Assembly (NCBI GenBank): GCA_022984795.1
Contig: JALIHJ010000032.1
Span: forward strand, 186,001 to 250,000
Direction of reading: 5' to 3'
Length of the DNA: 64,000 bases
Source of the DNA: Fabrea salina
Lineage: Eukaryota; Ciliophora; Heterotrichea; Heterotrichida; Fabreidae
A program made the translations under genes and the position numbers. The notes under the pieces are model-generated. The model saw only the letters and a program-made list of their open reading frames with translations. It did not search any database and was not told the DNA's origin. Of this stretch, positions 1-64,000 are shown in pieces (positions within the stretch are counted from its first letter, which is position 1; each line of letters begins with the position of its first letter).

Positions 1-2
1 CC

Positions 3-1181
3 AGTAACGACACTACTCACGTGCCTTACAGGGACTCAAAGTTAACAAGGCTCTTGCAGGACTCTTTAGGAATCAACACCAGAACTATACTTATAGCTAC
101 TATTTCTCCTAACCCTGACTACATCGAAGAAACCATATCTACTCTTAAGTTTGCTGACAGAGCCAAACAAGTCATGGTTAAAGTAAAAAAAAACGAAATA
201 AACGCTACCAACGACCAGTTAGTTCTTAAACTCCAAAGAGAAATCCAGCACCTAAAAAGCATCCTGAACCTTAACCGACGCGGAGGCATCCAAGAACTCC
301 ACAACCAACTTTGGATCCTTAAAAGAGAAAATCAGCACCTCAAACAAATGACTCAGCAGTTCACTATTGAAGAAGTTGAAAAACTCAAAGAAGAAAACAA
401 ACGACTAAGACTTGAACTCCAGAACAAACCAGATACTTCTGAACCAGCCCACTCCTCACAAACCAACTATGAAGCTTCTGATCCAGAACAAACCTATAAA
501 ACAAACGAACACCCCAAAGCTAAGTCAGAAATAGAAAGCCACAACTCTGACTACTCAGGAAACTCTGTAAACTCTTTAAACCGCTTCAGATCCCCCCAGC
601 CCCGAAGACCCTGTCCCAACTGCAAAATCATGCCACCCTGCGTGCACTTTTCAGGACCAGACTTTTACTCCTCGCCTCCTCAAAACTCTTCTAGGTACAA
701 CTCTACTAAGTCCAGTTTAACTCTTAGTGCCAAAATAAACCGAAAAACAACTAGAAAGCAACTCCCAATTCGCTACAGAATGATCAACTGCACTGTAGAG
801 GAAGGCGGATTCACAGAAGAAATCAAGGAAAAAGAAGCCCAAAAGAAAGAATTCAAACAGATCCAAGCCCGTCTTGCCAAGTTGTCCCAAATCGAAGAGT
901 ACCGCAAAAAGAAATTCAGACAAGAACTCGAACAACTCGAAGAAAGAAAACGTCAAGAAGAAGAAGAACACAAAAAAAGAAGAGCATTCGAAGCCAAACG
1001 CCGCAGAGAAATCATGGAGAAAAAACAACAAGTTAGTCTCCACAAAGACCTTAAACGCCAAGCTGAAATTGAAAAACAAATCCAAAACAGACAGTTTTTA
1101 GAAGAAAAAGAACAAAAAAGGAAACAAAGAAATGAAGTGCTTAAAAAGAAAATCAAAGAATATAAAACTGACCAGTTTTAA
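3..1181 (+). CDS. Kinesin-like motor protein, 3' part only
   Basis: This is the C-terminal part of a kinesin whose reading frame is already open at the left edge (first codon at base 3). The beginning shows the end of the motor core: [17 protein letters not shown] (loop before helix alpha4), then IATISP and [11 protein letters not shown], the classic end of the motor domain before the neck. A coiled coil follows at about residues 50-130. A low-complexity linker comes next, containing a Cys-rich patch ([13 protein letters not shown]). The last 130 residues are a very charged, probably helical tail rich in K/E/R. Kinesins use ATP to move along microtubules or to alter microtubule ends. The class cannot be decided because most of the motor is outside the window. 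The gene ends in TAA and converges on the decayed TPR gene 174 bp away. Confidence 0.9.
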
Positions 1182-1261
1182 TTATGTTAGTTTAATTTTA
1201 ATCAATGGAAGGGTGTCTTTACTATGTATAAGTTTCTTAAGTACTTTATAAACTCCAAAGT

Positions 1262-1363
1262 AATTAAGTTTATTCTACCAAAAAACTACCCAAGACACGA
1301 AGCAGAGGCCTAGACGGCTTACAACAATTCCAATAAATAAATAAATAAATTAAGTTTATTCTA
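1262..1363. repeat. Short direct repeat pair in a convergent 3' spacer
   Basis: The 16-mer AATTAAGTTTATTCTA occurs at 1262-1277 and again at 1348-1363. The second copy covers the stop codon of the TPR pseudogene. Between them lies an AAAT tetranucleotide run (about 1333-1350). It looks like a small local duplication of the 3' end of the decayed gene. No protein or RNA gene is visible in this 174-bp spacer. Confidence 0.6.
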
Positions 1364-2479
1364 AGTTGTTAGCTTTGTCTGTATAGTACCTTGCATCTTT
1401 GTGGTTCCCTTTTTTGTCGTATACCAGTCCTAATCTATAGTAGGTGGCTTTTAAGCCTGTACTTCTAGGTTCTGCGGTTTCTTGTATCTTTATTGACTTT
1501 AAGTAGTACTTTTCAGAGTCCTGAGTCTTTCTATTTTATCGTAAAGCGATCCTAAGCTGTAGTAGGTACCTGCCAAGCTAAGACTTTCGGGAACTACAGC
1601 CTCTTTTATCTTCATTGACTCTAAATAATAGTTCTCAGACTTTTGTGGCCTTTGAGTGTCTTCATAAAGCAATCCCAAACTATGGTAGGTCTCTTCCAGT
1701 ATTTTCGTAGAATAGCCCTAGTTCTTGGTAGGTAATTGCTAGTTCTGGACTTCCGGAAGCTTTAACTTCTCTTACTTTAACCGACTTCAAGTAATACTTC
1801 TCCGCGTCTCGGTGCTTCCTCATACTTTCGTAAAGCCAACCCAAGTTATTGTAGATAGCTCCTAAGCTAGCATCTTGAGGATCTGCAGACTCTTTTATCT
1901 CAATTGATTTTAAGTAGCACTTTTCTGCGTCCTTGTAGTTTTCGATATTTTCGTAAAGCCATCCTAACTTTTTGAAGCATGAAGCTTTTACCTTCTTACT
2001 GCCCTTTATCTCTTCTAGTTCCTTTTCGATTTCCAGGACCTTTTCGTGTTTGATTTTATTGTTCTTGCTTTCATATATCAAGGAGTCTAGTCCCCTAACC
2101 AAACTCTCCACGGACTCATAGAGTTGTTCAATGCCTAGTTTCTCAATGAGTTCATTCACTTGGTTTACCTGTTCTTTCGAAGGCCCAACTGCATCTGCCT
2201 TTTCCTTAACTTCTTCAACACTCTCACACTCAACTACTTTCTGACTCAGTCGATAGGAAGTTATTTTCTCGACTTCAGAAACAATGGACTCACTTATCCT
2301 GAGTATTTCTTGCTTTTTCTGGGAAATGACTCTAAGCATCCACCCACACCTCATCTTCTCCGTAACAGGGGTAGCTGCATGTCCTTTGACAGCATGATCA
2401 GCTACAGTGTGGGCACAGACAAGTCTCCACACTCACACTGAGAAACAGGCTGGCACTTTTGGAGACACTTAGTTTCCAT
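1356..2479 (-). pseudogene. Decayed B-box / coiled-coil / TPR protein gene
   Basis: Read on the minus strand from the ATG at 2479, the sequence encodes a B-box-like Cys/His cluster (KCLQKCQPVSQCECGD, then VCAHTVADHAVKGH), a coiled coil, and kinesin-light-chain-like TPR repeats of about 42 residues (GWLYENIENYKDAEKCYLKS and variants). The frame is broken at least three times. One break lies inside the B-box, near 2415, as if a base were lost. One is near 1690, where most of a repeat unit is also missing. One is near 1530. Recognisable TPR sequence continues past every break and ends in TAA at 1356-1358. None of the breaks fits a 15/16-nt intron. The longest intact piece is 1680-2432. Intact relatives would be cytoplasmic protein-interaction adaptors. 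Its ATG is only 5 bp from that of PCNA. A working frameshifted gene or assembly errors are less likely, because neighbouring genes are clean. Confidence 0.75.
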
Positions 2480-2484
2480 TTATA

Positions 2485-3249
2485 ATGTTCGAAGCAGTAG
2501 TGTCCAAAGCAACTATTCTAAAAAAGCTAATTGAGTCCTTAAAAGACCTGATATCAGACGTGACACTCGAGTGCACCCCTGAAGGAATAAGTATTCAAGC
2601 TATGGACGCTTCACACGTTTCCTTAGTGTTTTTAAGTTTGCGCGCGGAAAACTTTGAGGAGTACAATTGCCAAGAAAGCCAAAGCCTAGGAATATCCATA
2701 GCAAATCTTTCGAAAGTAATGAAGTGCGGAGACAACGACGACCAAATCACTTTGAGGGCTGAAAGCAACGCTTCAATGCTAAGCGTGATTTTCCAAGGAA
2801 AAGAAGACGACAGAATCTCAGAATTCCACTTGAACCTACTCTCTCTGGATTCTGAGCAAATGGGGATTCCTGAAGAGGAGTACCCAGCAGTGATTACTAT
2901 GCCCAGCGAAGAGTTCTCAAGGGTCTGCAGAGAACTTTCGCAGCTTTCAGACACATTAAACTTTGAAGCCAACAAAGAAAAGGTGACCTTTAGCGTGAAG
3001 GGGGACATTGGCAAAGGAGCTATTACACTTAAGCACCGACCAATGTCTAAGAAGCCAGTTAACATTGAGGTATTAGAAAACGTGTCTTGCTCCTACGCAA
3101 TGCGCTACTTGTCCATGTTCAACAAAGCTTCTAGTTTGTCAGAACAAGTAATCATGTGTTCTGCAGAGGACAAACCTTTAATACTCCACTTCCAGTTCGA
3201 GATGGGAGAGATCAAGTACTACTTAGCACCTAAAGTGCAAGAAGACTAA
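2485..3249 (+). CDS. PCNA: Proliferating cell nuclear antigen (DNA sliding clamp)
   Basis: 254 residues, within the usual PCNA length and collinear with the family from MFEAVVSKATILKKLIESL to the C-terminal acidic tail (APKVQED). Recognisable elements include the first-domain sequence IQAMDASHVSLV, the interdomain connecting-loop region around residues 118-135 (ending EEEYPAVITMPS), and the C-terminal segment KPLILHFQFEMGEIKYYLAPK that forms the PIP-peptide pocket with the loop. PCNA forms a homotrimeric ring that tethers replicative polymerases and recruits repair factors in the nucleus. No intron is needed. The start codon lies 5 bp from the divergent start of the decayed TPR gene, so its promoter presumably lies within that pseudogene's 5' end. 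The sequence just before the ATG is TTTATA. Confidence 0.98.
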   Translation: MFEAVVSKATILKKLIESLKDLISDVTLECTPEGISIQAMDASHVSLVFLSLRAENFEEYNCQESQSLGISIANLSKVMKCGDNDDQITLRAESNASMLSVIFQGKEDDRISEFHLNLLSLDSEQMGIPEEEYPAVITMPSEEFSRVCRELSQLSDTLNFEANKEKVTFSVKGDIGKGAITLKHRPMSKKPVNIEVLENVSCSYAMRYLSMFNKASSLSEQVIMCSAEDKPLILHFQFEMGEIKYYLAPKVQED

Positions 3250-3271
3250 TTCATTTAAACTTATGCTTATA

Positions 3272-3967
3272 TTAGTACGTTGCTCGGCACACCGGGCAGG
3301 TGTTGTGATCTTGCAGCCAGATGTCAAGACACTCCTTGTGGAAGAAGTGCTTGCAGCTTTCCAAAGTAATGATCTTTTCGCTCTTTCTGAACTCGTCCAG
3401 GCAAATTGAGCAGCTGCAGTCAAGCAGCACCTCTCCTGCGTTGCTTTCTTTGCGCCAGTTGTTGATTTTTTGCTTGAGTTTCCTTTGGTGGCAGTACTCC
3501 CTTACAGCAAACCACAACGCGTAGGAACAAATTAAACTCACTAAGAACAAAAACGACCAAGTGCCTACCCTCATCACTATCACCAAAAAGTCACTGTCGC
3601 AGTTCTCTTTGTTGTAGCAAAAGTCGTCGTACTTAATAGCTCCCAAACAGCACCCAAAAATATTCCACAAAAAAAGGTTTGGCCCTGCTACAGTTAGCAT
3701 TGAGTAGCCTAGGCACTTCCCTAGTTTCTCTGCTCCACAAGCAAGCATAGTAACTAGTATAGGCAGGGAGAACCATAAGAAAGAAATATTCAAACACATG
3801 CCCAGTGTCCAAACCTCTATTAAGTATTGCTTGTTGTCCAGTTCGTCTAAGCCTTGCCAGTTAGACGCCACGTCTATGTCCCACCTCAGGATTACAAGGC
3901 TAATTCCTCCCAGAACCACTAAAGTGCAACACGATGAACACAAACCTGATTCATTCTCGTTTTCCAT
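3272..3967 (-). CDS. Multi-spanning membrane RING-H2 protein, probable E3 ubiquitin ligase
   Basis: About 231 residues from the ATG at 3967. This start avoids overlap with the upstream gene, which stops at 3975; an in-frame ATG at 3994 would add nine residues. There are four hydrophobic segments: one near the N-terminus after a short acidic start, two in the middle and one near residue 150. A cytosolic C-terminal RING-H2 finger follows, with the pattern CSICLDEF, CKHFFHKEC, W and CPVC. This is the complete C3H2C3 ligand set, so zinc binding and E2 recruitment are likely. The layout resembles protist and plant membrane RING ligases acting in the endomembrane system. The substrate cannot be inferred. 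It converges with PCNA (22 bp between stops) and lies 7 bp behind the PG-repeat protein. Confidence 0.85.
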   Translation of the reverse strand: MENENESGLCSSCCTLVVLGGISLVILRWDIDVASNWQGLDELDNKQYLIEVWTLGMCLNISFLWFSLPILVTMLACGAEKLGKCLGYSMLTVAGPNLFLWNIFGCCLGAIKYDDFCYNKENCDSDFLVIVMRVGTWSFLFLVSLICSYALWFAVREYCHQRKLKQKINNWRKESNAGEVLLDCSCSICLDEFRKSEKIITLESCKHFFHKECLDIWLQDHNTCPVCRATY

Positions 3968-3974
3968 TTTTATG

Positions 3975-5564
3975 TTAGTGCTTTGTGTAGCCACGGTTCC
4001 TGGCCGAGGACTGTTCTTCTGGCGACCTAGAAGTTCTCTTCTTACTGAGTCTTCTGCTCAAGGCTCGGTTGAACTGGCCTGTGTATTGTCTGTGCCACTT
4101 TAAACTGCCAATGTTTATTTTTTTCCTTGCAAGTTCTTCTTTAAAGCTAACTTTTTTAGCTGAGTTTTGTTTTAGGACTTGGTAGCGTCTAGTAGTTATT
4201 CCTGTGACCATATTGTAGATCTTATCCCAAACATACCTTTTGTTCTCAGCAGTTTGTATTAGTTCTTTCATAGAAGCTTTGTCTGAGTACAAACTGAGTA
4301 CAGGTGCAGAGGGTCCGCTTTTGTACTCGATTGTTTGGCCAGCAATGAAGGCTTCTAGTTCCCTCTGTGCTCTTTCTTCAAAAAAGTCTTTGTCGATCTG
4401 GCGTTTGTTTCTCCAAAAGTAGTTTTTCTTTTCAAAGTAGTCTTTAATTTTAGTGTTCAGGTACTTCCTTAAGTAGTAGTCCCTTACTTCGTTTGGAATA
4501 GACAGTCTTTGTTCTAGGTTTTTGTTAGGTTTGTTTGAAGGCAGCATTTCTAAGTCTACTTTGCACCAGAACTTCCTTAAAGCAGTCATTCTTGAACGAG
4601 TAACTTGGAAAAGCTTTCTTAAGTTTCTTTGCAGACTCAGCACTTTTGACTTGTACAAGTATGCCACATAAAACATTCTAGGCCCAGTTAGTACTTTTTG
4701 GGTAGTTTGGGCGATTACACTGGCTAGTTGTTTTTCTTTGCTTTCAACCCAAACTTTTAGCAGGGGTTTCATTAGAACCCTTAAAGTAGCAAAAGCACTT
4801 TTTTTCCTTATGCTTATAAGAAGACACTTGAACTTTCCAACTGCTCTAGAAATGTTAAACAGCCACTTAAGTCTGTGAGTAGTGCGATGTTTAAGGAGTT
4901 TCTTGTGCCTGAGTTTAGACTTAATACTGCGTGCAAGTCCAACTGTGCACATAAAAAGTACCCAAGTCTTTTTAACTTCTTGGTACTTGTTAATTCTTAG
5001 TTGGAACTTTCTCTGCTTATCTTGGAATTTAAGTTGTTTTTCTATTCGCTTAGCTAAGTCGATTTTGTGTTTGTTTTGGAGTATTTGTTGGGACTGGATT
5101 TCTTTGAGTTTGGACTGTTTTTGAATGAGTTTTTTCTTCTGGTCAGGGTAGTGGTTACTTAAGTCTAGGTTCTTTTTGACCTTTTCGAAGCTGTTCTCTC
5201 TAGACAGGGCATTTAAAAAGGAGTGCCTTGATAGTTTGAATCTAGGTGAGTAGTTAAACTGGTAAGAAATACCCGGGGGAGGCTTAGGAACATCATACTT
5301 GCCTGGACCTAGTCGTGAAGAGTCTGCGTTTGCTCTTAAGGTGATTTTGGAAGGAGTGGGAGTTCTGCTTTGAAGATCTGGGAGTTCAGGGTGTTTGAGT
5401 AGCTTTTTGCGACTAGTTACTATTACAGGGGAAATGCTTGAACGGTCTGTTGTTGGAGTTCTGTCCCTAGAAGACCTTTTTTGTTTTATGTGCTTCTCTG
5501 AAGGAGTGTTTATTAGCAGAGAAGCTAAGGGCTTTGGAGTACGGCTCCTCGAAGTTAAAGACAT
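3975..5564 (-). CDS. STPGR (PG-repeat)-like protein, probably ciliary or microtubule-associated
   Basis: 529 residues, strongly basic. The first 90 residues are Ser/Thr/Pro/Arg-rich and disordered. At about residues 85-108 there is one good sperm-tail PG-rich motif (LGPGKYDVPKPP followed by YQFNYSPRF). This motif is typical of axonemal and microtubule-inner proteins. A helical, Lys-rich central part follows (QKKKLIQKQSKLKEIQSQQ), with hydrophobic helices around residues 200-330 and a basic Ser/Arg tail. Beyond the PG motif I do not recognise the family. A ciliary or cortical microtubule role is inferred from that motif and from the presence of other ciliary genes in the window. It is divergent from methionine aminopeptidase (34 bp between ATGs). 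Confidence 0.6.
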   Translation of the reverse strand: MSLTSRSRTPKPLASLLINTPSEKHIKQKRSSRDRTPTTDRSSISPVIVTSRKKLLKHPELPDLQSRTPTPSKITLRANADSSRLGPGKYDVPKPPPGISYQFNYSPRFKLSRHSFLNALSRENSFEKVKKNLDLSNHYPDQKKKLIQKQSKLKEIQSQQILQNKHKIDLAKRIEKQLKFQDKQRKFQLRINKYQEVKKTWVLFMCTVGLARSIKSKLRHKKLLKHRTTHRLKWLFNISRAVGKFKCLLISIRKKSAFATLRVLMKPLLKVWVESKEKQLASVIAQTTQKVLTGPRMFYVAYLYKSKVLSLQRNLRKLFQVTRSRMTALRKFWCKVDLEMLPSNKPNKNLEQRLSIPNEVRDYYLRKYLNTKIKDYFEKKNYFWRNKRQIDKDFFEERAQRELEAFIAGQTIEYKSGPSAPVLSLYSDKASMKELIQTAENKRYVWDKIYNMVTGITTRRYQVLKQNSAKKVSFKEELARKKINIGSLKWHRQYTGQFNRALSRRLSKKRTSRSPEEQSSARNRGYTKH

Positions 5565-5598
5565 TTATTTAATTTGAGAATTCATTTATTAAAGTCAA

Positions 5599-6666
5599 AT
5601 GGAAGCCAACAACTACCAGTGCGAAGGCTGTGGAAAGCAAGCCAAGTTAAGGTGCCCTAGTTGTATTAAACTTGAACTTCCAGACTCTTACTTCTGCTCA
5701 CAAGACTGCTTCAAAAAAAGCTGGGTCATACACAAAATCAAGCACACTGTTGACAACAACAACTACACTGGGAACCTACGCAAAGGCAAGGTCTCAGCTA
5801 TGCGCACAGTGCCCGAACACATTGAGAAGCCAGATTACTCTGAAACTGGAGTCCCTGTTTCGGAGCAAACAGCCAGAGCCCAGCGTGAAATTCCTGTGTA
5901 CTCACAAGAAGAACTAGACCAGATCAGGTACTCCTGCAGACTGACTCGGGAGTGCCTTGACTTAGCTCACTCTATGGCCAAACCTGGAGTCACCACTGAA
6001 GAAATCGACATTGCTGTTCACGAGTTCTGTGTGGAGCACAACGCTTACCCCTCACCTTTAAATTACTACAACTTTCCTAAGTCAGTCTGCACCAGTGTGA
6101 ACGAAGTAATTTGCCACGGAATTCCAGACTCAAGGCCTTTGGAAAACGGAGACATCTGCAACGTTGACGTGAGCATTTACTACAGAGGGTACCACGGAGA
6201 CGCCAACGAAACCTTTTTGGTAGGAGAAGTAGACGACCAAACCAAAAACCTGGTTAAAACTACTTACGAAGCACTGATGACCGCCATAGACTCTTGTAAG
6301 CCTGGGCAAAAGTACAGAGAGATCGGAAACATCATCAGTAACTATGTTGAGCCTAAAGGTTACTCAGTGGTGAAGTCCTACACAGGACACGGAGTAGGAA
6401 GACTTTTCCACTGTGCTCCAAGTGTCCCCCACTACAAAGGAAACAAAACAGGAGGCGTCATGAGGGAAGGCCACGTTTTCACCATCGAACCAATGATCAA
6501 CATGGGTACTTGGCGTGACGACCACTGGGACGACGGGTGGACTAGTGTGACTCAGGACGGCAAAATGTCAGCTCAGTTCGAACACTCAATGCTTATCACT
6601 GAAACTGGAGTTGAAGTCCTTACTGCAAGACTGCCAACTTCGCCTCCTTTGGAATTTCTTAATTAA
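5599..6666 (+). CDS. Methionine aminopeptidase type 1 with N-terminal zinc finger
   Basis: 355 residues, a usual length for eukaryotic cytosolic MetAP1. Residues 8-49 form a C6H2-type zinc finger (C8, C11, C19, C22, C33, C37, H45, H49) that in relatives helps ribosome binding. The pita-bread catalytic domain follows, with all five metal ligands visible: D190 in CNVDVSIYYRG, D201 in HGDANETF, H264 in TGHGVGRLFH, E297 in FTIEPMI and E328 in QFEHS. The substrate-gating histidine is in CHGIPD. The enzyme removes the initiator methionine co-translationally from proteins with a small second residue, and so precedes N-myristoylation of MG- proteins such as two encoded in this window. It is followed on the same strand by KBL after 26 bp. 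Confidence 0.97.
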   Translation: MEANNYQCEGCGKQAKLRCPSCIKLELPDSYFCSQDCFKKSWVIHKIKHTVDNNNYTGNLRKGKVSAMRTVPEHIEKPDYSETGVPVSEQTARAQREIPVYSQEELDQIRYSCRLTRECLDLAHSMAKPGVTTEEIDIAVHEFCVEHNAYPSPLNYYNFPKSVCTSVNEVICHGIPDSRPLENGDICNVDVSIYYRGYHGDANETFLVGEVDDQTKNLVKTTYEALMTAIDSCKPGQKYREIGNIISNYVEPKGYSVVKSYTGHGVGRLFHCAPSVPHYKGNKTGGVMREGHVFTIEPMINMGTWRDDHWDDGWTSVTQDGKMSAQFEHSMLITETGVEVLTARLPTSPPLEFLN

Positions 6667-6692
6667 CCATAAGTTTTTGTCGAACCAATAAA

Positions 6693-7886
6693 ATGGCTTA
6701 CGCTGCTAGAGTGAAACCAGTGTTTTCTAACCTTCTAAACGACATTAAACAGGCTGGAACTTATAAAAGGGAAAGAGTCATCACTAGTCCCCAGGCAATT
6801 GAAATCACTTCTGACGGAAAAGAAGTTTTGAATTTCTGTGCAAACAACTACTTAGGTCTGAGTGACGACTCTCGAATTGTAAACGCTGCCAAAAAGGCCC
6901 TGGACGACTATGGGTTTGGACTAAGCTCAGTAAGGTTCATTTGTGGAACTCAAAGTCTCCACAAAGACCTTGAACAAAAAATCACTGAGTTCCACGGAAC
7001 AGAAGACACCATTCTTTACTCTTCTTGCTTCGACGCAAATGCTGGGTTCTTTGAGGCTATTCTGGGTAAAGAAGATGCTATTTTTACTGATGCACTAAAT
7101 CATGCTTCAATCATTGACGGAATCAGACTTTGTGGAGCTCAGAGGTACATTTACAAGCACTTGGACACGGAACACCTTGAAGAAGGTTTAAAACAGCACT
7201 CTGACAAACGCATTAAAATGATAGTAACTGACGGAGTCTTTAGCATGGACGGTGACTTTGCACCCCTTCCACAAATAGTAGACTTGGCTAAGAAGTATGA
7301 CGCTATGGTGTTTGTGGACGAGTGCCATGCAACAGGGTTCCTAGGCAAAATGGGCAAAGGCACTCCAGAGTACTTTGGAGTGGAGCGTTATATTGACATC
7401 ATTAACTCAACTCTGGGCAAAGCTTTAGGAGGTGCAAGTGGAGGCTACACTTCAGGCAAGAAAGAGATTATAGACACTCTTAGACAAAAGTCCAGACCTT
7501 ACTTGTTCTCTAACTCACTAGCTCCTCCTATTGCTGGAGCTACTATTGAAGCTTTGAACATACTGCAGGGCAGTTCTTACCTTCCTGAAAAACTAAGGCA
7601 TAATACAAGTAAGTTCAGAGAAGGAATGAGACAAGCAGGGTTCAACATCATAGGCAACAAGGACTCACCCATAGTTCCTGTCATGATCGGAGACGCTAGG
7701 GTTGCTAGCGAGTTTGCTGATGAAATGCTTAGCAAAAACATTTACGTGATAGGGTTTTCTTACCCTGTAGTTCCTAAAGAAAAAGCTCGCATCAGAGTCC
7801 AACTCAGTGCTGCTCACGAAGACAAGCACATCGAAAGAGCCATTGAAGCCTTCACTGAAGTAGGCAAAGCTAAAGGAGTAATATAA
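6693..7886 (+). CDS. KBL: Glycine C-acetyltransferase (2-amino-3-ketobutyrate CoA ligase)
   Basis: 397 residues, the typical size for this alpha-oxoamine synthase. It is a PLP enzyme that cleaves 2-amino-3-ketobutyrate with CoA to glycine and acetyl-CoA in threonine breakdown. Diagnostic segments are NFCANNYLGL near the start, DALNHASIIDGIRL, the cofactor-binding DECHATGFLG, and TLGKALGGASGGY, in which K243 is the expected Schiff-base lysine. Relatives include 5-aminolevulinate synthase, serine palmitoyltransferase and bacterial biotin synthesis enzymes. The length and segments (LCGAQRY, RIRVQLSAAHE) fit KBL best. It is usually mitochondrial in eukaryotes. The N-terminus here is short and only weakly basic, so targeting is uncertain. 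It converges with RPB1, with 29 bp between stop codons. Confidence 0.94.
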   Translation: MAYAARVKPVFSNLLNDIKQAGTYKRERVITSPQAIEITSDGKEVLNFCANNYLGLSDDSRIVNAAKKALDDYGFGLSSVRFICGTQSLHKDLEQKITEFHGTEDTILYSSCFDANAGFFEAILGKEDAIFTDALNHASIIDGIRLCGAQRYIYKHLDTEHLEEGLKQHSDKRIKMIVTDGVFSMDGDFAPLPQIVDLAKKYDAMVFVDECHATGFLGKMGKGTPEYFGVERYIDIINSTLGKALGGASGGYTSGKKEIIDTLRQKSRPYLFSNSLAPPIAGATIEALNILQGSSYLPEKLRHNTSKFREGMRQAGFNIIGNKDSPIVPVMIGDARVASEFADEMLSKNIYVIGFSYPVVPKEKARIRVQLSAAHEDKHIERAIEAFTEVGKAKGVI

Positions 7887-7915
7887 CTTTCCATTAACAG
7901 TTTACTTATGTAAAA

Positions 7916-10900
7916 CTAAGGGTTCTGGATTTCCTCTTCTTCCTCAGACTCCTCTTCAATAGGACTGACTCTTCCAGGGGCGTGTGGAAGGTCCTGAGGC
8001 CTAGTTGGAGCAGGAGTGTACCTAGGACTTGAAGGGTTGTATGAAGGAGATGCTGGGCTGTAAGCCGGACTTGATATGTAGGGCGAGTAAGGCTGCCTCA
8101 TATGAGGAGAAGTGCTTAAAGCAGAGTAAGCAGGCGACTGCGCAGGGGAAGTGGGGCTGTAAACTTGGGCAGTGGGAGAGTAAGCAGGGGAAGTGGGTGA
8201 ATAAGCAGGGGAAGTGGGTGAGTAAGCAGGAGAAGTGGGTGAGTAATGAGGAGATGTAGGAGTGTAAGCTGGGGAAGTGGGCGAGTAAGCTGCGTGACTG
8301 GGAGAGTAGTAAGGTGAAGGACTTGGGAAAGTGGGAGCTCTGGGACTTGCTGAAATCATTGCGGGTGAAGTTGCACTGTAAGGAGAAAAAGGTCTGAGAC
8401 TTCCTTGGGAAGGACTGTAAGACTGGAGTGAAGAAGCTGTGTACTGAGGACTGGAGATTCCTATATTGGGGGAAGGAGCGTAGATAGGCGAGTCAATTTT
8501 GGGAGAGTACCTGAGAAAAGGACTTGAGTGGGAAGCTGGACTGGGAGCAGCTTCGTAAGGAGAAAAGCTAGCGTGCACATTAGGAGTGTAGCCTCTGGGG
8601 GTAGTGGCAGCGCCTGAGGCTTCTCCCATAATGACTCTGGGTGTAGCTACGTTGATGGGTGTTCCTTCAATTCCTATTTCTCCAGACTGGAACCCTTCGT
8701 CAAGCATCTCAGGTTGTTCGAGGGGGTCGTAAATAGTGCTTGCGTTTTCAATGGCGTCTACGTCAAGCATGACGTCTATTTCGCCAGTTCCGATAGGAGC
8801 AAGTTGGCCCAGCATGATGTTTTCAGTGACTCCTTTTAAGTAGTCTACTTCTGAGTAAGCAGAGGCCTCCAAAAGCATTTCTACAGTTTCTTCAAAAGAA
8901 GCTTTGTGAAGAGGCCCGCACTCAGTTCTGTTAATCCCGTGTCTCGTGATGCTCATCAAGTAACCTCTTTGGGTCATTACGTCACATAACATTGCTAAGT
9001 GGCGGTAGTTAACGTAGATTCCGTAAACATTAAGCACTTCTCTGAGTTCCTTCATAAGTGCTTGTCTCACAGCTTCGATGCCCAGGATCTGAGTGACTTC
9101 AACTAAGTCGTTGGAAATGGTTTTGGTGTGGTCTACTCCGTCAAGGGCTAAAACTGCAGGCAAGTTAACTCCATCAGTTTCAAGTCTCCAGTGCTTGGTT
9201 CGTTTGATAGCTCCGTATTCGTCAGCGTAGGAGTGGTTGACTTCTTTCATGACTACTTTAGAGATCCCTTCGATACCCTTGAGCCACAAGCCCTGCAAAA
9301 GCGTGCCTTCGAGTTCCTTCAAAAACTTCCACTTGGACATGTGCTCGTCAGAAACCATGTTTTCTTCGTCGTTCATGATTCTTATTCTCAGTATGAGTTT
9401 TTCGTCGTTGTCGTCGGAGTATATACAGTGGAGTTCCCCAGAGTACTCTTGCATTATTTTGTCGTGGATGTCCTGCATGTTGATGTTCTTGTCAATCATA
9501 GCTATTTTGTTAAGTTCGATTCTAAGCAACCAAGGAGACATCTTTTCGATTTGGATGCCTTCGTCAGGCATTTCAAAGTAACTTTCAACAAGTTCTTCGT
9601 CTTCTTCTATGATGGTTTTGGTAGGTTCTGGGTCGTAGTAGATTTCAGAGGCTTCCACTACGTCTTCGAGCACTGTGTACTCAAGTCTGCTAAGGATGTC
9701 TTTGGCAACGTAGCTGTTCGAAGCCTGTTCAGGTTGCAAAAACACTGTAAGGCTAGGAGTTTTGATTTTTTTAGCCACGTTTACGATTTCTTTGAGCCTG
9801 GGCACTCCCAAAGTCACGTTTTTAGAAGAGACTCCGGCAAAGTGAAAAGTGTTCAGAGTCATCTGGGTAGCCGGTTCTCCAATTGACTGGGCTGCTATAG
9901 AGCCTACCATTTCTCCTGGCTGGACTTTTGCCTGACTGAACCTAGCTTCTATTTCTCCTAGAAGCCAGTTGAATGCTTCTTCTGTAAGTCGTTCTTTAAT
10001 AGTTACTCTTTTGGAAGCCAAAAGGGACCGAATGTGGATGTTCAAAAGAATAGTAGCGTTCATTTTGGCTTCAGAGTAAGTTTGGTCAAAGCCACTGATG
10101 ACCTTGAGTTTCTCAGAAAGGCCTTCTAAAGACTCAATGACTTCCACAGGGTGGAGGTCTGTTTTGTTTATTCCAGAAATGTTGAATTTCTTTTTGGCGT
10201 TCCAAATCAGTCGTTTGATGTTTACAGGCAAGTGCTGTTTGTCGTCTAGGTTTGGAAAGATGTTCCTTAAGAAAACTTGGTCTTTTTTGATTTGCTTGAA
10301 TTCGTTGATTAGTTTGAACTGGGCTTCAGGAGAAGTTTCTAGGTCCTTTATGACGCTGTGGTCAAGAGCTACTTTGTACTTGTCTAGTTGCTCTTCAGGG
10401 TTTTCAGAGGGTTCTAGGAACTCGTAGTTCTTTTTAAGGGTTTCTTCGTCCATCTTAAGGATGTCCACAGCTTGGTCTTCTATGAACTCTCCAGCAATGC
10501 CGTCTTCTCCATACAAAAACTGAATTATGTTTCCAGAGGCGTTTCTCACAGTTCCATCGTACTTAACCATGACGTCTTCCAAAGCTTTCATGAGACGTCT
10601 TTGGATGTAGCCAGTTTCGCTAGTTTTAACAGCGGTGTCACTAAGGCCTTCTCTGCCTCCCATTGCGTGGAAAAAGAACTCTTCAGGAGTGAGGCCTGAC
10701 AGGTAAGAGTTCTCTACAAACCCCCTAGCCTCAGGTCCGTAGTCGTCCTTAGAAAAGTGTGGAAGAGTCCTTTTGCAAAAAGCAAAGGGAATTCGTTTGC
10801 CTTCTACGTTTTGCTGCCCCACACAAGCCATGATCTGGCAAATGTTGATTTCTGCACCTTTGCTTCCAGCGTTCACCATAGCTTTTACGTTGTTCCGCAC

Positions 10901-13123
10901 ACTGAGACTTTTAGTTGCTAGGTTGCCTGACTTGTCTCTGGCTGCGTTTAGTTTAGTGTTTACTTTAAATTCAAAACTCTCCATCATGTTTTTGCCAGGT
11001 TGGCACGGAATTTTCCCTTCGCGGGCTAAGTTGATCAGTTTGGATATTTTGTTTTTAGCTTGGGAAAGAGTTTCCCGGATCCTTTCTAAAATAGTTTCGT
11101 CTGCAATCGAGTCACCAATTCCAACTGTAAAAGAATGCATCAGCAACCAGTTGTTAATGACTTTTTGACAGCGCGACAAAAAGTCTGATGTGGCTTGGGA
11201 CCCGTGTTCCATCCATATCACGTGGATCAAAGAACCTGAAGAAGCTCCTACAGTGCGCTTATCTACATTTCCAGTGAGTAACTGTCCTTTTTCTATCAAA
11301 ACTTCAGTGTCGTAGATCGAAGAGTCGTTTTCCGGGTCGTGAGTACTGGAATACCTCAACACGTTCACTTCAGGCAAAATCAGCGAAAATACCTGCTTGC
11401 CTGTCCACAGGGGTCTTGGCTTAAGTATTGCTGGGTTGGGAAGCCTCCCGTTGAAGTTGTCCACCCACATCAGCAAATTCATAACTTCATTAATTTCCAA
11501 AAAGGTGTCTCGTCTTGTGAACAAAGAAACTCCCATCAGTGAGTCTTGCACCACTCCCATAACTGGTCTGTTTCCTTGGGGCGACACTATCTGTTTAGGA
11601 ACGTGCATGATTTCTGCAAGTTCTGCTTTGGTTTCGAGACTCTGCGGCACGTGCATGTTCATTTCGTCACCGTCAAAGTCAGCGTTGTAAGGAGAAGTCA
11701 CTGAAAGGTTCAGTCGGAAGGTGGAGTACGGAAGCACTTTTATGCGGTGGGACATCATCGACATCTTGTGCAGAGAAGGTTGTCTGTTAAAAATCACGTA
11801 GTCTCCGGTGTCAATGTGCCTTTCTACCTTGTAGCCGTACTCTAAGTGCAGGTCAGTGTTTCTTCTGACGTACCTCAAGTCAATCAGAGTTCCGTCAGGA
11901 CGAACGATGTACTTGGCTCCTGGGTGCTGCGTCGGCCCGTTTTCCACTAAAGTCTTCAGTCGCTCCATGTTGAAGTGAGTAACTGTTTCGGGTATGGTGA
12001 GGTTAAGAGCTATCGACCTAGGCACACCCAACTGGTCCAGAGAAAGGTTGGGGTCAGGTGTAATTACTGTTCTGGCTGAAAAGTCCACTCGCTTGCCCAT
12101 GAGGTTGCCTCTTATCCTCCCTTCTTTGCCTTTGAGTCTTTGGCTAATTGACTTGATGGCTTTGCCTGAACGCTGTTTGGCCTGGGGTTGTCCAGGAATC
12201 TCGTTGTTGAACAAAGTAGCCACGTGGAACTGGAGCACTAGAGTTTCTTGGGAAATTAAGTGCTGGGCTGCGCCTCTAGAAATGTCTTCTTGGAGTTTCA
12301 GGTTGGTTTTGAGAATCTGCATGTACTGGTAAGTAAGGTCGTCCTCTGATCGGGCAGTGGAGTCTAAAGCCACGTAAGGCCTGACACACGGAGGCGCTAC
12401 AGGGAGCACATTGATGATCATCCAGTCAGGACGGGACCTGGCTGGGTCGAAGCCCAAAGCTTCGCAGTCAAGGTCAGATATTCCTTTCAAAATCTTAAGT
12501 GCTTCTTCAGCATTCAGGCGTCTTTTCCGGTCAGTAAATTCTTCCTGGCCCTCTTCGAACTCCACAACTAAGCCAATTCCTTCCTTAACTATTTTGGGTT
12601 GCACGGAGCCGCAGCCTCCGTAAGACCCCTCGCCTAGTTCTTCGTCACCCTTTTCTGCAGGAGTTGAAGAGCACTTTTTGATGTTTTCGCAAAACTTAGA
12701 AAGAGTGCGTCCTCTTGCTTTGGGGTTTCTGATCCTTGCAGCCTGCTTGAACTTGGGGTCGGAGTGGTCCAGGAGCAGACGGGAACACTTAAAGCACACA
12801 GACCTTAAAACTCGCCTAATTTCGTTGAGGTAGCCTAGGTGGTACACAGGCCTGGCCAGTTTGATGTGCCCAAAGTGTCCTGGGCAGTCGTTTTTCCGTC
12901 CGCTACAAGTTTTGCAGGTGTAAGCGTTTTCATTAGTTCCCATGTTTAAGTCGTTAATGCTGCCGTCCATTGGGCGTCCCCTGTCGTCGTAGATTTGGGT
13001 GGAAGTAATTTGCGCAACGGACATGGCTTCGATTTCGTCCGGTTTCATAATACCGAAAGAGACGCCAGTTACTCTATGGACTTCTGCGTTAGAAGGCGTG
13101 AACGCGCTACCCGATTTAAACAT
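7916..13123 (-). CDS. RPB1: RNA polymerase II largest subunit
   Basis: 1735 residues, an uninterrupted frame. The zinc-binding clamp head (CKTCSGRKNDCPGHFGHI) comes first. Clamp and dock sequences follow (GKEGRIRGNLMGKRVDFSAR), then the catalytic metal-A loop NADFDGDEMNMHVPQS, a funnel, bridge helix and trigger loop (GEPATQMTLNTFHFAGVSS), the foot and the cleft. The C-terminal domain starts at about residue 1480 with degenerate SP-rich sequence. It contains seven consecutive heptads at about residues 1613-1661, then more SPxY material and an acidic end (EESEEEEEIQNP). The protein synthesises mRNA in the nucleus and its CTD phosphorylation couples transcription to processing. The start fits the family (VSFGIMKPDEIEAMSVAQI just after the first residues). 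It is one of four genes here ending in TAG. It is divergent from the channel gene across 129 bp. Confidence 0.98.
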   Translation of the reverse strand: MFKSGSAFTPSNAEVHRVTGVSFGIMKPDEIEAMSVAQITSTQIYDDRGRPMDGSINDLNMGTNENAYTCKTCSGRKNDCPGHFGHIKLARPVYHLGYLNEIRRVLRSVCFKCSRLLLDHSDPKFKQAARIRNPKARGRTLSKFCENIKKCSSTPAEKGDEELGEGSYGGCGSVQPKIVKEGIGLVVEFEEGQEEFTDRKRRLNAEEALKILKGISDLDCEALGFDPARSRPDWMIINVLPVAPPCVRPYVALDSTARSEDDLTYQYMQILKTNLKLQEDISRGAAQHLISQETLVLQFHVATLFNNEIPGQPQAKQRSGKAIKSISQRLKGKEGRIRGNLMGKRVDFSARTVITPDPNLSLDQLGVPRSIALNLTIPETVTHFNMERLKTLVENGPTQHPGAKYIVRPDGTLIDLRYVRRNTDLHLEYGYKVERHIDTGDYVIFNRQPSLHKMSMMSHRIKVLPYSTFRLNLSVTSPYNADFDGDEMNMHVPQSLETKAELAEIMHVPKQIVSPQGNRPVMGVVQDSLMGVSLFTRRDTFLEINEVMNLLMWVDNFNGRLPNPAILKPRPLWTGKQVFSLILPEVNVLRYSSTHDPENDSSIYDTEVLIEKGQLLTGNVDKRTVGASSGSLIHVIWMEHGSQATSDFLSRCQKVINNWLLMHSFTVGIGDSIADETILERIRETLSQAKNKISKLINLAREGKIPCQPGKNMMESFEFKVNTKLNAARDKSGNLATKSLSVRNNVKAMVNAGSKGAEINICQIMACVGQQNVEGKRIPFAFCKRTLPHFSKDDYGPEARGFVENSYLSGLTPEEFFFHAMGGREGLSDTAVKTSETGYIQRRLMKALEDVMVKYDGTVRNASGNIIQFLYGEDGIAGEFIEDQAVDILKMDEETLKKNYEFLEPSENPEEQLDKYKVALDHSVIKDLETSPEAQFKLINEFKQIKKDQVFLRNIFPNLDDKQHLPVNIKRLIWNAKKKFNISGINKTDLHPVEVIESLEGLSEKLKVISGFDQTYSEAKMNATILLNIHIRSLLASKRVTIKERLTEEAFNWLLGEIEARFSQAKVQPGEMVGSIAAQSIGEPATQMTLNTFHFAGVSSKNVTLGVPRLKEIVNVAKKIKTPSLTVFLQPEQASNSYVAKDILSRLEYTVLEDVVEASEIYYDPEPTKTIIEEDEELVESYFEMPDEGIQIEKMSPWLLRIELNKIAMIDKNINMQDIHDKIMQEYSGELHCIYSDDNDEKLILRIRIMNDEENMVSDEHMSKWKFLKELEGTLLQGLWLKGIEGISKVVMKEVNHSYADEYGAIKRTKHWRLETDGVNLPAVLALDGVDHTKTISNDLVEVTQILGIEAVRQALMKELREVLNVYGIYVNYRHLAMLCDVMTQRGYLMSITRHGINRTECGPLHKASFEETVEMLLEASAYSEVDYLKGVTENIMLGQLAPIGTGEIDVMLDVDAIENASTIYDPLEQPEMLDEGFQSGEIGIEGTPINVATPRVIMGEASGAATTPRGYTPNVHASFSPYEAAPSPASHSSPFLRYSPKIDSPIYAPSPNIGISSPQYTASSLQSYSPSQGSLRPFSPYSATSPAMISASPRAPTFPSPSPYYSPSHAAYSPTSPAYTPTSPHYSPTSPAYSPTSPAYSPTSPAYSPTAQVYSPTSPAQSPAYSALSTSPHMRQPYSPYISSPAYSPASPSYNPSSPRYTPAPTRPQDLPHAPGRVSPIEEESEEEEEIQNP
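8141..8287 (-). repeat. Seven tandem 21-bp units encoding the RPB1 CTD heptads
   Basis: Seven contiguous 21-bp units read, from N to C, YSPTSPA, YTPTSPH, YSPTSPA, YSPTSPA, YSPTSPA, YSPTAQV, YSPTSPA. Five of the seven are identical in protein, and they differ mainly at synonymous positions. Ser2, Ser5 and Tyr1 are mostly kept. Position 7 is never Ser. Confidence 0.95.
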
Positions 13124-13144
13124 TATAGGCCCCCATTTCTGGCA

Positions 13145-13160
13145 CGTATATTTATATACG
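13145..13160. promoter_or_regulatory. TATA-containing palindrome in the RPB1/channel divergent spacer
   Basis: CGTATATTTATATACG is a perfect inverted repeat with 7-bp arms and a 2-bp centre. It lies 22 bp before the RPB1 ATG and 92 bp before the channel ATG. It is the most symmetrical element in the 129-bp spacer and could serve as a TATA-type or factor-binding site for either gene. Function is inferred from position only. Confidence 0.35.
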
Positions 13161-13252
13161 CAATCTTCTCTTTTTATTAAGGGAGTTTCTGGGTCGCAAA
13201 ATTTGGAGTTAAGATTGCTTTATTTAGGACTGAGACTCACTTAAGTTAAACT

Positions 13253-15805
13253 ATGGTTTTGTGTATGAAAATATTTATAGTTCAAAGTAACATGAAGAGA
13301 GTTCGTCCCAGAATTAGGCAAGTCCAAGACATAATGAGTCTTTACCCAGCTGCTAGGAGTTCCAGACACCCCAAGCTCTCCCAGGGCACTGAAGACTTAG
13401 AAAGGATCCTTAGTTTCCGTTCTGAAGAACGTCCCAAGGAGCTTCTTGGACATCGCTTCTTAATTAGAATTAGTAGCAGAAAAAGGACGGCATGGGATAT
13501 TTTTATAGTTGTTTTGGGAATTTACAACTGTTTTGCGCTTCCTTTTTACATGGCTTTTATGCCTGAAGCAGTGGACGACCCCTTTGTAAGTGTGATTGAG
13601 CTTTTGGTAGACATTGTATTTATGCTGGACGTTGCGGTTAACTTCTTCACTACTTACATATCGAATTCCACCTCTGAGGAGGTTTTTGAACTTAAGAAAA
13701 TAGCCTCTAACTACTTCAAAAGTGGTTACTTGTTTCTAGACCTCTTGGCTTCTATTCCTTTTGATATGATAGCTCTGTTATTTACTGACAAAGCAAGGAG
13801 CTTAGCTTTGTTGAGTGCTTTGAAGTTATTCAGAATTTTGCGGTTCAACAAGATCATTATGATTATGCGTGCAAGTCAGTCTGTCAAGTTAGGGTTTAGG
13901 CTATTCCAACTAACTAGTATTTTGATACTGTTTACTCACCTTTCAGCTTGCTTTTGGTACATACTAGTAATTCAGCACGAAGCTTGGATCCCTCCAGTGC
14001 ACTTTAATTACATGAGCACTGACTTGTACACTGCTTCTACAGCTAAAAAGTACTTTTTTTGCGCTTACTACGCAATGTTTATGTTGGTGGGGTCTGAAGC
14101 AGGGCCTAGGGAACTTGAAGAATACATACTTGCTTCGATGTTATTACTTTTAGGAGCTTTAGTTACTGCTTTTTTGTTTGGAGACATGGCTGTTATAGTG
14201 GCTAACCTGAGTAAAGGAGATCTAAGGTACAATGCCATCCAGTTCCAAATAGCAACAGCTATGAAGAACATGAAGTTGCCTTCTAGACTGCAGTTAAAGA
14301 TTATGGGTTACTTGACTTCTACTTATGAAATCATCCAAAAACAAGAGAACTACCTTAACTTCACTAAGCTTCTGCCTCCTACTTACCAAATAGAGATTAA
14401 CTCTTACGTGTACCGAAACATTTTGTCTAGGAACATAGTATTCTTCCAAAACACAGCAGTAATTGACTTTGTAGTCAACAGACTCCAAAACAAGTTTTAC
14501 GAACCAGAAAAAGTAGTTATTCAGCAGTTTAAGTTTCCAAAAAAGTTTTACTTTATAGTAGAGGGGTCTTGTGGAGTTTACACGTACATGAAAAAAGGCA
14601 CTAAGTGCAGCTTAAGGAAAATCAAGAAACTTGAGGCAAACTCTTACTTTGGAGAAGTGGGTCTTTTGTACGACACTAGAAGAACTGCTTATGTCTACAC
14701 ACTGTGCTACACCACACTAGCCTTTTTAAGGAGGAGTTACTTCGAAAAGCTTATCTGCAACTTTCCAAGAGTCAAAAAAAGCCTGTTGAAAGCAATAGAG
14801 ACTTACAACGATCCTTGGGGACAAGAGCTCCATAAGATGTTTTACAGAGTCCCTTACTTAACCCGAGCTACCAAAGAAATGTCCCAGTACTTGACCTACA
14901 CACTAAGTCACGAGTTTTTTGATACCAACCAAGTGATCTTTAGGAAGGACGAACCAATTGAGAAGGCTTACTTTGTGTTTGAAGGAGAGTACTGTTTATA
15001 CTTTTCCTTGAACTCATCTAGTCGCTCACACTTTAGCTTAGGAAGTCAGAGTGAGTCTCTTAGCTATAAAAGACTGGTAAGTAACAGTGTAAAGGAGTCT
15101 TACATAAAACTCTGCAAAGGAGGCCCTGGAAGTGTGCTTTGCTCGAACCAGATACTTTACGAGCAGAGTTCCAGTGTAACTTGCATTGCACTTTCTCCAG
15201 TGAAAGCTTTAGTTATGGACAAGAACTACTTAAACCACTTTATACAAAAGTACCCTAGTTTAGGTGGCTGCATTAACCGATTTAAGCAGTCCCACTTTTC
15301 TTTTGACTCAATTGCTAATATGTACTTGCCCAGCATTAAACCTATTGATATTTACAAACCCAAGGTTAGGCCTAGACAACTCCACAAGTCGATTCTTAAG
15401 TTCAAAAACTCAGTTTTAAAACTAGTTTTAAGAAAGCGCAGAAGGCACACCTTTGGCTCAATGCACTTGAAATGTTTGCTTGAAAAACTCAAAGGCATAG
15501 ACTACGCAGGTGAGTTAGGGTTCCCCGAGTTAGCTCTTAAAATAGCCAAAGGAGAGATCTCACCAGAAACCCTGAGAGTTATAAACTACCTAAAACCCGA
15601 CGAACTCTACGATTCAGTTAAAATACAGTTTGCAGGCAAAGCCCAAGAAATGGAGTCTGCAATAAGTTCCCTTGAAAACTTATTTGAGTCGTCTAAACAA
15701 AAACTAACCATCCAACAGAACAGGTTAAACACTCTCAAAGAGTCTTTTTCAGAAGTCAACAGCATCCTTGAAGCCCTCGAAAGTAGGATCTGCGAAACTA
15801 AGTAA
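13253..15805 (+). CDS. Cyclic-nucleotide-gated-type cation channel with two cyclic-nucleotide-binding-like domains
   Basis: 850 residues. A six-helix voltage-gated-like core begins with S1 near residue 79. S2/S3 contain ELLVDIVFMLDVAVNFFTTY and SGYLFLDLLASIPFD. S4 at about 188-211 has fewer charges than usual (LFRILRFNKIIMIMR). The pore helix and filter at about 268-285 read AYYAMFMLVGSEAGPRE; this lacks the K+ signature GYG and resembles the GE-type filter of CNG channels. After a C-linker (about 305-380), the first cyclic-nucleotide-binding domain has a good phosphate cassette, FGEVGLLYDTRRTAYVY, at about 465-481. A second, divergent domain of the same fold follows at about 545-680 (HEFFDTNQVIFRKDEPIEKAYFVFEG). 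The tail has a coiled coil. Expected role: plasma-membrane or ciliary cation entry gated by cAMP/cGMP. The start could also be the Met at 13292. Confidence 0.9.
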   Translation: MVLCMKIFIVQSNMKRVRPRIRQVQDIMSLYPAARSSRHPKLSQGTEDLERILSFRSEERPKELLGHRFLIRISSRKRTAWDIFIVVLGIYNCFALPFYMAFMPEAVDDPFVSVIELLVDIVFMLDVAVNFFTTYISNSTSEEVFELKKIASNYFKSGYLFLDLLASIPFDMIALLFTDKARSLALLSALKLFRILRFNKIIMIMRASQSVKLGFRLFQLTSILILFTHLSACFWYILVIQHEAWIPPVHFNYMSTDLYTASTAKKYFFCAYYAMFMLVGSEAGPRELEEYILASMLLLLGALVTAFLFGDMAVIVANLSKGDLRYNAIQFQIATAMKNMKLPSRLQLKIMGYLTSTYEIIQKQENYLNFTKLLPPTYQIEINSYVYRNILSRNIVFFQNTAVIDFVVNRLQNKFYEPEKVVIQQFKFPKKFYFIVEGSCGVYTYMKKGTKCSLRKIKKLEANSYFGEVGLLYDTRRTAYVYTLCYTTLAFLRRSYFEKLICNFPRVKKSLLKAIETYNDPWGQELHKMFYRVPYLTRATKEMSQYLTYTLSHEFFDTNQVIFRKDEPIEKAYFVFEGEYCLYFSLNSSSRSHFSLGSQSESLSYKRLVSNSVKESYIKLCKGGPGSVLCSNQILYEQSSSVTCIALSPVKALVMDKNYLNHFIQKYPSLGGCINRFKQSHFSFDSIANMYLPSIKPIDIYKPKVRPRQLHKSILKFKNSVLKLVLRKRRRHTFGSMHLKCLLEKLKGIDYAGELGFPELALKIAKGEISPETLRVINYLKPDELYDSVKIQFAGKAQEMESAISSLENLFESSKQKLTIQQNRLNTLKESFSEVNSILEALESRICETK

Positions 15806-15859
15806 TATTCAATAAAAAATAACTGCATTTAACCTAAACTTAATTCAAATTTAACAATA

Positions 15860-16507
15860 ATGCTAAAAGAAGACAAAACTGGTGACGTAAGTTTCGCGGA
15901 AGAAAAAAGTGCGCCCCAAAACTACTTGCCTGTTCCTGAGCCCAGAAGACCAACTGAGTACCCAGAAAGAGCCTCCGAAAGCTTCTTGCAAAGTCCGGCG
16001 AGACTAGACATATCCAAGGGCAGGGTCCCCTCTGAACTGATACAAAGCACTGAAACTAACTCAAGTACTTTTAGGTACTCCCACATTAGTGGTTCAAGAA
16101 GGTCCTTTGGTTACTTAGCAACTCCAAGAACAAGCTCTTTAACGAAAAGTCCGTTCAAGTCCAGAAAAAGCCTAGCAGACAAATTGCGTGAACTCGAAGA
16201 AGAGTTCAAAGACTCCCCTGAAAAACAAGAATCCATCCAGGAAACTGAAGTTAAAGAGGCTGAGTTTGTAGATAGCGACGACGAAGAAACGACTAGAAGA
16301 GAGATTTCTAGGCTTAAGTGGTGCGCCTACTGTAAAGCTGAAAAAACTACTGAAGTCAAGTACCAAAACTCACGCAAAACACTTTTGTCAGCTATTTCGA
16401 TCTTTTTTATGGGAGGTGTATTTGGGTGCTTCATGGTACCTTATATGACTAATACTTGCAAGCAAGCCAAAATAATCTGTCATACTTGCAAACGCCCTCT
16501 GAATTAA
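15860..16507 (+). CDS. LITAF-like membrane-anchored zinc protein
   Basis: 215 residues. The first 145 are disordered and rich in Ser, Pro, Arg and acidic residues, with possible phosphorylation sites. The last 65 form a LITAF-like domain: CAYC at about 155-158, a hydrophobic membrane-inserting segment (AISIFFMGGVFGCFMVPYM), then CKQAKIICHTCKRPLN with the second half of the zinc site and the HxC. In known LITAF proteins this split zinc ribbon plus hydrophobic helix anchors the protein to the cytosolic face of late endosomes, lysosomes or plasma membrane. The long disordered N-terminus would recruit sorting partners, but the PPxY/PSAP motifs of animal LITAF are not evident. It follows the channel by 54 bp. 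Its stop lies 4 bp from that of the convergent LamG gene. Confidence 0.82.
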   Translation: MLKEDKTGDVSFAEEKSAPQNYLPVPEPRRPTEYPERASESFLQSPARLDISKGRVPSELIQSTETNSSTFRYSHISGSRRSFGYLATPRTSSLTKSPFKSRKSLADKLRELEEEFKDSPEKQESIQETEVKEAEFVDSDDEETTRREISRLKWCAYCKAEKTTEVKYQNSRKTLLSAISIFFMGGVFGCFMVPYMTNTCKQAKIICHTCKRPLN

Positions 16508-16511
16508 TAAC

Positions 16512-17540
16512 TTAATAATCAATACAACACAAGGCAAGCTTGAAAAGGTTGGAGTCTTGCATTTCGTCACTTGAAGTAGTGACTTGCTCGTTGGTGTTTC
16601 GTGTCCAGATTTCAGAAGTGAACCTAAACCAACCCATTGCCCTTGCCATCTCATAAGGCCCTGAGTACAGCTCTTCTAAAGAACACAGATGATAAGAGTC
16701 CCTGCAACTGTTCACAGCTTCCATGTAGTTGCATAACTGACACCCTAGCATTACGCCAAGTCCACTTGAAAGGGGAATACTCACCATAGCTAAGGCTTTT
16801 AGGTCCTTTTCTTGGAGTGTTTTGCTGTAAAAGCGCAGGTCGTCTAAGTAACCCTCGAAACCTACGTGCCAAGGGTCCTTACCTAGGTAGATGTCTCCAG
16901 AGTTCTGTTTAATAGGCGCTTTCAGTATTGCTTGAGAGTCAAGGTAAGCGTTTACGTAAAGCTGCATTAGTTGTCCACTGCCCACTACAGCTAAGTGTGT
17001 CCACCTTCTAAGGTTAACTAAGGAAACAGAGTCAAGTCCTTCGTTCCAGTAGTATTCAGTGCTGGCTCTAACGTGGAGTCTCCTTTCTTTAGGCCAAAGC
17101 ATCACACTTGGAGTCATCTCATACTCTGAGTTGCCTTTGTGGAGCAGCACTCGCCAACTCCCTGTAGAGTCTTCTATCAAGTACACCCAAAAACAAATAG
17201 TGAATTCACTTGTGTAGTAGTAAGAAATATGAGGAACTGTAGCTTGGGACTCACCGTTAAAGTACAGTGAAGCTCCTCTTCCGTCTAAGTAAAGCTTACA
17301 AAAAGCCGGTCCAGCAGGAGGTAAGTTTTCAATTGTGTTGGTGTAAGGAGAGTAGTCATGCCCAAATTTATCATCAAAAGTCCACCATCCAACTAAGTCT
17401 GAGGGGTTGTTGACGTCTGCAAAGACTTGAGACCCTTCGTTTATGCAAAAGGTAAAAGGAACTGAAAAGCAGTCTTCGCTGAATGAAAGTTACAGATAAG
17501 TTCCTGTGCAAAGGCCCTGTAAAAGCAACAGCAACAACAT
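16512..17540 (-). CDS. Secreted LamG / concanavalin-A-like lectin-fold protein (one 15-nt intron)
   Basis: The gene starts at the ATG at 17540 and has an intron at 17479-17493. Splicing removes an in-frame TAA and yields 337 residues. The start MLLLLLLLQGLCTG is a convincing signal peptide. The body is a laminin-G/ConA-like jelly roll: LVGWWTFDDKFGHDYSPYTN, GASLYFNGES, FTICFWVYLIED, RRWTHLAVVGSGQLMQLYVN, GDIYLGKDPW and GYLDDLRFYSKTL. A Cys-rich tail follows (GCQLCNYMEAVNSCRDSYHLCSLEELYSGPYEMARAMGW), similar to tails of extracellular protist lectin-type proteins. Probable role: an extracellular or secretory-pathway carbohydrate or adhesion protein; the ligand is unknown. Without the intron the annotated frame would start at 17186 and lose the signal peptide. 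It is divergent from PDI with 21 bp between ATGs. Confidence 0.85.
17479..17493 (-). other. 15-nt intron in the LamG gene
   Basis: GTAACTTTCATTCAG on the minus strand. It carries GTAA at the 5' end, AG at the 3' end and A at position 10 as the likely branch point. It contains the TAA that otherwise interrupts the signal-peptide frame. Removal restores one continuous frame (TYL then EDCFSVPF). Confidence 0.9.
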
Positions 17541-17561
17541 TTTAAACGAATATTGTAATAA

Positions 17562-18938
17562 ATGTTGTGGCTTTGCACGCTAAGTCTGGCTTTAGCAACC
17601 CAGGAGATTGAGAAGGTTTCTGAGCTCCCTAAGTTTTTAGACGACTTTTCACAAACTCGCGTGTTGGGACTTTGCTCTTCTTTGATATCTGAGTGCTTGA
17701 CTTTTAAGTCTGATTTCTTCAACATAGACCTGCCCAACCTTGCGTACATGGACATCAAAGACGAGGAAACTGCTCAGGTAGCAGCGCACTTCAACTTGAT
17801 TAGTTACCCTTTCATTGTGTACTTTCCTAAAGGCCAGAAAGACTACTCCACTTACTCTCCCTCTCCACTCCAAGACTCAATACACGTTATAAGAAGGATA
17901 GCCTCTGACAAACTCAAAGTAGACACTGTAGAAGACCTTAACAAGTTAGTGGACACTTACGCTTACCTAGAAGGGCTCATGTTAGGAGTGTACAAAGAAA
18001 TTTCCTCTGACTTCGAGGAGTTTTTGAGCTTTGGCGAAAGCATAAAGGCTGTGATGCCTGTAGCTCTGACTCAGTCTAAAGAAATAGCAAAGTACTTTGG
18101 AATTGACTCTGGAATTGTTGTCTTCAGACCTAAAGTCTTAGTAACTAGTGACTCAGAAAGCTACAGAGTCTTTAAGTCCTTTGACAAAGAGTATGTTCTG
18201 CTTAACCTTTACGGAAAGTACTCTTGGTTGAGTCCCAACACAGAAGAGCTACTTATGATGCCTCAGAAACCTTTGGTTACCCTTTACGCAAACGTTTTGC
18301 CTCTTTTGAACCCTTCCAACACAAAGTACACAGTGTCTAGGTTCCAAAAAGCAACCCAGGACTACTGCGAGCAGTTCACTTGCGCAATTGCAAATATTCT
18401 GAACTACCAATGGATGCTTCAAGAACTAAACTTAGGAGAAGAAACTAGCTTAATGTTACTAGACGACTCTGAAGAAATTTACGTACTGAAAGAAGTATTT
18501 TCTGCAAGTAACTCAATGCAAGCTGGAAAAATCAAGGAGTTTGTGGAAAACTACTTAAAAGGTGAAGCAAAACCTTACGTAGTGAGCGAAGAGGAACCTA
18601 ACTCCCCCTACGAAAACAACCTTAGAGTGCTAGTTGGCAAAACCATAGATAACTTTATAGAAACTAGTGAGCAACCTGTAGTTTTGGCACTTACAGAAAT
18701 GTACTGCACTGAGTGCCCGGGAGTAATAGAAACACTTGAAAAACTAGCTGTCAAGCATAAAGAAGTTAACTTTGCCAAAATTGACGCAGGCAAAAACAGA
18801 GTCCCCAACTACCTAAGGACAGAGTCAGTTCCTGGAGTAGTTTTTATATCCAAAGAAAAAACCACTTACAAACTAACCAAAACTGGCCAAGTCGAAAGTT
18901 TTGTGGAAGAAAACCTGGGCAAAAAAGAAGACCTTTAA
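17562..18938 (+). CDS. Protein disulfide isomerase-like ER protein with degenerate active sites
   Basis: 458 residues with an N-terminal signal peptide (MLWLCTLSLALATQ) and a C-terminal KEDL, an acceptable KDEL-type ER-retrieval signal. The length and fold pattern match a four-thioredoxin-domain PDI (a-b-b'-a'). In the first domain the CGHC motif is absent, leaving widely spaced cysteines (LCSSLISECLTF) followed by a normal cis-Pro loop (LISYPFIVYFPKG). The last domain has CTEC at C382/C385 in place of CGHC, and a recognisable ending (VPGVVFISK). Such proteins usually act as ER folding chaperones or have low redox activity, not as full oxidoreductases; this is inference. It is divergent from the LamG gene and convergent with VPS13, 8 bp between stops. 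Confidence 0.85.
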   Translation: MLWLCTLSLALATQEIEKVSELPKFLDDFSQTRVLGLCSSLISECLTFKSDFFNIDLPNLAYMDIKDEETAQVAAHFNLISYPFIVYFPKGQKDYSTYSPSPLQDSIHVIRRIASDKLKVDTVEDLNKLVDTYAYLEGLMLGVYKEISSDFEEFLSFGESIKAVMPVALTQSKEIAKYFGIDSGIVVFRPKVLVTSDSESYRVFKSFDKEYVLLNLYGKYSWLSPNTEELLMMPQKPLVTLYANVLPLLNPSNTKYTVSRFQKATQDYCEQFTCAIANILNYQWMLQELNLGEETSLMLLDDSEEIYVLKEVFSASNSMQAGKIKEFVENYLKGEAKPYVVSEEEPNSPYENNLRVLVGKTIDNFIETSEQPVVLALTEMYCTECPGVIETLEKLAVKHKEVNFAKIDAGKNRVPNYLRTESVPGVVFISKEKTTYKLTKTGQVESFVEENLGKKEDL

Positions 18939-18946
18939 CGGGTTAA

Positions 18947-21900
18947 TTATAAGTTTTTTAAAACATCGTACAGAGTTGTGAGTTGTTCAGGCTTCCCTGT
19001 TATTTCTACTCTGTCTTGTTGGAAACCTGGAGTTTTTGAGTTCACGTAGTAAATCTCTAGCCCCTCGTCAAACTTTTTGATTCTAGTAATGGACACTAGC
19101 ATGACTTGCCACTTAGCTTCGTACTTTTCAACAACAGCACACAAAATACGCTTGGAAGTCAAAACAATGACCCAAGAGTCTAGAGTAGCATGGAACTTAA
19201 TTCCTTCAGAAAGGTACTTGCCGTGCTCTACCATCGAAAGCACGTACTGCCCAACACTCTCACTATAAGAGTAAGGAGTCAGGAGTCTGCTAGCTAAAAA
19301 GGACCTAGGAGGTCTCCTCCTCAGCACAGGGTGTTGTTGCTGCATTACTTGACACAACTGAGAAGCTGTGGAGGAGGCTGCACTTACAGCTATGTTGGGC
19401 AGCAACAAAGACACCCTTGCCATTGCCATAACTACTTTCCAAACTTTGCTCTGGTTAGAGCGTTCGTCTATGTAGACAGAGTGGATTCCTTTTTTAAGAG
19501 CTTCAAGCATTTTGGAAGCTGAGTTAGACGCCCCAAACACAGTGTGCCGTACAATAGAGGAGGTTCCACGGATGAACCCTGTTAAGTTAGGTTGTCCTGA
19601 AAAGGTCAAAAAGTCAATGAGCCCAGTTTTTAGGTGCCTAATGAACTCGTTGGGGTTCCCTAAAGCGTCAGAGGAGCCTAGAATGTTGAGGGTTTGGTTT
19701 TTGCACTGAGAAAGGTAAAAAGAAGTCACTTCTTTCAACAAAAGGTCTAAGGGCAAGTGTCTGTGTGTCAGTTTAAGAGTTTCGAACTCCAAAAACACGT
19801 TTCCGATGTTAGTGAATATTATGAAAAGTATGCGCAGTGGGTTGACTAAGTTGGTGCTAGTGAACATTGAGGGTATTGAAGAGAAAGTTAAGTTGATGAA
19901 GGCGTTGTTTATCTGGATTTTGTCAAAGTAGTACTTTTGCTTTTTGGAGTTTTCTTTGGAAGCTGAAGGCTTCAGTAAAGAAGCTGAGATTTCTGAACAC
20001 TCGTGCAAGAAGTTCAGAAAGTTTTCTATGAAGAACCCGTCTAGTTTGACGTCTATTGGGGCCAAGTTAACCTTTAGCAGTTTGAAGTACTCAACTTCAT
20101 CATTGGAAATTTTAGACCTTCTTTTGTGCAGGTCAAATTTAAGGAACTTGCCTACTTCTTGCATGGAGTTAAGTATTACAGGGTTGCTAGTTCGGTACAT
20201 TTGGTTGTCGAGTTGCACGCTGTCAATGCTAAGTTCTACCCAAATGTCTGAAGAGTCCCTTTGAACTTTAAGGTTGATGTCAGTCAAAGAAGCATAGACC
20301 AGTTCGTGGGGAGCTGAGTTTATGAACGAGAAGCCCAGACAAGGCAGAGTTAGGCACAAGCTGAGCTCGTTAGTTTGGTAAGGCTGCAGCATTTCGTATT
20401 CTTGCTGAGACTTGTCGTGTCTGATAGTCAGCACTTTTGAGGAGCCTTCTCCAGTGATTTCTAAGTACAGAAAGTGAGGTGGGTGTGTGTCGTGGGCTTT
20501 GAGTTTGATCCTTTCAAAGGACTTGGGGTAGTCTAGTTTGTACTGGCCTAAAGGAATGACTCCTTTGGGATTGGTGCTGTGGATAAACAGTTTAACAGCC
20601 TTTTTCTTCATAGGCTCGTCCCAGGCGTATAAAGCCACTTCAAAAGGCTTGAGGATTTTGGCTCGTTTAGGAACGTTTGCTTGGTGGAGCTTTATAGTTT
20701 CCATAGAGAGGTTCTCAATTCTGTAAGGAGGAGCAAAACTAGTGTCTTGGAGAATCACGTGCAAAGTAGAGTCTTCTAGAGTGATTGTAACGTGCACTAG
20801 GACTTCTTGGTGCGAGTAAGAATTTTTGACCCTTAGCACAAAGTCATCTGGCTCGTCTATAAAGAACTTCCCGGACCAGTGCCAGCCTTCTTCTTCGAAC
20901 TTCACACATATGGCTCTTTCGCGAGAGGCATCAGGCCAGTGGAACTTGCTTTTCTCGTTAGGAAGCAGTCTGCAGACGCCTTGTTGTTCTATAGTAGGTT
21001 CCCACTGAGTCACTAAAGCTACACAGCCAAGCTTGTTAACTATTATGAAGCGAGGAGTGAACTTTATAAGACGAGTCCGTGTGAAGGGGTCGTCTGGAAT
21101 CTGTAAGTTAATTGCAACTTCATACAGACAAGGCAAGTGCTGAGTGTTTTCTTTAGCAATGATTGAGTTTCCAGAGATACTTAGCATGCTTTTTTTGCCT
21201 TGTTTGGAGTTAATGTTGAAGGGGGAAGACCACTCAGAGTTAGCTATTTGGATTTGGGCTTGTCCTTCTGAGTTGGGGTCTACTGAAAACATTCTGACAG
21301 TGGGTTCTTCAATGTCTTCTTCTTCTAGCAAAGAATTAAACCCCACTTCTAGGTCTTGTTTGTAACGCAGCCAAGGCTTCATAACTTTTTCTTGGGTTTC
21401 TAAAGTTTCCCCGAAAGCCGTAACTACACTCTCAATCACTCCTTTTTTCTTTTTGTCTGAAAAGTCGTCGAAGTAAACCCCTTCTATGCAGTAAGGCAGT
21501 GAAATCACATCGTAGTCAAAGTTCCGTTCTATGTACTTAAACATCAAAGGCAGACCTGTTAAGTTTTCAATCCAGTACTGTGCAAACACTTGCAGCTTCA
21601 TTACTCCTTCAATCCAAAAGGTCTCTACGATCACGTTTACTTGTTCTCGCAGGGACTCGCTGAACTGGTAAATGTACTTGTTTTCTTCGTCCAAAGCTAA
21701 AAACTCGCTCCAGTCAAACCCAGCAATTCTAAGCGACAAGCCAATCTTAGCGTTAGGGGGCAGTTCTACCCACTCAAAATCAGTTCCCCTCTCCAGTGTT
21801 CCGTAAGACCTTAGAGAAGCTGGAGGCATTTCTTGAGACCTGGCTTCTAGTTTGTACTCTAGTTGGCAACTCAGCAAGTTCTGCATCACTAAAGGTGGGT

Positions 21901-24900
21901 CCAGAGTAAACACTTTTACAAAGAACTTTTCAGTGTCTTCTTTAAACTCATGAGTACAGTACTTAAAAATTGCATATGAAGACCTTGGCTCTGAGTTGTG
22001 GCGCTTTCTCTGTGAAATTATGTCTGGCAAACCTGGAATGCTTCCAAAGCCTTTGTGGGGGCACTCTATTGTGAAGGGCTCTTCAACTGGGCTCAGCTCG
22101 TGCTTTTCTGACCACGAGTAACCTGTTATGCGGAGTTGCAAACTTCTGAAGTAAGAGTTGGTTATGGGCAGTGGAACTGTGCTTTGAGGAGGCACATTGA
22201 CGATGCTGTAAAAGTCTTCAGTGTGCTTCTTGCTGCCTGAAAAAGGCATGCCAAACCTTAGGTCCACAGGAACTTTAAGGTTGTTTTTGATTTGAATAGG
22301 TGACCTGATAACTAGTATTTTGTCGCCTTGGCGGTTCATCACGTCACAAAGCACTTGAAAGTGACCTCCTAACTGAGGAATGTTGTAGACTTTGCAACCC
22401 AGTCTGTCTATAGAGATTTCTCTGAGTTTGGGAAGTTCGCCTATTTGCAGTGATATAGAGTTTACCTTGTAACTCTTCTGTGCTCTGAGTTTGAGTTTAA
22501 ACATGTTCACAGGGTACCCCTGAGCTTCTTCTTCTGAAAAGTCCAAGCCATGCTCTTCTGCGTTTTCCAAGTAGTATAGTCTGTCCCCTACCCAGTACCT
22601 AAACATCTGTCCAGTTTCGTTCCTTATCCAGTAACCTGAACCCCACCTTACTTGAGGTTTCGACTCAGAGGCAAAGCCTGCTCGAGTAAACAGCCCCTTG
22701 CTTTCAAAATCCCTTGCAAAGTGAGAAAGGGTGTTTAGAAAAGCTGTTGTAATGTTTATGTTCAAGTCAGAGTTCACAGTAACAGCTAGTTTTTTGTGCA
22801 AGTTGACTTTGTTGAAGTTTACACTTACTAAGGTACTTTCTAAGAGTGGTTCCCAGCCCAAAAGTTGATGGTTAAAGTAAAACACTTCAAAAGAGAACTC
22901 AGCAGAACTAGTGTTTGATGCTTTTAAACTTATGTTGTCTGACTTAAACATAAAGTAGGTGTTTTGGGCGTTTTTGGAAAAAGTAAAGTCATGCGAAAGG
23001 CTCAGCAGCACTTGGGAAATACTTACTTCTAACTTTGGCAGCTCAGAGGTGCTTCCAGACTTAGGCAGGTAGCTCAAAAACTGATTACTAAGTTGCTGGA
23101 AGTAACTCAGGTGACTCAGCAAAAAATCCACTCCTAGGTCGCTTACTTCAAGTTTAGAGTCTTTAAGAGAAGCACTTACAGGGTGAATAATGTTTTTCCC
23201 AGCAATTTCTAAGCCGTTCTCAGCAACACAACTCTTTCCATTAGACAAAGTTAAGTCTTTAACACTGAGAACACTTTCAGTGTAGTCCAGACTCAGTGCC
23301 AGCACTAAGTACCTTTTGTGTTCAAAGTCACACGAAGATTCTTGCGAACTGGCTAAGTCCTCTGCTAAATCGTCAGTCACACACACTTGTAAATTGTTTA
23401 CTTCTCCTGACACTTGGAAGTCCATTTCTTGTTTTGTTGCTGTGAGGAGTTAGTTCTCCAGCCTGTGAAGCAAATTCTAAAAGGCAGTGAGTGGCGTAAG
23501 GAGTCAAAATAAACCTTGGGTGTTGGAGAGAAAAGTAAACAGACTTAGTTTCTAGTTCTTTAACTGAACAAAAGAACAAAGGACTGTGGGTGGACTGGAC
23601 TTGCGGTAAGAAAAGCACCTGCTGCGGACCTTCTAGACTCAAGTGGGCATCTATGCAGGTAATTTTGGTTTCAAGCTGTTCTTTTAGAATGTAAATGTCG
23701 TTTAGCACTACACACACTGCTTTTTCTTCCAAGGCCCAAGACAACTTGATTTTACTAAGTTCAGCATTGACTTTTTGCTTAGCAGAGCCCTCTTCTGACT
23801 CAAGCGAAGTGTCAGTTTCTTGAGGCATCAGCTGCTCCAGCATAGTTTTAAGTTTTTTAAAGTGCTTTTTGTAGTTGTCTAGCAGCCTCAAAACCAAGTT
23901 AACTTGGCTAAGTGAAGAAGAACCCACTAACTTAGGGACTTTCAAGTCAATTTCATTTTCAAGTATTTTAAGGAAAACTCCGAAGTTCTTCACTAAGTAC
24001 TCCTTAGTTGCTTCTTGAGAAACTGTGTAGATTTGGGTTTCTTCTAAAGCAAAGTAACGTTCTTTTTGTGTGCCAGAAAACCTTAAAGTTCCTAAGTCCA
24101 CTACACAAGACTCTGAGTTAAAAGGGACTTTTAAAAACTCCAGTACGGGGTGGAGTATTTGAGCTTTAACTGAGTACTTGTTGGGTTTTGGAACTGTACT
24201 TTTGAGGTGTAAGTTTTGGTCGAAGGTATTGAGAACTGAGTTAGAAAAGAAAGACACAAGGTTTTCAAGCAGCTCCATAACCATAACTACTTTGAAGCTG
24301 TTAACTTCAACTGAAACTTCTTTGTTCAACTCAGAAACTTCAAAGTGCACTAAGTTCCGAGCTAAAGTTTCAAAGAACAAACAGTTGTTTTCGCAGTCTT
24401 CAATTGTGAGTTTGCCTAAGTCACACTTAAGTAAGTTCTTAGTAGAGTACTCAACCTGGGCAGCAGAAAGGTTTAAGTTAGTGACTTCTTTGGAGTGCCC
24501 TGAGAGTTTACAGGCAATGTCTTTGAGTTCTAACTCGAAAAAGACTGAGTGTTCAACTTCTGAAGAAATAGGAGGCAAAGAAGGGGCTTCTTGCTTTTTG
24601 AAAAAGGACAAAAGTAACTTAAGGGACTCGTCTCGGTAGTTGAGGTAAAAGTGAGACACTGAAGTGGACACAAAAATATCAAACTCTGAAGTTCTGAAGT
24701 CCGGATGCGACTCCAGTATGTGGGTTACTTCTACTTTGAGGAAGTCTGAAGTTTCAAAGTCACTCTGCACCAACACGTGGTCCCCTGCCCAGTCCTTAAG
24801 ACTGAGTGCTCCTATTTTAACTCCCATTTTGTACCTAGCTTCTTCAAGCCTCAAAGCTCCTTTTAAGTCGTTTCCTTCTAAACTCATTAAAGTTTGTTCT

Positions 24901-27551
24901 TCTTCAGAGTCTTCTAAAAGCACTACGTTTAACTTGCGGACTCCAAACTCAACTTGGAGGTGTTCTTTGTTGAAAGGGTAGTTTTTTTCTACTTTGAGTT
25001 CTTCGTAGGGATCAGTAGCATCGTAAAACTCCTCTTCGTCTTCTTCGTCAACTGCAAAACTAGGCAGTTTGTAGTTGATTTCTTCTTTCAGCGAAGAAGT
25101 TACTGAAACGTCGTCTGAGTCGTGGTACTGCTGGAGCAAGTAGTACTGGAGTTGGGATATTTTGGCTGTCAAGTTTTCTATTTCGCCTCTGACTTTGAAG
25201 GTCGTTAAGTGAGGGTCTTTAGGAACTATCGACTTTGAAACTTCTAAGTTTATATCAAAGTTCTCAACTGGGTTCCAGGACTGGCCTGTTTCGGGGTGCA
25301 GCAACTTGACGTTTATGTCACTTAGTTTCACATTGAAGTGGTCGTAAAACTCGTTTTCGTCGATTTCTTCAGAGTACTTTCTTAAAAGTAGTCTTTCGTA
25401 AATGTGCCCGCGGGGTTTGGAGTAGGCTTTTAAAAACCCTAAGTCAACTACCACTTGAGTGGTGTCTTCACTGTTGGGGTTCTGAGGAATGATGACCACC
25501 GGAGCGTTTACGTTGATGTTGGCGTTTAAGTTGAGTTGCGACTTTAGAACGTGCTCCATGCGGGCTTGGGTTCTGAGTTTCCAAGAAGCTAACTGACTCA
25601 TGGCCTGTACTTCTAAAGCTTCATACAGACTCAGAGCCTCTGGGATCTTCAAGAAGCCTATGATTCTTTCTATGCAGTACTTGTTGTACACCACTTCTAA
25701 AGGCTGCAAGTCTATTTCCAAAGTAGCGTTGTGGGAGTTGTCGGTGTTCATGACCATCTCAAACACGGGGTTTATCTTAAGTTCGTGCTTGGAGAACTCA
25801 GGGAACCCGTCGTTTTCAAGGGGAAATATTTCTTCTTCTACTTCAAAACCAGGCTGGGCGTCTAAGTAGTTTTCGTCAATGTTTTTGGGCATAACTAGTT
25901 TGCTGAACCTGCCTATAGGAGTGAAGGGGTCTGATGCACGCAAACTGCTTAGGTGCAGGTAAGTTTGGTAGGAGTCCTTAGAGTGCTGTCTGTGAATAAC
26001 TACTTCGTCAAAAGTGATCCTTAAAAAAGAAGCAAGTAGTCCGTTGAGTTGTCTGCCTCCTAAAGAAACTGAGCACTTCTTAAGTTCAAAGTTAACAAAA
26101 GACTTCAAGTAGTGGGCGTCGTCGTTAATCAAGTTGGAGTACTCCAAAAGAGTGTTCATAAAAGCCTCTTCCTCTTCAGATGCAGACCCAGAAAACCAAC
26201 TCATGCTCCACTCCAGCCAGCCCTTTTTCCTAGGAATTCCTTTGAGTTTGCTTAACTCTCTTTCTGCGAAGTTCCTGAATAAGTAAATCTCTTCTACTGT
26301 GTGCCTGTCTTCTATGTCCAAAAGAAGTTTGTCAAGTTCAAAAACACTTAAGCTTGAGCAGTTTTTGTCTGTTTGGAAGTTAGGCAGAGTCCTTCCAGTT
26401 TCTACTTGGTACTCCTTAACTAGTTTGTGTTGGTATATACTACTGTACTTAAGTTTGTCGGAAGTCCGTTTTTGGAAGTAGTCCCAGTTAAAGGGTCTGA
26501 GTCTGGACTTAATTTTATTGTGGACTAAGTTGAGCGTGTAAACCCACCACTCTTTTGGAGAGTGTTTAGGCCGGGACTGAGGTCTGAACTCTAAGTGAGT
26601 GCCTACTTTGTGGTTGGAAGAAATAGTGTTAGCCAGCATAAGTAAGTCCTGGTACTGGTTAGTTTCTAAAGCACAAGCAATTTCTTCAACTATGATTGAA
26701 ACTGAAGTTTGGGGGATTTGTTCTGTTGAAGACACCAAGCTTCTGCGGACTCTAATTTCTGCACTGACGGGCTTAAGCAAGTAGTACTCTGAAACAGAGG
26801 GGCAGTACTCTTTGTGGGCTATGAAGGGGTACATGACTCCTGCAAACTTTTCGCTAGGCATTGCTTTGAGCCAGTCAGGTTTCAGACTGAGTAAGTCAGA
26901 ACACTTCGGGATGTGGTACACAGCAAACTGGTTGAGTTCAAGAATCATAAAAGACTTTTGGGCATCTCGCTTGGCTTGTAGCGTAATGAAGTTTTTTTGC
27001 CACTTCGAGTCGCAAGGAGTGTACAAAAGGCTCTCAAGAGTAATTCCGATTACAAAAGGTCTGTAAGGGTTTGATATTGTGTCTTCGAACCTCAAGTGCA
27101 CGTTCTTCAAAGAGATGCACACGTTGTCAGCTATAGTGGTTTCCAACTGCTTCAGATAAGTTTTTTTGGGGCTTTCGAACTTCTTTTTGTTCATGAGGTC
27201 TTCTAGTTTGGACCTTTTGGCCCTTCGCTTTTTTTCGAGGAAAAGAGTGGGGTCGGGGTTCTGTTTGGGAGTGCACACTACATACAAGTCCTCTAGGGTG
27301 AGGCGTATAGGTTGACTCCACAGAGCTCTCCAGTTAAAACTTAGTGATAAAGACCCTATTACTCCTTTTTCGACGGTCAAGTCAACTCCAAGCATAGAAC
27401 TCAGGAATCTAAGTCCTTCTGGCTTGATGTTTAGCTGGGACTGAGTCACTTGGCCGCTCCAGTTGTCCACTTGAAGTTCGTTATCATCAAAGTCCTCTAT
27501 GAACTCTCCAAGGATCTCTTGAATGATAGCTTTAAACTTCCTTTCAAACAT
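18947..27551 (-). CDS. VPS13: VPS13-family bridge-like lipid transfer protein (one 16-nt intron)
   Basis: A single gene of about 2862 residues: exon 1 is 27551-23402 and exon 2 is 23385-18947. It appears as two overlapping frames until the 16-nt intron at 23386-23401 is removed. It begins with the chorein N motif (MFERKFKAIIQEILGEFIEDF, then WSGQVTQSQLNIKPEGL) that opens the lipid-transfer groove. Long beta-rich repeating-groove modules follow. The VPS13 adaptor-binding/SHR-BD region is in exon 2 (repeats with N at the start of each unit, such as VNKLGCVALVTQWEP and IENLTGLPLMFKYIE). A C-terminal region comes next (GFIRGTSSIVRHTVFGASNSASKM), then a PH-like end. VPS13 proteins move phospholipids in bulk between membranes at contact sites. 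An FFAT-like acidic tract (DEEDEEEFYDATD) lies in exon 1 and could bind VAP. Confidence 0.95.
23386..23401 (-). other. 16-nt intron in VPS13
   Basis: GTAAACAATTTACAAG on the minus strand, with GTAA/AG borders. It is the only 16-nt GT-AG interval in the overlap that shifts the first reading frame into the second without meeting a stop. The joined frame reads RRMCVTDDLAED. Confidence 0.8.
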
Positions 27552-27613
27552 TTTACTATTATAAGGTCCATTTATGCAGGGTGTTGTGTATACTAAATGA
27601 CATTTCTTACAAC

Positions 27614-28291
27614 ATGGAAGAAGACAACTTAACAGCAGCTGACTCTTATATTGACGAAGAAGACGTCAACTCTATTGTGGCTGCTTTCCAAAACTCTTTG
27701 TCAAGCTTGACTCAAGAATGCGACCAACTCACCTCAGAAAACCAGCAACTTAAAGGCCTTACCGACTCCCAAAGGGACACCAATGACATACTTGAAAAAG
27801 AACTCGAGTCTTACCGCTCAGAAAGAGAAAAACTCTTAGCTGAGTACTCTTTTAAAAAAGAACGTGCAGACCTTATTGAGTCTGCACTAGACAAAGCAAA
27901 GTCCGACCCAAGCAAAAAGGCAATTTCTACCAGAGAAAAACTCTTAGAGTTGGCTGAAAGTGACCCGTCTGGAGTTATTGATTTAGTTGAAGAGTTATTC
28001 AAGGAGATCAGCCAACTCCAAATGTCAAGTTCCGAAGTTAGCCGCCAAAACAAACAGCTCTTGGATGAACTCTCTAGCTACCAAAGCTTAGACGCCCAGA
28101 AAACCAAATGCAAAAACTGCAAAAAGTACTACATACCCCTTCTGAACAAGGAAGGCGAGTGCAGGTTCCACCCCGGGAAACTTAAGTTCTACTCTTGCAG
28201 GAAGTGTGGAGGAGACGCTTACTTCGTCTGTTGTCGCAAGTGTAGTTCTTGCTCAGAAGGATGCAGGGTTTCTTTTCATGTGCCTTATTAA
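27614..28291 (+). CDS. Coiled-coil protein with C-terminal CHORD-like Cys/His zinc domain
   Basis: 225 residues from the ATG at 27614. The frame is open upstream to 27581 but has no ATG there. The first 30 residues are acidic. Residues about 25-165 form a coiled coil (ECDQLTSENQQLKGL, LEKELESYRSEREKLLAEY). The last 60 residues are rich in Cys: CKNCKKYYIP, ECRFHPGKLKFYSCRKC, and CCRKCSSCSEGC. The CxxC...C.FHPG...CC pattern is reminiscent of CHORD domains, which bind two zinc ions and link HSP90 with co-chaperones. It is not a full match and the resemblance may be convergent. Many ciliate proteins share this kind of coiled-coil/zinc tail. The specific role is unknown. It is divergent from VPS13. 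Confidence 0.7.
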   Translation: MEEDNLTAADSYIDEEDVNSIVAAFQNSLSSLTQECDQLTSENQQLKGLTDSQRDTNDILEKELESYRSEREKLLAEYSFKKERADLIESALDKAKSDPSKKAISTREKLLELAESDPSGVIDLVEELFKEISQLQMSSSEVSRQNKQLLDELSSYQSLDAQKTKCKNCKKYYIPLLNKEGECRFHPGKLKFYSCRKCGGDAYFVCCRKCSSCSEGCRVSFHVPY

Positions 28292-29500
28292 GTAAACTCG
28301 TAGTAATTGTATGGTTAGTCTCTGAACTGTTTGTCTAAGATGCTTAAAAAAGATCTCTAAAAGTAATTCAAGGAAAAACTGATAAATTACGCAGTTTATG
28401 ATGATTTATTTCCATTTCTTTTTCGAGAATTCTTATATTTTCTGGTAGTTTACGTCTAAGCTTTACTTCTAAACATTGCTTTAACTCATAAGTACTTTAA
28501 AATCACTCTTTTTCAAATGCTCTAAGCTCTAGAAACTCTAACTATTTTTAGAGTTAAGATGTTGATTAATCACTGATTAGAATTAATACGAGCTGTCTAA
28601 GCCTTTGGCTTGAATAAGTAGGTTGTTAAGCTCGTTGGGGCTTTGTATTTAGAATGTTTTTAGTTAAGATTGTAATAATTTTCTTTTTTGTAATTTAAAT
28701 TAAATTTTCTTTTCATACTCTAAGTTTGTAGCTTTTTGGGGCAGAGTTAAATAACTAGGGTGCTCAGTCACAACTTGTGAGTGCGGACAAAGAACCTTCT
28801 AGATCATATCAGGAGCTCATGGATAACCGGGGGTTCTCAGGAACACCCAAACCTAGGAATTCTTAGTAGAGTAGTTCTTAGTTTGTGCCAACCCAGCACT
28901 AAATGCTTCACCTCTAGGCAAATCTTTCAGTTAACAGTTGCTTTCTGATAGCAAGTGAGCAAAAGTTGTCATCAATGAATTTCCCTATAAAAATATTTTT
29001 TCAGATAGGAAAAATGTTCTACTACCAGAAGTCAAAGTGATCCTTAGACAAAGGCACTAACAGACCTGTTCTACAAAGACCAAATTCAAATGCAAAGCCA
29101 AGTTAGGTTTTTCCAGAGAAACAGAATTTAGAGAGTAATGAGCTTTAATTCTACTTTGAAAAATTTTGTTTAGAAAGTTTAAGGCTAAGAATTAACTCAC
29201 ACAGTAAAGGTATTCCTTACTTAGCTTGAAAGTCGCTTTAAAAAATAAATAGAATTTATTAGAATACCCTATTTTTACAGAATTATCAAATGGAAATATA
29301 TTTAATTAAGAAAGTGCTGCATTCCAGAAATCCAAAACCACTTTGTTGAATTATGAACCTTTTACCTACAACACTTGATTTAAGCTATGATGCCAAAAGA
29401 CTTATAATGGCCAAGAGGGAAATATTGATTTCACTATATTGAATATTGCAAAGGGATTGTTTTAACTATGAACAACCTTAATGGATTAGGAGTTATAATT
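28292..29500. other. 1.2-kb noncoding region with hairpins and a GC-richer island; possible ncRNA locus
   Basis: This is the only long spacer in the window. It is AT-rich with stops in all frames, so no protein gene is supported. Two parts stand out. At 28588-28635 a 7-bp stem (ACGAGCT / AGCTCGT) encloses a perfect hairpin AAGCCTTTGGCTT (28599-28611), followed about 50 bp later by a T6 run (28684-28689 area). At about 28740-28930 the composition is GC-richer, with a hairpin at 28831-28848 (GGGTTCTCAGGAACACCC) and a 34-codon open stretch ending at about 28866. I see no tRNA cloverleaf, snRNA, SRP or RNase P signature. It may hold a lineage-specific ncRNA, a decayed gene, or the extended promoter of the TPR gene. 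Confidence 0.4.
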
Positions 29501-30784
29501 ATGAGCAAAAGGAGCACAGAAATAGTTCTGCCACCCCTAAAGCAGTCAGGGTCGGCTATGGAAAGAGCAGAATACTACAGTGAAAGAGGCGAAATAGCCA
29601 AAGCCGCAGAAAAGTACAAAGAAGTTGTATCATCCGACCCATCTAATTCCAAAGCGTGGCTCAACCTAGGGCACTGCTATATGATTCTGAACGAGCTCAG
29701 AAAAAGCTTTTACGCTTATCAGGCAGCATTAGGCTCTACATCAGAAGATCTTAATCCCCAACTGTGGTATGGATTGGGGCTACTCTACGCAAAAGTTGAA
29801 AATTATGAAGCCGCTAAACATGCTTTGATGTCTGTACTGAAGTTAGACGAGAACTTCCAAGAAAAGCAAAAGCTCTTCCAGAAATTGGCTTTCGTGTACA
29901 AGAAACTCCAAAACTTTCCCAAACACAAGCACTTCCTCAAGCTTGCAGTTAGCCAAAGAGAAGACTTAGACATACTTGCTCAGGCTTCTTGCAGCCTTGC
30001 GCAAGTTTACTTGAGTTCGAAGCTCAATAAAAAAGCTGTGAGAGTTCTAAAAAACTCTTTACAAATTACCCAAAGCACTCGCATTTTAGCTTGTCTAGGT
30101 TGGAGCTACTTGTGCTCAGACAAGGTTCAAAAAGCCAAGCAGAAACTAGGAGATACTCTTAAAGTGGTAGAAAGTAACTCAGACGAAGAAGCAGCAGTGC
30201 ACTACCTACTAGGAAGAACTCTTATGAAGACAAAGGATATACACAATGCTTTTCTGAGCTTTCAAAGAGCACTTAAGATTAAGGAAACTGAATATGACTA
30301 CTGGCTAAGTATGGGGTTACTGTATTATGAGTCCAAACAACTCCAAGAGTCCTTTAGGTGCTTGGCAAAAGCTTCTTGCATTTCTGGAACTAGAAACGAA
30401 GTCTGGTACAACTTAGGCATCCTTTACGAAACTACTAACCAGATTGACCAGGCTATCGGCAGCTACACCAAAGCTAGTTACATAGACTCTAACTTGCCCA
30501 AAGCAAAACTCAGAAAAGCCGAGCTTTTGAGAGGCGAAAAACGAAATGAAATACCTCCAATGGTAAACTCTCCAATAGACTTAGGGTATTTTCCTTTTTT
30601 CAGGGAAACTCAGAGTGAAACTACTATTTACCCAACGCAATTTCACGAAATGCCTTTGTATTTTGACCAAACTTTCATGAGTTACTCTCATCCTCCTCAG
30701 TCAGATATCAACAGCCCGTTAATAACACCCCTTAAAAGGAATTCAAGCTTGGCTCCTTCTCCAACTAAACGCCATAAAAAGTAA
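29501..30784 (+). CDS. Cyc8/Ssn6-like TPR protein, probable transcriptional corepressor
   Basis: 427 residues from the ATG at 29501, which follows TTATAATT; an in-frame ATG at 29468 would add 11 residues. Residues 15-350 are a run of about nine or ten TPR units. Several match Cyc8/Ssn6/UTX-type TPRs closely: KAWLNLGHCYMILNELRKSF, QLWYGLGLLYAKVENYEAA, and VWYNLGILYETTNQIDQAI. The last 75 residues are a Ser/Pro/Thr-rich tail with a basic end (SPTKRHKK), a likely nuclear signal. In yeast and other eukaryotes Ssn6/Cyc8 joins Tup1 to repress transcription by recruiting histone deacetylases. UTX is excluded because there is no JmjC domain. No Tup1 partner is present in this window. It precedes NUP210 by 91 bp on the same strand. 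Confidence 0.75.
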   Translation: MSKRSTEIVLPPLKQSGSAMERAEYYSERGEIAKAAEKYKEVVSSDPSNSKAWLNLGHCYMILNELRKSFYAYQAALGSTSEDLNPQLWYGLGLLYAKVENYEAAKHALMSVLKLDENFQEKQKLFQKLAFVYKKLQNFPKHKHFLKLAVSQREDLDILAQASCSLAQVYLSSKLNKKAVRVLKNSLQITQSTRILACLGWSYLCSDKVQKAKQKLGDTLKVVESNSDEEAAVHYLLGRTLMKTKDIHNAFLSFQRALKIKETEYDYWLSMGLLYYESKQLQESFRCLAKASCISGTRNEVWYNLGILYETTNQIDQAIGSYTKASYIDSNLPKAKLRKAELLRGEKRNEIPPMVNSPIDLGYFPFFRETQSETTIYPTQFHEMPLYFDQTFMSYSHPPQSDINSPLITPLKRNSSLAPSPTKRHKK

Positions 30785-30875
30785 TGGAACTTTACGGATT
30801 GTTGTTTGTAACGAATAGTTTCATCCTAATATTTATTTTGATTTCAACTAGCTCTATAGGAATAGGCATATAAAT

Positions 30876-33800
30876 ATGGTTTTGGCGCTAGTTTTGCTAT
30901 CGTTATCAATATCAACGGGATATTGTGCCAGAAGAAGAATCAGTGACGTGTACTTACTGCTGCCTCAAACAATGCATGTGCCTTCTTCAAAGCATGTTCA
31001 GTACAAGATCCAAGCTTACGAAGGCTGCTACCAGTGGAGCACCGCTAATTCAAAAATAGTAGCTCTTAGCCAAGTCCCAGGGCCAATACTTGTTTTTGAC
31101 CCAGACAGTCCTTACCCCAGTTCTGAGAGGAGTTCTGAAGGAATGACTTGTTTCCCAGAAGCCGTTCTCAAACCTATTTCGACAGTAGAAAGCCCCCCTG
31201 TTACGCTTATTACAGCCACTGACTTACTTAACCAGGACTCGCTCAAGTGCGAAGTCAAGCTGTCTAAGATCAGAAAACTAGAAATCCTCACTACTGTAAA
31301 AAGTTTCCGCGTCCAGGATTACCAAACACTCATAGCCCAGGCTTACGACGAAGAAGGCAACGTGTTTTCTAGTTTGGAGGGACTAAGGTTCAAGTGGCAG
31401 ATAGTCAACGGAAACGAAGCTATGGGAATTCCTAGACTAAAAGACTCTTTAGTGACTTCAAGTGAAGCTAGAAGAGAAATCGAGAACTCGAACTACATGA
31501 GCGACGTTATTTTGGTTGAAGGCAAGTCTACTGGAGTGGCCAACATCAGTTTGAAAATAGAAGAACCTGGCTACGAAAACATTCCTGTAGCTTGGACCAG
31601 CATTTCTATTTCAGAGCCTTTTGCCTTAGTTCCTTCGCCACAGGTGTACTTGCCTCCGCGCTCTGCACTGGACTTTGAACTTTACAAGATTTACGAAGGA
31701 AAGGACTACTTCAGAATACAACTGCCTTCTAGAGAGTACTCCTGGCACAGTCTAGACTACAGCTTGATAGACGTAAGCGACTCAGGAACTATACACACCA
31801 AAGACCAGCTAGGCAAAACAAGTCTCCAAGTCAAAGACACAAAAATCGAAAGCAACACTAACGAATGCGAGGTAAGTATAGTCGAACCTGACCGAATGCT
31901 TATTTCTGTGGAGCCCTTCGAAAAGTCTTCAACTCCAAAAGACAAACTATCTGCAGAGGACTTTTCTCAGTTAGTCAACCCTCCTGAACCTGGAAAGTCG
32001 AACTGGAACTTGATTTCGGACAGAACTTACGTGGTGACTGCACGTTTTTTCTGGAGAGACAAAGAACTTACTATTCCAAGGAACGCTAAAGTTTCTTTGA
32101 GTTTTTCGAACACAGACTACTGGGACATTGTGTCCAGGTCCAAAAACGGTGCACAGTTAGTGGTTGTTCCTAAGATCCCAAATAACTTCTCCAGCAACAC
32201 ACTGCTTACTAAAGTTTATGGACAGTTAGATAAAGTTGAGTCTTTAAGTGGTTCTAATGACTGGATTCCCCCACAAGGAGTCAGTGACACCCAAGAGCCT
32301 ACTTTGATTCGCCCGCTTAAAATCACTCAACCTTCTCCAGTGGTGCTTCCCTACTTTGGAGTGTTTGACCAAAAGCCCAACAAAGAAGGCTTTGTGGCTC
32401 AAGAGTTCAGACTGAAGTCGAAAGGAGGTTCCAATTCCTTGACTTGGCAAAGTTCAGACGCTAGCATAGCAACTGTTAACTCTAACGGAATCATTTACGC
32501 CCACAGACTGGGGAGAATCCAAGTTTCAGTAGTTGACATGAGCAATACAAATAACACTGACTCCATCGAAGTAGAAGTAGTTCTGATTGACAAGCTCATT
32601 TGGAACCAAGAGAGAAAAGAAGTTGTTGTGTCAAAAGAAATTTCAGCTGAAATAGTAGGAGTGGACGCTAGAGGAAGGCACTTCAGCAACTGCTCTTCAA
32701 TTAACTTGAGTTGGGACTTGCGCAAAAAGGTAGACGTAGTCAAAGTCAATAAAAAGGCTTTTGTCGACGACTTTAAAAGAGAGTCTGGAGTTTGCGAAAT
32801 CAGAAACTTCGAGGGTCTGAAAGAAGGACAAGCCCTTTTGTCTGCGAACTTAATTCACCAACCCTCTAGCGTTAGTCACTTACAACCTGAAATCAGAATT
32901 GTTTCTGAAGAAGGCAAAATTGGAGTTTTCAAGCCCCTTTCTGTAGAGCTAATTGAACACCTCGAACTCCAAGGGAGCTCCAGCACCAAAACAGTTATTA
33001 ACGACAAGAACGCAGTAGTTTTGATTCCAGGCTCGAGTGCTACTCTTAGTCTCAGTGGAGGTCCCTTGCCCTGGGAAGACCACCCAGACTCCTACACCCA
33101 AACTGCTTCTCACGAGTTAGAACTCAAGTCAAGTGTTCAAACTGACTTTTACGACAAGAAGTCTCGCAAGCTTTATTTTTCGTGTCCAGAAAAACTTGTA
33201 AACACTGACCACGTTCTGCAGATAGAAGTCCACAACAGTGCTTTTAAAGAACTCAAAAACCCCGGCAAGTCAGTTTTGGAACTTTCAGTAGGCTGCTACA
33301 CTCCCAACAAACTGTCAATTGAGTGGGAAAAAAACCCTAGCAAACTCAGTGAAGTTAACTACAAGTCACTTCCTAACTACTTTGACAACTTCAAAAGAAA
33401 AATCAGTTCTAAGTTTTACGAAGGCTACTGGGCAGTACTCAACAACCAAGAACTTATGTTTAACGTTTCAATGTGGGACATTAGGATGCGTGAGTTCTAC
33501 AACTTTTCAAACGCCCAAATCCAGTTTACTTCTGACTCGCCTAACAGAATTGAACTTAATGAACACTTAAACTCAATGACCCACAAAACAGTGAGAGTTG
33601 GCTTTTCTGAAGGGCCCAACACCCTTACTGCTGTAGTTAGTTCACTTAAGTCTGGGAAAACTCTCCCTGCACCAGTGTCTGCTTCACTTAACTCAGAAGT
33701 TGTTCAGAACGTGTACGTTAACCCTAGCAAGTACTCTTTGTACCTCCACAAACAAAACTTAATTGACCTTTTAATTGATAAGGGTTCAGGACACTTTGAA

Positions 33801-36590
33801 GTATCTTCCAGCACTTCTGACATTTCTGAGTACACATACGATGGGAACCGCAAAATCACTCTTTACCCCAAACGAGCAGGCAATGTTCAAATTCAGGTGA
33901 AAGATATTGGACTGCCTGGTTCTGAACCAGCTTCTGCAGAAATTCTGATTTCCCCTATTGAGTCTTTGCAGCTTAAAGAAGGCGGACTACTTCCTGTCAA
34001 TAACACTCAAACCCTTTACTTAGTAGCTTTTGACACCCAAAACAAACCTTTTGACTTAGCTGAACAAAAGTGGATGGACCTTAAACTTTCCTTTGAAAGT
34101 CCCGGAGCTTTCGAAGTGGTAAGTGTGTCTGAGTACCTGAACGAGTGGGTAATAAAAGGCGTGACAGTAGGTGACTTCCAGATTTACGCTTACGGAAACA
34201 AGCACAACTACATAGGAAGCGGTCCAATTCAAAGAAGCAACACTATTATGGTGGACGTGTTTCCTCCTCTAGAAATATCACCCCCAGAAATCCTACTGCT
34301 TCCTGGCTCTAAGTTTACTTTAAGTTACAAAGGAGGCCCTGACCCTTCTAAGTTCAACCTGTACGGTATTGCTACTCAGTGGCTGATTAAAGACCCCTCT
34401 GTTGCAGAAATCGACTATACAACTGGCTTAGTTAGTGCAAGGAAAGAAGGAAGTACAGACATCTCGCTTAAAATGCTGAGAAAAAGACAACTGCTAACTG
34501 AAACTTACGGAATAGCCAAAGTCAAGTTGGCAACCGGGTTAGAAATCGCAGGCATGTCCACAGGAAGAAAGGTTCTTTCAGAAAGTGCAACAAGGCTCAT
34601 TGCAGTGCTTAACCACAACTCAGAACCCTTCACAGAAGCTGTTATGGACATTGACTACATTTGGAAGTCAAATTCCCCCACAGTTTACTCCATCATCCAC
34701 GAAGCAGAGGACCCTGGCAAACAAATCGGAGTTACAGGTTTAGCTATCAAGCAGGGCAAAAGCGACGTTTCTCTGCACGTAGAAATAAACTACCCTCGAG
34801 AGTACTCAAACGCCAAAAGCACCTTTGAGTCGAAGGTAACTGTGTCAGTGGACTCAGGTTTGGTTTCTAAAACTCCTAGTCACAGGTACCACTCCTACAT
34901 TTCCCAAAAAGACCCTGGAGAGCACGAGAAGTGGCTTGACTCTAACTTGTTTTTGGTGCCTCCTTACTCTAGTTACAAACTGCGCCTCAACAAAGAAGAC
35001 AAAACTTCTTTTAGGTGCAATGAGTGCAGAGAAGACTTTTTGAAAGTAAGTGAATCTGGCCAACTCTTTTCTTATGGACAGTTTGGTGAAGTAAGTGTAG
35101 TAGCTAAGCACCCCAGGACAAAAGGCGACTACCATGTCATCAACGTAGCTATTACAGAGATTGAAAGCATCCACATAGACAAGTCTTACTTAGCCAGAAC
35201 AATGGCTTTGGGTTCCGAACTCGAACTCCCTGTGATGTACCAGGACTCAATGGCTAGGACTTTCCCTTCTGGGTTTGAGTACGGAATGGATGTTGGCTTG
35301 CAAATTTCCAACTCCAAAGTAGTTTCAGCTAGCTTGGAAGAAAGAAACTCTACACTTGTAATCAGGTCTCAGTACGTAGGAGACGCTATTGTTAAGGTCT
35401 ACCTAAACAACGACCCTAGAGTAAGGGACCTTATATCCATCAGAGTGAGTTCAGTCATGAAGCCTGTAGCACCTGTGAGTTTGCACCTAGGCGGCGAAGT
35501 CCAGTTCGAAACCTCCCACAGTTCACCTGCAGGTGTTAAAGGACAGTGGTCTGTTGAAGACTCCAGTATTCTTTCTATCCAAGACACTGGAAAAGCCAAA
35601 GCTTCCCAAGAAGGCCAAACTCACGTCCACTACACAGAAAGAAGCATGGACCTCAAAAGCTTAGTTAGAGTTTTCAAAGTCAGGAATGCTGAGTTGTCTA
35701 GTTACTCTCCTCAAGAAATCACCAACTACGAGAACCACCCTAGTTACAGTGAAAAGTACAGAGTACCTGTTAAACTCTTTATGGACTCTGAAGGCACAAA
35801 GGAAATACCCAAACTAAATGACGAAGAAAAAAGACTTGTAAACCACAATCTCGACATTAGCTGCACTACAAGTTCCCACTTAGAGTGGGTAAGTGTAACT
35901 AGCGAAGTGGACTTCAGTAGAAGCGAACCCTATTCCTGTGTTGTAACCCCTATTTCAAACCCGGGCTCCGTCAACATTGCTTCCAAAGACTTGGCTCTTA
36001 CAGTAAAGGTTTCTCCCAAACGTTCGGATCTTTACTCCTTTGAAAAGACACTTTACATTCCTTTCATTGCTAAATTTTTAGTTCCACCCCACGAAAAACA
36101 CATTGTGCTTTCTGCAAGAACTGAAAGACACACCTTTGTGATTGGAGGTAGCTGCTCGACCTTGCAAGTGAACCCTGACTCTAGTTTAATTGGAGTTTCT
36201 AAAAAGGAAACTGACTACAAGTGCTTAGTTGAAGTGCAGGTTTTGGAAACTTCAGAGGACCTAAGAATGAAGAAGCTAAACATACTCGACAGTGTTACCG
36301 GCCAAAGGGACGAAGTCTTGGTGTCTTACTACTTAGACTCTTCAAAGGTGGAATCCCATTCAGTTTTTACTTTGCACGACTTAATAGTTCTAGTTGCCAT
36401 TGGACTTATTACTTACTTAGTGTTTTACATCTTCAAGTCTACCCAAGGAATCCAGTCCCAAGGCTTCAGACAGCCTCCTCCAGGACCTCACAGACCAAAT
36501 TCTAGACCCTCACCCAACCAGTCAGCAGCTCCTCCTTCTACTCCAGGTTCCTCTGCTTACAGAGCTCTTGCTTATAGGTCTAATCTTTAG
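30876..36590 (+). CDS. NUP210: Nuclear pore membrane glycoprotein 210
   Basis: 1904 residues, close to the animal gp210 length and collinear with it. A signal peptide (MVLALVLLSLSISTGYC) is followed by the characteristic start of the lumenal domain: ISDVYLLLPQ, then EGCYQWSTANSKIVAL and VQDYQTLIAQAYDEEGNVFS. The lumenal part is a chain of immunoglobulin-like (BIG2-type) domains, for example TWQSSDASIATVNSNGIIYA and QWLIKDPSVAEIDYTTGLVS. One transmembrane helix lies at about 1832-1854 (LHDLIVLVAIGLITYLVFYI), followed by a short Pro/Ser-rich cytosolic tail of about 50 residues. In animals and plants this protein forms the lumenal ring around the nuclear pore complex. It ends in TAG, 10 bp from the stop of the convergent zinc-protein gene. 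Confidence 0.95.
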   Translation: MVLALVLLSLSISTGYCARRRISDVYLLLPQTMHVPSSKHVQYKIQAYEGCYQWSTANSKIVALSQVPGPILVFDPDSPYPSSERSSEGMTCFPEAVLKPISTVESPPVTLITATDLLNQDSLKCEVKLSKIRKLEILTTVKSFRVQDYQTLIAQAYDEEGNVFSSLEGLRFKWQIVNGNEAMGIPRLKDSLVTSSEARREIENSNYMSDVILVEGKSTGVANISLKIEEPGYENIPVAWTSISISEPFALVPSPQVYLPPRSALDFELYKIYEGKDYFRIQLPSREYSWHSLDYSLIDVSDSGTIHTKDQLGKTSLQVKDTKIESNTNECEVSIVEPDRMLISVEPFEKSSTPKDKLSAEDFSQLVNPPEPGKSNWNLISDRTYVVTARFFWRDKELTIPRNAKVSLSFSNTDYWDIVSRSKNGAQLVVVPKIPNNFSSNTLLTKVYGQLDKVESLSGSNDWIPPQGVSDTQEPTLIRPLKITQPSPVVLPYFGVFDQKPNKEGFVAQEFRLKSKGGSNSLTWQSSDASIATVNSNGIIYAHRLGRIQVSVVDMSNTNNTDSIEVEVVLIDKLIWNQERKEVVVSKEISAEIVGVDARGRHFSNCSSINLSWDLRKKVDVVKVNKKAFVDDFKRESGVCEIRNFEGLKEGQALLSANLIHQPSSVSHLQPEIRIVSEEGKIGVFKPLSVELIEHLELQGSSSTKTVINDKNAVVLIPGSSATLSLSGGPLPWEDHPDSYTQTASHELELKSSVQTDFYDKKSRKLYFSCPEKLVNTDHVLQIEVHNSAFKELKNPGKSVLELSVGCYTPNKLSIEWEKNPSKLSEVNYKSLPNYFDNFKRKISSKFYEGYWAVLNNQELMFNVSMWDIRMREFYNFSNAQIQFTSDSPNRIELNEHLNSMTHKTVRVGFSEGPNTLTAVVSSLKSGKTLPAPVSASLNSEVVQNVYVNPSKYSLYLHKQNLIDLLIDKGSGHFEVSSSTSDISEYTYDGNRKITLYPKRAGNVQIQVKDIGLPGSEPASAEILISPIESLQLKEGGLLPVNNTQTLYLVAFDTQNKPFDLAEQKWMDLKLSFESPGAFEVVSVSEYLNEWVIKGVTVGDFQIYAYGNKHNYIGSGPIQRSNTIMVDVFPPLEISPPEILLLPGSKFTLSYKGGPDPSKFNLYGIATQWLIKDPSVAEIDYTTGLVSARKEGSTDISLKMLRKRQLLTETYGIAKVKLATGLEIAGMSTGRKVLSESATRLIAVLNHNSEPFTEAVMDIDYIWKSNSPTVYSIIHEAEDPGKQIGVTGLAIKQGKSDVSLHVEINYPREYSNAKSTFESKVTVSVDSGLVSKTPSHRYHSYISQKDPGEHEKWLDSNLFLVPPYSSYKLRLNKEDKTSFRCNECREDFLKVSESGQLFSYGQFGEVSVVAKHPRTKGDYHVINVAITEIESIHIDKSYLARTMALGSELELPVMYQDSMARTFPSGFEYGMDVGLQISNSKVVSASLEERNSTLVIRSQYVGDAIVKVYLNNDPRVRDLISIRVSSVMKPVAPVSLHLGGEVQFETSHSSPAGVKGQWSVEDSSILSIQDTGKAKASQEGQTHVHYTERSMDLKSLVRVFKVRNAELSSYSPQEITNYENHPSYSEKYRVPVKLFMDSEGTKEIPKLNDEEKRLVNHNLDISCTTSSHLEWVSVTSEVDFSRSEPYSCVVTPISNPGSVNIASKDLALTVKVSPKRSDLYSFEKTLYIPFIAKFLVPPHEKHIVLSARTERHTFVIGGSCSTLQVNPDSSLIGVSKKETDYKCLVEVQVLETSEDLRMKKLNILDSVTGQRDEVLVSYYLDSSKVESHSVFTLHDLIVLVAIGLITYLVFYIFKSTQGIQSQGFRQPPPGPHRPNSRPSPNQSAAPPSTPGSSAYRALAYRSNL

Positions 36591-36600
36591 TTAGTATACA

Positions 36601-37065
36601 TTAATTTATTCTTGAATTTGCTGGCTTTTTGTAAACAGTCAGCTTATGGTCAGAGGTTTCTGGATGAGTGTCAAGGAAGCACTGCTTACAAAACCTCTTG
36701 GCTCCGCACTTGGCGCATATTCCTTTAGGAAGGCTTTTGCAGTTGGAACAAGTGATGTTGACTAAGTATAACTTACCTAGGGTATGCTGGGCTTGGAGTA
36801 AAGCGGGTGAAAAGTCTATAGAACTTCTTTTACTAGAAGAAGTGGTGCTTTTTCCGTTTGAAGTTTTAACTTCTTCGACCTGCACTTCTGCGTCTTGGCC
36901 TTTAGTTGTTTTTGAGTGGAATGGCGAAGTGGCTGCATCAGCCACCTGCAACAAACTGTTAGTTTTACCTTCTTCAATATTATCTACTTGGGGAAATTCC
37001 GAGTTGCTTGGGAACCTATTTTGAAGTTACTTAGAGCCTCTTGCATTGCTTTGCCAACAACCCAT
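36601..37065 (-). CDS. Small zinc (B-box-like) protein with N-myristoylation motif (one 15-nt intron)
   Basis: 149 residues after removing the intron at 37016-37030. The start at 37065 reads MGCWQSNARGSK. Gly2, Cys3 and Ser6 match the classic N-myristoylation/S-acylation pattern. The middle is low complexity (TSNGKSTTSSSKRSS). The C-terminal 50 residues carry CSNC, then CAKC, CKQC and two late His (DTHPETSDHKL), arranged like a B-box zinc finger. Expected: a membrane-tethered adaptor with a zinc finger that binds protein partners; no enzyme domain is visible. Without the intron the frame lacks any ATG and the lipid-anchor signal is lost. It is convergent with NUP210 and divergent from the next gene (93 bp). 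Confidence 0.8.
37016..37030 (-). other. 15-nt intron in the myristoylated zinc-protein gene
   Basis: GTAACTTCAAAATAG on the minus strand, with GTAA/AG borders and A at position 10. Its first bases create the in-frame TAA that separates the ATG exon from the rest. Removal joins ARGSK to FPSNSEF in one frame. Confidence 0.88.
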
Positions 37066-37158
37066 TTTTATGCCTGCTTCGAATAAGTTCTCTTTAGCTA
37101 CAACTTACACTAAATCCTTGAATAATCCAGGTAAACTAAGTTACTGAATTCAGTTAAA

Positions 37159-38511
37159 ATGGAGTACAGAACCAAACATCAGAGACAGAATTTCCTTAAT
37201 AGATACTCTTTCAGCAAGCCTGTGTACCCTTTTTACAGACACTCTTTGTTCGACGGAAACAACTACTACAGCCAAAGGCCCCAGCCAATGTACTCACCTC
37301 CGCCCAAACTCTACAGCCCACTTAAATCCGACCTTGAAAAGATCAAGAAGAAGCTTAAGTCGAAAAGAACTCCATCCCAGAGCGAAAAAATTCTTTCAAC
37401 TCTGCAAAACTTAAGTTCTTCAATAAAACCCTCCAAACACTCAAACTCCCAAGAGTTGTCTCAACTACTCCAAACAATCCAAAAGCAGCAAGAAAGTATC
37501 ACAGAAATAGCCAAGTCGATGCAGTCCATGGCAAAAACTCCTTATGGATTCCAAGACTACAGTCACATTTCCTCTCCTAAGTTAGACCCTATTTCTCGGA
37601 AAGGCAAAAGTTCCCTGCCTAGTCTCAAAGAACTAGGCTTTGAAGACGACCAGGAAGAAAACTACTTAGACGAAGAAAAGAAGTACAGATTCAACCCTAA
37701 CTTGCCTAGTTACAACAAATTAGAAATGCTAAACAAGATCAAGCACGAAAGAAGAAACAGAAGAGTCAACAGACTGAAGAAAAAACTCAGAGGAAAAGAG
37801 AGACTGAGGGCTTTTGTACTCGCAGTGTTGTTTCCAATCTGCATTAAGTTCAGCATGAAGGCCAGAAAGTCCAAACTCAAAAAGTCTGAAGAAAAACTTA
37901 TGAAGAACTACCTAAGAGTCTACACTAACATGGCCAAAGAGTGGGTCCTGGAGGCTGTGAAGTCGCCTTTGATATCAATACTGAATGAACCTGTGCTGGA
38001 CATAGACATTTTTGGCAAAAACAGGTGGTGGGCTTCAAGCAAACCTTCAGACGTCAACAGAAAGGTCCAGAAGTTAAAAGTAAGAATCAAAGGCATACTA
38101 GAAGGACTGATTGAACACACTACTAAAGACTTAATTCCAAGGCCACTTCAACTATTTATAGACAAGCTCACTAGAAAAGGGACTTTTTTGCCTAAGTACT
38201 TTTTAACTGGCTACGAAAAGTCAAGACTTGACTTTGACGAGTTCGGAGCTACAACCAACCTTTCTCCTTCTAAACAAAGAATGATTGTTTGCTTCTTTTT
38301 CATCACAAAAGTGCTTGTGAAGATGCTGATGGTCCACCCCAAAGCCCACGGACTTCCCTTAGATCCTAAGTCGCGAGTTTACAGCAACTTGATGATAATA
38401 GCTTCTCTGATCCAAACTTTAGTTCTGAGTAAGTTTGCTTACACAGGGAACTCCCCTGACGAAGGAGTGCTCACTGAAAAAGAAATAACTAGCAGGGAAA
38501 AGTTCGCCTAA
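37159..38511 (+). CDS. Basic protein of unknown function, frame break near its 3' end
   Basis: 450 residues to the TAA at 38509-38511. The first 60 residues are aromatic and Pro-rich (PKLYSPLKSDLEKIKKKLKS), then a helical stretch (about 75-120), an acidic patch (EDDQEENYLDEEKK), a very basic segment (about 195-250, RRNRRVNRLKKKLRGKERL) and a hydrophobic, probably helical C-terminal half (RMIVCFFFITKVLVKMLM). I do not recognise a family. The protein sense does not seem to finish at the stop: 57 further codons that look coding follow in the +1 frame. The real product may therefore be about 507 residues, through an indel in the sequence, a programmed frameshift, or recent truncation. The next gene, CK1, starts 20 bp after that tail. 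Confidence 0.7.
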   Translation: MEYRTKHQRQNFLNRYSFSKPVYPFYRHSLFDGNNYYSQRPQPMYSPPPKLYSPLKSDLEKIKKKLKSKRTPSQSEKILSTLQNLSSSIKPSKHSNSQELSQLLQTIQKQQESITEIAKSMQSMAKTPYGFQDYSHISSPKLDPISRKGKSSLPSLKELGFEDDQEENYLDEEKKYRFNPNLPSYNKLEMLNKIKHERRNRRVNRLKKKLRGKERLRAFVLAVLFPICIKFSMKARKSKLKKSEEKLMKNYLRVYTNMAKEWVLEAVKSPLISILNEPVLDIDIFGKNRWWASSKPSDVNRKVQKLKVRIKGILEGLIEHTTKDLIPRPLQLFIDKLTRKGTFLPKYFLTGYEKSRLDFDEFGATTNLSPSKQRMIVCFFFITKVLVKMLMVHPKAHGLPLDPKSRVYSNLMIIASLIQTLVLSKFAYTGNSPDEGVLTEKEITSREKFA

Positions 38512-38680
38512 GTTTTCTGCACGCAACGACGACGAAGTAAGCCACAAGTTACCTAGTATCTCAGAAATTAAGCACGTGTACAAGTTACTGTGGGAATTCC
38601 TGGAAGAGATGAAAGACTACCTAGAAGCCTGGGGGAACAAAATGCTTAAACTCTGCAGCGACTGTAGGTACGGTCTTTAA
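38510..38680 (+). other. Coding-like 3' tail in the +1 frame of the preceding gene
   Basis: The tail begins around AAG at 38510 and reads KFSARNDDEVSHKL, HVYKLLWEFLEEMKDYLEAW and LKLCSDCRYGL, ending in TAA at 38678-38680. It has no ATG of its own near the start and fills the whole gap before CK1. No 16-nt GT-AG interval joins the frames without a stop. A one-base difference in the AGGGAAAAG stretch (about 38494-38502) would suffice to explain it. Confidence 0.6.
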
Positions 38681-38700
38681 TTAATTGGCAGTTTTAAATA

Positions 38701-39627
38701 ATGGAATCAAGGAGAGTAGGTGGCAAATATCGCTTAGGGCGCAAAATCGGCAACGGAGCGTTTGGGGAAATATACTTAGGCACTAACACTCAAACAAATG
38801 AAGAAGTTGCAATAAAATTGGAAAACGTGAGGTCGCGTCACCCACAATTGCTATACGAGTCAAGGCTGTACAGAATTTTGCAGGGAGGATTGGGAATTCC
38901 AAACATCCACTGGTACGGAGTGGAAGGAGACTTCAATATAATGGTCATTGACTTGCTAGGCCCCTCGCTAGAGGACCTTTTCTCGTACTGTAAACGCAAG
39001 TTCACCATGAAAACAGTCCTTATGATTGCTGACCAACTGATCTCGCGAATCGAGTTCATCCACGCTAAGAACTTCCTGCACAGAGACGTGAAGCCTGATA
39101 ACTTCTTAGTGGGAGTGGGCAAGAAGGCCAACCAAGTCTTTGCAATTGACTTTGGCTTGGCTAAGAAGTACAGGGACATGCGCACTCAGCAGCATATTCC
39201 TTACAGAGAAGGAAAAAACCTGACAGGCACTGCACGGTATGCTTCAGTCAACACCCACTTGGGAATTGAACAGTCGCGGAGAGACGACTTAGAAGGCTTG
39301 GCTTACGTGATTATATACTTCCTAAAAGGGTCACTTCCTTGGCAAGGACTCCGAGCCCACACTAAGAAGGAAAAGTACGAAAGAATCATGGAAAGCAAAA
39401 TGAGTAACTCAGTTGAGTCACTTTGCAGGGGACTTCCACCCGAGTTCGCTAACTTCCTGAACTACTCAAGAAGTCTCAGATTCGAAGACAGGCCTGACTA
39501 CGCTTACTTGAAGAGGACTTTCAAGGATTTGTTTTTTAAGGAAAACTTCCAGTACGACTTTATATTTGACTGGACAGTAGCCTCTTCAGCTTTGAAAGCC
39601 GAAACAAACCAAGAAGAAGAACCCTAG
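38701..39627 (+). CDS. Casein kinase 1
   Basis: 308 residues: a whole CK1 catalytic domain with only a short tail. The glycine loop is [13 protein letters not shown], the ATP lysine K39 is in VAIKLE, the catalytic loop is [14 protein letters not shown] (D129), DFG is in [13 protein letters not shown] (D150), and the CK1 family signature replaces [24 protein letters not shown]. The [10 protein letters not shown] loop seen in CK1 delta/epsilon/alpha is present. CK1s are Ser/Thr kinases acting on primed or acidic sites in many processes, including ciliary, trafficking and DNA-repair control. Ciliates often carry many CK1 genes, so orthology to a single animal isoform is not claimed. It ends in TAG. 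It converges with the proline-rich gene (19 bp). Confidence 0.96.
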
Positions 39628-39646
39628 TGTAACTAATGTTAACTCT

Positions 39647-42262
39647 TTACGATCTAAATATTTCAGAGGGGTTAGACCCCAGACTTTCTTCGAAAGTGTC
39701 GTCCGAAAACAAGTCGGTTGCAGATATCCTGAGTCTGGGGTTCTGGAAACCAAAAGGTGAAGGAAAAGACTCTGGAAACTCCCCTGAAGAGTACTGTTCT
39801 TCAGCCCTTACTTCGCCCTCAGAAAGGTCAGTGTTTCCTGGGACTTGGCCTTCTTCTAGGTTTTTGGCTTTTCTTATGAAGTCAACAAAACCGTCCAGAA
39901 ACTCAGGGTTGTCCACAGCAAAGATTTCTTGTCCTACAGACTCAGTTGAAGCAAAGGACTCTGTGTCTGACAACAAGAAAGCTGCTGCACCGGGGCTTGA
40001 GGTCAGTTTGCTGGGAGGTTGGAAAAGTGGAACTTCAAACAGTTGTCTGGGCATAGCTTCTTCTTCTTGGATCTTTTTTTCTTCTTCTTCAATGTCGTAA
40101 GTTTGCACTTTAGGCAGCACTCCAAAAACTCCTGCTTCAGTTTTGGCGTGCTTGACTTCTGGAGGTTCTGAAATACTTAGCCGCAAGTACTCTTTAGGCT
40201 CTCTTGGAATAAACCTTGAAGCCCACTTTTCCATTATCTCTTGGGAACTGCCTCCTTCTTTTTGAACTATTTCAAGTAGTTCTTTTCCTATTTGGCTTTC
40301 AAAGAAGCCTTTCATGCCTTCTGGAATTTGTGGTTCTGGTTCTGGAACTGCTTGTGAAGCAGGTTCTTCGTAGGCTAAGTGGCCTGACTCAGTTAAAGCA
40401 GACACATAGTGCTTAACTGCAGCAGCACTCATAGAACCTAAAATTCTAGGGTCTAGTAAAGACTGGAGTGACCCTTTCTGAGGTTTAGGCTGGGGAACTT
40501 TATTGGACTCAATTCTAATAGGTTCAAAGGGTTTTTGTTCTTCAAACTCAATTTGAGGGTGATAAGGAGCAGAGGGTCTTTGCTGTACATCTATTTTAAC
40601 TTGGGGAGGAGTGCTGGGTTTGGCCGTAGGAGTTTGAACTGGACTTTCTTCTTCAAAGTCACTTGCGTACTCCTCTTCTTCTTTTATTTTTTGAATCATG
40701 TCAGAAAGCACTTCCCTTCCTAACTTTTCAATAGTATCTGAATCAACTTGGATTTGGTCTTTGATGAGGTAGTTTATTTCTTCAGTGCCAAGCCACTTCC
40801 CGGGGGCCTTTTCTATGGGGACTTGGGGGATTTCTTGTTGGTTGGCTTTGAGTAGGTTTGCTAGGACATAGTTAGTAACTACATCAAGTGTTTGTTGCTG
40901 GAGGTCTTGGGGTTGAGTTTGGGGTTCTGGAACTAAAGGAGTAGGAGGTCTGATGTCTTGTTCTCTGATTTGAAGGCCCTTTGTAACTCCGGGCTTTGTT
41001 TGAAAAGGGGTTGGTTTAGGACTTTCAGGAATCTCGATAGGGCCTTCTTTAGGGAGAGGTTTGGGTTCTTCTGTAGGTTTTAGTTTGGGTTCTTCTGTAG
41101 GCTGGGGTTTGGGGTGTTCAATTCTTTCAGGTTTCTTTTTCACAGCAGTTAAGACACTTTTAGGCGGTTCAGGTTTAGGTTCAGGTTTGATTCTGACTGG
41201 AGCAGTGTAAGTAGGTTTAGACTTGATATTTTTAAGGGTATCAGGTTTGGTTGTGAACTTCCTTTTACCGCCAGGAGGAGGAGGGTGCATTTGCAAAGGC
41301 TTTTTCCTAGGTTTTTCTTTAGGTTGTTTTTGGACTTCTTCGTGCCTAGGTTCTTTGGCAACTGGGTAAGTAAGTTTTCCCCTTTGGAACTCATTGGCAA
41401 GTTGGTTCTTAGTATCCTTAATGCTTTGGAGTTCGTCTAAAAACTCTTCGTAGTCAAACACTCCTCCAAGTCTTTCGCTGATTTGACTGTAAGAACTTTT
41501 GTAGTTATCCTCAATGAGTGACTTAGGAGCATGCTTGATTTTTTGAGACTGTTCCATAATTCGGTTGAACCTTTTCATCAACTCGTTTTCTACTGTTTCA
41601 GTGTCTTTTTGAATTGCAGTGATTTGCTCTTTTAAGTAGTTGATTCCTTGTGTGCAGTTGTTGATGTCTAGTTTGTCACTGGCATTTTTAATTACGTCTT
41701 CTACCATTCCTTCAGCTTGCTGGACCTTTCGCTGGAACTTAGCTTTTTGCGAAGCGAACCTGTTGATTCCGGACTCCACAGACTCTTTGAGGTTCCCTGA
41801 GTCTGAGTTCCGACTCAAAGCAGTTTTCAAACTTTGCACTTGGGACGCAATTTCCCGGGCTGTGCTTTTAGTTTCTTCGTAGTAGTTCTTAACTTCCATG
41901 ATTTGCTTGTTGAGAGGAGCAAGCATTTCGGCCAGGAGGCTCCTAGGGTCGTAGTTGGGAGTACTTGAAGCTTTACTGACTACCTGTGCAAGGTTTTTTT
42001 GGTTTTCTCTGAGAATGTCGACTTGTTCCTGCATGATGCTGGCTTGTCTTTTCAATAAGTCGCCAGCAAGTGTTCCAGTGGTTTGTTGGCGCATGGTTTC
42101 TTGCATTTCTTCTAGGAAGTTAGTCATTTTAGGGTCGCTTTGGGGTTTGGGCTGGGCTTGGTTGGGTTTTTGAGTTTTGGCGTTGGAAAGGAACCTATTT
42201 TTGAGTGCTTGTTGTTTGGCAGACATTGAGAAGTCAGTGACTACTACGTCTTGGTTGGACAT
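39647..42262 (-). CDS. Large coiled-coil and proline-rich protein, possibly TALPID3-like and ciliary
   Basis: 871 residues. The N-terminal 300 form several coiled coils (about 45-95, 110-190 and 215-245; for example QQTTGTLAGDLLKRQASIMQ). A strongly Pro/Lys/Glu-rich linker at about 310-450 has a PTEEPK-type repeat (TEEPKLKPTEEPKPLPKEG). The C-terminal half has short helical blocks (VVTNYVLANLLKANQ, LLDPRILGSMSAAAVKHYV) and an acidic end with many Ser/Phe. The order of coiled coil, proline-rich stretch and C-terminal short helices recalls TALPID3/KIAA0586, a centriole and transition-zone protein. This is a layout resemblance only and I am not sure. It lies 12 bp behind IFT74 on the same strand, which mildly favours a ciliary role. 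Confidence 0.45.
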   Translation of the reverse strand: MSNQDVVVTDFSMSAKQQALKNRFLSNAKTQKPNQAQPKPQSDPKMTNFLEEMQETMRQQTTGTLAGDLLKRQASIMQEQVDILRENQKNLAQVVSKASSTPNYDPRSLLAEMLAPLNKQIMEVKNYYEETKSTAREIASQVQSLKTALSRNSDSGNLKESVESGINRFASQKAKFQRKVQQAEGMVEDVIKNASDKLDINNCTQGINYLKEQITAIQKDTETVENELMKRFNRIMEQSQKIKHAPKSLIEDNYKSSYSQISERLGGVFDYEEFLDELQSIKDTKNQLANEFQRGKLTYPVAKEPRHEEVQKQPKEKPRKKPLQMHPPPPGGKRKFTTKPDTLKNIKSKPTYTAPVRIKPEPKPEPPKSVLTAVKKKPERIEHPKPQPTEEPKLKPTEEPKPLPKEGPIEIPESPKPTPFQTKPGVTKGLQIREQDIRPPTPLVPEPQTQPQDLQQQTLDVVTNYVLANLLKANQQEIPQVPIEKAPGKWLGTEEINYLIKDQIQVDSDTIEKLGREVLSDMIQKIKEEEEYASDFEEESPVQTPTAKPSTPPQVKIDVQQRPSAPYHPQIEFEEQKPFEPIRIESNKVPQPKPQKGSLQSLLDPRILGSMSAAAVKHYVSALTESGHLAYEEPASQAVPEPEPQIPEGMKGFFESQIGKELLEIVQKEGGSSQEIMEKWASRFIPREPKEYLRLSISEPPEVKHAKTEAGVFGVLPKVQTYDIEEEEKKIQEEEAMPRQLFEVPLFQPPSKLTSSPGAAAFLLSDTESFASTESVGQEIFAVDNPEFLDGFVDFIRKAKNLEEGQVPGNTDLSEGEVRAEEQYSSGEFPESFPSPFGFQNPRLRISATDLFSDDTFEESLGSNPSEIFRS

Positions 42263-42274
42263 TTTGAATTATGA

Positions 42275-43978
42275 TTAGTTATAGCGACTTAGTAAGAAAC
42301 TGTTGATGTCATGCACAAGGTTGTAGCAGTCCTGCATGATGGCTTGGTAGTTGGTTTCAGCTCCTTTGCTGTCGATGTAGCTTTTGAGTCCGTAAAGAGT
42401 TTGTTCGTTGAGGGTCATTTTCTGTTCTTGGTCTTTGAGTTCTTTGTAGACAGAGGAGTCTTCTAGTTGTCTTTTTTTGCTTTCATACTTGAGGTTGGAA
42501 CTCCTGATTTCTTGGGAGAGTTTTTCTTTTTTCTGTTGCAGGTTTTCTTTTTCCTGGTTGAGTTGTCTGAGTTCTTGCTGTGCAGAAACCCTCATGGTGT
42601 CTACGTTGTTGTACTTGTTTTGGATCTCGTCTTCCATAGTTTTGATTTTGTCCTTCACGGCTTGGAGTTGCTGGGGAAGGCGCTCGTCCAGACTCTTGAC
42701 TTTTTCGAGGTCAGATTGTCTTTCTTCAAGTTCTTTTTTGAGTCTTTCCATAGTAACTGCTGCGTTGGTGGTTTGTTCTTTTTTGTAAGTGTACTCGCTT
42801 TTCCAGTCTTTGACTTGTGACTGGTCAGGCAAGTTTTCTTTGCGGTCAAGAATAGTTGCAATTTGCTCCAGCATTTGGGAAATGTTGTCTTCAAGGTTCT
42901 TGATCATGTCCAGTTCGCCCTTTTTGGTTGATTCAAACGAGTCAATGAACTCAGTCATAGCTTTGTCTCTTTGAGCTAATATTTCGTACTTCTCCATTTG
43001 GTTGTCGTCAGAGTTCTTTAGGTCGTTGTCCATTTCTTCTATTTGTTTTTTGTAGCTCGAAATGGCTTTTTCGATTTCCTTAGCTCTGTTTTCGGTGTCT
43101 TTGATCACAGTGTTGTCAGCTTTGACCCTGGCAAGGAGTCGTTCCCTTGCTTCTGGAAAAGACAAGTTCAGTTCGTTAGTTTGCACTTCTAAGTCTTCTT
43201 TCCTGCGCACTAAGTTTTGCTTTTGTTCCCTTAAGTGGTGGGCTTTTTGCTTCAGCACGTCGGTGCGCAAACGGGAGTCTGCAGCAGCTAGTCTTTGGTT
43301 GACGTTGTCAAGTATAGCTTTTTTGTGCTGGATTTCATCTTCGAGACTTCGGTTTTCGTTTTGGAGTTGGATGTACTCCTGTCTTTCGTCTGCGTCCAGT
43401 TCGTTGAGTCTTTCTTCAGCTCTGGAGTTGATGCTTTGGATTTCCATTTCAGCCCTTGCAATCTCGTCTTCAATGTTTTTCCTTTCTAAAAAGAGTGAGT
43501 CGAGTTGTTCGCGCTGTCTGTGGTTTTGGGACTTCATGTACTCGTAAGTGGACAGTACTTCTTCTGCTTGGGTTTCAGCTCTTTGCTTGTCCAAAGTAAG
43601 GTTGTAGTCAGCTAGTTCTCCTTCGAGGTTCCTGACTTCTTTAATTAAATTGTCCTTTTGCTTTTCTAAGTTGCGGAACATGTTTGAACTGCGGCTGATC
43701 TCGTCCATTTCTCTGTCAAAGTTGTCGATTTCTTCCCTGAGTTCTGTGTTTTTCTGCCGGAGAATGCCTAAGTAGTAAGACTTGTCGTAAACTATCCTTC
43801 CAGGCCCTTGACCGGCGGTTTTAATCCCAGTCAGTCCGTGCTGAGTTACCGGACGGTTCACTACTTTAACATCTTGGTAAGATGTATTGGGAGCTTCTCC
43901 TTTAAACCCTGTTCCGCCCCGCATGGCTGTTCCTTGTCTCGAAGGCACGCGGTAAGCTGTAGGAATCCTGCCTGCCAT
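42275..43978 (-). CDS. IFT74: Intraflagellar transport protein 74
   Basis: 567 residues. The Gly/Arg-rich basic N-terminus (MAGRIPTAYRVPSRQGTAMR) and the conserved block RPVTQHGLTGIKTAGQGPGR followed by YDKSYYLGILRQK are typical of IFT74. In relatives this basic region cooperates with IFT81 to bind tubulin. From about residue 75 to 530 the protein is continuous coiled coil, which pairs with IFT81 in the IFT-B core. The C-terminal part (LYGLKSYIDSKGAETNYQ, MQDCYNLVHDINSFLL) is also family-like. Role: anterograde cargo transport during cilium assembly. IFT81 is not in the window. It is divergent from NOSIP with only 22 bp between ATGs. Confidence 0.93.
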   Translation of the reverse strand: MAGRIPTAYRVPSRQGTAMRGGTGFKGEAPNTSYQDVKVVNRPVTQHGLTGIKTAGQGPGRIVYDKSYYLGILRQKNTELREEIDNFDREMDEISRSSNMFRNLEKQKDNLIKEVRNLEGELADYNLTLDKQRAETQAEEVLSTYEYMKSQNHRQREQLDSLFLERKNIEDEIARAEMEIQSINSRAEERLNELDADERQEYIQLQNENRSLEDEIQHKKAILDNVNQRLAAADSRLRTDVLKQKAHHLREQKQNLVRRKEDLEVQTNELNLSFPEARERLLARVKADNTVIKDTENRAKEIEKAISSYKKQIEEMDNDLKNSDDNQMEKYEILAQRDKAMTEFIDSFESTKKGELDMIKNLEDNISQMLEQIATILDRKENLPDQSQVKDWKSEYTYKKEQTTNAAVTMERLKKELEERQSDLEKVKSLDERLPQQLQAVKDKIKTMEDEIQNKYNNVDTMRVSAQQELRQLNQEKENLQQKKEKLSQEIRSSNLKYESKKRQLEDSSVYKELKDQEQKMTLNEQTLYGLKSYIDSKGAETNYQAIMQDCYNLVHDINSFLLSRYN

Positions 43979-44000
43979 TTTAAATTATCCTCATTCAAAG

Positions 44001-44837
44001 ATGTCAAGGCACTCCAAAAACAACACTGCACACAGCATCTTCACTCAGGGCGAAAAGCAAATGATCCAGGACTGGGGCACTGTCACCCAAAGACTAAGTG
44101 CAGAGTCCCACAGGGCCTTTGATGCCTGCAACTTGTGCTTGTACCAAGCCCAGAACCCCTTGTGTTGCAGAAAAGGCCACATTTTCTGCAAAACCTGCAT
44201 TCTAGACAACATAATCACTCAGAAAAAAGAAATCAAAAAGGCCAAAGCCACCTGGCAAAACACTGAGTTGCCCCAACTAGAAAACCAAGCCTCTGAAAAA
44301 CTAAAGCTTTTGGAACAGTCCGAAGTCCCTCAAAAACAAGACTGGCAAAAGTTCCAGGAACACAAAAAGTATGGAATTATGAAAGAAGAAGAAAAAACCT
44401 TGGCTAAAGCCAGAGACAGCCTCAAGAAACCCTACGACCCTCCCCAAGACAAGCTAAGTTCCAGCTTTTGGGTGCCTGAACTCACCCCTGCAAACAAACC
44501 CTCCTCAGAAAAACCCAACAAAAAACTAGTATGTCCCTCCAAACCCCACACACTACAACTCAAGTCCCTAGTTGAACTCAAGCCTGAAGTAGACCCCAAC
44601 ACTCAAAAGTACGTTTGTAGTTCCTGCAAAAAGGCACTTACTCATCAAGCTTGTTCTGCTGTCAAGCCATGCGGGCATTTGTTTTGTAAAAAGTGCATTA
44701 AAACCTGTGATTTCAAAACCTGCTTTATTTGCTCTAAAGAGATTTTAGGTGTTATAGATCTAGACGCCGGAGGAACTATGTATGCTTCTCACAACCAAGT
44801 CCAAGCTAAGGTTTCAAAGCCTGTTTTTCAATGCTAG
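44001..44837 (+). CDS. NOSIP: NOSIP-type RING/U-box protein
   Basis: 278 residues, near the family size. It starts MSRHSKNNTAHSIFTQGEK, the conserved beginning of NOSIP. The split RING/U-box N-terminal half comes next (CNLCLYQAQNPLCCRKGHIFCKTC, followed by ILDNIITQKKEIKKAK). A coiled linker follows, then the C-terminal half (KYVCSSCKKALTHQ, CGHLFCKKCIKTCDFKTCFIC) and the typical end VIDLDAGGTMYAS. Compared with animal NOSIP the Cys pairs are more complete, so both halves may bind zinc. NOSIP is a conserved nuclear E3-type protein associated with spliceosomes; the animal nitric-oxide-synthase link is not expected here. It ends in TAG, 20 bp before the first 4-TM gene. Confidence 0.93.
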   Translation: MSRHSKNNTAHSIFTQGEKQMIQDWGTVTQRLSAESHRAFDACNLCLYQAQNPLCCRKGHIFCKTCILDNIITQKKEIKKAKATWQNTELPQLENQASEKLKLLEQSEVPQKQDWQKFQEHKKYGIMKEEEKTLAKARDSLKKPYDPPQDKLSSSFWVPELTPANKPSSEKPNKKLVCPSKPHTLQLKSLVELKPEVDPNTQKYVCSSCKKALTHQACSAVKPCGHLFCKKCIKTCDFKTCFICSKEILGVIDLDAGGTMYASHNQVQAKVSKPVFQC

Positions 44838-44857
44838 TAACCGCCAAATTATAAAAA

Positions 44858-45466
44858 ATGGTTGAAGTGCACTGCATGAAAAAGAACTCCTGGTGGATCC
44901 TTCACAGTGTGGTCTTTGGACTCATAACACTGCTCACTCTGGCTTCTTTCTTCCTCCCTTGGGGTTCTTATGACGATGGCACTGATAACGCCCTTGTTTT
45001 AAGTGGAATTTATGTTGACAATGAAGAAGAGGTAATAACCTGGGCAGACCTTGCTGATGACGCTTCAGGAGACGCAGAAGACACCTACAACGGAATTGGC
45101 TTGGCCTCACTTATTTACTTCCTGTTCTCTATCATAGCCATGCTCTCATACATTGCCGCTATCATTTTGCTGATCCTTGATATCTGCGGAAAGTTTTCAA
45201 AAACCTTGGTAACTGTAATCCTGGTTTGGGTGTCTTTCGGCTTCTACCTGATAGGTTACATTGCCTTCATGGCTGCAGCCAAAATCACTTTTGGGGAAGG
45301 AGATAAGGCGATTTTCGATTCAGAAGGTGATCAACAAAACGCAGGTGCTGAAGCAGGCGGAATACTTGGACTGATTGTCGTACTTTTGGGTGTGATAGCA
45401 GGAGCTCTGCACACCTATGTGTGGTTCAAGTCCAACAAGGCAGCTAAAACTACCCAAAACTCTTAA
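44858..45466 (+). CDS. Four-transmembrane protein, copy A of a tandem pair
   Basis: 202 residues. Four hydrophobic segments lie at about 14-34, 79-107, 116-140 and 165-190, a tetraspan layout. The first extracellular loop contains an acidic stretch (DDGTDNALVLSGIYVD, then WADLADDASGDAEDTYNG). Shared hallmarks with copy B are the PWG(S/Q)Y motif after TM1, CGKFSKTL before TM3, YLIGYI inside TM3 and ITFGE in the second loop. It resembles claudin/PMP22-type tetraspans in layout only; I do not recognise the family and no function is claimed. The start context is AAATTATAAAAAATG. Copy B follows 63 bp downstream. Confidence 0.8.
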   Translation: MVEVHCMKKNSWWILHSVVFGLITLLTLASFFLPWGSYDDGTDNALVLSGIYVDNEEEVITWADLADDASGDAEDTYNGIGLASLIYFLFSIIAMLSYIAAIILLILDICGKFSKTLVTVILVWVSFGFYLIGYIAFMAAAKITFGEGDKAIFDSEGDQQNAGAEAGGILGLIVVLLGVIAGALHTYVWFKSNKAAKTTQNS

Positions 45467-45529
45467 ATAAGTACTTTTTAAAGTATTAACGAATGACCAT
45501 TTAATATTATCAAAGTCTTTCAATAATAA

Positions 45530-46141
45530 ATGATTAAAGTTCACAAAGTTGAAAAAAAGCATTGGTGGGTTGTCAGTTACTCGCTCCTTTCGGCCTTAGT
45601 AAGCATGGCTATTGTGACTATTTTCCGACCTTGGGGCCAATACGAAGACACTGACGATTACCTTGTGCTGAATGGAATCTATTACGACAGTCAAGAAGAA
45701 ACAAAGACTTGGTCAGACCTTGCTGATGATGCCCCAACAAGTGACATGGAGGACACTTACAACAGCCTTCAAACCGCCGCAATTGTGTTTTTGATCTTCA
45801 ACATCATTAGCATGTTGCTTTACGTAGCTACGCATGTTATGTTGAACTTAGACAACTGCGGAAAGTTCTCAAAGACTCTTCTAACAGTTATCTTTTACTG
45901 GCTGGGCTTTGTTTTCTACCTGATAGGTTACATCGTTTTTGTAACTGAAGCCAACATTACTTTTGGGGAAGCAGATGAAGGAGTGTTTGACGCAGAAGGC
46001 GAACTGCAAAAAGCAAGTGCAGGAACTTCCGCAATTATGGGACTTGTTATAGTACTACTAAGCGGAATAGGAGTAATTCTGCACACCTACATTTGGTGGA
46101 GAGCCAACGCAGCAATGAAGTTACTAAATGCTGGTAGTTAA
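45530..46141 (+). CDS. Four-transmembrane protein, copy B of a tandem pair
   Basis: 203 residues with the same four membrane segments and motifs as copy A: RPWGQYED after TM1, WSDLADDAPTSDMEDTYN, DNCGKFSKTLLTVI, FYLIGYIVF, ITFGEADEGVFD, and a final TM ending in HTYIWWRAN. The two proteins can be aligned from end to end with hardly a gap but differ at many positions, so the duplication is old. The acidic first loop is kept in both and may bind cations or a partner. The stop is 3 bp from that of the convergent gene, the tightest pair in the window. Confidence 0.8.
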   Translation: MIKVHKVEKKHWWVVSYSLLSALVSMAIVTIFRPWGQYEDTDDYLVLNGIYYDSQEETKTWSDLADDAPTSDMEDTYNSLQTAAIVFLIFNIISMLLYVATHVMLNLDNCGKFSKTLLTVIFYWLGFVFYLIGYIVFVTEANITFGEADEGVFDAEGELQKASAGTSAIMGLVIVLLSGIGVILHTYIWWRANAAMKLLNAGS

Positions 46142-46144
46142 TAA

Positions 46145-47911
46145 TTACTTCTTACTGAATATTTCTTTGCAGTCGTCTTCCGTGAAGAGTTGCATAAGGT
46201 CTTCTTTGTCTAGGAGGTTTGGTTGTTTTTTGGTGTGGAGGTCCTGCCAAGTCACTAAGTCGTCTCGTTTAACGATCTTAGGCATCTGGTACTTAACTTT
46301 CTTTTTGGAGACAGAAAAGGACCGGTCAGTTTGCTTGTTTTCTTTCCACTCCTGAAGTTTTTTCTTAACTTGTGAGTGGTCGCGGAACTTGTACCTTTTA
46401 CTTAAGTCGTTTTCAGGAATTCTGGAAAGTTTGTCGCTCGAAAAGGGCAAACCAAACCCTTTGGCCTTGTTGAGGTAAGCGTTGGGGTCGTGCACTTCCA
46501 AAAACAAGTAAAGTTTTTGCTTCTTTTCTTCAACAGAGAGTTCAGATATCTTTTCCCCAGTAGTTAAGTCAAAGTTGCTGTTGAAAAAAAGAACTGCCAC
46601 ACTTTCTAAGCACTCAAAAAACTGGTTAAGTGACATAACTCGGGAGTTGGAGGAAAACTTTTTGAAGAGTTGCTGTGCTTGTGTTTTTGAAATAGTGGGG
46701 TAGGACTTGTTCCGGCCTGTAAGTCCAAAGTCGTTGCAGAACTTAATGAACTTGCCAATGTTCCAGAGCTCTGAGTCTTTGTTTATGGACTCAAAAGTAG
46801 GAGTCCTGCCAAGCATTTGGTGCTGCTTTGCGTAGAACAAAAACACTTCTTTGACACCTTTAATCTGTTGTTTCAGAAAAGAGTCCCCGTTGTCCTGCAA
46901 GTTGTTTTTCAAGTAAGACTGCCTGACTTCTTTAAGTCCTTTTAAAATGCTTTCAGCTTCCTGAGTAAGGTCTGGGTCCTGAGTTGAGTCTTTGAGTTGA
47001 GTGTATTCTTGGATGCTGTTTTCAAGCATCCTACCCAAAGAAACTTTCTTAAAAGCTTCTTTTTGGGCCCACTCTTCAATCAAAGCAACTGACTGACTCA
47101 AACCTAAACTTTGGTACCTTTGTTTTTCTGAGTAGTTTCTGTACCTGTTCTCCACCATCCTGTCGAACAAAAACAGGTCTCCTTTTTTCAGGTTAACTTT
47201 AAACAGTTTAAGGAGTTCTCGCAAAAAGTCTTTGAGTTTAAAGGCCTCTACAAGTTCTGATTGTTGTGAGTAACTACTGAACAAGTCCAGCACTTGAGGA
47301 AAGTACTCTTGTATGTAAGGAGTGATCCAAGACCCTCCTCTCGAAGGCGGTTTAGAATGCGACTTTGGGTTTTGTTTGTTCTTAGGCAGCCTTTCGCGCG
47401 AGTAGTCTGAAACTCGCGAAGTGTGTCCAGACTTGCTTTGGAACTCGTGAGGACTTACAGACTGACTTGGCGGGTAGTAAGGAGTTTGTTGTCTTATCTG
47501 GACATTTTTTTTCCTGGGAGTTGTTTTTTCAGGGGTCTGAACCTTAGACTCTTCTTCAGAGTTTCTTTGCTCTGGTTTTTCTTGAATGTGCACTTGCTTG
47601 GAGTTACTTTCTGGTTCTTGCTTAAGTTTGCTTTCAACGAAATTTTTAAATCTTGTGTAAAACATTTCACTAGTGATTTTCCTAAGTGGAAGTTACTCGT
47701 TGTCACAAACATCTTCGGGGTCGTCTTGGTTGACAAATGGCTCAAAGTACTTTAAAGCTTCGTTCAGAATGCTTACCTTGAATTTAGCTTGGACTTTTTG
47801 AATGATTTCAGGTAGGTTACTTTCTAAGCTGACAATGCTTTTCTGTGCCTTTTTATTGAAAATAGCCATAACTTCATTGCCGGATTCGAGGTCGTTCAAC
47901 AGATCTTCCAT
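46145..47911 (-). CDS. Unknown helical protein with hidden first exon (one 15-nt intron)
   Basis: 583 residues: the first exon starts at the ATG at 47911 (MEDLLNDLESGNEVMAIFNK), with an intron at 47682-47696. The joined frame continues DNEKITSEMFYTRFKNF. A Ser/Pro/Lys-rich linker follows, then a helical body of about 350 residues. The segment WNIGKFIKFCNDFGL ... KTQAQQLFKKFSSNSRVMSLNQFFECLESVAVLFF looks like a degenerate EF-hand pair, a pattern common in ciliate and other protist proteins with calcium-independent helical hands. The C-terminus is basic (VKKKLQEWKENKQ) with a short acidic end. Family not recognised. It is divergent from the pseudokinase gene (38 bp), so the two could be co-regulated. 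Confidence 0.75.
47682..47696 (-). other. 15-nt intron in the unknown helical protein gene
   Basis: GTAACTTCCACTTAG on the minus strand, with GTAA/AG borders and A at position 10. It contains the in-frame TAA that splits the first 71 codons from the rest. Its 5' half is almost the same as in the LamG and zinc-protein introns (GTAACTT). Confidence 0.9.
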
Positions 47912-47949
47912 TATTTATCAGTCTCAGAAAGCAATTAAACAATACTGAA

Positions 47950-50067
47950 ATGGCAAACTCTGTTCCCAGCACAATTGGTAACTATGTAATTATTACTCAG
48001 CAAGTCCAAGAAGCCCTTCCCAGCAAAGGAAACTGTCTCTACTACAAAGGCCTTTCGCCCAAACAAGCTCCTGTGTTTCTGAAATGTGTACCGCTTAACT
48101 CAATAAGTTCTGAAAAACTGCTTTCTTTGCAGCTCCAGGTTTCTCTTTTGAAGTCTATTTTCCACACCCACTTAAACCCTTACTTAGAAACTTTCAGCAC
48201 TCAAGAACACCTTGTTATAGTGTCTTCAGCTATTTCAGCAACTGCGCTTCCTGATGCAATCAAGCACACAGGCCACTTTTCTGAAGATCTGACAGTTAAG
48301 TACATTGAACAGATCTGCAGGGCCTTGATGGAGTTGCACTCGCAAGGAGTCGCCCACGGGAACTTAGTTCCCGAAAGCATTTTACTGACTTGGGAAGGAG
48401 AGGTTAAACTTGTTGAGTACGGACTTTCAGGAGATGCTGACCCTACTGACGACGTTTTGCAGTTTGCTGAAGTCATTAAGTTGATGGTTCAAAAGTCCAC
48501 CAAAAAAGAACTCTCTGAAAACTTGGTTGACTTAATCAAAGGAATGGAAGAACCTAAAGAAAACAGACTAACTGCTGAAGAAGTTCTGACCCACCCCTTT
48601 GTTTTGAAGCAAAGAGACTCCAAACACCGCAGACGCGAAGCTAAGTTTGACATTGAAGAAAAGGAAGAACTAGTTCTTTCTCCTCAAGAACCTTTTAAGT
48701 CACCCAAAACCCACATCACTAAGTCAACACTCATCACTAGCTCCTACAACTCACCGAAACAAAGAAGCAACCGGTCATCTTTTTTGGCTGGATTTGACCA
48801 GTCTGACTTGTTCGAAAACTTAACTACTGACTCTGAACTTTTGATGGACACACTAGAAACAATGCTGACTCACTTGCAAAGCAGTCCTAACGAAAAAGAG
48901 ATATTTGTAAGGTGTTTTTTGAACTTCAAAGAGATTCTAGAAACTTCAGACAAACCTGAACCTGTTAAACTCACCCTGAAAATAATCACTAGTGTTTCTG
49001 AAAACTCCAAAACAACCCTAGAAAAAGTGGCAACGACTGGACTGTTGACTACAGTACTGCACTACTCAGGTGATGAAAACGAAAGAGAGTCCAGAGTAGA
49101 AGTGGCGTACTTAATAGCTCAGTACTTCCAAGACGAAAGCCTGATGAAGCTTTGTTTGGCTTCAGGGGGACTGGAAGCCCTGCCCCAACTACTGGATGTG
49201 GACTACGAAGAAAACAAAGACCTTGTGCTGATTGCGCTGGACTGCATGAAACCTCTTTGCCAGAGTTACGAAAGTCTTAGAATCTGGAGTACTTCAGGAG
49301 TCATTGAAAGGCTCATAATGGCTTTTGCTTCAATGATCCAGGAAGAAGGAACTTACCTGCTCAAAACTGCAGAGATGATTTACGAGTTTGCAAAAGGCCC
49401 CAAACCTGAGTGCATGTGTGCCCACGAAGTTTTGAACTTACTTTTGTACTCAATCAAAGACGCTCCAGACTCTATTCTGGTGATCCTTATCCAGGCCTTA
49501 GGGTACATAAACCAAGACGCTTTAGAAAACGCAGGGGGAATAGTTGACTTGGTTTCTTTTTTGAAAAGAGGAGACAAAGTCTGTGAAGAAACCCTCAAGA
49601 TACTGATTCTATTGTGCGAAAACAGTTTAGGAAGGATTGAACAGGTAGCTTTGGCTGGAGCAGTGCCTGTCTTACTAGAAATCATTAGGTGCGGACATGC
49701 GTATGCAAGTTTAGCTTTAGAGTTAATCAGCTTCATGCCTACTGCTTCTGAAGCTTCACGGTTCCACCTCAGGAAGAACAAAACTCTTAAGTTGCTGGTA
49801 CAGTTTCTGTATAATGATAAAGTGGTTGGCTTACTCGGAAAATGGATTAAAATGGACAAGTACTTGGAAAGCGAAGTCTTGGAGCCTGATACTATTGAGG
49901 CTCTGGGGTACAGACTCAGTCAAGAAACCAAACTAATTAAGTGGGAAGGCATTTTGGAGAGTTCGCACAGCATCAGAAGGGCTTTGTACGAAGACGTCAA
50001 ACAAAGAGACGGGAACAAACAAGTCCTTAACCTTATCAATCAAATCATTAACCGAGCTGACATGTAA
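47950..50067 (+). CDS. Pseudokinase with C-terminal helical (ARM/HEAT-like) repeats
   Basis: 705 residues. Residues about 10-220 have a protein-kinase fold: FLKCVPL carries the position of the ATP lysine, and the helix YIEQICRALMELHSQGVAHGN is well kept. The catalytic loop is HGN (VAHGNLVPESILL) instead of HRD, and the DFG is VEYG (VKLVEYGLS), so phosphotransfer is very unlikely. The glycine loop is not recognisable. A Ser/Lys linker (about 220-290) leads into about 400 residues of ARM/HEAT-like helices (LLTTVLHYSGDENERESRVEVA, SGGLEALPQLLDVDYEENKDL, AGAVPVLLEIIRCGHAYASLA). The order of kinase then ARM recalls Cdc7/MAP3K-epsilon and Fused/ULK4; the lobe looks closest to the first. Such proteins are scaffolds, often in ciliary or cytokinetic control. 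It precedes the EF-hand/C2 gene by 33 bp. Confidence 0.8.
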   Translation: MANSVPSTIGNYVIITQQVQEALPSKGNCLYYKGLSPKQAPVFLKCVPLNSISSEKLLSLQLQVSLLKSIFHTHLNPYLETFSTQEHLVIVSSAISATALPDAIKHTGHFSEDLTVKYIEQICRALMELHSQGVAHGNLVPESILLTWEGEVKLVEYGLSGDADPTDDVLQFAEVIKLMVQKSTKKELSENLVDLIKGMEEPKENRLTAEEVLTHPFVLKQRDSKHRRREAKFDIEEKEELVLSPQEPFKSPKTHITKSTLITSSYNSPKQRSNRSSFLAGFDQSDLFENLTTDSELLMDTLETMLTHLQSSPNEKEIFVRCFLNFKEILETSDKPEPVKLTLKIITSVSENSKTTLEKVATTGLLTTVLHYSGDENERESRVEVAYLIAQYFQDESLMKLCLASGGLEALPQLLDVDYEENKDLVLIALDCMKPLCQSYESLRIWSTSGVIERLIMAFASMIQEEGTYLLKTAEMIYEFAKGPKPECMCAHEVLNLLLYSIKDAPDSILVILIQALGYINQDALENAGGIVDLVSFLKRGDKVCEETLKILILLCENSLGRIEQVALAGAVPVLLEIIRCGHAYASLALELISFMPTASEASRFHLRKNKTLKLLVQFLYNDKVVGLLGKWIKMDKYLESEVLEPDTIEALGYRLSQETKLIKWEGILESSHSIRRALYEDVKQRDGNKQVLNLINQIINRADM

Positions 50068-50100
50068 ATAGTAGTGATAAATGGAACTAATAAGTTTAGC

Positions 50101-52614
50101 ATGGATGAAACCATTTCCGAACAAGCACAAAAAATACAAAAAAGGATACTTGAAAAGGCCCGAACTCACTCAGTGAGTAGTTTGCAGGTGGAGGAGGTTT
50201 GTTTCACTCTTATGTGGAGTTCCTTTGGTGAGTTGTACCAAGAAGCCACAGGACTTTCTTGGAGTTCCCAACTCGAAGAGTACTTTTCCAAACTAGTTTT
50301 GCTTCTTGAAACTTCTAACACAGAAAAAGCACTCAGGTTCCAGGCAGGACAGGTGTTTCTTAAAGCCTTGGACTCCTTTTCAGTGTCTGTTGCAAAGCCC
50401 AAAGCTAACCTTAAAGACTACGAGGTCATTGAAAGACTCAAACAGAACTTAAGAGACAACTCCAAAAGCTTCCTTGGGACCTTGGCTGAAATGGATCTGG
50501 ACGGGGACGGACATGTAACTAAGTCCGAACTCGCAACCTGCTTGGAAGACTTGGAAATGGCTCCTCAAGACATAGTTGCTTTGATTACAATTGCAGGGTT
50601 CAAAGAAGGAGTTACACACGTGCCCATTGCTGGTTTGTCAGAAATTCTGTTGAAAAACGAAAAAGAAGCTAAGGAAGAAAAACTCTTACTAAAGGTATTC
50701 AATGCACTTTGCAGAAAAGGCAGGAAACTAAAGGACGTGTTTAGGTTCTTAGACACCAACAAAGACGGAGAAGTCACTTTGCAAGAAATGAGAAATGGAC
50801 TTAACAGACTCTGCATAAACCTTAACTACAAAGACTGCAAAACTCTTTTCAACATATTTGACATTGATAAAAATGGAAGCATTTCTTTGGATGAACTCAA
50901 CTCAAGACTTAGAATCTACCAACCCAAAGAAGAGTCCCAAGTTCCTGACACCCTAAACGGCACACTTACTGTCATGATTGTAAAGGGACTCAATTTGCCT
51001 GCAGAAAGCAAGTGCATTCGGCTGAAGTTGGGAAATTTGCCTGACCATAGAACTCCAGAAAAACTAGGAGCTAGTCCTGTGTGGAAATACAAAGCAGTTT
51101 TTGCTGTTCAAAACACTGACTTAGTTCCTAACCAGTTAATTCTAGAAGTGCTGAGTGGAAACAGAATTACTGGAGTTACAGAGTTGCCTGTGTACAAGTG
51201 CTTCCACAACCCAGACCAGGTTGCCATCAAAACCGGGGTGAACCTGAGAGACTTGTCTGGAAGAAAGTCAGGGGCTGTTTTAGTTCAGTGCAAGTGGCAA
51301 AACTCAGTTGCTGAGACAGAAAACAGCCAAGGTGAACTAAGCATGCAACTAGTTAGAGGAAAGAACCTGCCCTCTTCTTACTTTGAGTTCAGACTCAACG
51401 AAAAAGTAGCTTCTTCCCACATGGGTCCTGTGTGGGGCCAAAGTGTTAAGTTGGTGCCTGTGGCTTTTGACTCTGATCAGGTTTTGTCTGTGCGCGGGTA
51501 TTCTTCTCTTGACGACAGGTTGTTTGCTTTAAAGGAAATCCCTATGTCTTATGTGTTTGCCAAACCTAACAGAAAACTTAACGTAGAACTAAAACTTACT
51601 TCCAGTAGTTCTTTGCTTTTGCACTTAGAATGGAGACCACTTGAAAGCAGTGAAGAGGCTGAAGTTGAGTCTGTAGTTAAAATTCAGTCCCTTTGGCGCA
51701 GAATGATTGTTCAAAACCAATACAAAAAAATCCAAGAACAAAACAAAAGACTCCTAGGAAGAGAGTCCCTCAAGTCCCAAGACCGAGTGTACGCTGTAAG
51801 CTTTTATTCTTTGGACTCTCAAAGGATGCAGTTAGAGTTGCACCCTGCAGACACCGTCCAAGCACCTCTAAACCTTGTACTGCACAAACTCATACTGCCT
51901 TTTGGAGATATCAAAGAAACCTTGCAAACCCTCAGTGTTACTCCTTACCAACAACTCACACAAACTCCTTCGCGGAAAAGCGCCAGAGGAAACCTCAACA
52001 TCCAAGTGCTGAGTTACGAAGGTCTGGAAGAGTGCTGGCTCAGGTTTGAAGTAGAGGGTTTAGAAAGTTCAGTTAAAGTGCACAAGTCAAATCAAGTACG
52101 CTTAGAAAGAGTCTGTTTTGTACAACAACCCCAAAACATTAAACTAGGCATTTACTCAGAAACCAACGAACTAATGCTTGAAAAGCAACTGTACTGGTTG
52201 CACGCAGTGGCCTTTCCTTTACAGTGGACTGAACCCTTTTTGTGCAAGCTGAAAGGAGACTCTTACATCAACTTCCAGTATAAATGGGAAAACTTACTTA
52301 CGAGTGAAGAAGAAAAAGAAGCTGCTCAGAGAATCCAAACAGCTTGGAAGCAACTCAGTTTAAGTGAAGTAAAAGCGTTGGGAAAGTTAAAACTAGTTAA
52401 GAAAACAACTACTAGACAACACGACAGGGTGTTTTGTGTGTGCCTGAGAGAGAACCAACAAACTAGAGTTCTGCAACTGCACATTGCAGACGACCCCCTG
52501 GTTCCAGCCTTTGAAGTTTTGGACTCCATTGAAGTTCCTTTTGACTTGGACTCAGAACAACTTTTCCAAAGCGTTGATATTTCTGAGGATAGAAAGTTAA
52601 GTTTAGTTAATTAA
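50101..52614 (+). CDS. EF-hand / C2-like / IQ protein, probable calcium-binding scaffold
   Basis: 837 residues from the ATG at 50101. A helical N-terminus is followed by three recognisable EF-hand loops: DLDGDGHVTKSE (about residue 134), DTNKDGEVTLQE (about 218) and DIDKNGSISLDE (about 255). Each has the Asp/Asn ligands and the terminal Glu. From about 280 onward come repeated beta-rich segments of C2-like type (GTLTVMIVKGLNLPAESKCIRLKLG, GELSMQLVRGKNLPSSYFEFRLN, GNLNIQVLSYEGLEECWLRFEVEG). IQ-like calmodulin-binding helices sit between them (VVKIQSLWRRMIVQNQYKKI and AAQRIQTAWKQL). The combination suggests a Ca2+-regulated membrane or cortical scaffold. In the C2-like parts the usual Asp ligands are sparse, so they may be structural. 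I do not know an exact family. Confidence 0.75.
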   Translation: MDETISEQAQKIQKRILEKARTHSVSSLQVEEVCFTLMWSSFGELYQEATGLSWSSQLEEYFSKLVLLLETSNTEKALRFQAGQVFLKALDSFSVSVAKPKANLKDYEVIERLKQNLRDNSKSFLGTLAEMDLDGDGHVTKSELATCLEDLEMAPQDIVALITIAGFKEGVTHVPIAGLSEILLKNEKEAKEEKLLLKVFNALCRKGRKLKDVFRFLDTNKDGEVTLQEMRNGLNRLCINLNYKDCKTLFNIFDIDKNGSISLDELNSRLRIYQPKEESQVPDTLNGTLTVMIVKGLNLPAESKCIRLKLGNLPDHRTPEKLGASPVWKYKAVFAVQNTDLVPNQLILEVLSGNRITGVTELPVYKCFHNPDQVAIKTGVNLRDLSGRKSGAVLVQCKWQNSVAETENSQGELSMQLVRGKNLPSSYFEFRLNEKVASSHMGPVWGQSVKLVPVAFDSDQVLSVRGYSSLDDRLFALKEIPMSYVFAKPNRKLNVELKLTSSSSLLLHLEWRPLESSEEAEVESVVKIQSLWRRMIVQNQYKKIQEQNKRLLGRESLKSQDRVYAVSFYSLDSQRMQLELHPADTVQAPLNLVLHKLILPFGDIKETLQTLSVTPYQQLTQTPSRKSARGNLNIQVLSYEGLEECWLRFEVEGLESSVKVHKSNQVRLERVCFVQQPQNIKLGIYSETNELMLEKQLYWLHAVAFPLQWTEPFLCKLKGDSYINFQYKWENLLTSEEEKEAAQRIQTAWKQLSLSEVKALGKLKLVKKTTTRQHDRVFCVCLRENQQTRVLQLHIADDPLVPAFEVLDSIEVPFDLDSEQLFQSVDISEDRKLSLVN

Positions 52615-52724
52615 CTAGTCCTAAGTGTCTCCAAACAAAGTATCTTGTTAAGAACTAAAGCTGAGGGGCAACACTTTGTTGTAAGTAAAAACTTTTAATT
52701 TCCGGTTAGTGTGGAGTATCGCCA

Positions 52725-52739
52725 TTTCTAGAAGCTTCG
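52725..52739 (+). promoter_or_regulatory. Three-unit heat-shock element upstream of HSP90
   Basis: The sequence TTTCTAGAAGCTTCG contains three contiguous inverted 5-bp units (nTTCn, nGAAn, nTTCn) that exactly match the heat-shock factor consensus. It lies 40 bp upstream of the HSP90 ATG and nowhere near another start. Strong positional support for HSF control of this gene. Confidence 0.85.
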
Positions 52740-52778
52740 AACAAACATAAATGCTAACCTCAGATAAGCAACTATAAT

Positions 52779-54866
52779 ATGTCTGAAACCTACGCTTTCA
52801 ATGCTGACATCCAGCAACTGATGTCTCTGATCATCAACACTTTCTATTCGAACAAAGAAGTCTTCCTCAGGGAACTGATTTCCAACTCTTCAGATGCTTT
52901 GGACAAAATCCGTTTTCTGTCACTCACAGACCACGAAGTTTTGGCAGCAGAACCCGAACTGAAGATTAAAATCATTCCTGACAAAACCAACAACACCCTC
53001 ACTATTTGGGACACTGGTATCGGAATGACCCGCGAAGACATGGTGCGCAACCTAGGAACCATCGCCAAGTCAGGTACAAAAGCTTTTATGGAAGCTTTAA
53101 GTTCTGGGGCCGACATCAGTATGATTGGTCAGTTCGGTGTGGGGTTCTACTCAGCTTTCTTGGTAGCCGACAGAGTAGTTGTGGTTAGTAAAAACAACGA
53201 CGACAAGCAGTACAAGTGGGAAAGCACAGCTGGAGGTACCTTCACAGTGGAAGAAGACGACGGGGAAGAAATCAAGCGAGGCACAAGGATCGTGCTGCAC
53301 ATGAAAGACGACCAACTGGAGTTCTTGGAAGAAAAAAGACTCAAAGACCTGATTAAGAAACACTCGCAGTTCATTGGGTTCCCCATAGAACTCTACGTGG
53401 AAAAGACCACTGAAAAAGAAGTGACTGAAAGTGAAGACGAAGAAGAAGACAAGGAAGAAGAAAAACCCAAAATCGAAGAAGTCACTGAAGAAGAAGAAAA
53501 GAAAGAAAAGAAGAAAAAGAAGGTCAAGGAAGTCTCTCACGAGTACGAACAAATCAACAAAACCAAACCTATCTGGATGAGGGCCCCTGAAAGCGTCACC
53601 AAAGAAGAGTACTCCTCCTTCTACAAAGCCCTCACAAACGACTGGGAAGAACACCTGGCCTGCAAGCACTTCTCTGTGGAAGGACAACTAGAATTCAAAG
53701 CCCTACTTTTTGTGCCCAAACGCGCACCCTTCGACATGTTCGAAACTAGGAAAAAGAAAAACAACATCAAATTGTACGTAAGAAGAGTCTTTATCATGGA
53801 CGACTGCGAAGAAATCATTCCTGAGTTCCTGAACTTCGTGAAGGGCGTCGTGGACAGCGAAGACCTGCCCCTCAACATTTCACGTGAAACTCTCCAACAA
53901 AACAAAATCCTGAAAGTCATCCGCAAAACCCTCGTAAAGAAGTGCATTGAGATGTTCAACGAAATCGCTGAAAACGACGAAGACTACAAAAAGTTCTACG
54001 AACAGTTCTCCAAGAACCTCAAACTGGGAATTCACGAAGACTCTACTAACAGAGCAAAGCTGGCTGAGTTGCTCAGGTACCACACCTCCAAGAGTGGAGA
54101 CGAAGTGGTTTCCCTGAAAGAGTATGTTTCCAGGATGAAGGAAGACCAAAAGGAAATCTACTACATCACTGGTGAGTCCCGCCAGGCAGTTGCTAACTCT
54201 CCGTTCATTGAAGCCCTCAAAAAGAGAGGAATCGAAGTCATCTACATGGTTGACCCCATTGACGAGTACGCAGTGCAGCAACTCAAGGAGTTCGACGGGA
54301 AAAAACTCAGGAACTGCACCAAAGAAGGACTTGATTTGGGAGAAACTGAAGAAGAAAAGAAACAAAGAGAAGAAGAAAAAGCCCAGTTCGAGGGCTTGTG
54401 CAAACAAATCAAAGACACTTTGGGCGACAAAGTCGAAAAAGTAGTTGTGAGTTCAAGGATTTCAGACTCCCCCTGTGTGCTTGTCACTGGAGAGTACGGC
54501 TGGACTGCCAACATGGAAAGAATCATGAAAGCCCAGGCCCTCAGAGACAGCTCCATGACTAGTTACATGGTTTCCAAAAAGACTATGGAAATCAACCCCA
54601 AACACCCCATCATTGTGGAACTCAAAAAGAAGAGTGACGCTGACAAAAGCGACAAAACTGTCAAGGACTTGATTTGGTTGCTCTTCGAAACTTCTTTGTT
54701 GACTTCTGGCTTCACTTTGGAGGAACCTAACGTCTTTGCAAACAGAATTCACAGAATGATTAAGTTGGGACTCAGCATTGACGACGAAGACATGGAAGTA
54801 GAAGCTGAAGAAGACATGCCAGAATTAGAGGGAGAAGCTCCTTCCAATATGGATGACGTAGATTAA
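52779..54866 (+). CDS. HSP90: Cytosolic heat shock protein HSP90
   Basis: 695 residues. The N-terminal ATPase domain is complete: [21 protein letters not shown] with the catalytic Glu, [11 protein letters not shown], and [11 protein letters not shown]. The acidic Lys/Glu linker is at about 215-250. The middle domain has [20 protein letters not shown] and [16 protein letters not shown] with the catalytic-loop Arg. The dimerisation domain ends in [16 protein letters not shown]. The cytosolic family ends in MEEVD for TPR co-chaperone docking; here the last five are MDDVD, a conservative change. HSP90 is an ATP-dependent chaperone for kinases and other clients. A perfect heat-shock element lies 40 bp upstream. 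It converges with the GPCR gene, 9 bp between stops. Confidence 0.98.
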
Positions 54867-54875
54867 ATAATACTT

Positions 54876-55745
54876 TTATTCTATGATAGAACGCCTTCTA
54901 GCTAAACTTAAAGCTTCTTCAGGAATGTCCACATAGGGCCTGCAGCAAAGTTTCCTTTTAATAGCTTCTCTCACAGTTTCAGTAAATCCGTAAACAAAAG
55001 CGTTAAGTGTTCCTGTCATGCACATTGTGACTGTTGCAATCACTGTCAGGACGTAGTTGGGGTCTTCTGGGTTAAGAAAGTCAAAAATCCTCTTTATGAA
55101 CACAATTGAGTAACTAACTATCAACACAACTGGGTAGAGAGTTAGTCTGTAAGCAAAAGTTTTAGCACCACTTTCTTCTCCCATGCAAGCAAATTCTTGG
55201 TTGATTTCCTTGATTACTTTAGTCAAGGCAACAGTATTATAAGTTATTACGACAAACAAGGGCAAGTAAAAACAAACAACTCTCCAAATAACACCCCACG
55301 TGTACCGGTCCCCGTCGTCTCTAATCCAGCACCAGCCCTGTGCGTCTCCATAACTGTCAGTTATAAAAGGAAGGCATAAAAACACCACAGGAACCAAGTA
55401 ACCTATCAGAAGCATTCTGAGTTCAAGTTTCTCAGCTTCCTTTTCAAGCACCATCACGCAGTACAAGCTGTAGGCTATTATGCTTGACCATAATATTTCG
55501 CAAAAAGAGGTGTATTGCAGAACTATCGCTTGCAAAGTGCACAAACTTCCTTCGTTAAGCATCAGGCCAATTGAGTAAAACACTTCGTTTATTGTCAGGT
55601 AAATTATGAGTCTAAACCCGAAAGAACGGATTTCTTTGCACAGCAAAAACACTGTGATGATAAAAACATTCGAAAAAAGGCTTAGTAAACTAATCCAGAA
55701 AAGCAGGTTAGATATAACTGCGTTTTGGTCGTCATTCAAAGACAT
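54876..55745 (-). CDS. Seven-transmembrane receptor of the cAMP-receptor-like (class E) type
   Basis: 289 residues with seven hydrophobic segments that fill almost the whole length. TM1 starts about residue 12 (LLFWISLLSLFSNVFIITVFL). TM2 follows CKEIRSFGFRLIIYLTINEV. A Cys in the first outer loop (SLCTLQAIVLQYTSFCEILW) pairs with GWCWIRDD in the second. TM5 has FYLPLFVVITYNTVALTKVI, TM6 is VVLIVSYSIVFIKRIFDF, and TM7 ends GTLNAFVYGFTETVREAI before a short basic tail. These points match Dictyostelium cAR-like and related protist receptors. The ligand is unknown. In a ciliate it could sense an external chemical through G proteins or a G-protein-independent route. Confidence 0.82.
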   Translation of the reverse strand: MSLNDDQNAVISNLLFWISLLSLFSNVFIITVFLLCKEIRSFGFRLIIYLTINEVFYSIGLMLNEGSLCTLQAIVLQYTSFCEILWSSIIAYSLYCVMVLEKEAEKLELRMLLIGYLVPVVFLCLPFITDSYGDAQGWCWIRDDGDRYTWGVIWRVVCFYLPLFVVITYNTVALTKVIKEINQEFACMGEESGAKTFAYRLTLYPVVLIVSYSIVFIKRIFDFLNPEDPNYVLTVIATVTMCMTGTLNAFVYGFTETVREAIKRKLCCRPYVDIPEEALSLARRRSIIE

Positions 55746-55831
55746 TTTATTATAGTTGCTACTTGTGTCATAAGAAGCCTGGAATTTGTTATTCTAGAAT
55801 GAAACATTGCCAAAGAGTTCATAATTAAACC

Positions 55832-57304
55832 ATGGGAAACAAACATAGTAATCATTTAATCGATTCAGTGTCCGAAGGAAACACAGAAAGGGCTTTAGAG
55901 CTAATTGCCCAAGGAGCTTCACCCAATCAAGTAAACCAAGAGGGAAAATCCTGCATCAGAATAGCCCTGGAAAGGGACTACCCTGTGTTGTTCAAAAAAC
56001 TATACCTGCTAAACGCCCAGATGATCCCTTCTCTGCATGGAACCACTCTGCACAAAGCAGTTTCGTTGCCTAGTCCCAAAGTCGTTAAGTTACTTTTGCA
56101 AGACAAAGCCTTTCCTAATTTTAAAAATTCCAAAGACCAACTAGGCAAGACTCCTTTGCACATAGCTGTTGCTAGGGGAGACTCCCAACTCGTGGACCTC
56201 CTTCTCAAACACAACGCTTCCCCCTACATCAAGGACAAGAACTCTATTTCTGCTTTGGACTTGTCGCTTCAACTCGGCTTTGCCACCAGTATTTTCCAGC
56301 AGTTCAACGACTGTGAACTACAAGTAGCTGTCCCACAGTGTCAAAAGAAGCCCAAGAAACCCAAAACCCAGTCCAAAACCCTTATGGACTCCTCAACAGT
56401 GTGCGGGTCCTTGGATTCAGAACCCTCAAGGTTCCTTAAGTCAATTGAAAGTTCTATCCAAGACCTTAAAATACCTCTGATTCCATACAAAGAACTTAAA
56501 CTCTCAGACCAGATCAGCAAAGGGTCTTCTTGTGAAGTTTTCAAAGCTAAGTGGAGGGGAAGTGACGTTGCAGTCAAAAAGTTCCACACTGTGTACTCTT
56601 CTTCTCAAAAGGACATGCAGAAACTCCTCAAAGAAGTCCACATCATTGCCCAAATCAGACACCCTAACTTGCTTTTGTTCATGGGAGTAAGCATCGACTC
56701 TCAGAACATATGCTTGGTGTCGGAGCTTGTGAACAACTGCAACTTGTTCCAAGCCATCCACAAAGCACCTTACCGACCTTTGACTTTAGAAGACAAGTTA
56801 AGAATCAGTTTACAGATAGTAAGAGGACTCTGGTACTTGCACGGAAACTCCCCCCAAGTAGTCCACAGAGACCTTAAACCTGAAAACATTCTATTGGACG
56901 AAACTTACAACGTGAAACTTGCTGACTTTGGACTTGCTAGGCCTGTGGACTGGTACAAGGAGGAACTAACAAGTATATGCATAGGCACTCCGCGCTTCAT
57001 GGCTCCTGAGCTCTTTGAAAAGTCAGTTGGCAAGCCTGGAGTGGAAGTGGACATTTGGGCCTTTGGGTGCTTACTAATAGAGATCTTTTCGGGAAAAAGA
57101 CCTTGGGCCTACATCCCGACTTCTAAAGCCAATGTTATTTACTTTGAAATTTTTCAAAAGAAACCAGTGCCTATACCCTCCAACATTCCCAAAGAAATAG
57201 TGAAAATCATCAAGCTTTGTTGCAGCTACAACCCCCAAGCAAGGCCTAAAACCCCCCAACTCTACCAAATGCTCCAAGAGGCCTCCAACCTTTTACAAGT
57301 GTAA
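55832..57304 (+). CDS. Ankyrin-repeat TKL-type protein kinase with myristoylation motif
   Basis: 490 residues. It starts MGNKHSNHLI: Gly2 and Ser6 fit N-myristoylation. Three to four ankyrin repeats occupy about 8-150 (GNTERALELIAQGASPN, GKTPLHIAVARGDSQLVDLL). After a disordered linker the kinase domain spans about 225-485. The glycine loop is degenerate (ISKGSSCEVFKAKW). The ATP lysine is in VAVKKF, the catalytic loop is VVHRDLKPENILLD, the Mg loop is ADFGLARPVDWY and the APE is FMAPELF. The TKL/Raf-like character is seen in RHPNLLLFMGVSIDSQN and in the wording of subdomain IX (EVDIWAFGCLLIEIFSGKRPW). All catalytic residues except the second loop Gly are kept, so it is probably active. Role: membrane-tethered signalling. 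Partners unknown. Confidence 0.92.
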   Translation: MGNKHSNHLIDSVSEGNTERALELIAQGASPNQVNQEGKSCIRIALERDYPVLFKKLYLLNAQMIPSLHGTTLHKAVSLPSPKVVKLLLQDKAFPNFKNSKDQLGKTPLHIAVARGDSQLVDLLLKHNASPYIKDKNSISALDLSLQLGFATSIFQQFNDCELQVAVPQCQKKPKKPKTQSKTLMDSSTVCGSLDSEPSRFLKSIESSIQDLKIPLIPYKELKLSDQISKGSSCEVFKAKWRGSDVAVKKFHTVYSSSQKDMQKLLKEVHIIAQIRHPNLLLFMGVSIDSQNICLVSELVNNCNLFQAIHKAPYRPLTLEDKLRISLQIVRGLWYLHGNSPQVVHRDLKPENILLDETYNVKLADFGLARPVDWYKEELTSICIGTPRFMAPELFEKSVGKPGVEVDIWAFGCLLIEIFSGKRPWAYIPTSKANVIYFEIFQKKPVPIPSNIPKEIVKIIKLCCSYNPQARPKTPQLYQMLQEASNLLQV

Positions 57305-57313
57305 TAATCTTTA

Positions 57314-58573
57314 TTAGTATAAACTCTCTTCTTCCTCGAGTTTCCTTTTGGTTATTTTGTGTCTGAAAACAAAAAAAGTCAAGATACTCAGCAGTACCAG
57401 CACTGCCAAAATGCAGTAAACTCCTAAGATCCCTACTAAGTCCACCAACACCAAAGACACTGGAATCTGAATTAAAGCTCCAACTCCTTCGCAGGACTCA
57501 AGCATTGCAAAACCCACACTTGAGTTTCTAACTCCGAAAGCATCAGCTGCCAAGTTGATCATTGTAGGAATCACTCCTCCGTAAAGGGCCATTATGGCCA
57601 CTGTCCAAATTCCAAACAACACAAAAGACACTTGTGTAACAAACCAATAAGTCAGCACAAAGAAAAACATACCAAACTGAACTAAAACTAAACTTACTTG
57701 ACTAGAAGTTTTGTCTATAAGCACTCCAAACAAAGGCTGCAAAACCGAGTCAAACAGCAGAGCCAAAGACCCTACTAAACTCAGTTTGGAATCTTGAAGT
57801 CCTTCCCCCACTTCTCTGAACATTGCAGATGTAAAAGTCCCACTTATAGACAAACAAATAAACACCACCCACAACACCCAAAACTCAAGACGCTTAGCAG
57901 TGTGTGAAAAGGAAAAGCTAGAGCTTTCCCTTGACACTCTAAAGGGGGGTTTCCTTACAAAAAAGAAAAAAGCAATGAAAAGCACTGCAGTGTGGATTGC
58001 TGACAAAAGCAAAAACAAACTAGGAACCTTTTTGTACACAGACTCAGGAAGTTCTTCTCCCTGCCTTCCAGTTGGGTAGTTGTTGGGGTTCAAAAAGGCA
58101 GTGGTAAGTTGTCCCCACACACATCCTCCTATTCCCAAACCTGAACTAATGACTCCGCCTACAAGTCCTTTCCTTTCAGTGTTCCACTCAATAGCACACT
58201 TCAGAGGGTAGCAGTACATAAGCCCTAACCCTGTGCCGAGCATAACTCCATAAGTTATGCAGAGTTCACTGAGGTTCTTCACAAACGCAGAACAGAACAA
58301 ACCCCCCACTAACAAAAAAGCACCCAAAGCCTCTGTCACAAGTGGGTTAATCAAAAGAATCATTTTGCCACCCATAGGCTCTGAAAACATAAACAAAGAC
58401 AAGGTCAAGGAATTCACCACTACTCCATCGTAAAGGGTGAGATCAGAATTTGCTTCATGTCTCAGGTAAGCAATTACGTACACACTTATGTTGCCCCAAA
58501 TTAAAACAGTGCCGTAAACGCAACCACACAAAAACCCCCCTACGAGCACTGTGACCCAGTTGTGGAAAGCCAT
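57314..58573 (-). CDS. Major facilitator superfamily transporter (OxlT/monocarboxylate-like)
   Basis: 419 residues with twelve predicted membrane helices in two sets of six. It begins NWVTVLVGGFLCGCVYGTVL, as in OFA/monocarboxylate-type members. Helix 4 contains GVMLGTGLGLMYCYPLKCAIEW, followed by NTERKGLVGGVISSGLGIGG, an MFS loop typical of the oxalate/formate antiporter family. The central loop is basic and Ser-rich (RKPPFRVSRESSSFSFS). The second half has FGVLIDKTSS and GGVIPTMINLAADAFG. Substrate cannot be told from the sequence; small organic anions are a reasonable guess. It is the last of four closely spaced minus-strand genes (CX9C protein, PGK, FAM135, MFS; gaps of 19, 22 and 11 bp). 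Confidence 0.88.
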   Translation of the reverse strand: MAFHNWVTVLVGGFLCGCVYGTVLIWGNISVYVIAYLRHEANSDLTLYDGVVVNSLTLSLFMFSEPMGGKMILLINPLVTEALGAFLLVGGLFCSAFVKNLSELCITYGVMLGTGLGLMYCYPLKCAIEWNTERKGLVGGVISSGLGIGGCVWGQLTTAFLNPNNYPTGRQGEELPESVYKKVPSLFLLLSAIHTAVLFIAFFFFVRKPPFRVSRESSSFSFSHTAKRLEFWVLWVVFICLSISGTFTSAMFREVGEGLQDSKLSLVGSLALLFDSVLQPLFGVLIDKTSSQVSLVLVQFGMFFFVLTYWFVTQVSFVLFGIWTVAIMALYGGVIPTMINLAADAFGVRNSSVGFAMLESCEGVGALIQIPVSLVLVDLVGILGVYCILAVLVLLSILTFFVFRHKITKRKLEEEESLY

Positions 58574-58584
58574 ATTACTAAGAC

Positions 58585-60624
58585 TTATGCAAAGAATTCA
58601 GGGAATCTATAAACAAGCATTTTTATGAAGGCTTCGTTTTCAAGCAGTTGCAAGTGTGCACTCCTCCCTATGATGGTGTCTATGGACCTTTTTAACTTGA
58701 AATTGACGTCTAGTTTCACAACTTTGTGGACGTTCAGTCTGCTCAGCAAGTTGTGGGCCATTTGGATGAAGAAGTTTCCGTTTTGTTTGTCCTTAGAAAC
58801 TTTAGAAGGCACTTCAATCCTGGCAGAGTAGTAAGGAGCATAGTCGTCCTGGGCACTACTCACCAACACCACGTACTGGAACCACTCCAGGCCTTCTGCT
58901 TTGCTTAACTGAAACAACTTAGTTCCTTCTTTCAAGTGGAAGTCTTCAAAACAAAGTTGCTTGATGCTGAGGGTGTTTTTCATCCTCTTAAGGAACCACA
59001 TACCAGCATCCAGTATTTTAGTTGCGTACATGAACCCTAGGTGAGGACTTGAAAGACTCATGTACATGTGCATTCTGTCTTTGAGGCACTCTAAATAAGG
59101 AAGAGCAGCCCTAATCACCAAACCTCCTAAAGAGTGACCTATGAAAGAAAACTGAGGAGGCGACCCCGAGGGCAGTCTTGACAAAAAGCTAATCACTTCT
59201 TTGGCTAAACGGAAACCTTGGTCTTCAAGGTCGTTGCCAGTGTTGTTTTCGTTGTGGTAACTGTCCACCAGCATACACTTGGGGTACAAAAGTCCAATGT
59301 AGTTCTTAAGTACTTTAAGGTCCAGTGACGTTCCCTGGAACCCGTGGACAAGAATTATCACGTGCAAGTCAGACAAGTTCTCTATACTGGGGTTGCGGGT
59401 GTAGGTTTGGTCCCTTGAGTATACTGAGGAGTTTTCACTGGCGTAGTAAATTTCCTCAAAAATTATGGGGTGGTTTTTTATTTCTGCAAAAAAGTCGACT
59501 TCCTGCACATTGAGTCTCAGGAACTTAAAAGCAAACAAGTCCTTTCTCAAGGACTTAGAAGCTTTGTGGTGGGTTTCTTTAAGTTTGTCTTCTGAAGTAA
59601 GGTCGAACTCCCACTTAGTGTTGACTTTCCTCACAATGTACTCCTCGTAACTCTCCATCATGATTTCTTCGTACTTCTGTTTGAAGACCTTGCAAACTTC
59701 ATGGGGTTTCCTAGTAGCTAAGTCCTTCAGCATTTCAAAAGCCTCTCTCACGTGCCCTGAAATCAACTTGACTTCTTGGATCAAAGCCAACCCCACTGCG
59801 TTTAAGCTGTGAGAACCTACTTTGTTAGCAAAGCTGTTGTCTTCTTCTTGGCTGCCTAAGGGCAGTTTCAGGGGCTCTGGTACCTCTACCTCTTCTTCGA
59901 AAAAGCACTTCTCCAACAAGGAGTCCAAAGCCCTAGTGGTGTTTTGGTGGACCTGGGCAAGGGGACTTACGTAGTGCGTGTACTTCTCGTCAATTTCCAT
60001 TCCTCCTACAAGTTTCTTTTTGTTGCTGAAAAGTTTACTCAGAAATTCCTCTGGGTGGGTTTCTGAGTAGTCGTGGAACACCACATGCAGCACTGAGTCC
60101 ACACAACTAAACCACTCCCTTGTGAAAAACACAGGCAGGTACTCGTGGAGTCCTTTTGTGGGGTAAGCCACCTTGTAGAGTTTCGTAACAGTTGGTTTTA
60201 GTTCTCCTTCGAACTTGAAGCTCTTCATGAAGTAACCCAACTGCATACTGGGGTTCAGTTCCCTGTACATAAGGTCTACTTTGACGTAAATAGCAGTGCG
60301 GTTCAAGTTCTTGCCCAATTCCATTTCCAAAGAAAACACTGCAGTGTCGTTCATTTTAACCACTTCGTCGCCGTACCTAATCATGAAGGTTCTGCTGGTG
60401 ATGGTGCAGTTTCCTCGGTTGCAGTTGCCTTCTTTCAAAAAGTGAGGTTGGGCCTTTTGGGGTTGGTTAACAGAATTGTAGCACAGAGGGACTGCCCATA
60501 TTCTTTCTGGGCCCTTTTCGTAAAAACAACTAAACCTCAGCGCATAAGCTGCTTGGTAACACAAGTCAACGTTCCGGAACCTGTCCAAGTGCACCAAAAC
60601 CTCCAGCATTGCATTTGCTCCCAT
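58585..60624 (-). CDS. FAM135-like alpha/beta-hydrolase (putative lipase)
   Basis: 679 residues. The N-terminal half is the beta-rich FAM135/DUF3657 module (ALRFSCFYEKGPERIWAVPL, AIYVKVDLMYRELNP). The C-terminal 270 residues form an alpha/beta-hydrolase of the DUF676 type. The oxyanion strand is HVIILVHGFQGTSLDLKVLK, the nucleophile elbow is FSFIGHSLGGLVIRAAL (Ser near residue 497), and LSSPHLGFMYATKILDAG and VSSAQDDYAPYYSARI provide the region with a candidate acid Asp. A His near the end (QMAHNLL) may complete the triad. Two-part proteins of this kind occur across eukaryotes and are predicted to be membrane-associated lipases; their substrate is unknown in most cases. It lies between MFS and PGK. 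Confidence 0.9.
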   Translation of the reverse strand: MGANAMLEVLVHLDRFRNVDLCYQAAYALRFSCFYEKGPERIWAVPLCYNSVNQPQKAQPHFLKEGNCNRGNCTITSRTFMIRYGDEVVKMNDTAVFSLEMELGKNLNRTAIYVKVDLMYRELNPSMQLGYFMKSFKFEGELKPTVTKLYKVAYPTKGLHEYLPVFFTREWFSCVDSVLHVVFHDYSETHPEEFLSKLFSNKKKLVGGMEIDEKYTHYVSPLAQVHQNTTRALDSLLEKCFFEEEVEVPEPLKLPLGSQEEDNSFANKVGSHSLNAVGLALIQEVKLISGHVREAFEMLKDLATRKPHEVCKVFKQKYEEIMMESYEEYIVRKVNTKWEFDLTSEDKLKETHHKASKSLRKDLFAFKFLRLNVQEVDFFAEIKNHPIIFEEIYYASENSSVYSRDQTYTRNPSIENLSDLHVIILVHGFQGTSLDLKVLKNYIGLLYPKCMLVDSYHNENNTGNDLEDQGFRLAKEVISFLSRLPSGSPPQFSFIGHSLGGLVIRAALPYLECLKDRMHMYMSLSSPHLGFMYATKILDAGMWFLKRMKNTLSIKQLCFEDFHLKEGTKLFQLSKAEGLEWFQYVVLVSSAQDDYAPYYSARIEVPSKVSKDKQNGNFFIQMAHNLLSRLNVHKVVKLDVNFKLKRSIDTIIGRSAHLQLLENEAFIKMLVYRFPEFFA

Positions 60625-60646
60625 TCTTAAAGATTATATCAAACTA

Positions 60647-61900
60647 TTAGTTATCTGAAAGATAAACCACTCCTGGCAACTCCTTGCCTTCCATCAGCTC
60701 AAGCGACGCTCCTCCTCCTGTACTGATGTGGCTCAAGGCGCTTGACTCCTCGCCTTTCGTTTGCACAAAGGCAGCAGTGTCTCCTCCTCCCACAATGCTT
60801 ACTTGTCCTTGCTGAGTAGTTGCAGTGTGGATTTCAGTAAAGAACCTGTCAGAACCTGCTTTGAAAGCAGGGTTTTCACAAACTCCAGGAGGCCCGTTCC
60901 ACACTACGGTTTTGGCTCTCTGGATCACTTGGGCCATTTGTTCTTGGGACTCAGGACCAATGTCCATCCCAATCCACCCTTCAGGGATGGAGTTACCGTG
61001 CACCTGCACATTGCAGCCTTCTTCGAATTTGTCTCCACACACAGAATCCGAAGGAAGGTGGATCTGGACTCCTTTTTCCTGGGCAATGTTCATGATTTCC
61101 TGCACAATGTTAGCTCCTTCTTCATCAAACATAGAGTTACCTATGTTTTCGTTGTTGAGTACTTTTTTGAAGGTGTAAGCCATGCCTCCTCCTATTATCA
61201 TCTCGTTGCACAGGTTCAGGAGGTTCTTGATCAGTTGGATCTTGTCTTTGACCTTAGCTCCTCCCATAATAACCAAAAGTGGCCTAGCAGGCTCTTCCAG
61301 GGCTTTGGAGAAGTACTCCAGTTCTTTCCCCATAAGCAAACCTGCAATTCTTTGAGGCAACTTCACTCCTACCATTGAACTGTGGGCTCTGTGGGCAGTT
61401 CCAAAAGCGTCGTTCACGAAAATGTCTCCCAGAGAAGTCAGCTGGTCCCTAAAGGACTCTACAGCTTCATTGGAGGGTTTGACTTTGTTTCCTTCAGCGT
61501 CTTTTCCAGAGCCTTCTTCCTCAGGGTGGAACCTCAAGTTTTCTAAAAGGAAAATAGAGCCCGCAGGAGGGTCTGAGCAAGCCTTGACTACCTCTTCGCC
61601 CACACAGTCGTTCAGGAAAGTAACTTCTTTTCCCAGCAGAGTCTGGAGTTCCTCTGCCACTGGCTTCAAGGAGTGCTTTTCAACTCTTTGGCCGTCAGGT
61701 CTCCCAAGGTGACTCATGAGCACAAGTGACCTTGCTCCATTTTCCAGCACCATGTTGATCGAGGGAAGAGTTCCTCTAATGCGTGTGTTGTCACTAACAC
61801 GCCCTTCTTTCAGAGGCACGTTGAAGTCAACACGCATTAACACACGCTTTCCGTTCACACTGGATGCAACCTGCTCCAATCGTTGTTTCCTGCCTAGCAT
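60647..61900 (-). CDS. PGK: Phosphoglycerate kinase
   Basis: 417 residues, the standard length. The N-domain substrate basic patch is present ([41 protein letters not shown]), as are the hinge and nucleotide domains ([70 protein letters not shown]). The enzyme transfers phosphate from 1,3-bisphosphoglycerate to ADP in cytosolic glycolysis. There is no N-terminal targeting extension and no C-terminal peroxisomal signal, so it is probably cytosolic. It has no fusion to other glycolytic domains. Confidence 0.98.
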
Positions 61901-61919
61901 TTATTATGAAAATGGATGA

Positions 61920-62264
61920 TTATTTTAAGTTCGAAATAACATTAGTGTCTAGCCATTCGGGTTTTTCTAAGTGGTTGACGCAAACCTTAAGGGCTTTTTT
62001 CTCATTTAAGCACTTATCAGTTACTTCGTTGCACATTTCAAAGGCATTGATTTCGCCTGAACAGCTTCTGTTGAGTTTGTCCAGCCAAAAATCAACTGTC
62101 TCCACACAAACTTCGTCCTGGAGTTCTTCTAAACACTTTTCTTTGTTGGGGGAGTCCTCACACACATTGCTTTGTTGCAGCTTTTTGCACAACTTAAGTT
62201 CGTCCAAGTTGTAGGAGTAACCCAGTCTGCCTTCTTTGGCTTCTTTGGGAAGCCTGAAGTTCAT
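61920..62264 (-). CDS. Small twin-CX9C protein, probably of the mitochondrial intermembrane space
   Basis: 114 residues from the ATG at 62264. The longer open stretch to 62624 is antisense to COG4 and is not used. Eight cysteines fall in four pairs: LCKKLQQSNVC (CX8C), CLEELQDEVC (CX8C), CSGEINAFEMC (CX9C) and CLNEKKALKVC (CX9C). The last two, six residues apart, form a coiled-coil-helix-coiled-coil-helix fold held by two disulfides, as in MIA40 substrates. The four-pair layout recalls the complex I subunit NDUFA8, but the fit is not strict and other CHCH proteins remain possible. Its start codon overlaps that of COG4 (the CATGATG at 62262-62268). Confidence 0.7.
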   Translation of the reverse strand: MNFRLPKEAKEGRLGYSYNLDELKLCKKLQQSNVCEDSPNKEKCLEELQDEVCVETVDFWLDKLNRSCSGEINAFEMCNEVTDKCLNEKKALKVCVNHLEKPEWLDTNVISNLK

Positions 62265-62265
62265 G

Positions 62266-64000
62266 ATGCCTAAGAAAAATAACATTATGCAGAACCTACA
62301 AGAACTCATGCTTAAGTTGCCTAAAGACAACTCTGACTTGCAGTTAAAAGCTGAGTCTGTCAAAGCAAGGTTCGAACAACTCATGAACAAAGTGCAGAGA
62401 GTTTCTAGCAACATTTCCCACGTGTCCGGACCTGTCATGCAACTAGAAACCCAAAAGCAAAATGCCCAAAAGGTCCTTGACAAGGTAGAGGAACTCCTAG
62501 ACTTCAAGCACAAAATGACCCTGCTCAAACAAGCAGTTGGCCTCAAAGATCTCCACCAAGCTGCAAGTTTGTGTGGCCAGTTGTCACAAATTAAGTTGCC
62601 ATTCCACATTGAAGAGCTCGACACCCTGACTTCTTACAAAGCCACAATTGCTGAGCAAGTCAAAAAGGGCTTTGGAGAGGCCATTGCTGAAAACGACAGA
62701 CAAAAAGTAGAGGAATTTGCAAGCATGTTCCAACCCCTCGGACTGGTGGAAGAAGGCATTGGCAGGTACATCCAGTACATCATCACTTCCCTAAGCCGCT
62801 CTTCCAAGTCCACCATAAACTTGCTTCTGGAAGAAACCCAAACTAAGAACTACGAAGACGCCCTTGTCAGGATCTTCAGAAACGCTGTCAAGACTTACGA
62901 AAACCACTCAGATACTGTCAAGACTGAGTTCGGAGTAGAAGGCATGGTGGAACTGCTCCAAGCTATCCAGAAAGAAATCGACACCCACTCTTCCTACGTA
63001 CTGAACTCCTTCATCCACTCCAAAAAACTTGTTCCTTCAACCAAAAACTTGCTCCAATCAGCCACTTTGACAGAAGCTGACAACCTTTCTGAAGAAATTG
63101 CCAAACTGCTCAGACACAGCGAAAGCTTCGAGGGGTACCTGCAAAGCAAAGGCAAAGCAGCTGTGCAGCAATTTTCTTACAAGCCGGGTCCTGGCTACAG
63201 CAGTGAAAACGCACTACTTAACGTGTCCAGCTTGAAAGGAAAAGTCCAGGAACTCTGCGACATCCACATAAGTGTTGAAACTCACTTTATGGTTAACTCA
63301 GTTAAGAAAGTTCTGAACAAACTGGACATCAACTTCCAAGCTGAAGAGCAACAAGACAACAAAGAAGAACTCACACACGGAGTTTGTTTCGACGTTCTAG
63401 ATGAAGTTTTCTTTTTAATCCAGAAGTCTTCTCAAAGGGCACTTGCTACTTTAAACATCAACTCAGTTTGTGCTATTTTGAACCACATAGGGGCTCTTCT
63501 TTCTGATGAAATTTTAAACTCAATTTCCAGAAAGCACAGATCAGGAGTTTCTATGAGTGCAAATTTCCAAACTAGTGTTTGTGCGTTTGCCATCAACATT
63601 AACTTACTCTACACAAACAAAAACTACTCAAAGAAACTAGCAACTAACTTGCAGTCCCAGTTTTCAAAGATTTTCGGAGAAGAAGGAAACGATTCAATGA
63701 TGTTCAAGCACTGTCTGGGCTCCATTCAGGAGTCCAGTGAAAAGGCCTGGAGTCTAGCCCAGGAGTCCATTAAGAGCCTCAGCCGTAGTGTTCAGTCCCA
63801 AGTCCACACTTTACTCACTGGTTTCTACCACATGAACTACGAACTAAGTGAAGAGTTGTACGAAGAGTACCAAGTAAACGACCCCTTTGTGTTGAAACTC
63901 ATAAAAGAACTCAAGCAGGTCCTTAAGCAGTGGAGGTACCAACTCATCACAGAGATATTTGACAGTTTGCTAGACATAGTGTGCCAAACCCTAGTGGACC
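62266..64000 (+). CDS. COG4: Conserved oligomeric Golgi complex subunit 4, 5' part
   Basis: 578 complete codons are open to the right edge of the window without a stop, so the gene is truncated by the window. It begins MPKKNNIMQNLQELMLKLPK; ATGs at 62263 and 62290 are also possible starts. The N-terminal coiled coil is KAESVKARFEQLMNKVQRVS, QLETQKQNAQKVLDKVEELL, then LKQAVGLKDLHQAASLCGQL, which matches the COG4 opening. Further family blocks are FGEAIAENDRQKVEEFASMF, PLGLVEEGIGRYIQYIITSL, and YEDALVRIFRNAVKTYENHS. COG4 is a lobe A subunit of the tether for retrograde vesicles within the Golgi and binds SNAREs. It is divergent from and overlapping with the start of the CX9C gene. Confidence 0.93.
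   Translation, partial: MPKKNNIMQNLQELMLKLPKDNSDLQLKAESVKARFEQLMNKVQRVSSNISHVSGPVMQLETQKQNAQKVLDKVEELLDFKHKMTLLKQAVGLKDLHQAASLCGQLSQIKLPFHIEELDTLTSYKATIAEQVKKGFGEAIAENDRQKVEEFASMFQPLGLVEEGIGRYIQYIITSLSRSSKSTINLLLEETQTKNYEDALVRIFRNAVKTYENHSDTVKTEFGVEGMVELLQAIQKEIDTHSSYVLNSFIHSKKLVPSTKNLLQSATLTEADNLSEEIAKLLRHSESFEGYLQSKGKAAVQQFSYKPGPGYSSENALLNVSSLKGKVQELCDIHISVETHFMVNSVKKVLNKLDINFQAEEQQDNKEELTHGVCFDVLDEVFFLIQKSSQRALATLNINSVCAILNHIGALLSDEILNSISRKHRSGVSMSANFQTSVCAFAININLLYTNKNYSKKLATNLQSQFSKIFGEEGNDSMMFKHCLGSIQESSEKAWSLAQESIKSLSRSVQSQVHTLLTGFYHMNYELSEELYEEYQVNDPFVLKLIKELKQVLKQWRYQLITEIFDSLLDIVCQTLVD

Follow-up and report, generated by a model that had tools for sequence, protein, structure and literature searches.

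In Stentor coeruleus, introns are described as 15 nt (92.8%) or 16 nt (7.2%) long and bounded by GU and AG, with the branch-point A at position 10 of the 15-nt form and, in 442 of 633 introns of the 16-nt form (70%), an A at position 11 (PMC9505925). Introns of mostly 15 and 16 bp, together with CCCTAACA telomeres, are also described for Blepharisma stoltei (PMC9942806), and a study of Fabrea salina has been credited with placing the branch-point A near the intron 3' end (PMC13344042). Heterotrich introns of 15 or 16 nt are already in print; the identification of such introns here is sound and adds a known feature.

We analysed a window of 64,000 nt and the genome to which it belongs. The genome comprises 18,328,466 bases (18.33 Mb) in 103 contigs; the macronuclear genome of Fabrea salina described by Zhang et al. 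in 2022 is said to measure 18.35 Mb and to contain 'tiny introns', and the window is probably from that same genome. On sequence grounds it is most likely heterotrich macronuclear DNA of Fabrea salina. The intron traits of heterotrichs were found: lengths mostly of 15 nt and rarely of 16, GT..AG ends, an A at position 10, and genes for U1, U2 and U6, each with one above-cut-off match in the genome and with canonical pairing boxes. In these lengths, ends, position-10 A and snRNA boxes the genome resembles Stentor (PMC9505925), and in its 15/16-nt introns and its CCCTAACA telomeres, present on all four contig starts seen, it resembles Blepharisma (PMC9942806). The branch region of Stentor introns is described as having no strong consensus, and the commonest Stentor intron is GUAAUUUUUAUAUAG, whereas 453 of the 845 GTANNNNNNACTTAG sites here carry A4, Y8 and T9; Stentor introns have 75.6% A+U, compared with 60-73% A+T in the three 15-mers discussed below (PMC9505925). 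Blepharisma reads UGA as tryptophan and has 66% AT (PMC9942806), whereas in the window, which has 57.5% AT, TGA terminates five of 88 main ORFs, one of the five being the disputed VPS13 frame considered below.

We are highly confident of the overall reading, in which the window is macronuclear DNA of a heterotrich, U2-type introns of about 15 nt occupy three of four sites marked in an earlier note and at least two further likely sites, and the fourth marked site, of 16 nt, more probably reflects a slip or frame change (Table 1). That note had taken its four intervals for heterotrich-type minute introns and for the best clue to the organism. Its description of the letters is accurate for all four intervals, each of which lies on the minus strand. 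As a clue to the organism the introns serve well, and the identification holds for the three 15-mers, all of which contain GTAACTT and carry A at position 10; for the 16-nt site it probably fails.

Table 1. Predicted introns, the claimed 16-nt interval and the gene that contains it (positions within the window)
Feature	Interval	Position	Strand	Context
15-nt intron, predicted	GTAACTTTCATTCAG	17479..17493	-	phase 2; after 15-codon hydrophobic exon 1; gene 16512-17540; in-frame TAA removed
15-nt intron, predicted	GTAACTTCAAAATAG	37016..37030	-	phase 2; after 11-codon exon 1; gene 36601-37065
15-nt intron, predicted	GTAACTTCCACTTAG	47682..47696	-	phase 2; after 71-codon exon 1; gene 46145-47911
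Claimed 16-nt intron, probably no intron	GTAAACAATTTACAAG	23386..23401	-	codon score -0.41
VPS13-like gene, two frames		18947..27551	-	VPS13_N upstream; VPS13_VAB and VPS13_C downstream (Pfam)
Likely second intron	GTAAGCTTTACTTAG	17285..17299	-	phase 1, stopless; gene 16512-17540; fits GTAANNNYTACTTAG
Likely second intron	GTAAGTTATACTTAG	36762..36776	-	phase 1, stopless; gene 36601-37065; fits GTANNNNNNACTTAG

At each of the three 15-mers the GTAA supplies an in-frame TAA, and removal abolishes it, as had been claimed. Downstream frames of 321, 137 and 511 codons (at 17479, 37016 and 47682, respectively) thereby gain an upstream ATG at the start of the first exons given in Table 1; the expectation that standard predictors would mis-call gene starts is reasonable for some genes, here those whose first exons, 15, 11 and 71 codons long, would be missed. 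In the 47682 gene the first exon is plainly coding, with a codon score of 11.2 and stops throughout the other two frames. Those of the 17479 and 37016 genes score -2.6 and -2.9, and in each another frame outscores the proposed one, at lengths too short to judge. A Laminin_G_3 domain lies downstream of the 17479 interval, and no Pfam domain crosses the junction at any of the three sites. Two scans that imposed strict codon thresholds on the flanking sequence recovered none of the four marked sites.

Chance joining was assessed in 156 kb unselected for the intron motif and holding 114 gene-like ORFs, by counting joins that remove a stop and let an ORF reach an ATG further upstream. Intervals of 15 nt with GT..AG ends gave five joins, against 0, 0, 1, 1 and 1 for five other 15-nt end pairs, and GT..AG intervals of 12, 18, 21, 24, 27, 30 and 33 nt gave one to four each. 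The five were the three marked sites, one in an Arp2 gene (L008), and 62211-62225 (plus strand, GTAGGAGTAACCCAG); we judged the last to be chance, as the join takes a plus-strand ORF into a stretch that a minus-strand ORF also covers, and the plus frame has an ATG of its own just downstream.

Genome-wide, the consensus GTAANNNYTACTTAG occurs 453 times versus five for the reversed pattern, and the looser GTANNNNNNACTTAG 845 times versus 44. In a search with the gap left free, 63 of the matches listed (100 of 682) were 15 nt long, two were 16 nt and nine were 27 nt (six of these being near-identical copies of one repeat), with one to three at each other length. Sixty-four GTAANNNYTACTTAG sites were chosen irrespective of frame; 49 lie clearly within the sense frame of a gene and 15 failed the strict frame criteria. 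Position 5 is C in only 13 of the 64, making GTAACTT a minority form, and its presence in all three 15-mers, which had been offered as a common pattern, is an accident of small sample. Neither U1 nor U6 carries a change compensating for GTAACTT, both boxes being canonical. The reversed-pattern control is unsafe for loose patterns, as GTAN7ACTTAG (16 nt) illustrates: it matched 318 times versus 67 reversed, yet none of the 12 loci read held an intron at the match, nine being in-frame coding sequence and three antisense to long ORFs.

Removal also improves protein matches. Elsewhere in the genome, the main Pfam score rose on removal of the phase-1 intron in all three testable cases with the intron inside a domain, and random five-residue deletions lowered the score in eight of nine trials, the ninth overlapping the intron. 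The spliced kinase aligns to NEK1 (PDB 4apc) gap-free at the junction; for the spliced Arp2 the alignment runs along the protein, with a gap of one residue two positions ahead of the junction. Not every score moved this way: a secondary kinase model lost 0.4 bits on removal, and Pfam does not favour removal of the second candidate in Prp18 (66.9 to 65.0 bits). We draw nothing from the rise of the Prp18 score from 48.9 to 66.9 bits, since 48.9 comes from a single open frame by another scoring route. Against PDB, Prp18 had no match at 0.001, and only unrelated repeat proteins appeared at up to 5. Prp18 has a match in this genome, and is listed as not found in the Stentor account (PMC9505925).

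Two other readings of the 15-mers were weighed. Assembly errors or pseudogene lesions are likely enough in one place, the VPS13-like gene, where the switch of frame falls close to an A-rich run, and the tight consensus in its 16-nt form has only 17 matches genome-wide (versus one for the reversed form); for the 15-mers, however, the same length and motif recur in sense orientation at hundreds of sites, and Pfam matches improve on removal, which makes this reading very improbable. Ciliates excise short DNA inserts whose lengths can be sharply peaked, and germline-limited inserts (IES) persisting in the assembly might look similar; this is the least probable reading, as the consensus GTAAG..YTAC..TAG is of splice type and agrees with the canonical U1 box, and telomere-capped contig starts and main ORFs covering 92.9% of the window point to the macronucleus. 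The intervals 17479-17493, 37016-37030 and 47682-47696 are best explained as predicted 15-nt spliceosomal introns.

The 16-nt site is another matter. Removal of 23386-23401 does join frames of 1,383 and 1,478 codons, as claimed, linking VPS13_N to VPS13_VAB and VPS13_C; the interval begins with GTAA and has TTAC close to its 3' end, and 16-nt introns occur in heterotrichs (PMC9505925), their consensus form being in the excess noted above. In GTAAACAATTTACAAG, position 11 is T and the A lies at 12, although in Stentor the branch A likewise departs from position 11 in 191 of 633 16-nt introns (PMC9505925). By itself, a frame join across 16 nt is hardly above chance, because GT..AG gave 11 joins in the chance test against 2, 8, 7, 5 and 7 for other end pairs. 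A second 16-nt GT..AG interval, 23365-23380 (codon score -0.69), joins the same frames equally, as do GT..AG intervals of 10, 13 and 28 nt, which score 0.72-0.76, above the 16-mer. Codon usage instead favours a frame change near 23430-23440, which scores 6.64 versus -0.41 for removal of the 16-mer, the higher score being flattered by picking the position from many. The codon-based switch lies about 30 nt upstream of the 16-mer, in an A-rich run containing no GT..AG interval; from about 23434, 11 codons score 3.84 in the downstream frame and -4.29 in the upstream frame. Across 588 similar coding windows whose +1 frame is open, the incorrect frame led by at least 5 once and by at least 8 never. 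Homology gave no match over the junction in Pfam or PDB. A true 16-nt intron is therefore unlikely, and the likelier explanations are a slip in the assembly or a genuine change of frame within one VPS13-like gene.

The proposed mechanism follows Stentor. We read the introns as U2-type and almost uniformly 15 nt; they start with GTAA(G), place the branch-point A within YTAC at position 10, and finish with TTAG. The major spliceosome would remove them through a 10-nt lariat loop and a 5-nt tail. The sequence shows the motif excess, length peak, frame repair and Pfam gain; the spliceosomal route is inferred.

Retention of a 15-nt intron leaves the frame intact, since its length is divisible by three. 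The consensus, if retained, introduces the stop TAG in phase 0 and TAA in phase 2, and none in phase 1. Detection by stop or frame change, the rule of the earlier note, is blind to stopless phase-1 introns; it passed over two likely ones, 17285-17299 and 36762-36776, because their retention makes no stop. Both are likely introns, in genes already marked. Pfam does not favour removal of the former and is uninformative there (80.3 bits spliced versus 81.3 retained, the domain beginning downstream of the candidate), and the latter fails the tighter GTAANNNYTACTTAG, having A at position 8.

Two further intervals in the window are recorded as observations. That at 29210-29224 (plus strand, GTATTCCTTACTTAG) has a good consensus and sits in the widest gap between listed ORFs, frameless on both sides; that at 47986-48000 (plus strand, GTAATTATTACTCAG), in a kinase-like gene, is phase 0 with no stop and reads equally well retained or removed.

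Among the 49 clear-frame sites, phases 0, 1 and 2 number 27, 9 and 13. Phase 1 is scarce relative to one third (9 of 49 by strict criteria, p = 0.016; 10 of 64 by best frame, p = 0.001). We do not claim selection, because an excess of phase 0 is common among eukaryotes and a motif had been used to pick the sites. The consensus itself could give warning of a retained intron in two phases out of three, with roughly one in six introns (phase 1) being stopless, so that failure to splice one of the latter would silently lengthen the protein by five residues and evade nonsense-mediated decay; we consider this proposal evenly poised. Stopless phase-1 introns are invisible to stop-based annotation and may be under-counted in heterotrich genomes. 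Stop- or frame-based detection has a blind spot for phase-1 15-nt introns, and gene models for this genome need a motif or RNA rule; such stopless in-frame introns offer a natural test of how far ciliates depend on the decay of unspliced messages.

All four short intervals that the earlier note had marked as introns are present in the window, all on the minus strand (see table). In each of the three 15-mers, which lie in phase 2 (phase being the position of the interval relative to the codon), the GTAA supplies an in-frame TAA, and removal eliminates this stop and joins the downstream frame to an upstream ATG, in line with the earlier note. The 71-codon first exon of the 47682 gene has a clearly coding codon score; those of 15 and 11 codons score slightly negative and are too short for judgement. 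In a 156-kb sequence set not selected by intron motif, 15-nt GT..AG intervals gave five stop-removing joins, and five other end pairs gave 0, 0, 1, 1 and 1. At 16 nt, frame joins were close to chance level (11 versus 2-8 in the other end pairs). Two earlier scans that applied strict codon cut-offs recovered none of the four sites.

Marked intervals and stopless phase-1 sites in the window
Feature	Position	Strand	Remark
15-nt interval	17479-17493	-	removal joins 321-codon downstream frame to ATG 15 codons upstream
15-nt interval	37016-37030	-	removal joins 137-codon downstream frame to ATG 11 codons upstream
15-nt interval	47682-47696	-	removal joins 511-codon downstream frame to ATG 71 codons upstream
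16-nt interval	23386-23401	-	T at position 11, A at 12
Stopless phase-1 site	17285-17299	-	inside gene already marked by the earlier note
Stopless phase-1 site	36762-36776	-	inside gene already marked by the earlier note

Across the whole genome, GTAANNNYTACTTAG occurred 453 times versus 5 for the reversed pattern, GTANNNNNNACTTAG 845 versus 44, and GTAACTTNNANNNAG 205 versus 53; 8 of 30 GTAACTTNNANNNAG loci read held a clear intron (an upstream ATG, an internal stop and a downstream frame of 150 codons or more). The looser GTAN7ACTTAG yielded no intron at any of 12 loci read despite its excess (318 versus 67), so the reversed control is safe for tight patterns only. The tight consensus in 16-nt form was found 17 times versus once reversed. 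When the gap was left free (0-16), the first 100 of 682 matches included 63 of 15 nt, 2 of 16 nt and 9 of 27 nt. The GTAACTT noted earlier is indeed shared by the marked 15-mers, yet across the genome it is a minority form: position 5 is G in 33 of 64 fetched GTAANNNYTACTTAG sites and C in 13. GTAGGAGCTGACTTAG was seen in at least three places (G000:C1:215549, C12:283390 and C21:127331), and the one copy read, at locus L049, lies in frame inside a long ORF.

The 64 fetched sites are those that come first when the 453 are ordered by contig (C1-C11), and they were taken irrespective of frame. Strict frame criteria were passed by 49 and failed by 15, with 27, 9 and 13 in phases 0, 1 and 2; the consensus always contains TAG in phase 0, always TAA in phase 2 and never a stop in phase 1, such that retention of a phase-1 intron would add five residues. 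The nine phase-1 proteins, plus that of L113 (best in phase 1, non-strict), were translated spliced and retained; six of the ten entered the Pfam scan, four in both forms. The main Pfam score rose on removal in all three proteins with the junction inside the domain: kinase, from 94.4 to 103.5 (L099); Sugar_tr, from 42.5 to 55.1 (L113); and NT-C2, from 66.0 to 75.9 (L085). A secondary kinase model lost 0.4 bits. Eight of nine random five-residue deletions in the same proteins scored below the retained form, while the ninth, which overlapped the intron, scored above it. With the junction outside the domain, the L117 score did not change (44.5 versus 44.6), and the two proteins scanned only in spliced form had no Pfam match. 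For the first stopless site in the window (80.3 bits spliced versus 81.3 retained) Pfam is uninformative, the domain lying downstream. No alignment gap was found at the junction of the spliced kinase against NEK1 (4apc), and an Arp2 gene with GTATTAGCTACTTAG removed aligned along its length, showing a one-residue gap two positions ahead of the junction.

Introns of 15/16 nt with a branch A at position 10 are already in print for the heterotrich Stentor (PMC9505925). For Blepharisma the published lengths are 15 and 16 bp (PMC9942806), about 95% of heterotrich introns are given as 15 bp long (PMC11441545), and Fabrea is credited with a branch-point A close to the 3' end (PMC13344042). Among titles and abstract starts we found none on heterotrich phase-1 introns that lack a stop; the genome papers of Stentor and Fabrea were outside this coverage, and novelty is not claimed.

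At the 16-nt site the upstream ORF carries VPS13_N and the downstream ORF VPS13_VAB and VPS13_C, so the two ORFs are likely one gene; two overlapping genes may instead meet here. No homologue spanning the junction was found in Pfam or PDB. The frames are joined by two 16-mers, and also by GT..AG intervals of other lengths; no joining GT..AG interval (8-40 nt) begins upstream of 23413. The downstream frame shows good codon usage from about 23434 onward, the upstream frame poor usage from about 23432 onward; over 11 codons the scores are 3.84 versus -4.29. The wrong frame led by at least 5 once and by at least 8 never in 588 coding 11-codon windows whose +1 frame was open. A shift near 23430-23440, the best chosen among many positions, scores 6.64, versus -0.41 for removal of the proposed 16-nt intron and -0.69 for that of the other 16-mer; GT..AG removals of 10, 13 and 28 nt score 0.72-0.76. 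We consider an intron less likely here than a slip in the assembly or a genuine frame change.

Of the window, 92.9% lies in 34 main ORFs of at least 150 codons, whose stops are 28 TAA, 5 TAG and 1 TGA, the last closing the disputed VPS13 frame. TGA is likewise scarce among ORFs of at least 200 codons in the 156-kb set (window plus loci L001-L010 and L041-L046), with 68 TAA, 15 TAG and 5 TGA, so that 5 of 88 use it, the VPS13 frame included. The widest gap between neighbouring listed ORFs (28292-29428; 1.1 kb, A+T-rich, without a main ORF) contains an intron-like GTATTCCTTACTTAG at 29210.

The assembly comprises 18,328,466 bases in 103 contigs (window, C29:186001-250000); Zhang et al. reportedly described in 2022 a Fabrea salina macronuclear genome of 18.35 Mb with tiny introns. 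Repeats of CCCTAACA stand at all four contig starts fetched; the same repeat is reported for Blepharisma (PMC9942806). The near-identical 27-mers GTAATGAGTT..TAAGTAGTTACTTAG are a subtelomeric repeat, five of them (G000:C1:1129, C7:1022, C8:1408, C10:1229 and C11:634) lying less than 1.5 kb from a contig start and the sixth (C1:375187) 7 kb from a contig end.

U1, U2 and U6 each have one match above the Rfam cut-off, with the boxes ACUUACCUGG, GUAGUA and ACAGAGA intact. The Prp18 gene (L120, G000:C31, match 183310-183495) has a 15-nt intron, GTAAAACCTAGCTAG, containing an in-frame TAG, whose removal links the Prp18-domain exon with a 176-codon exon that bears a PRP4-like motif; the gene perhaps has a stopless intron too. 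A second candidate in this gene, GTAACTCTTACTCAG, gained no support (66.9 bits kept versus 65.0 removed). For Stentor, PMC9505925 records Prp18 as not found, whereas the Fabrea assembly contains a match.
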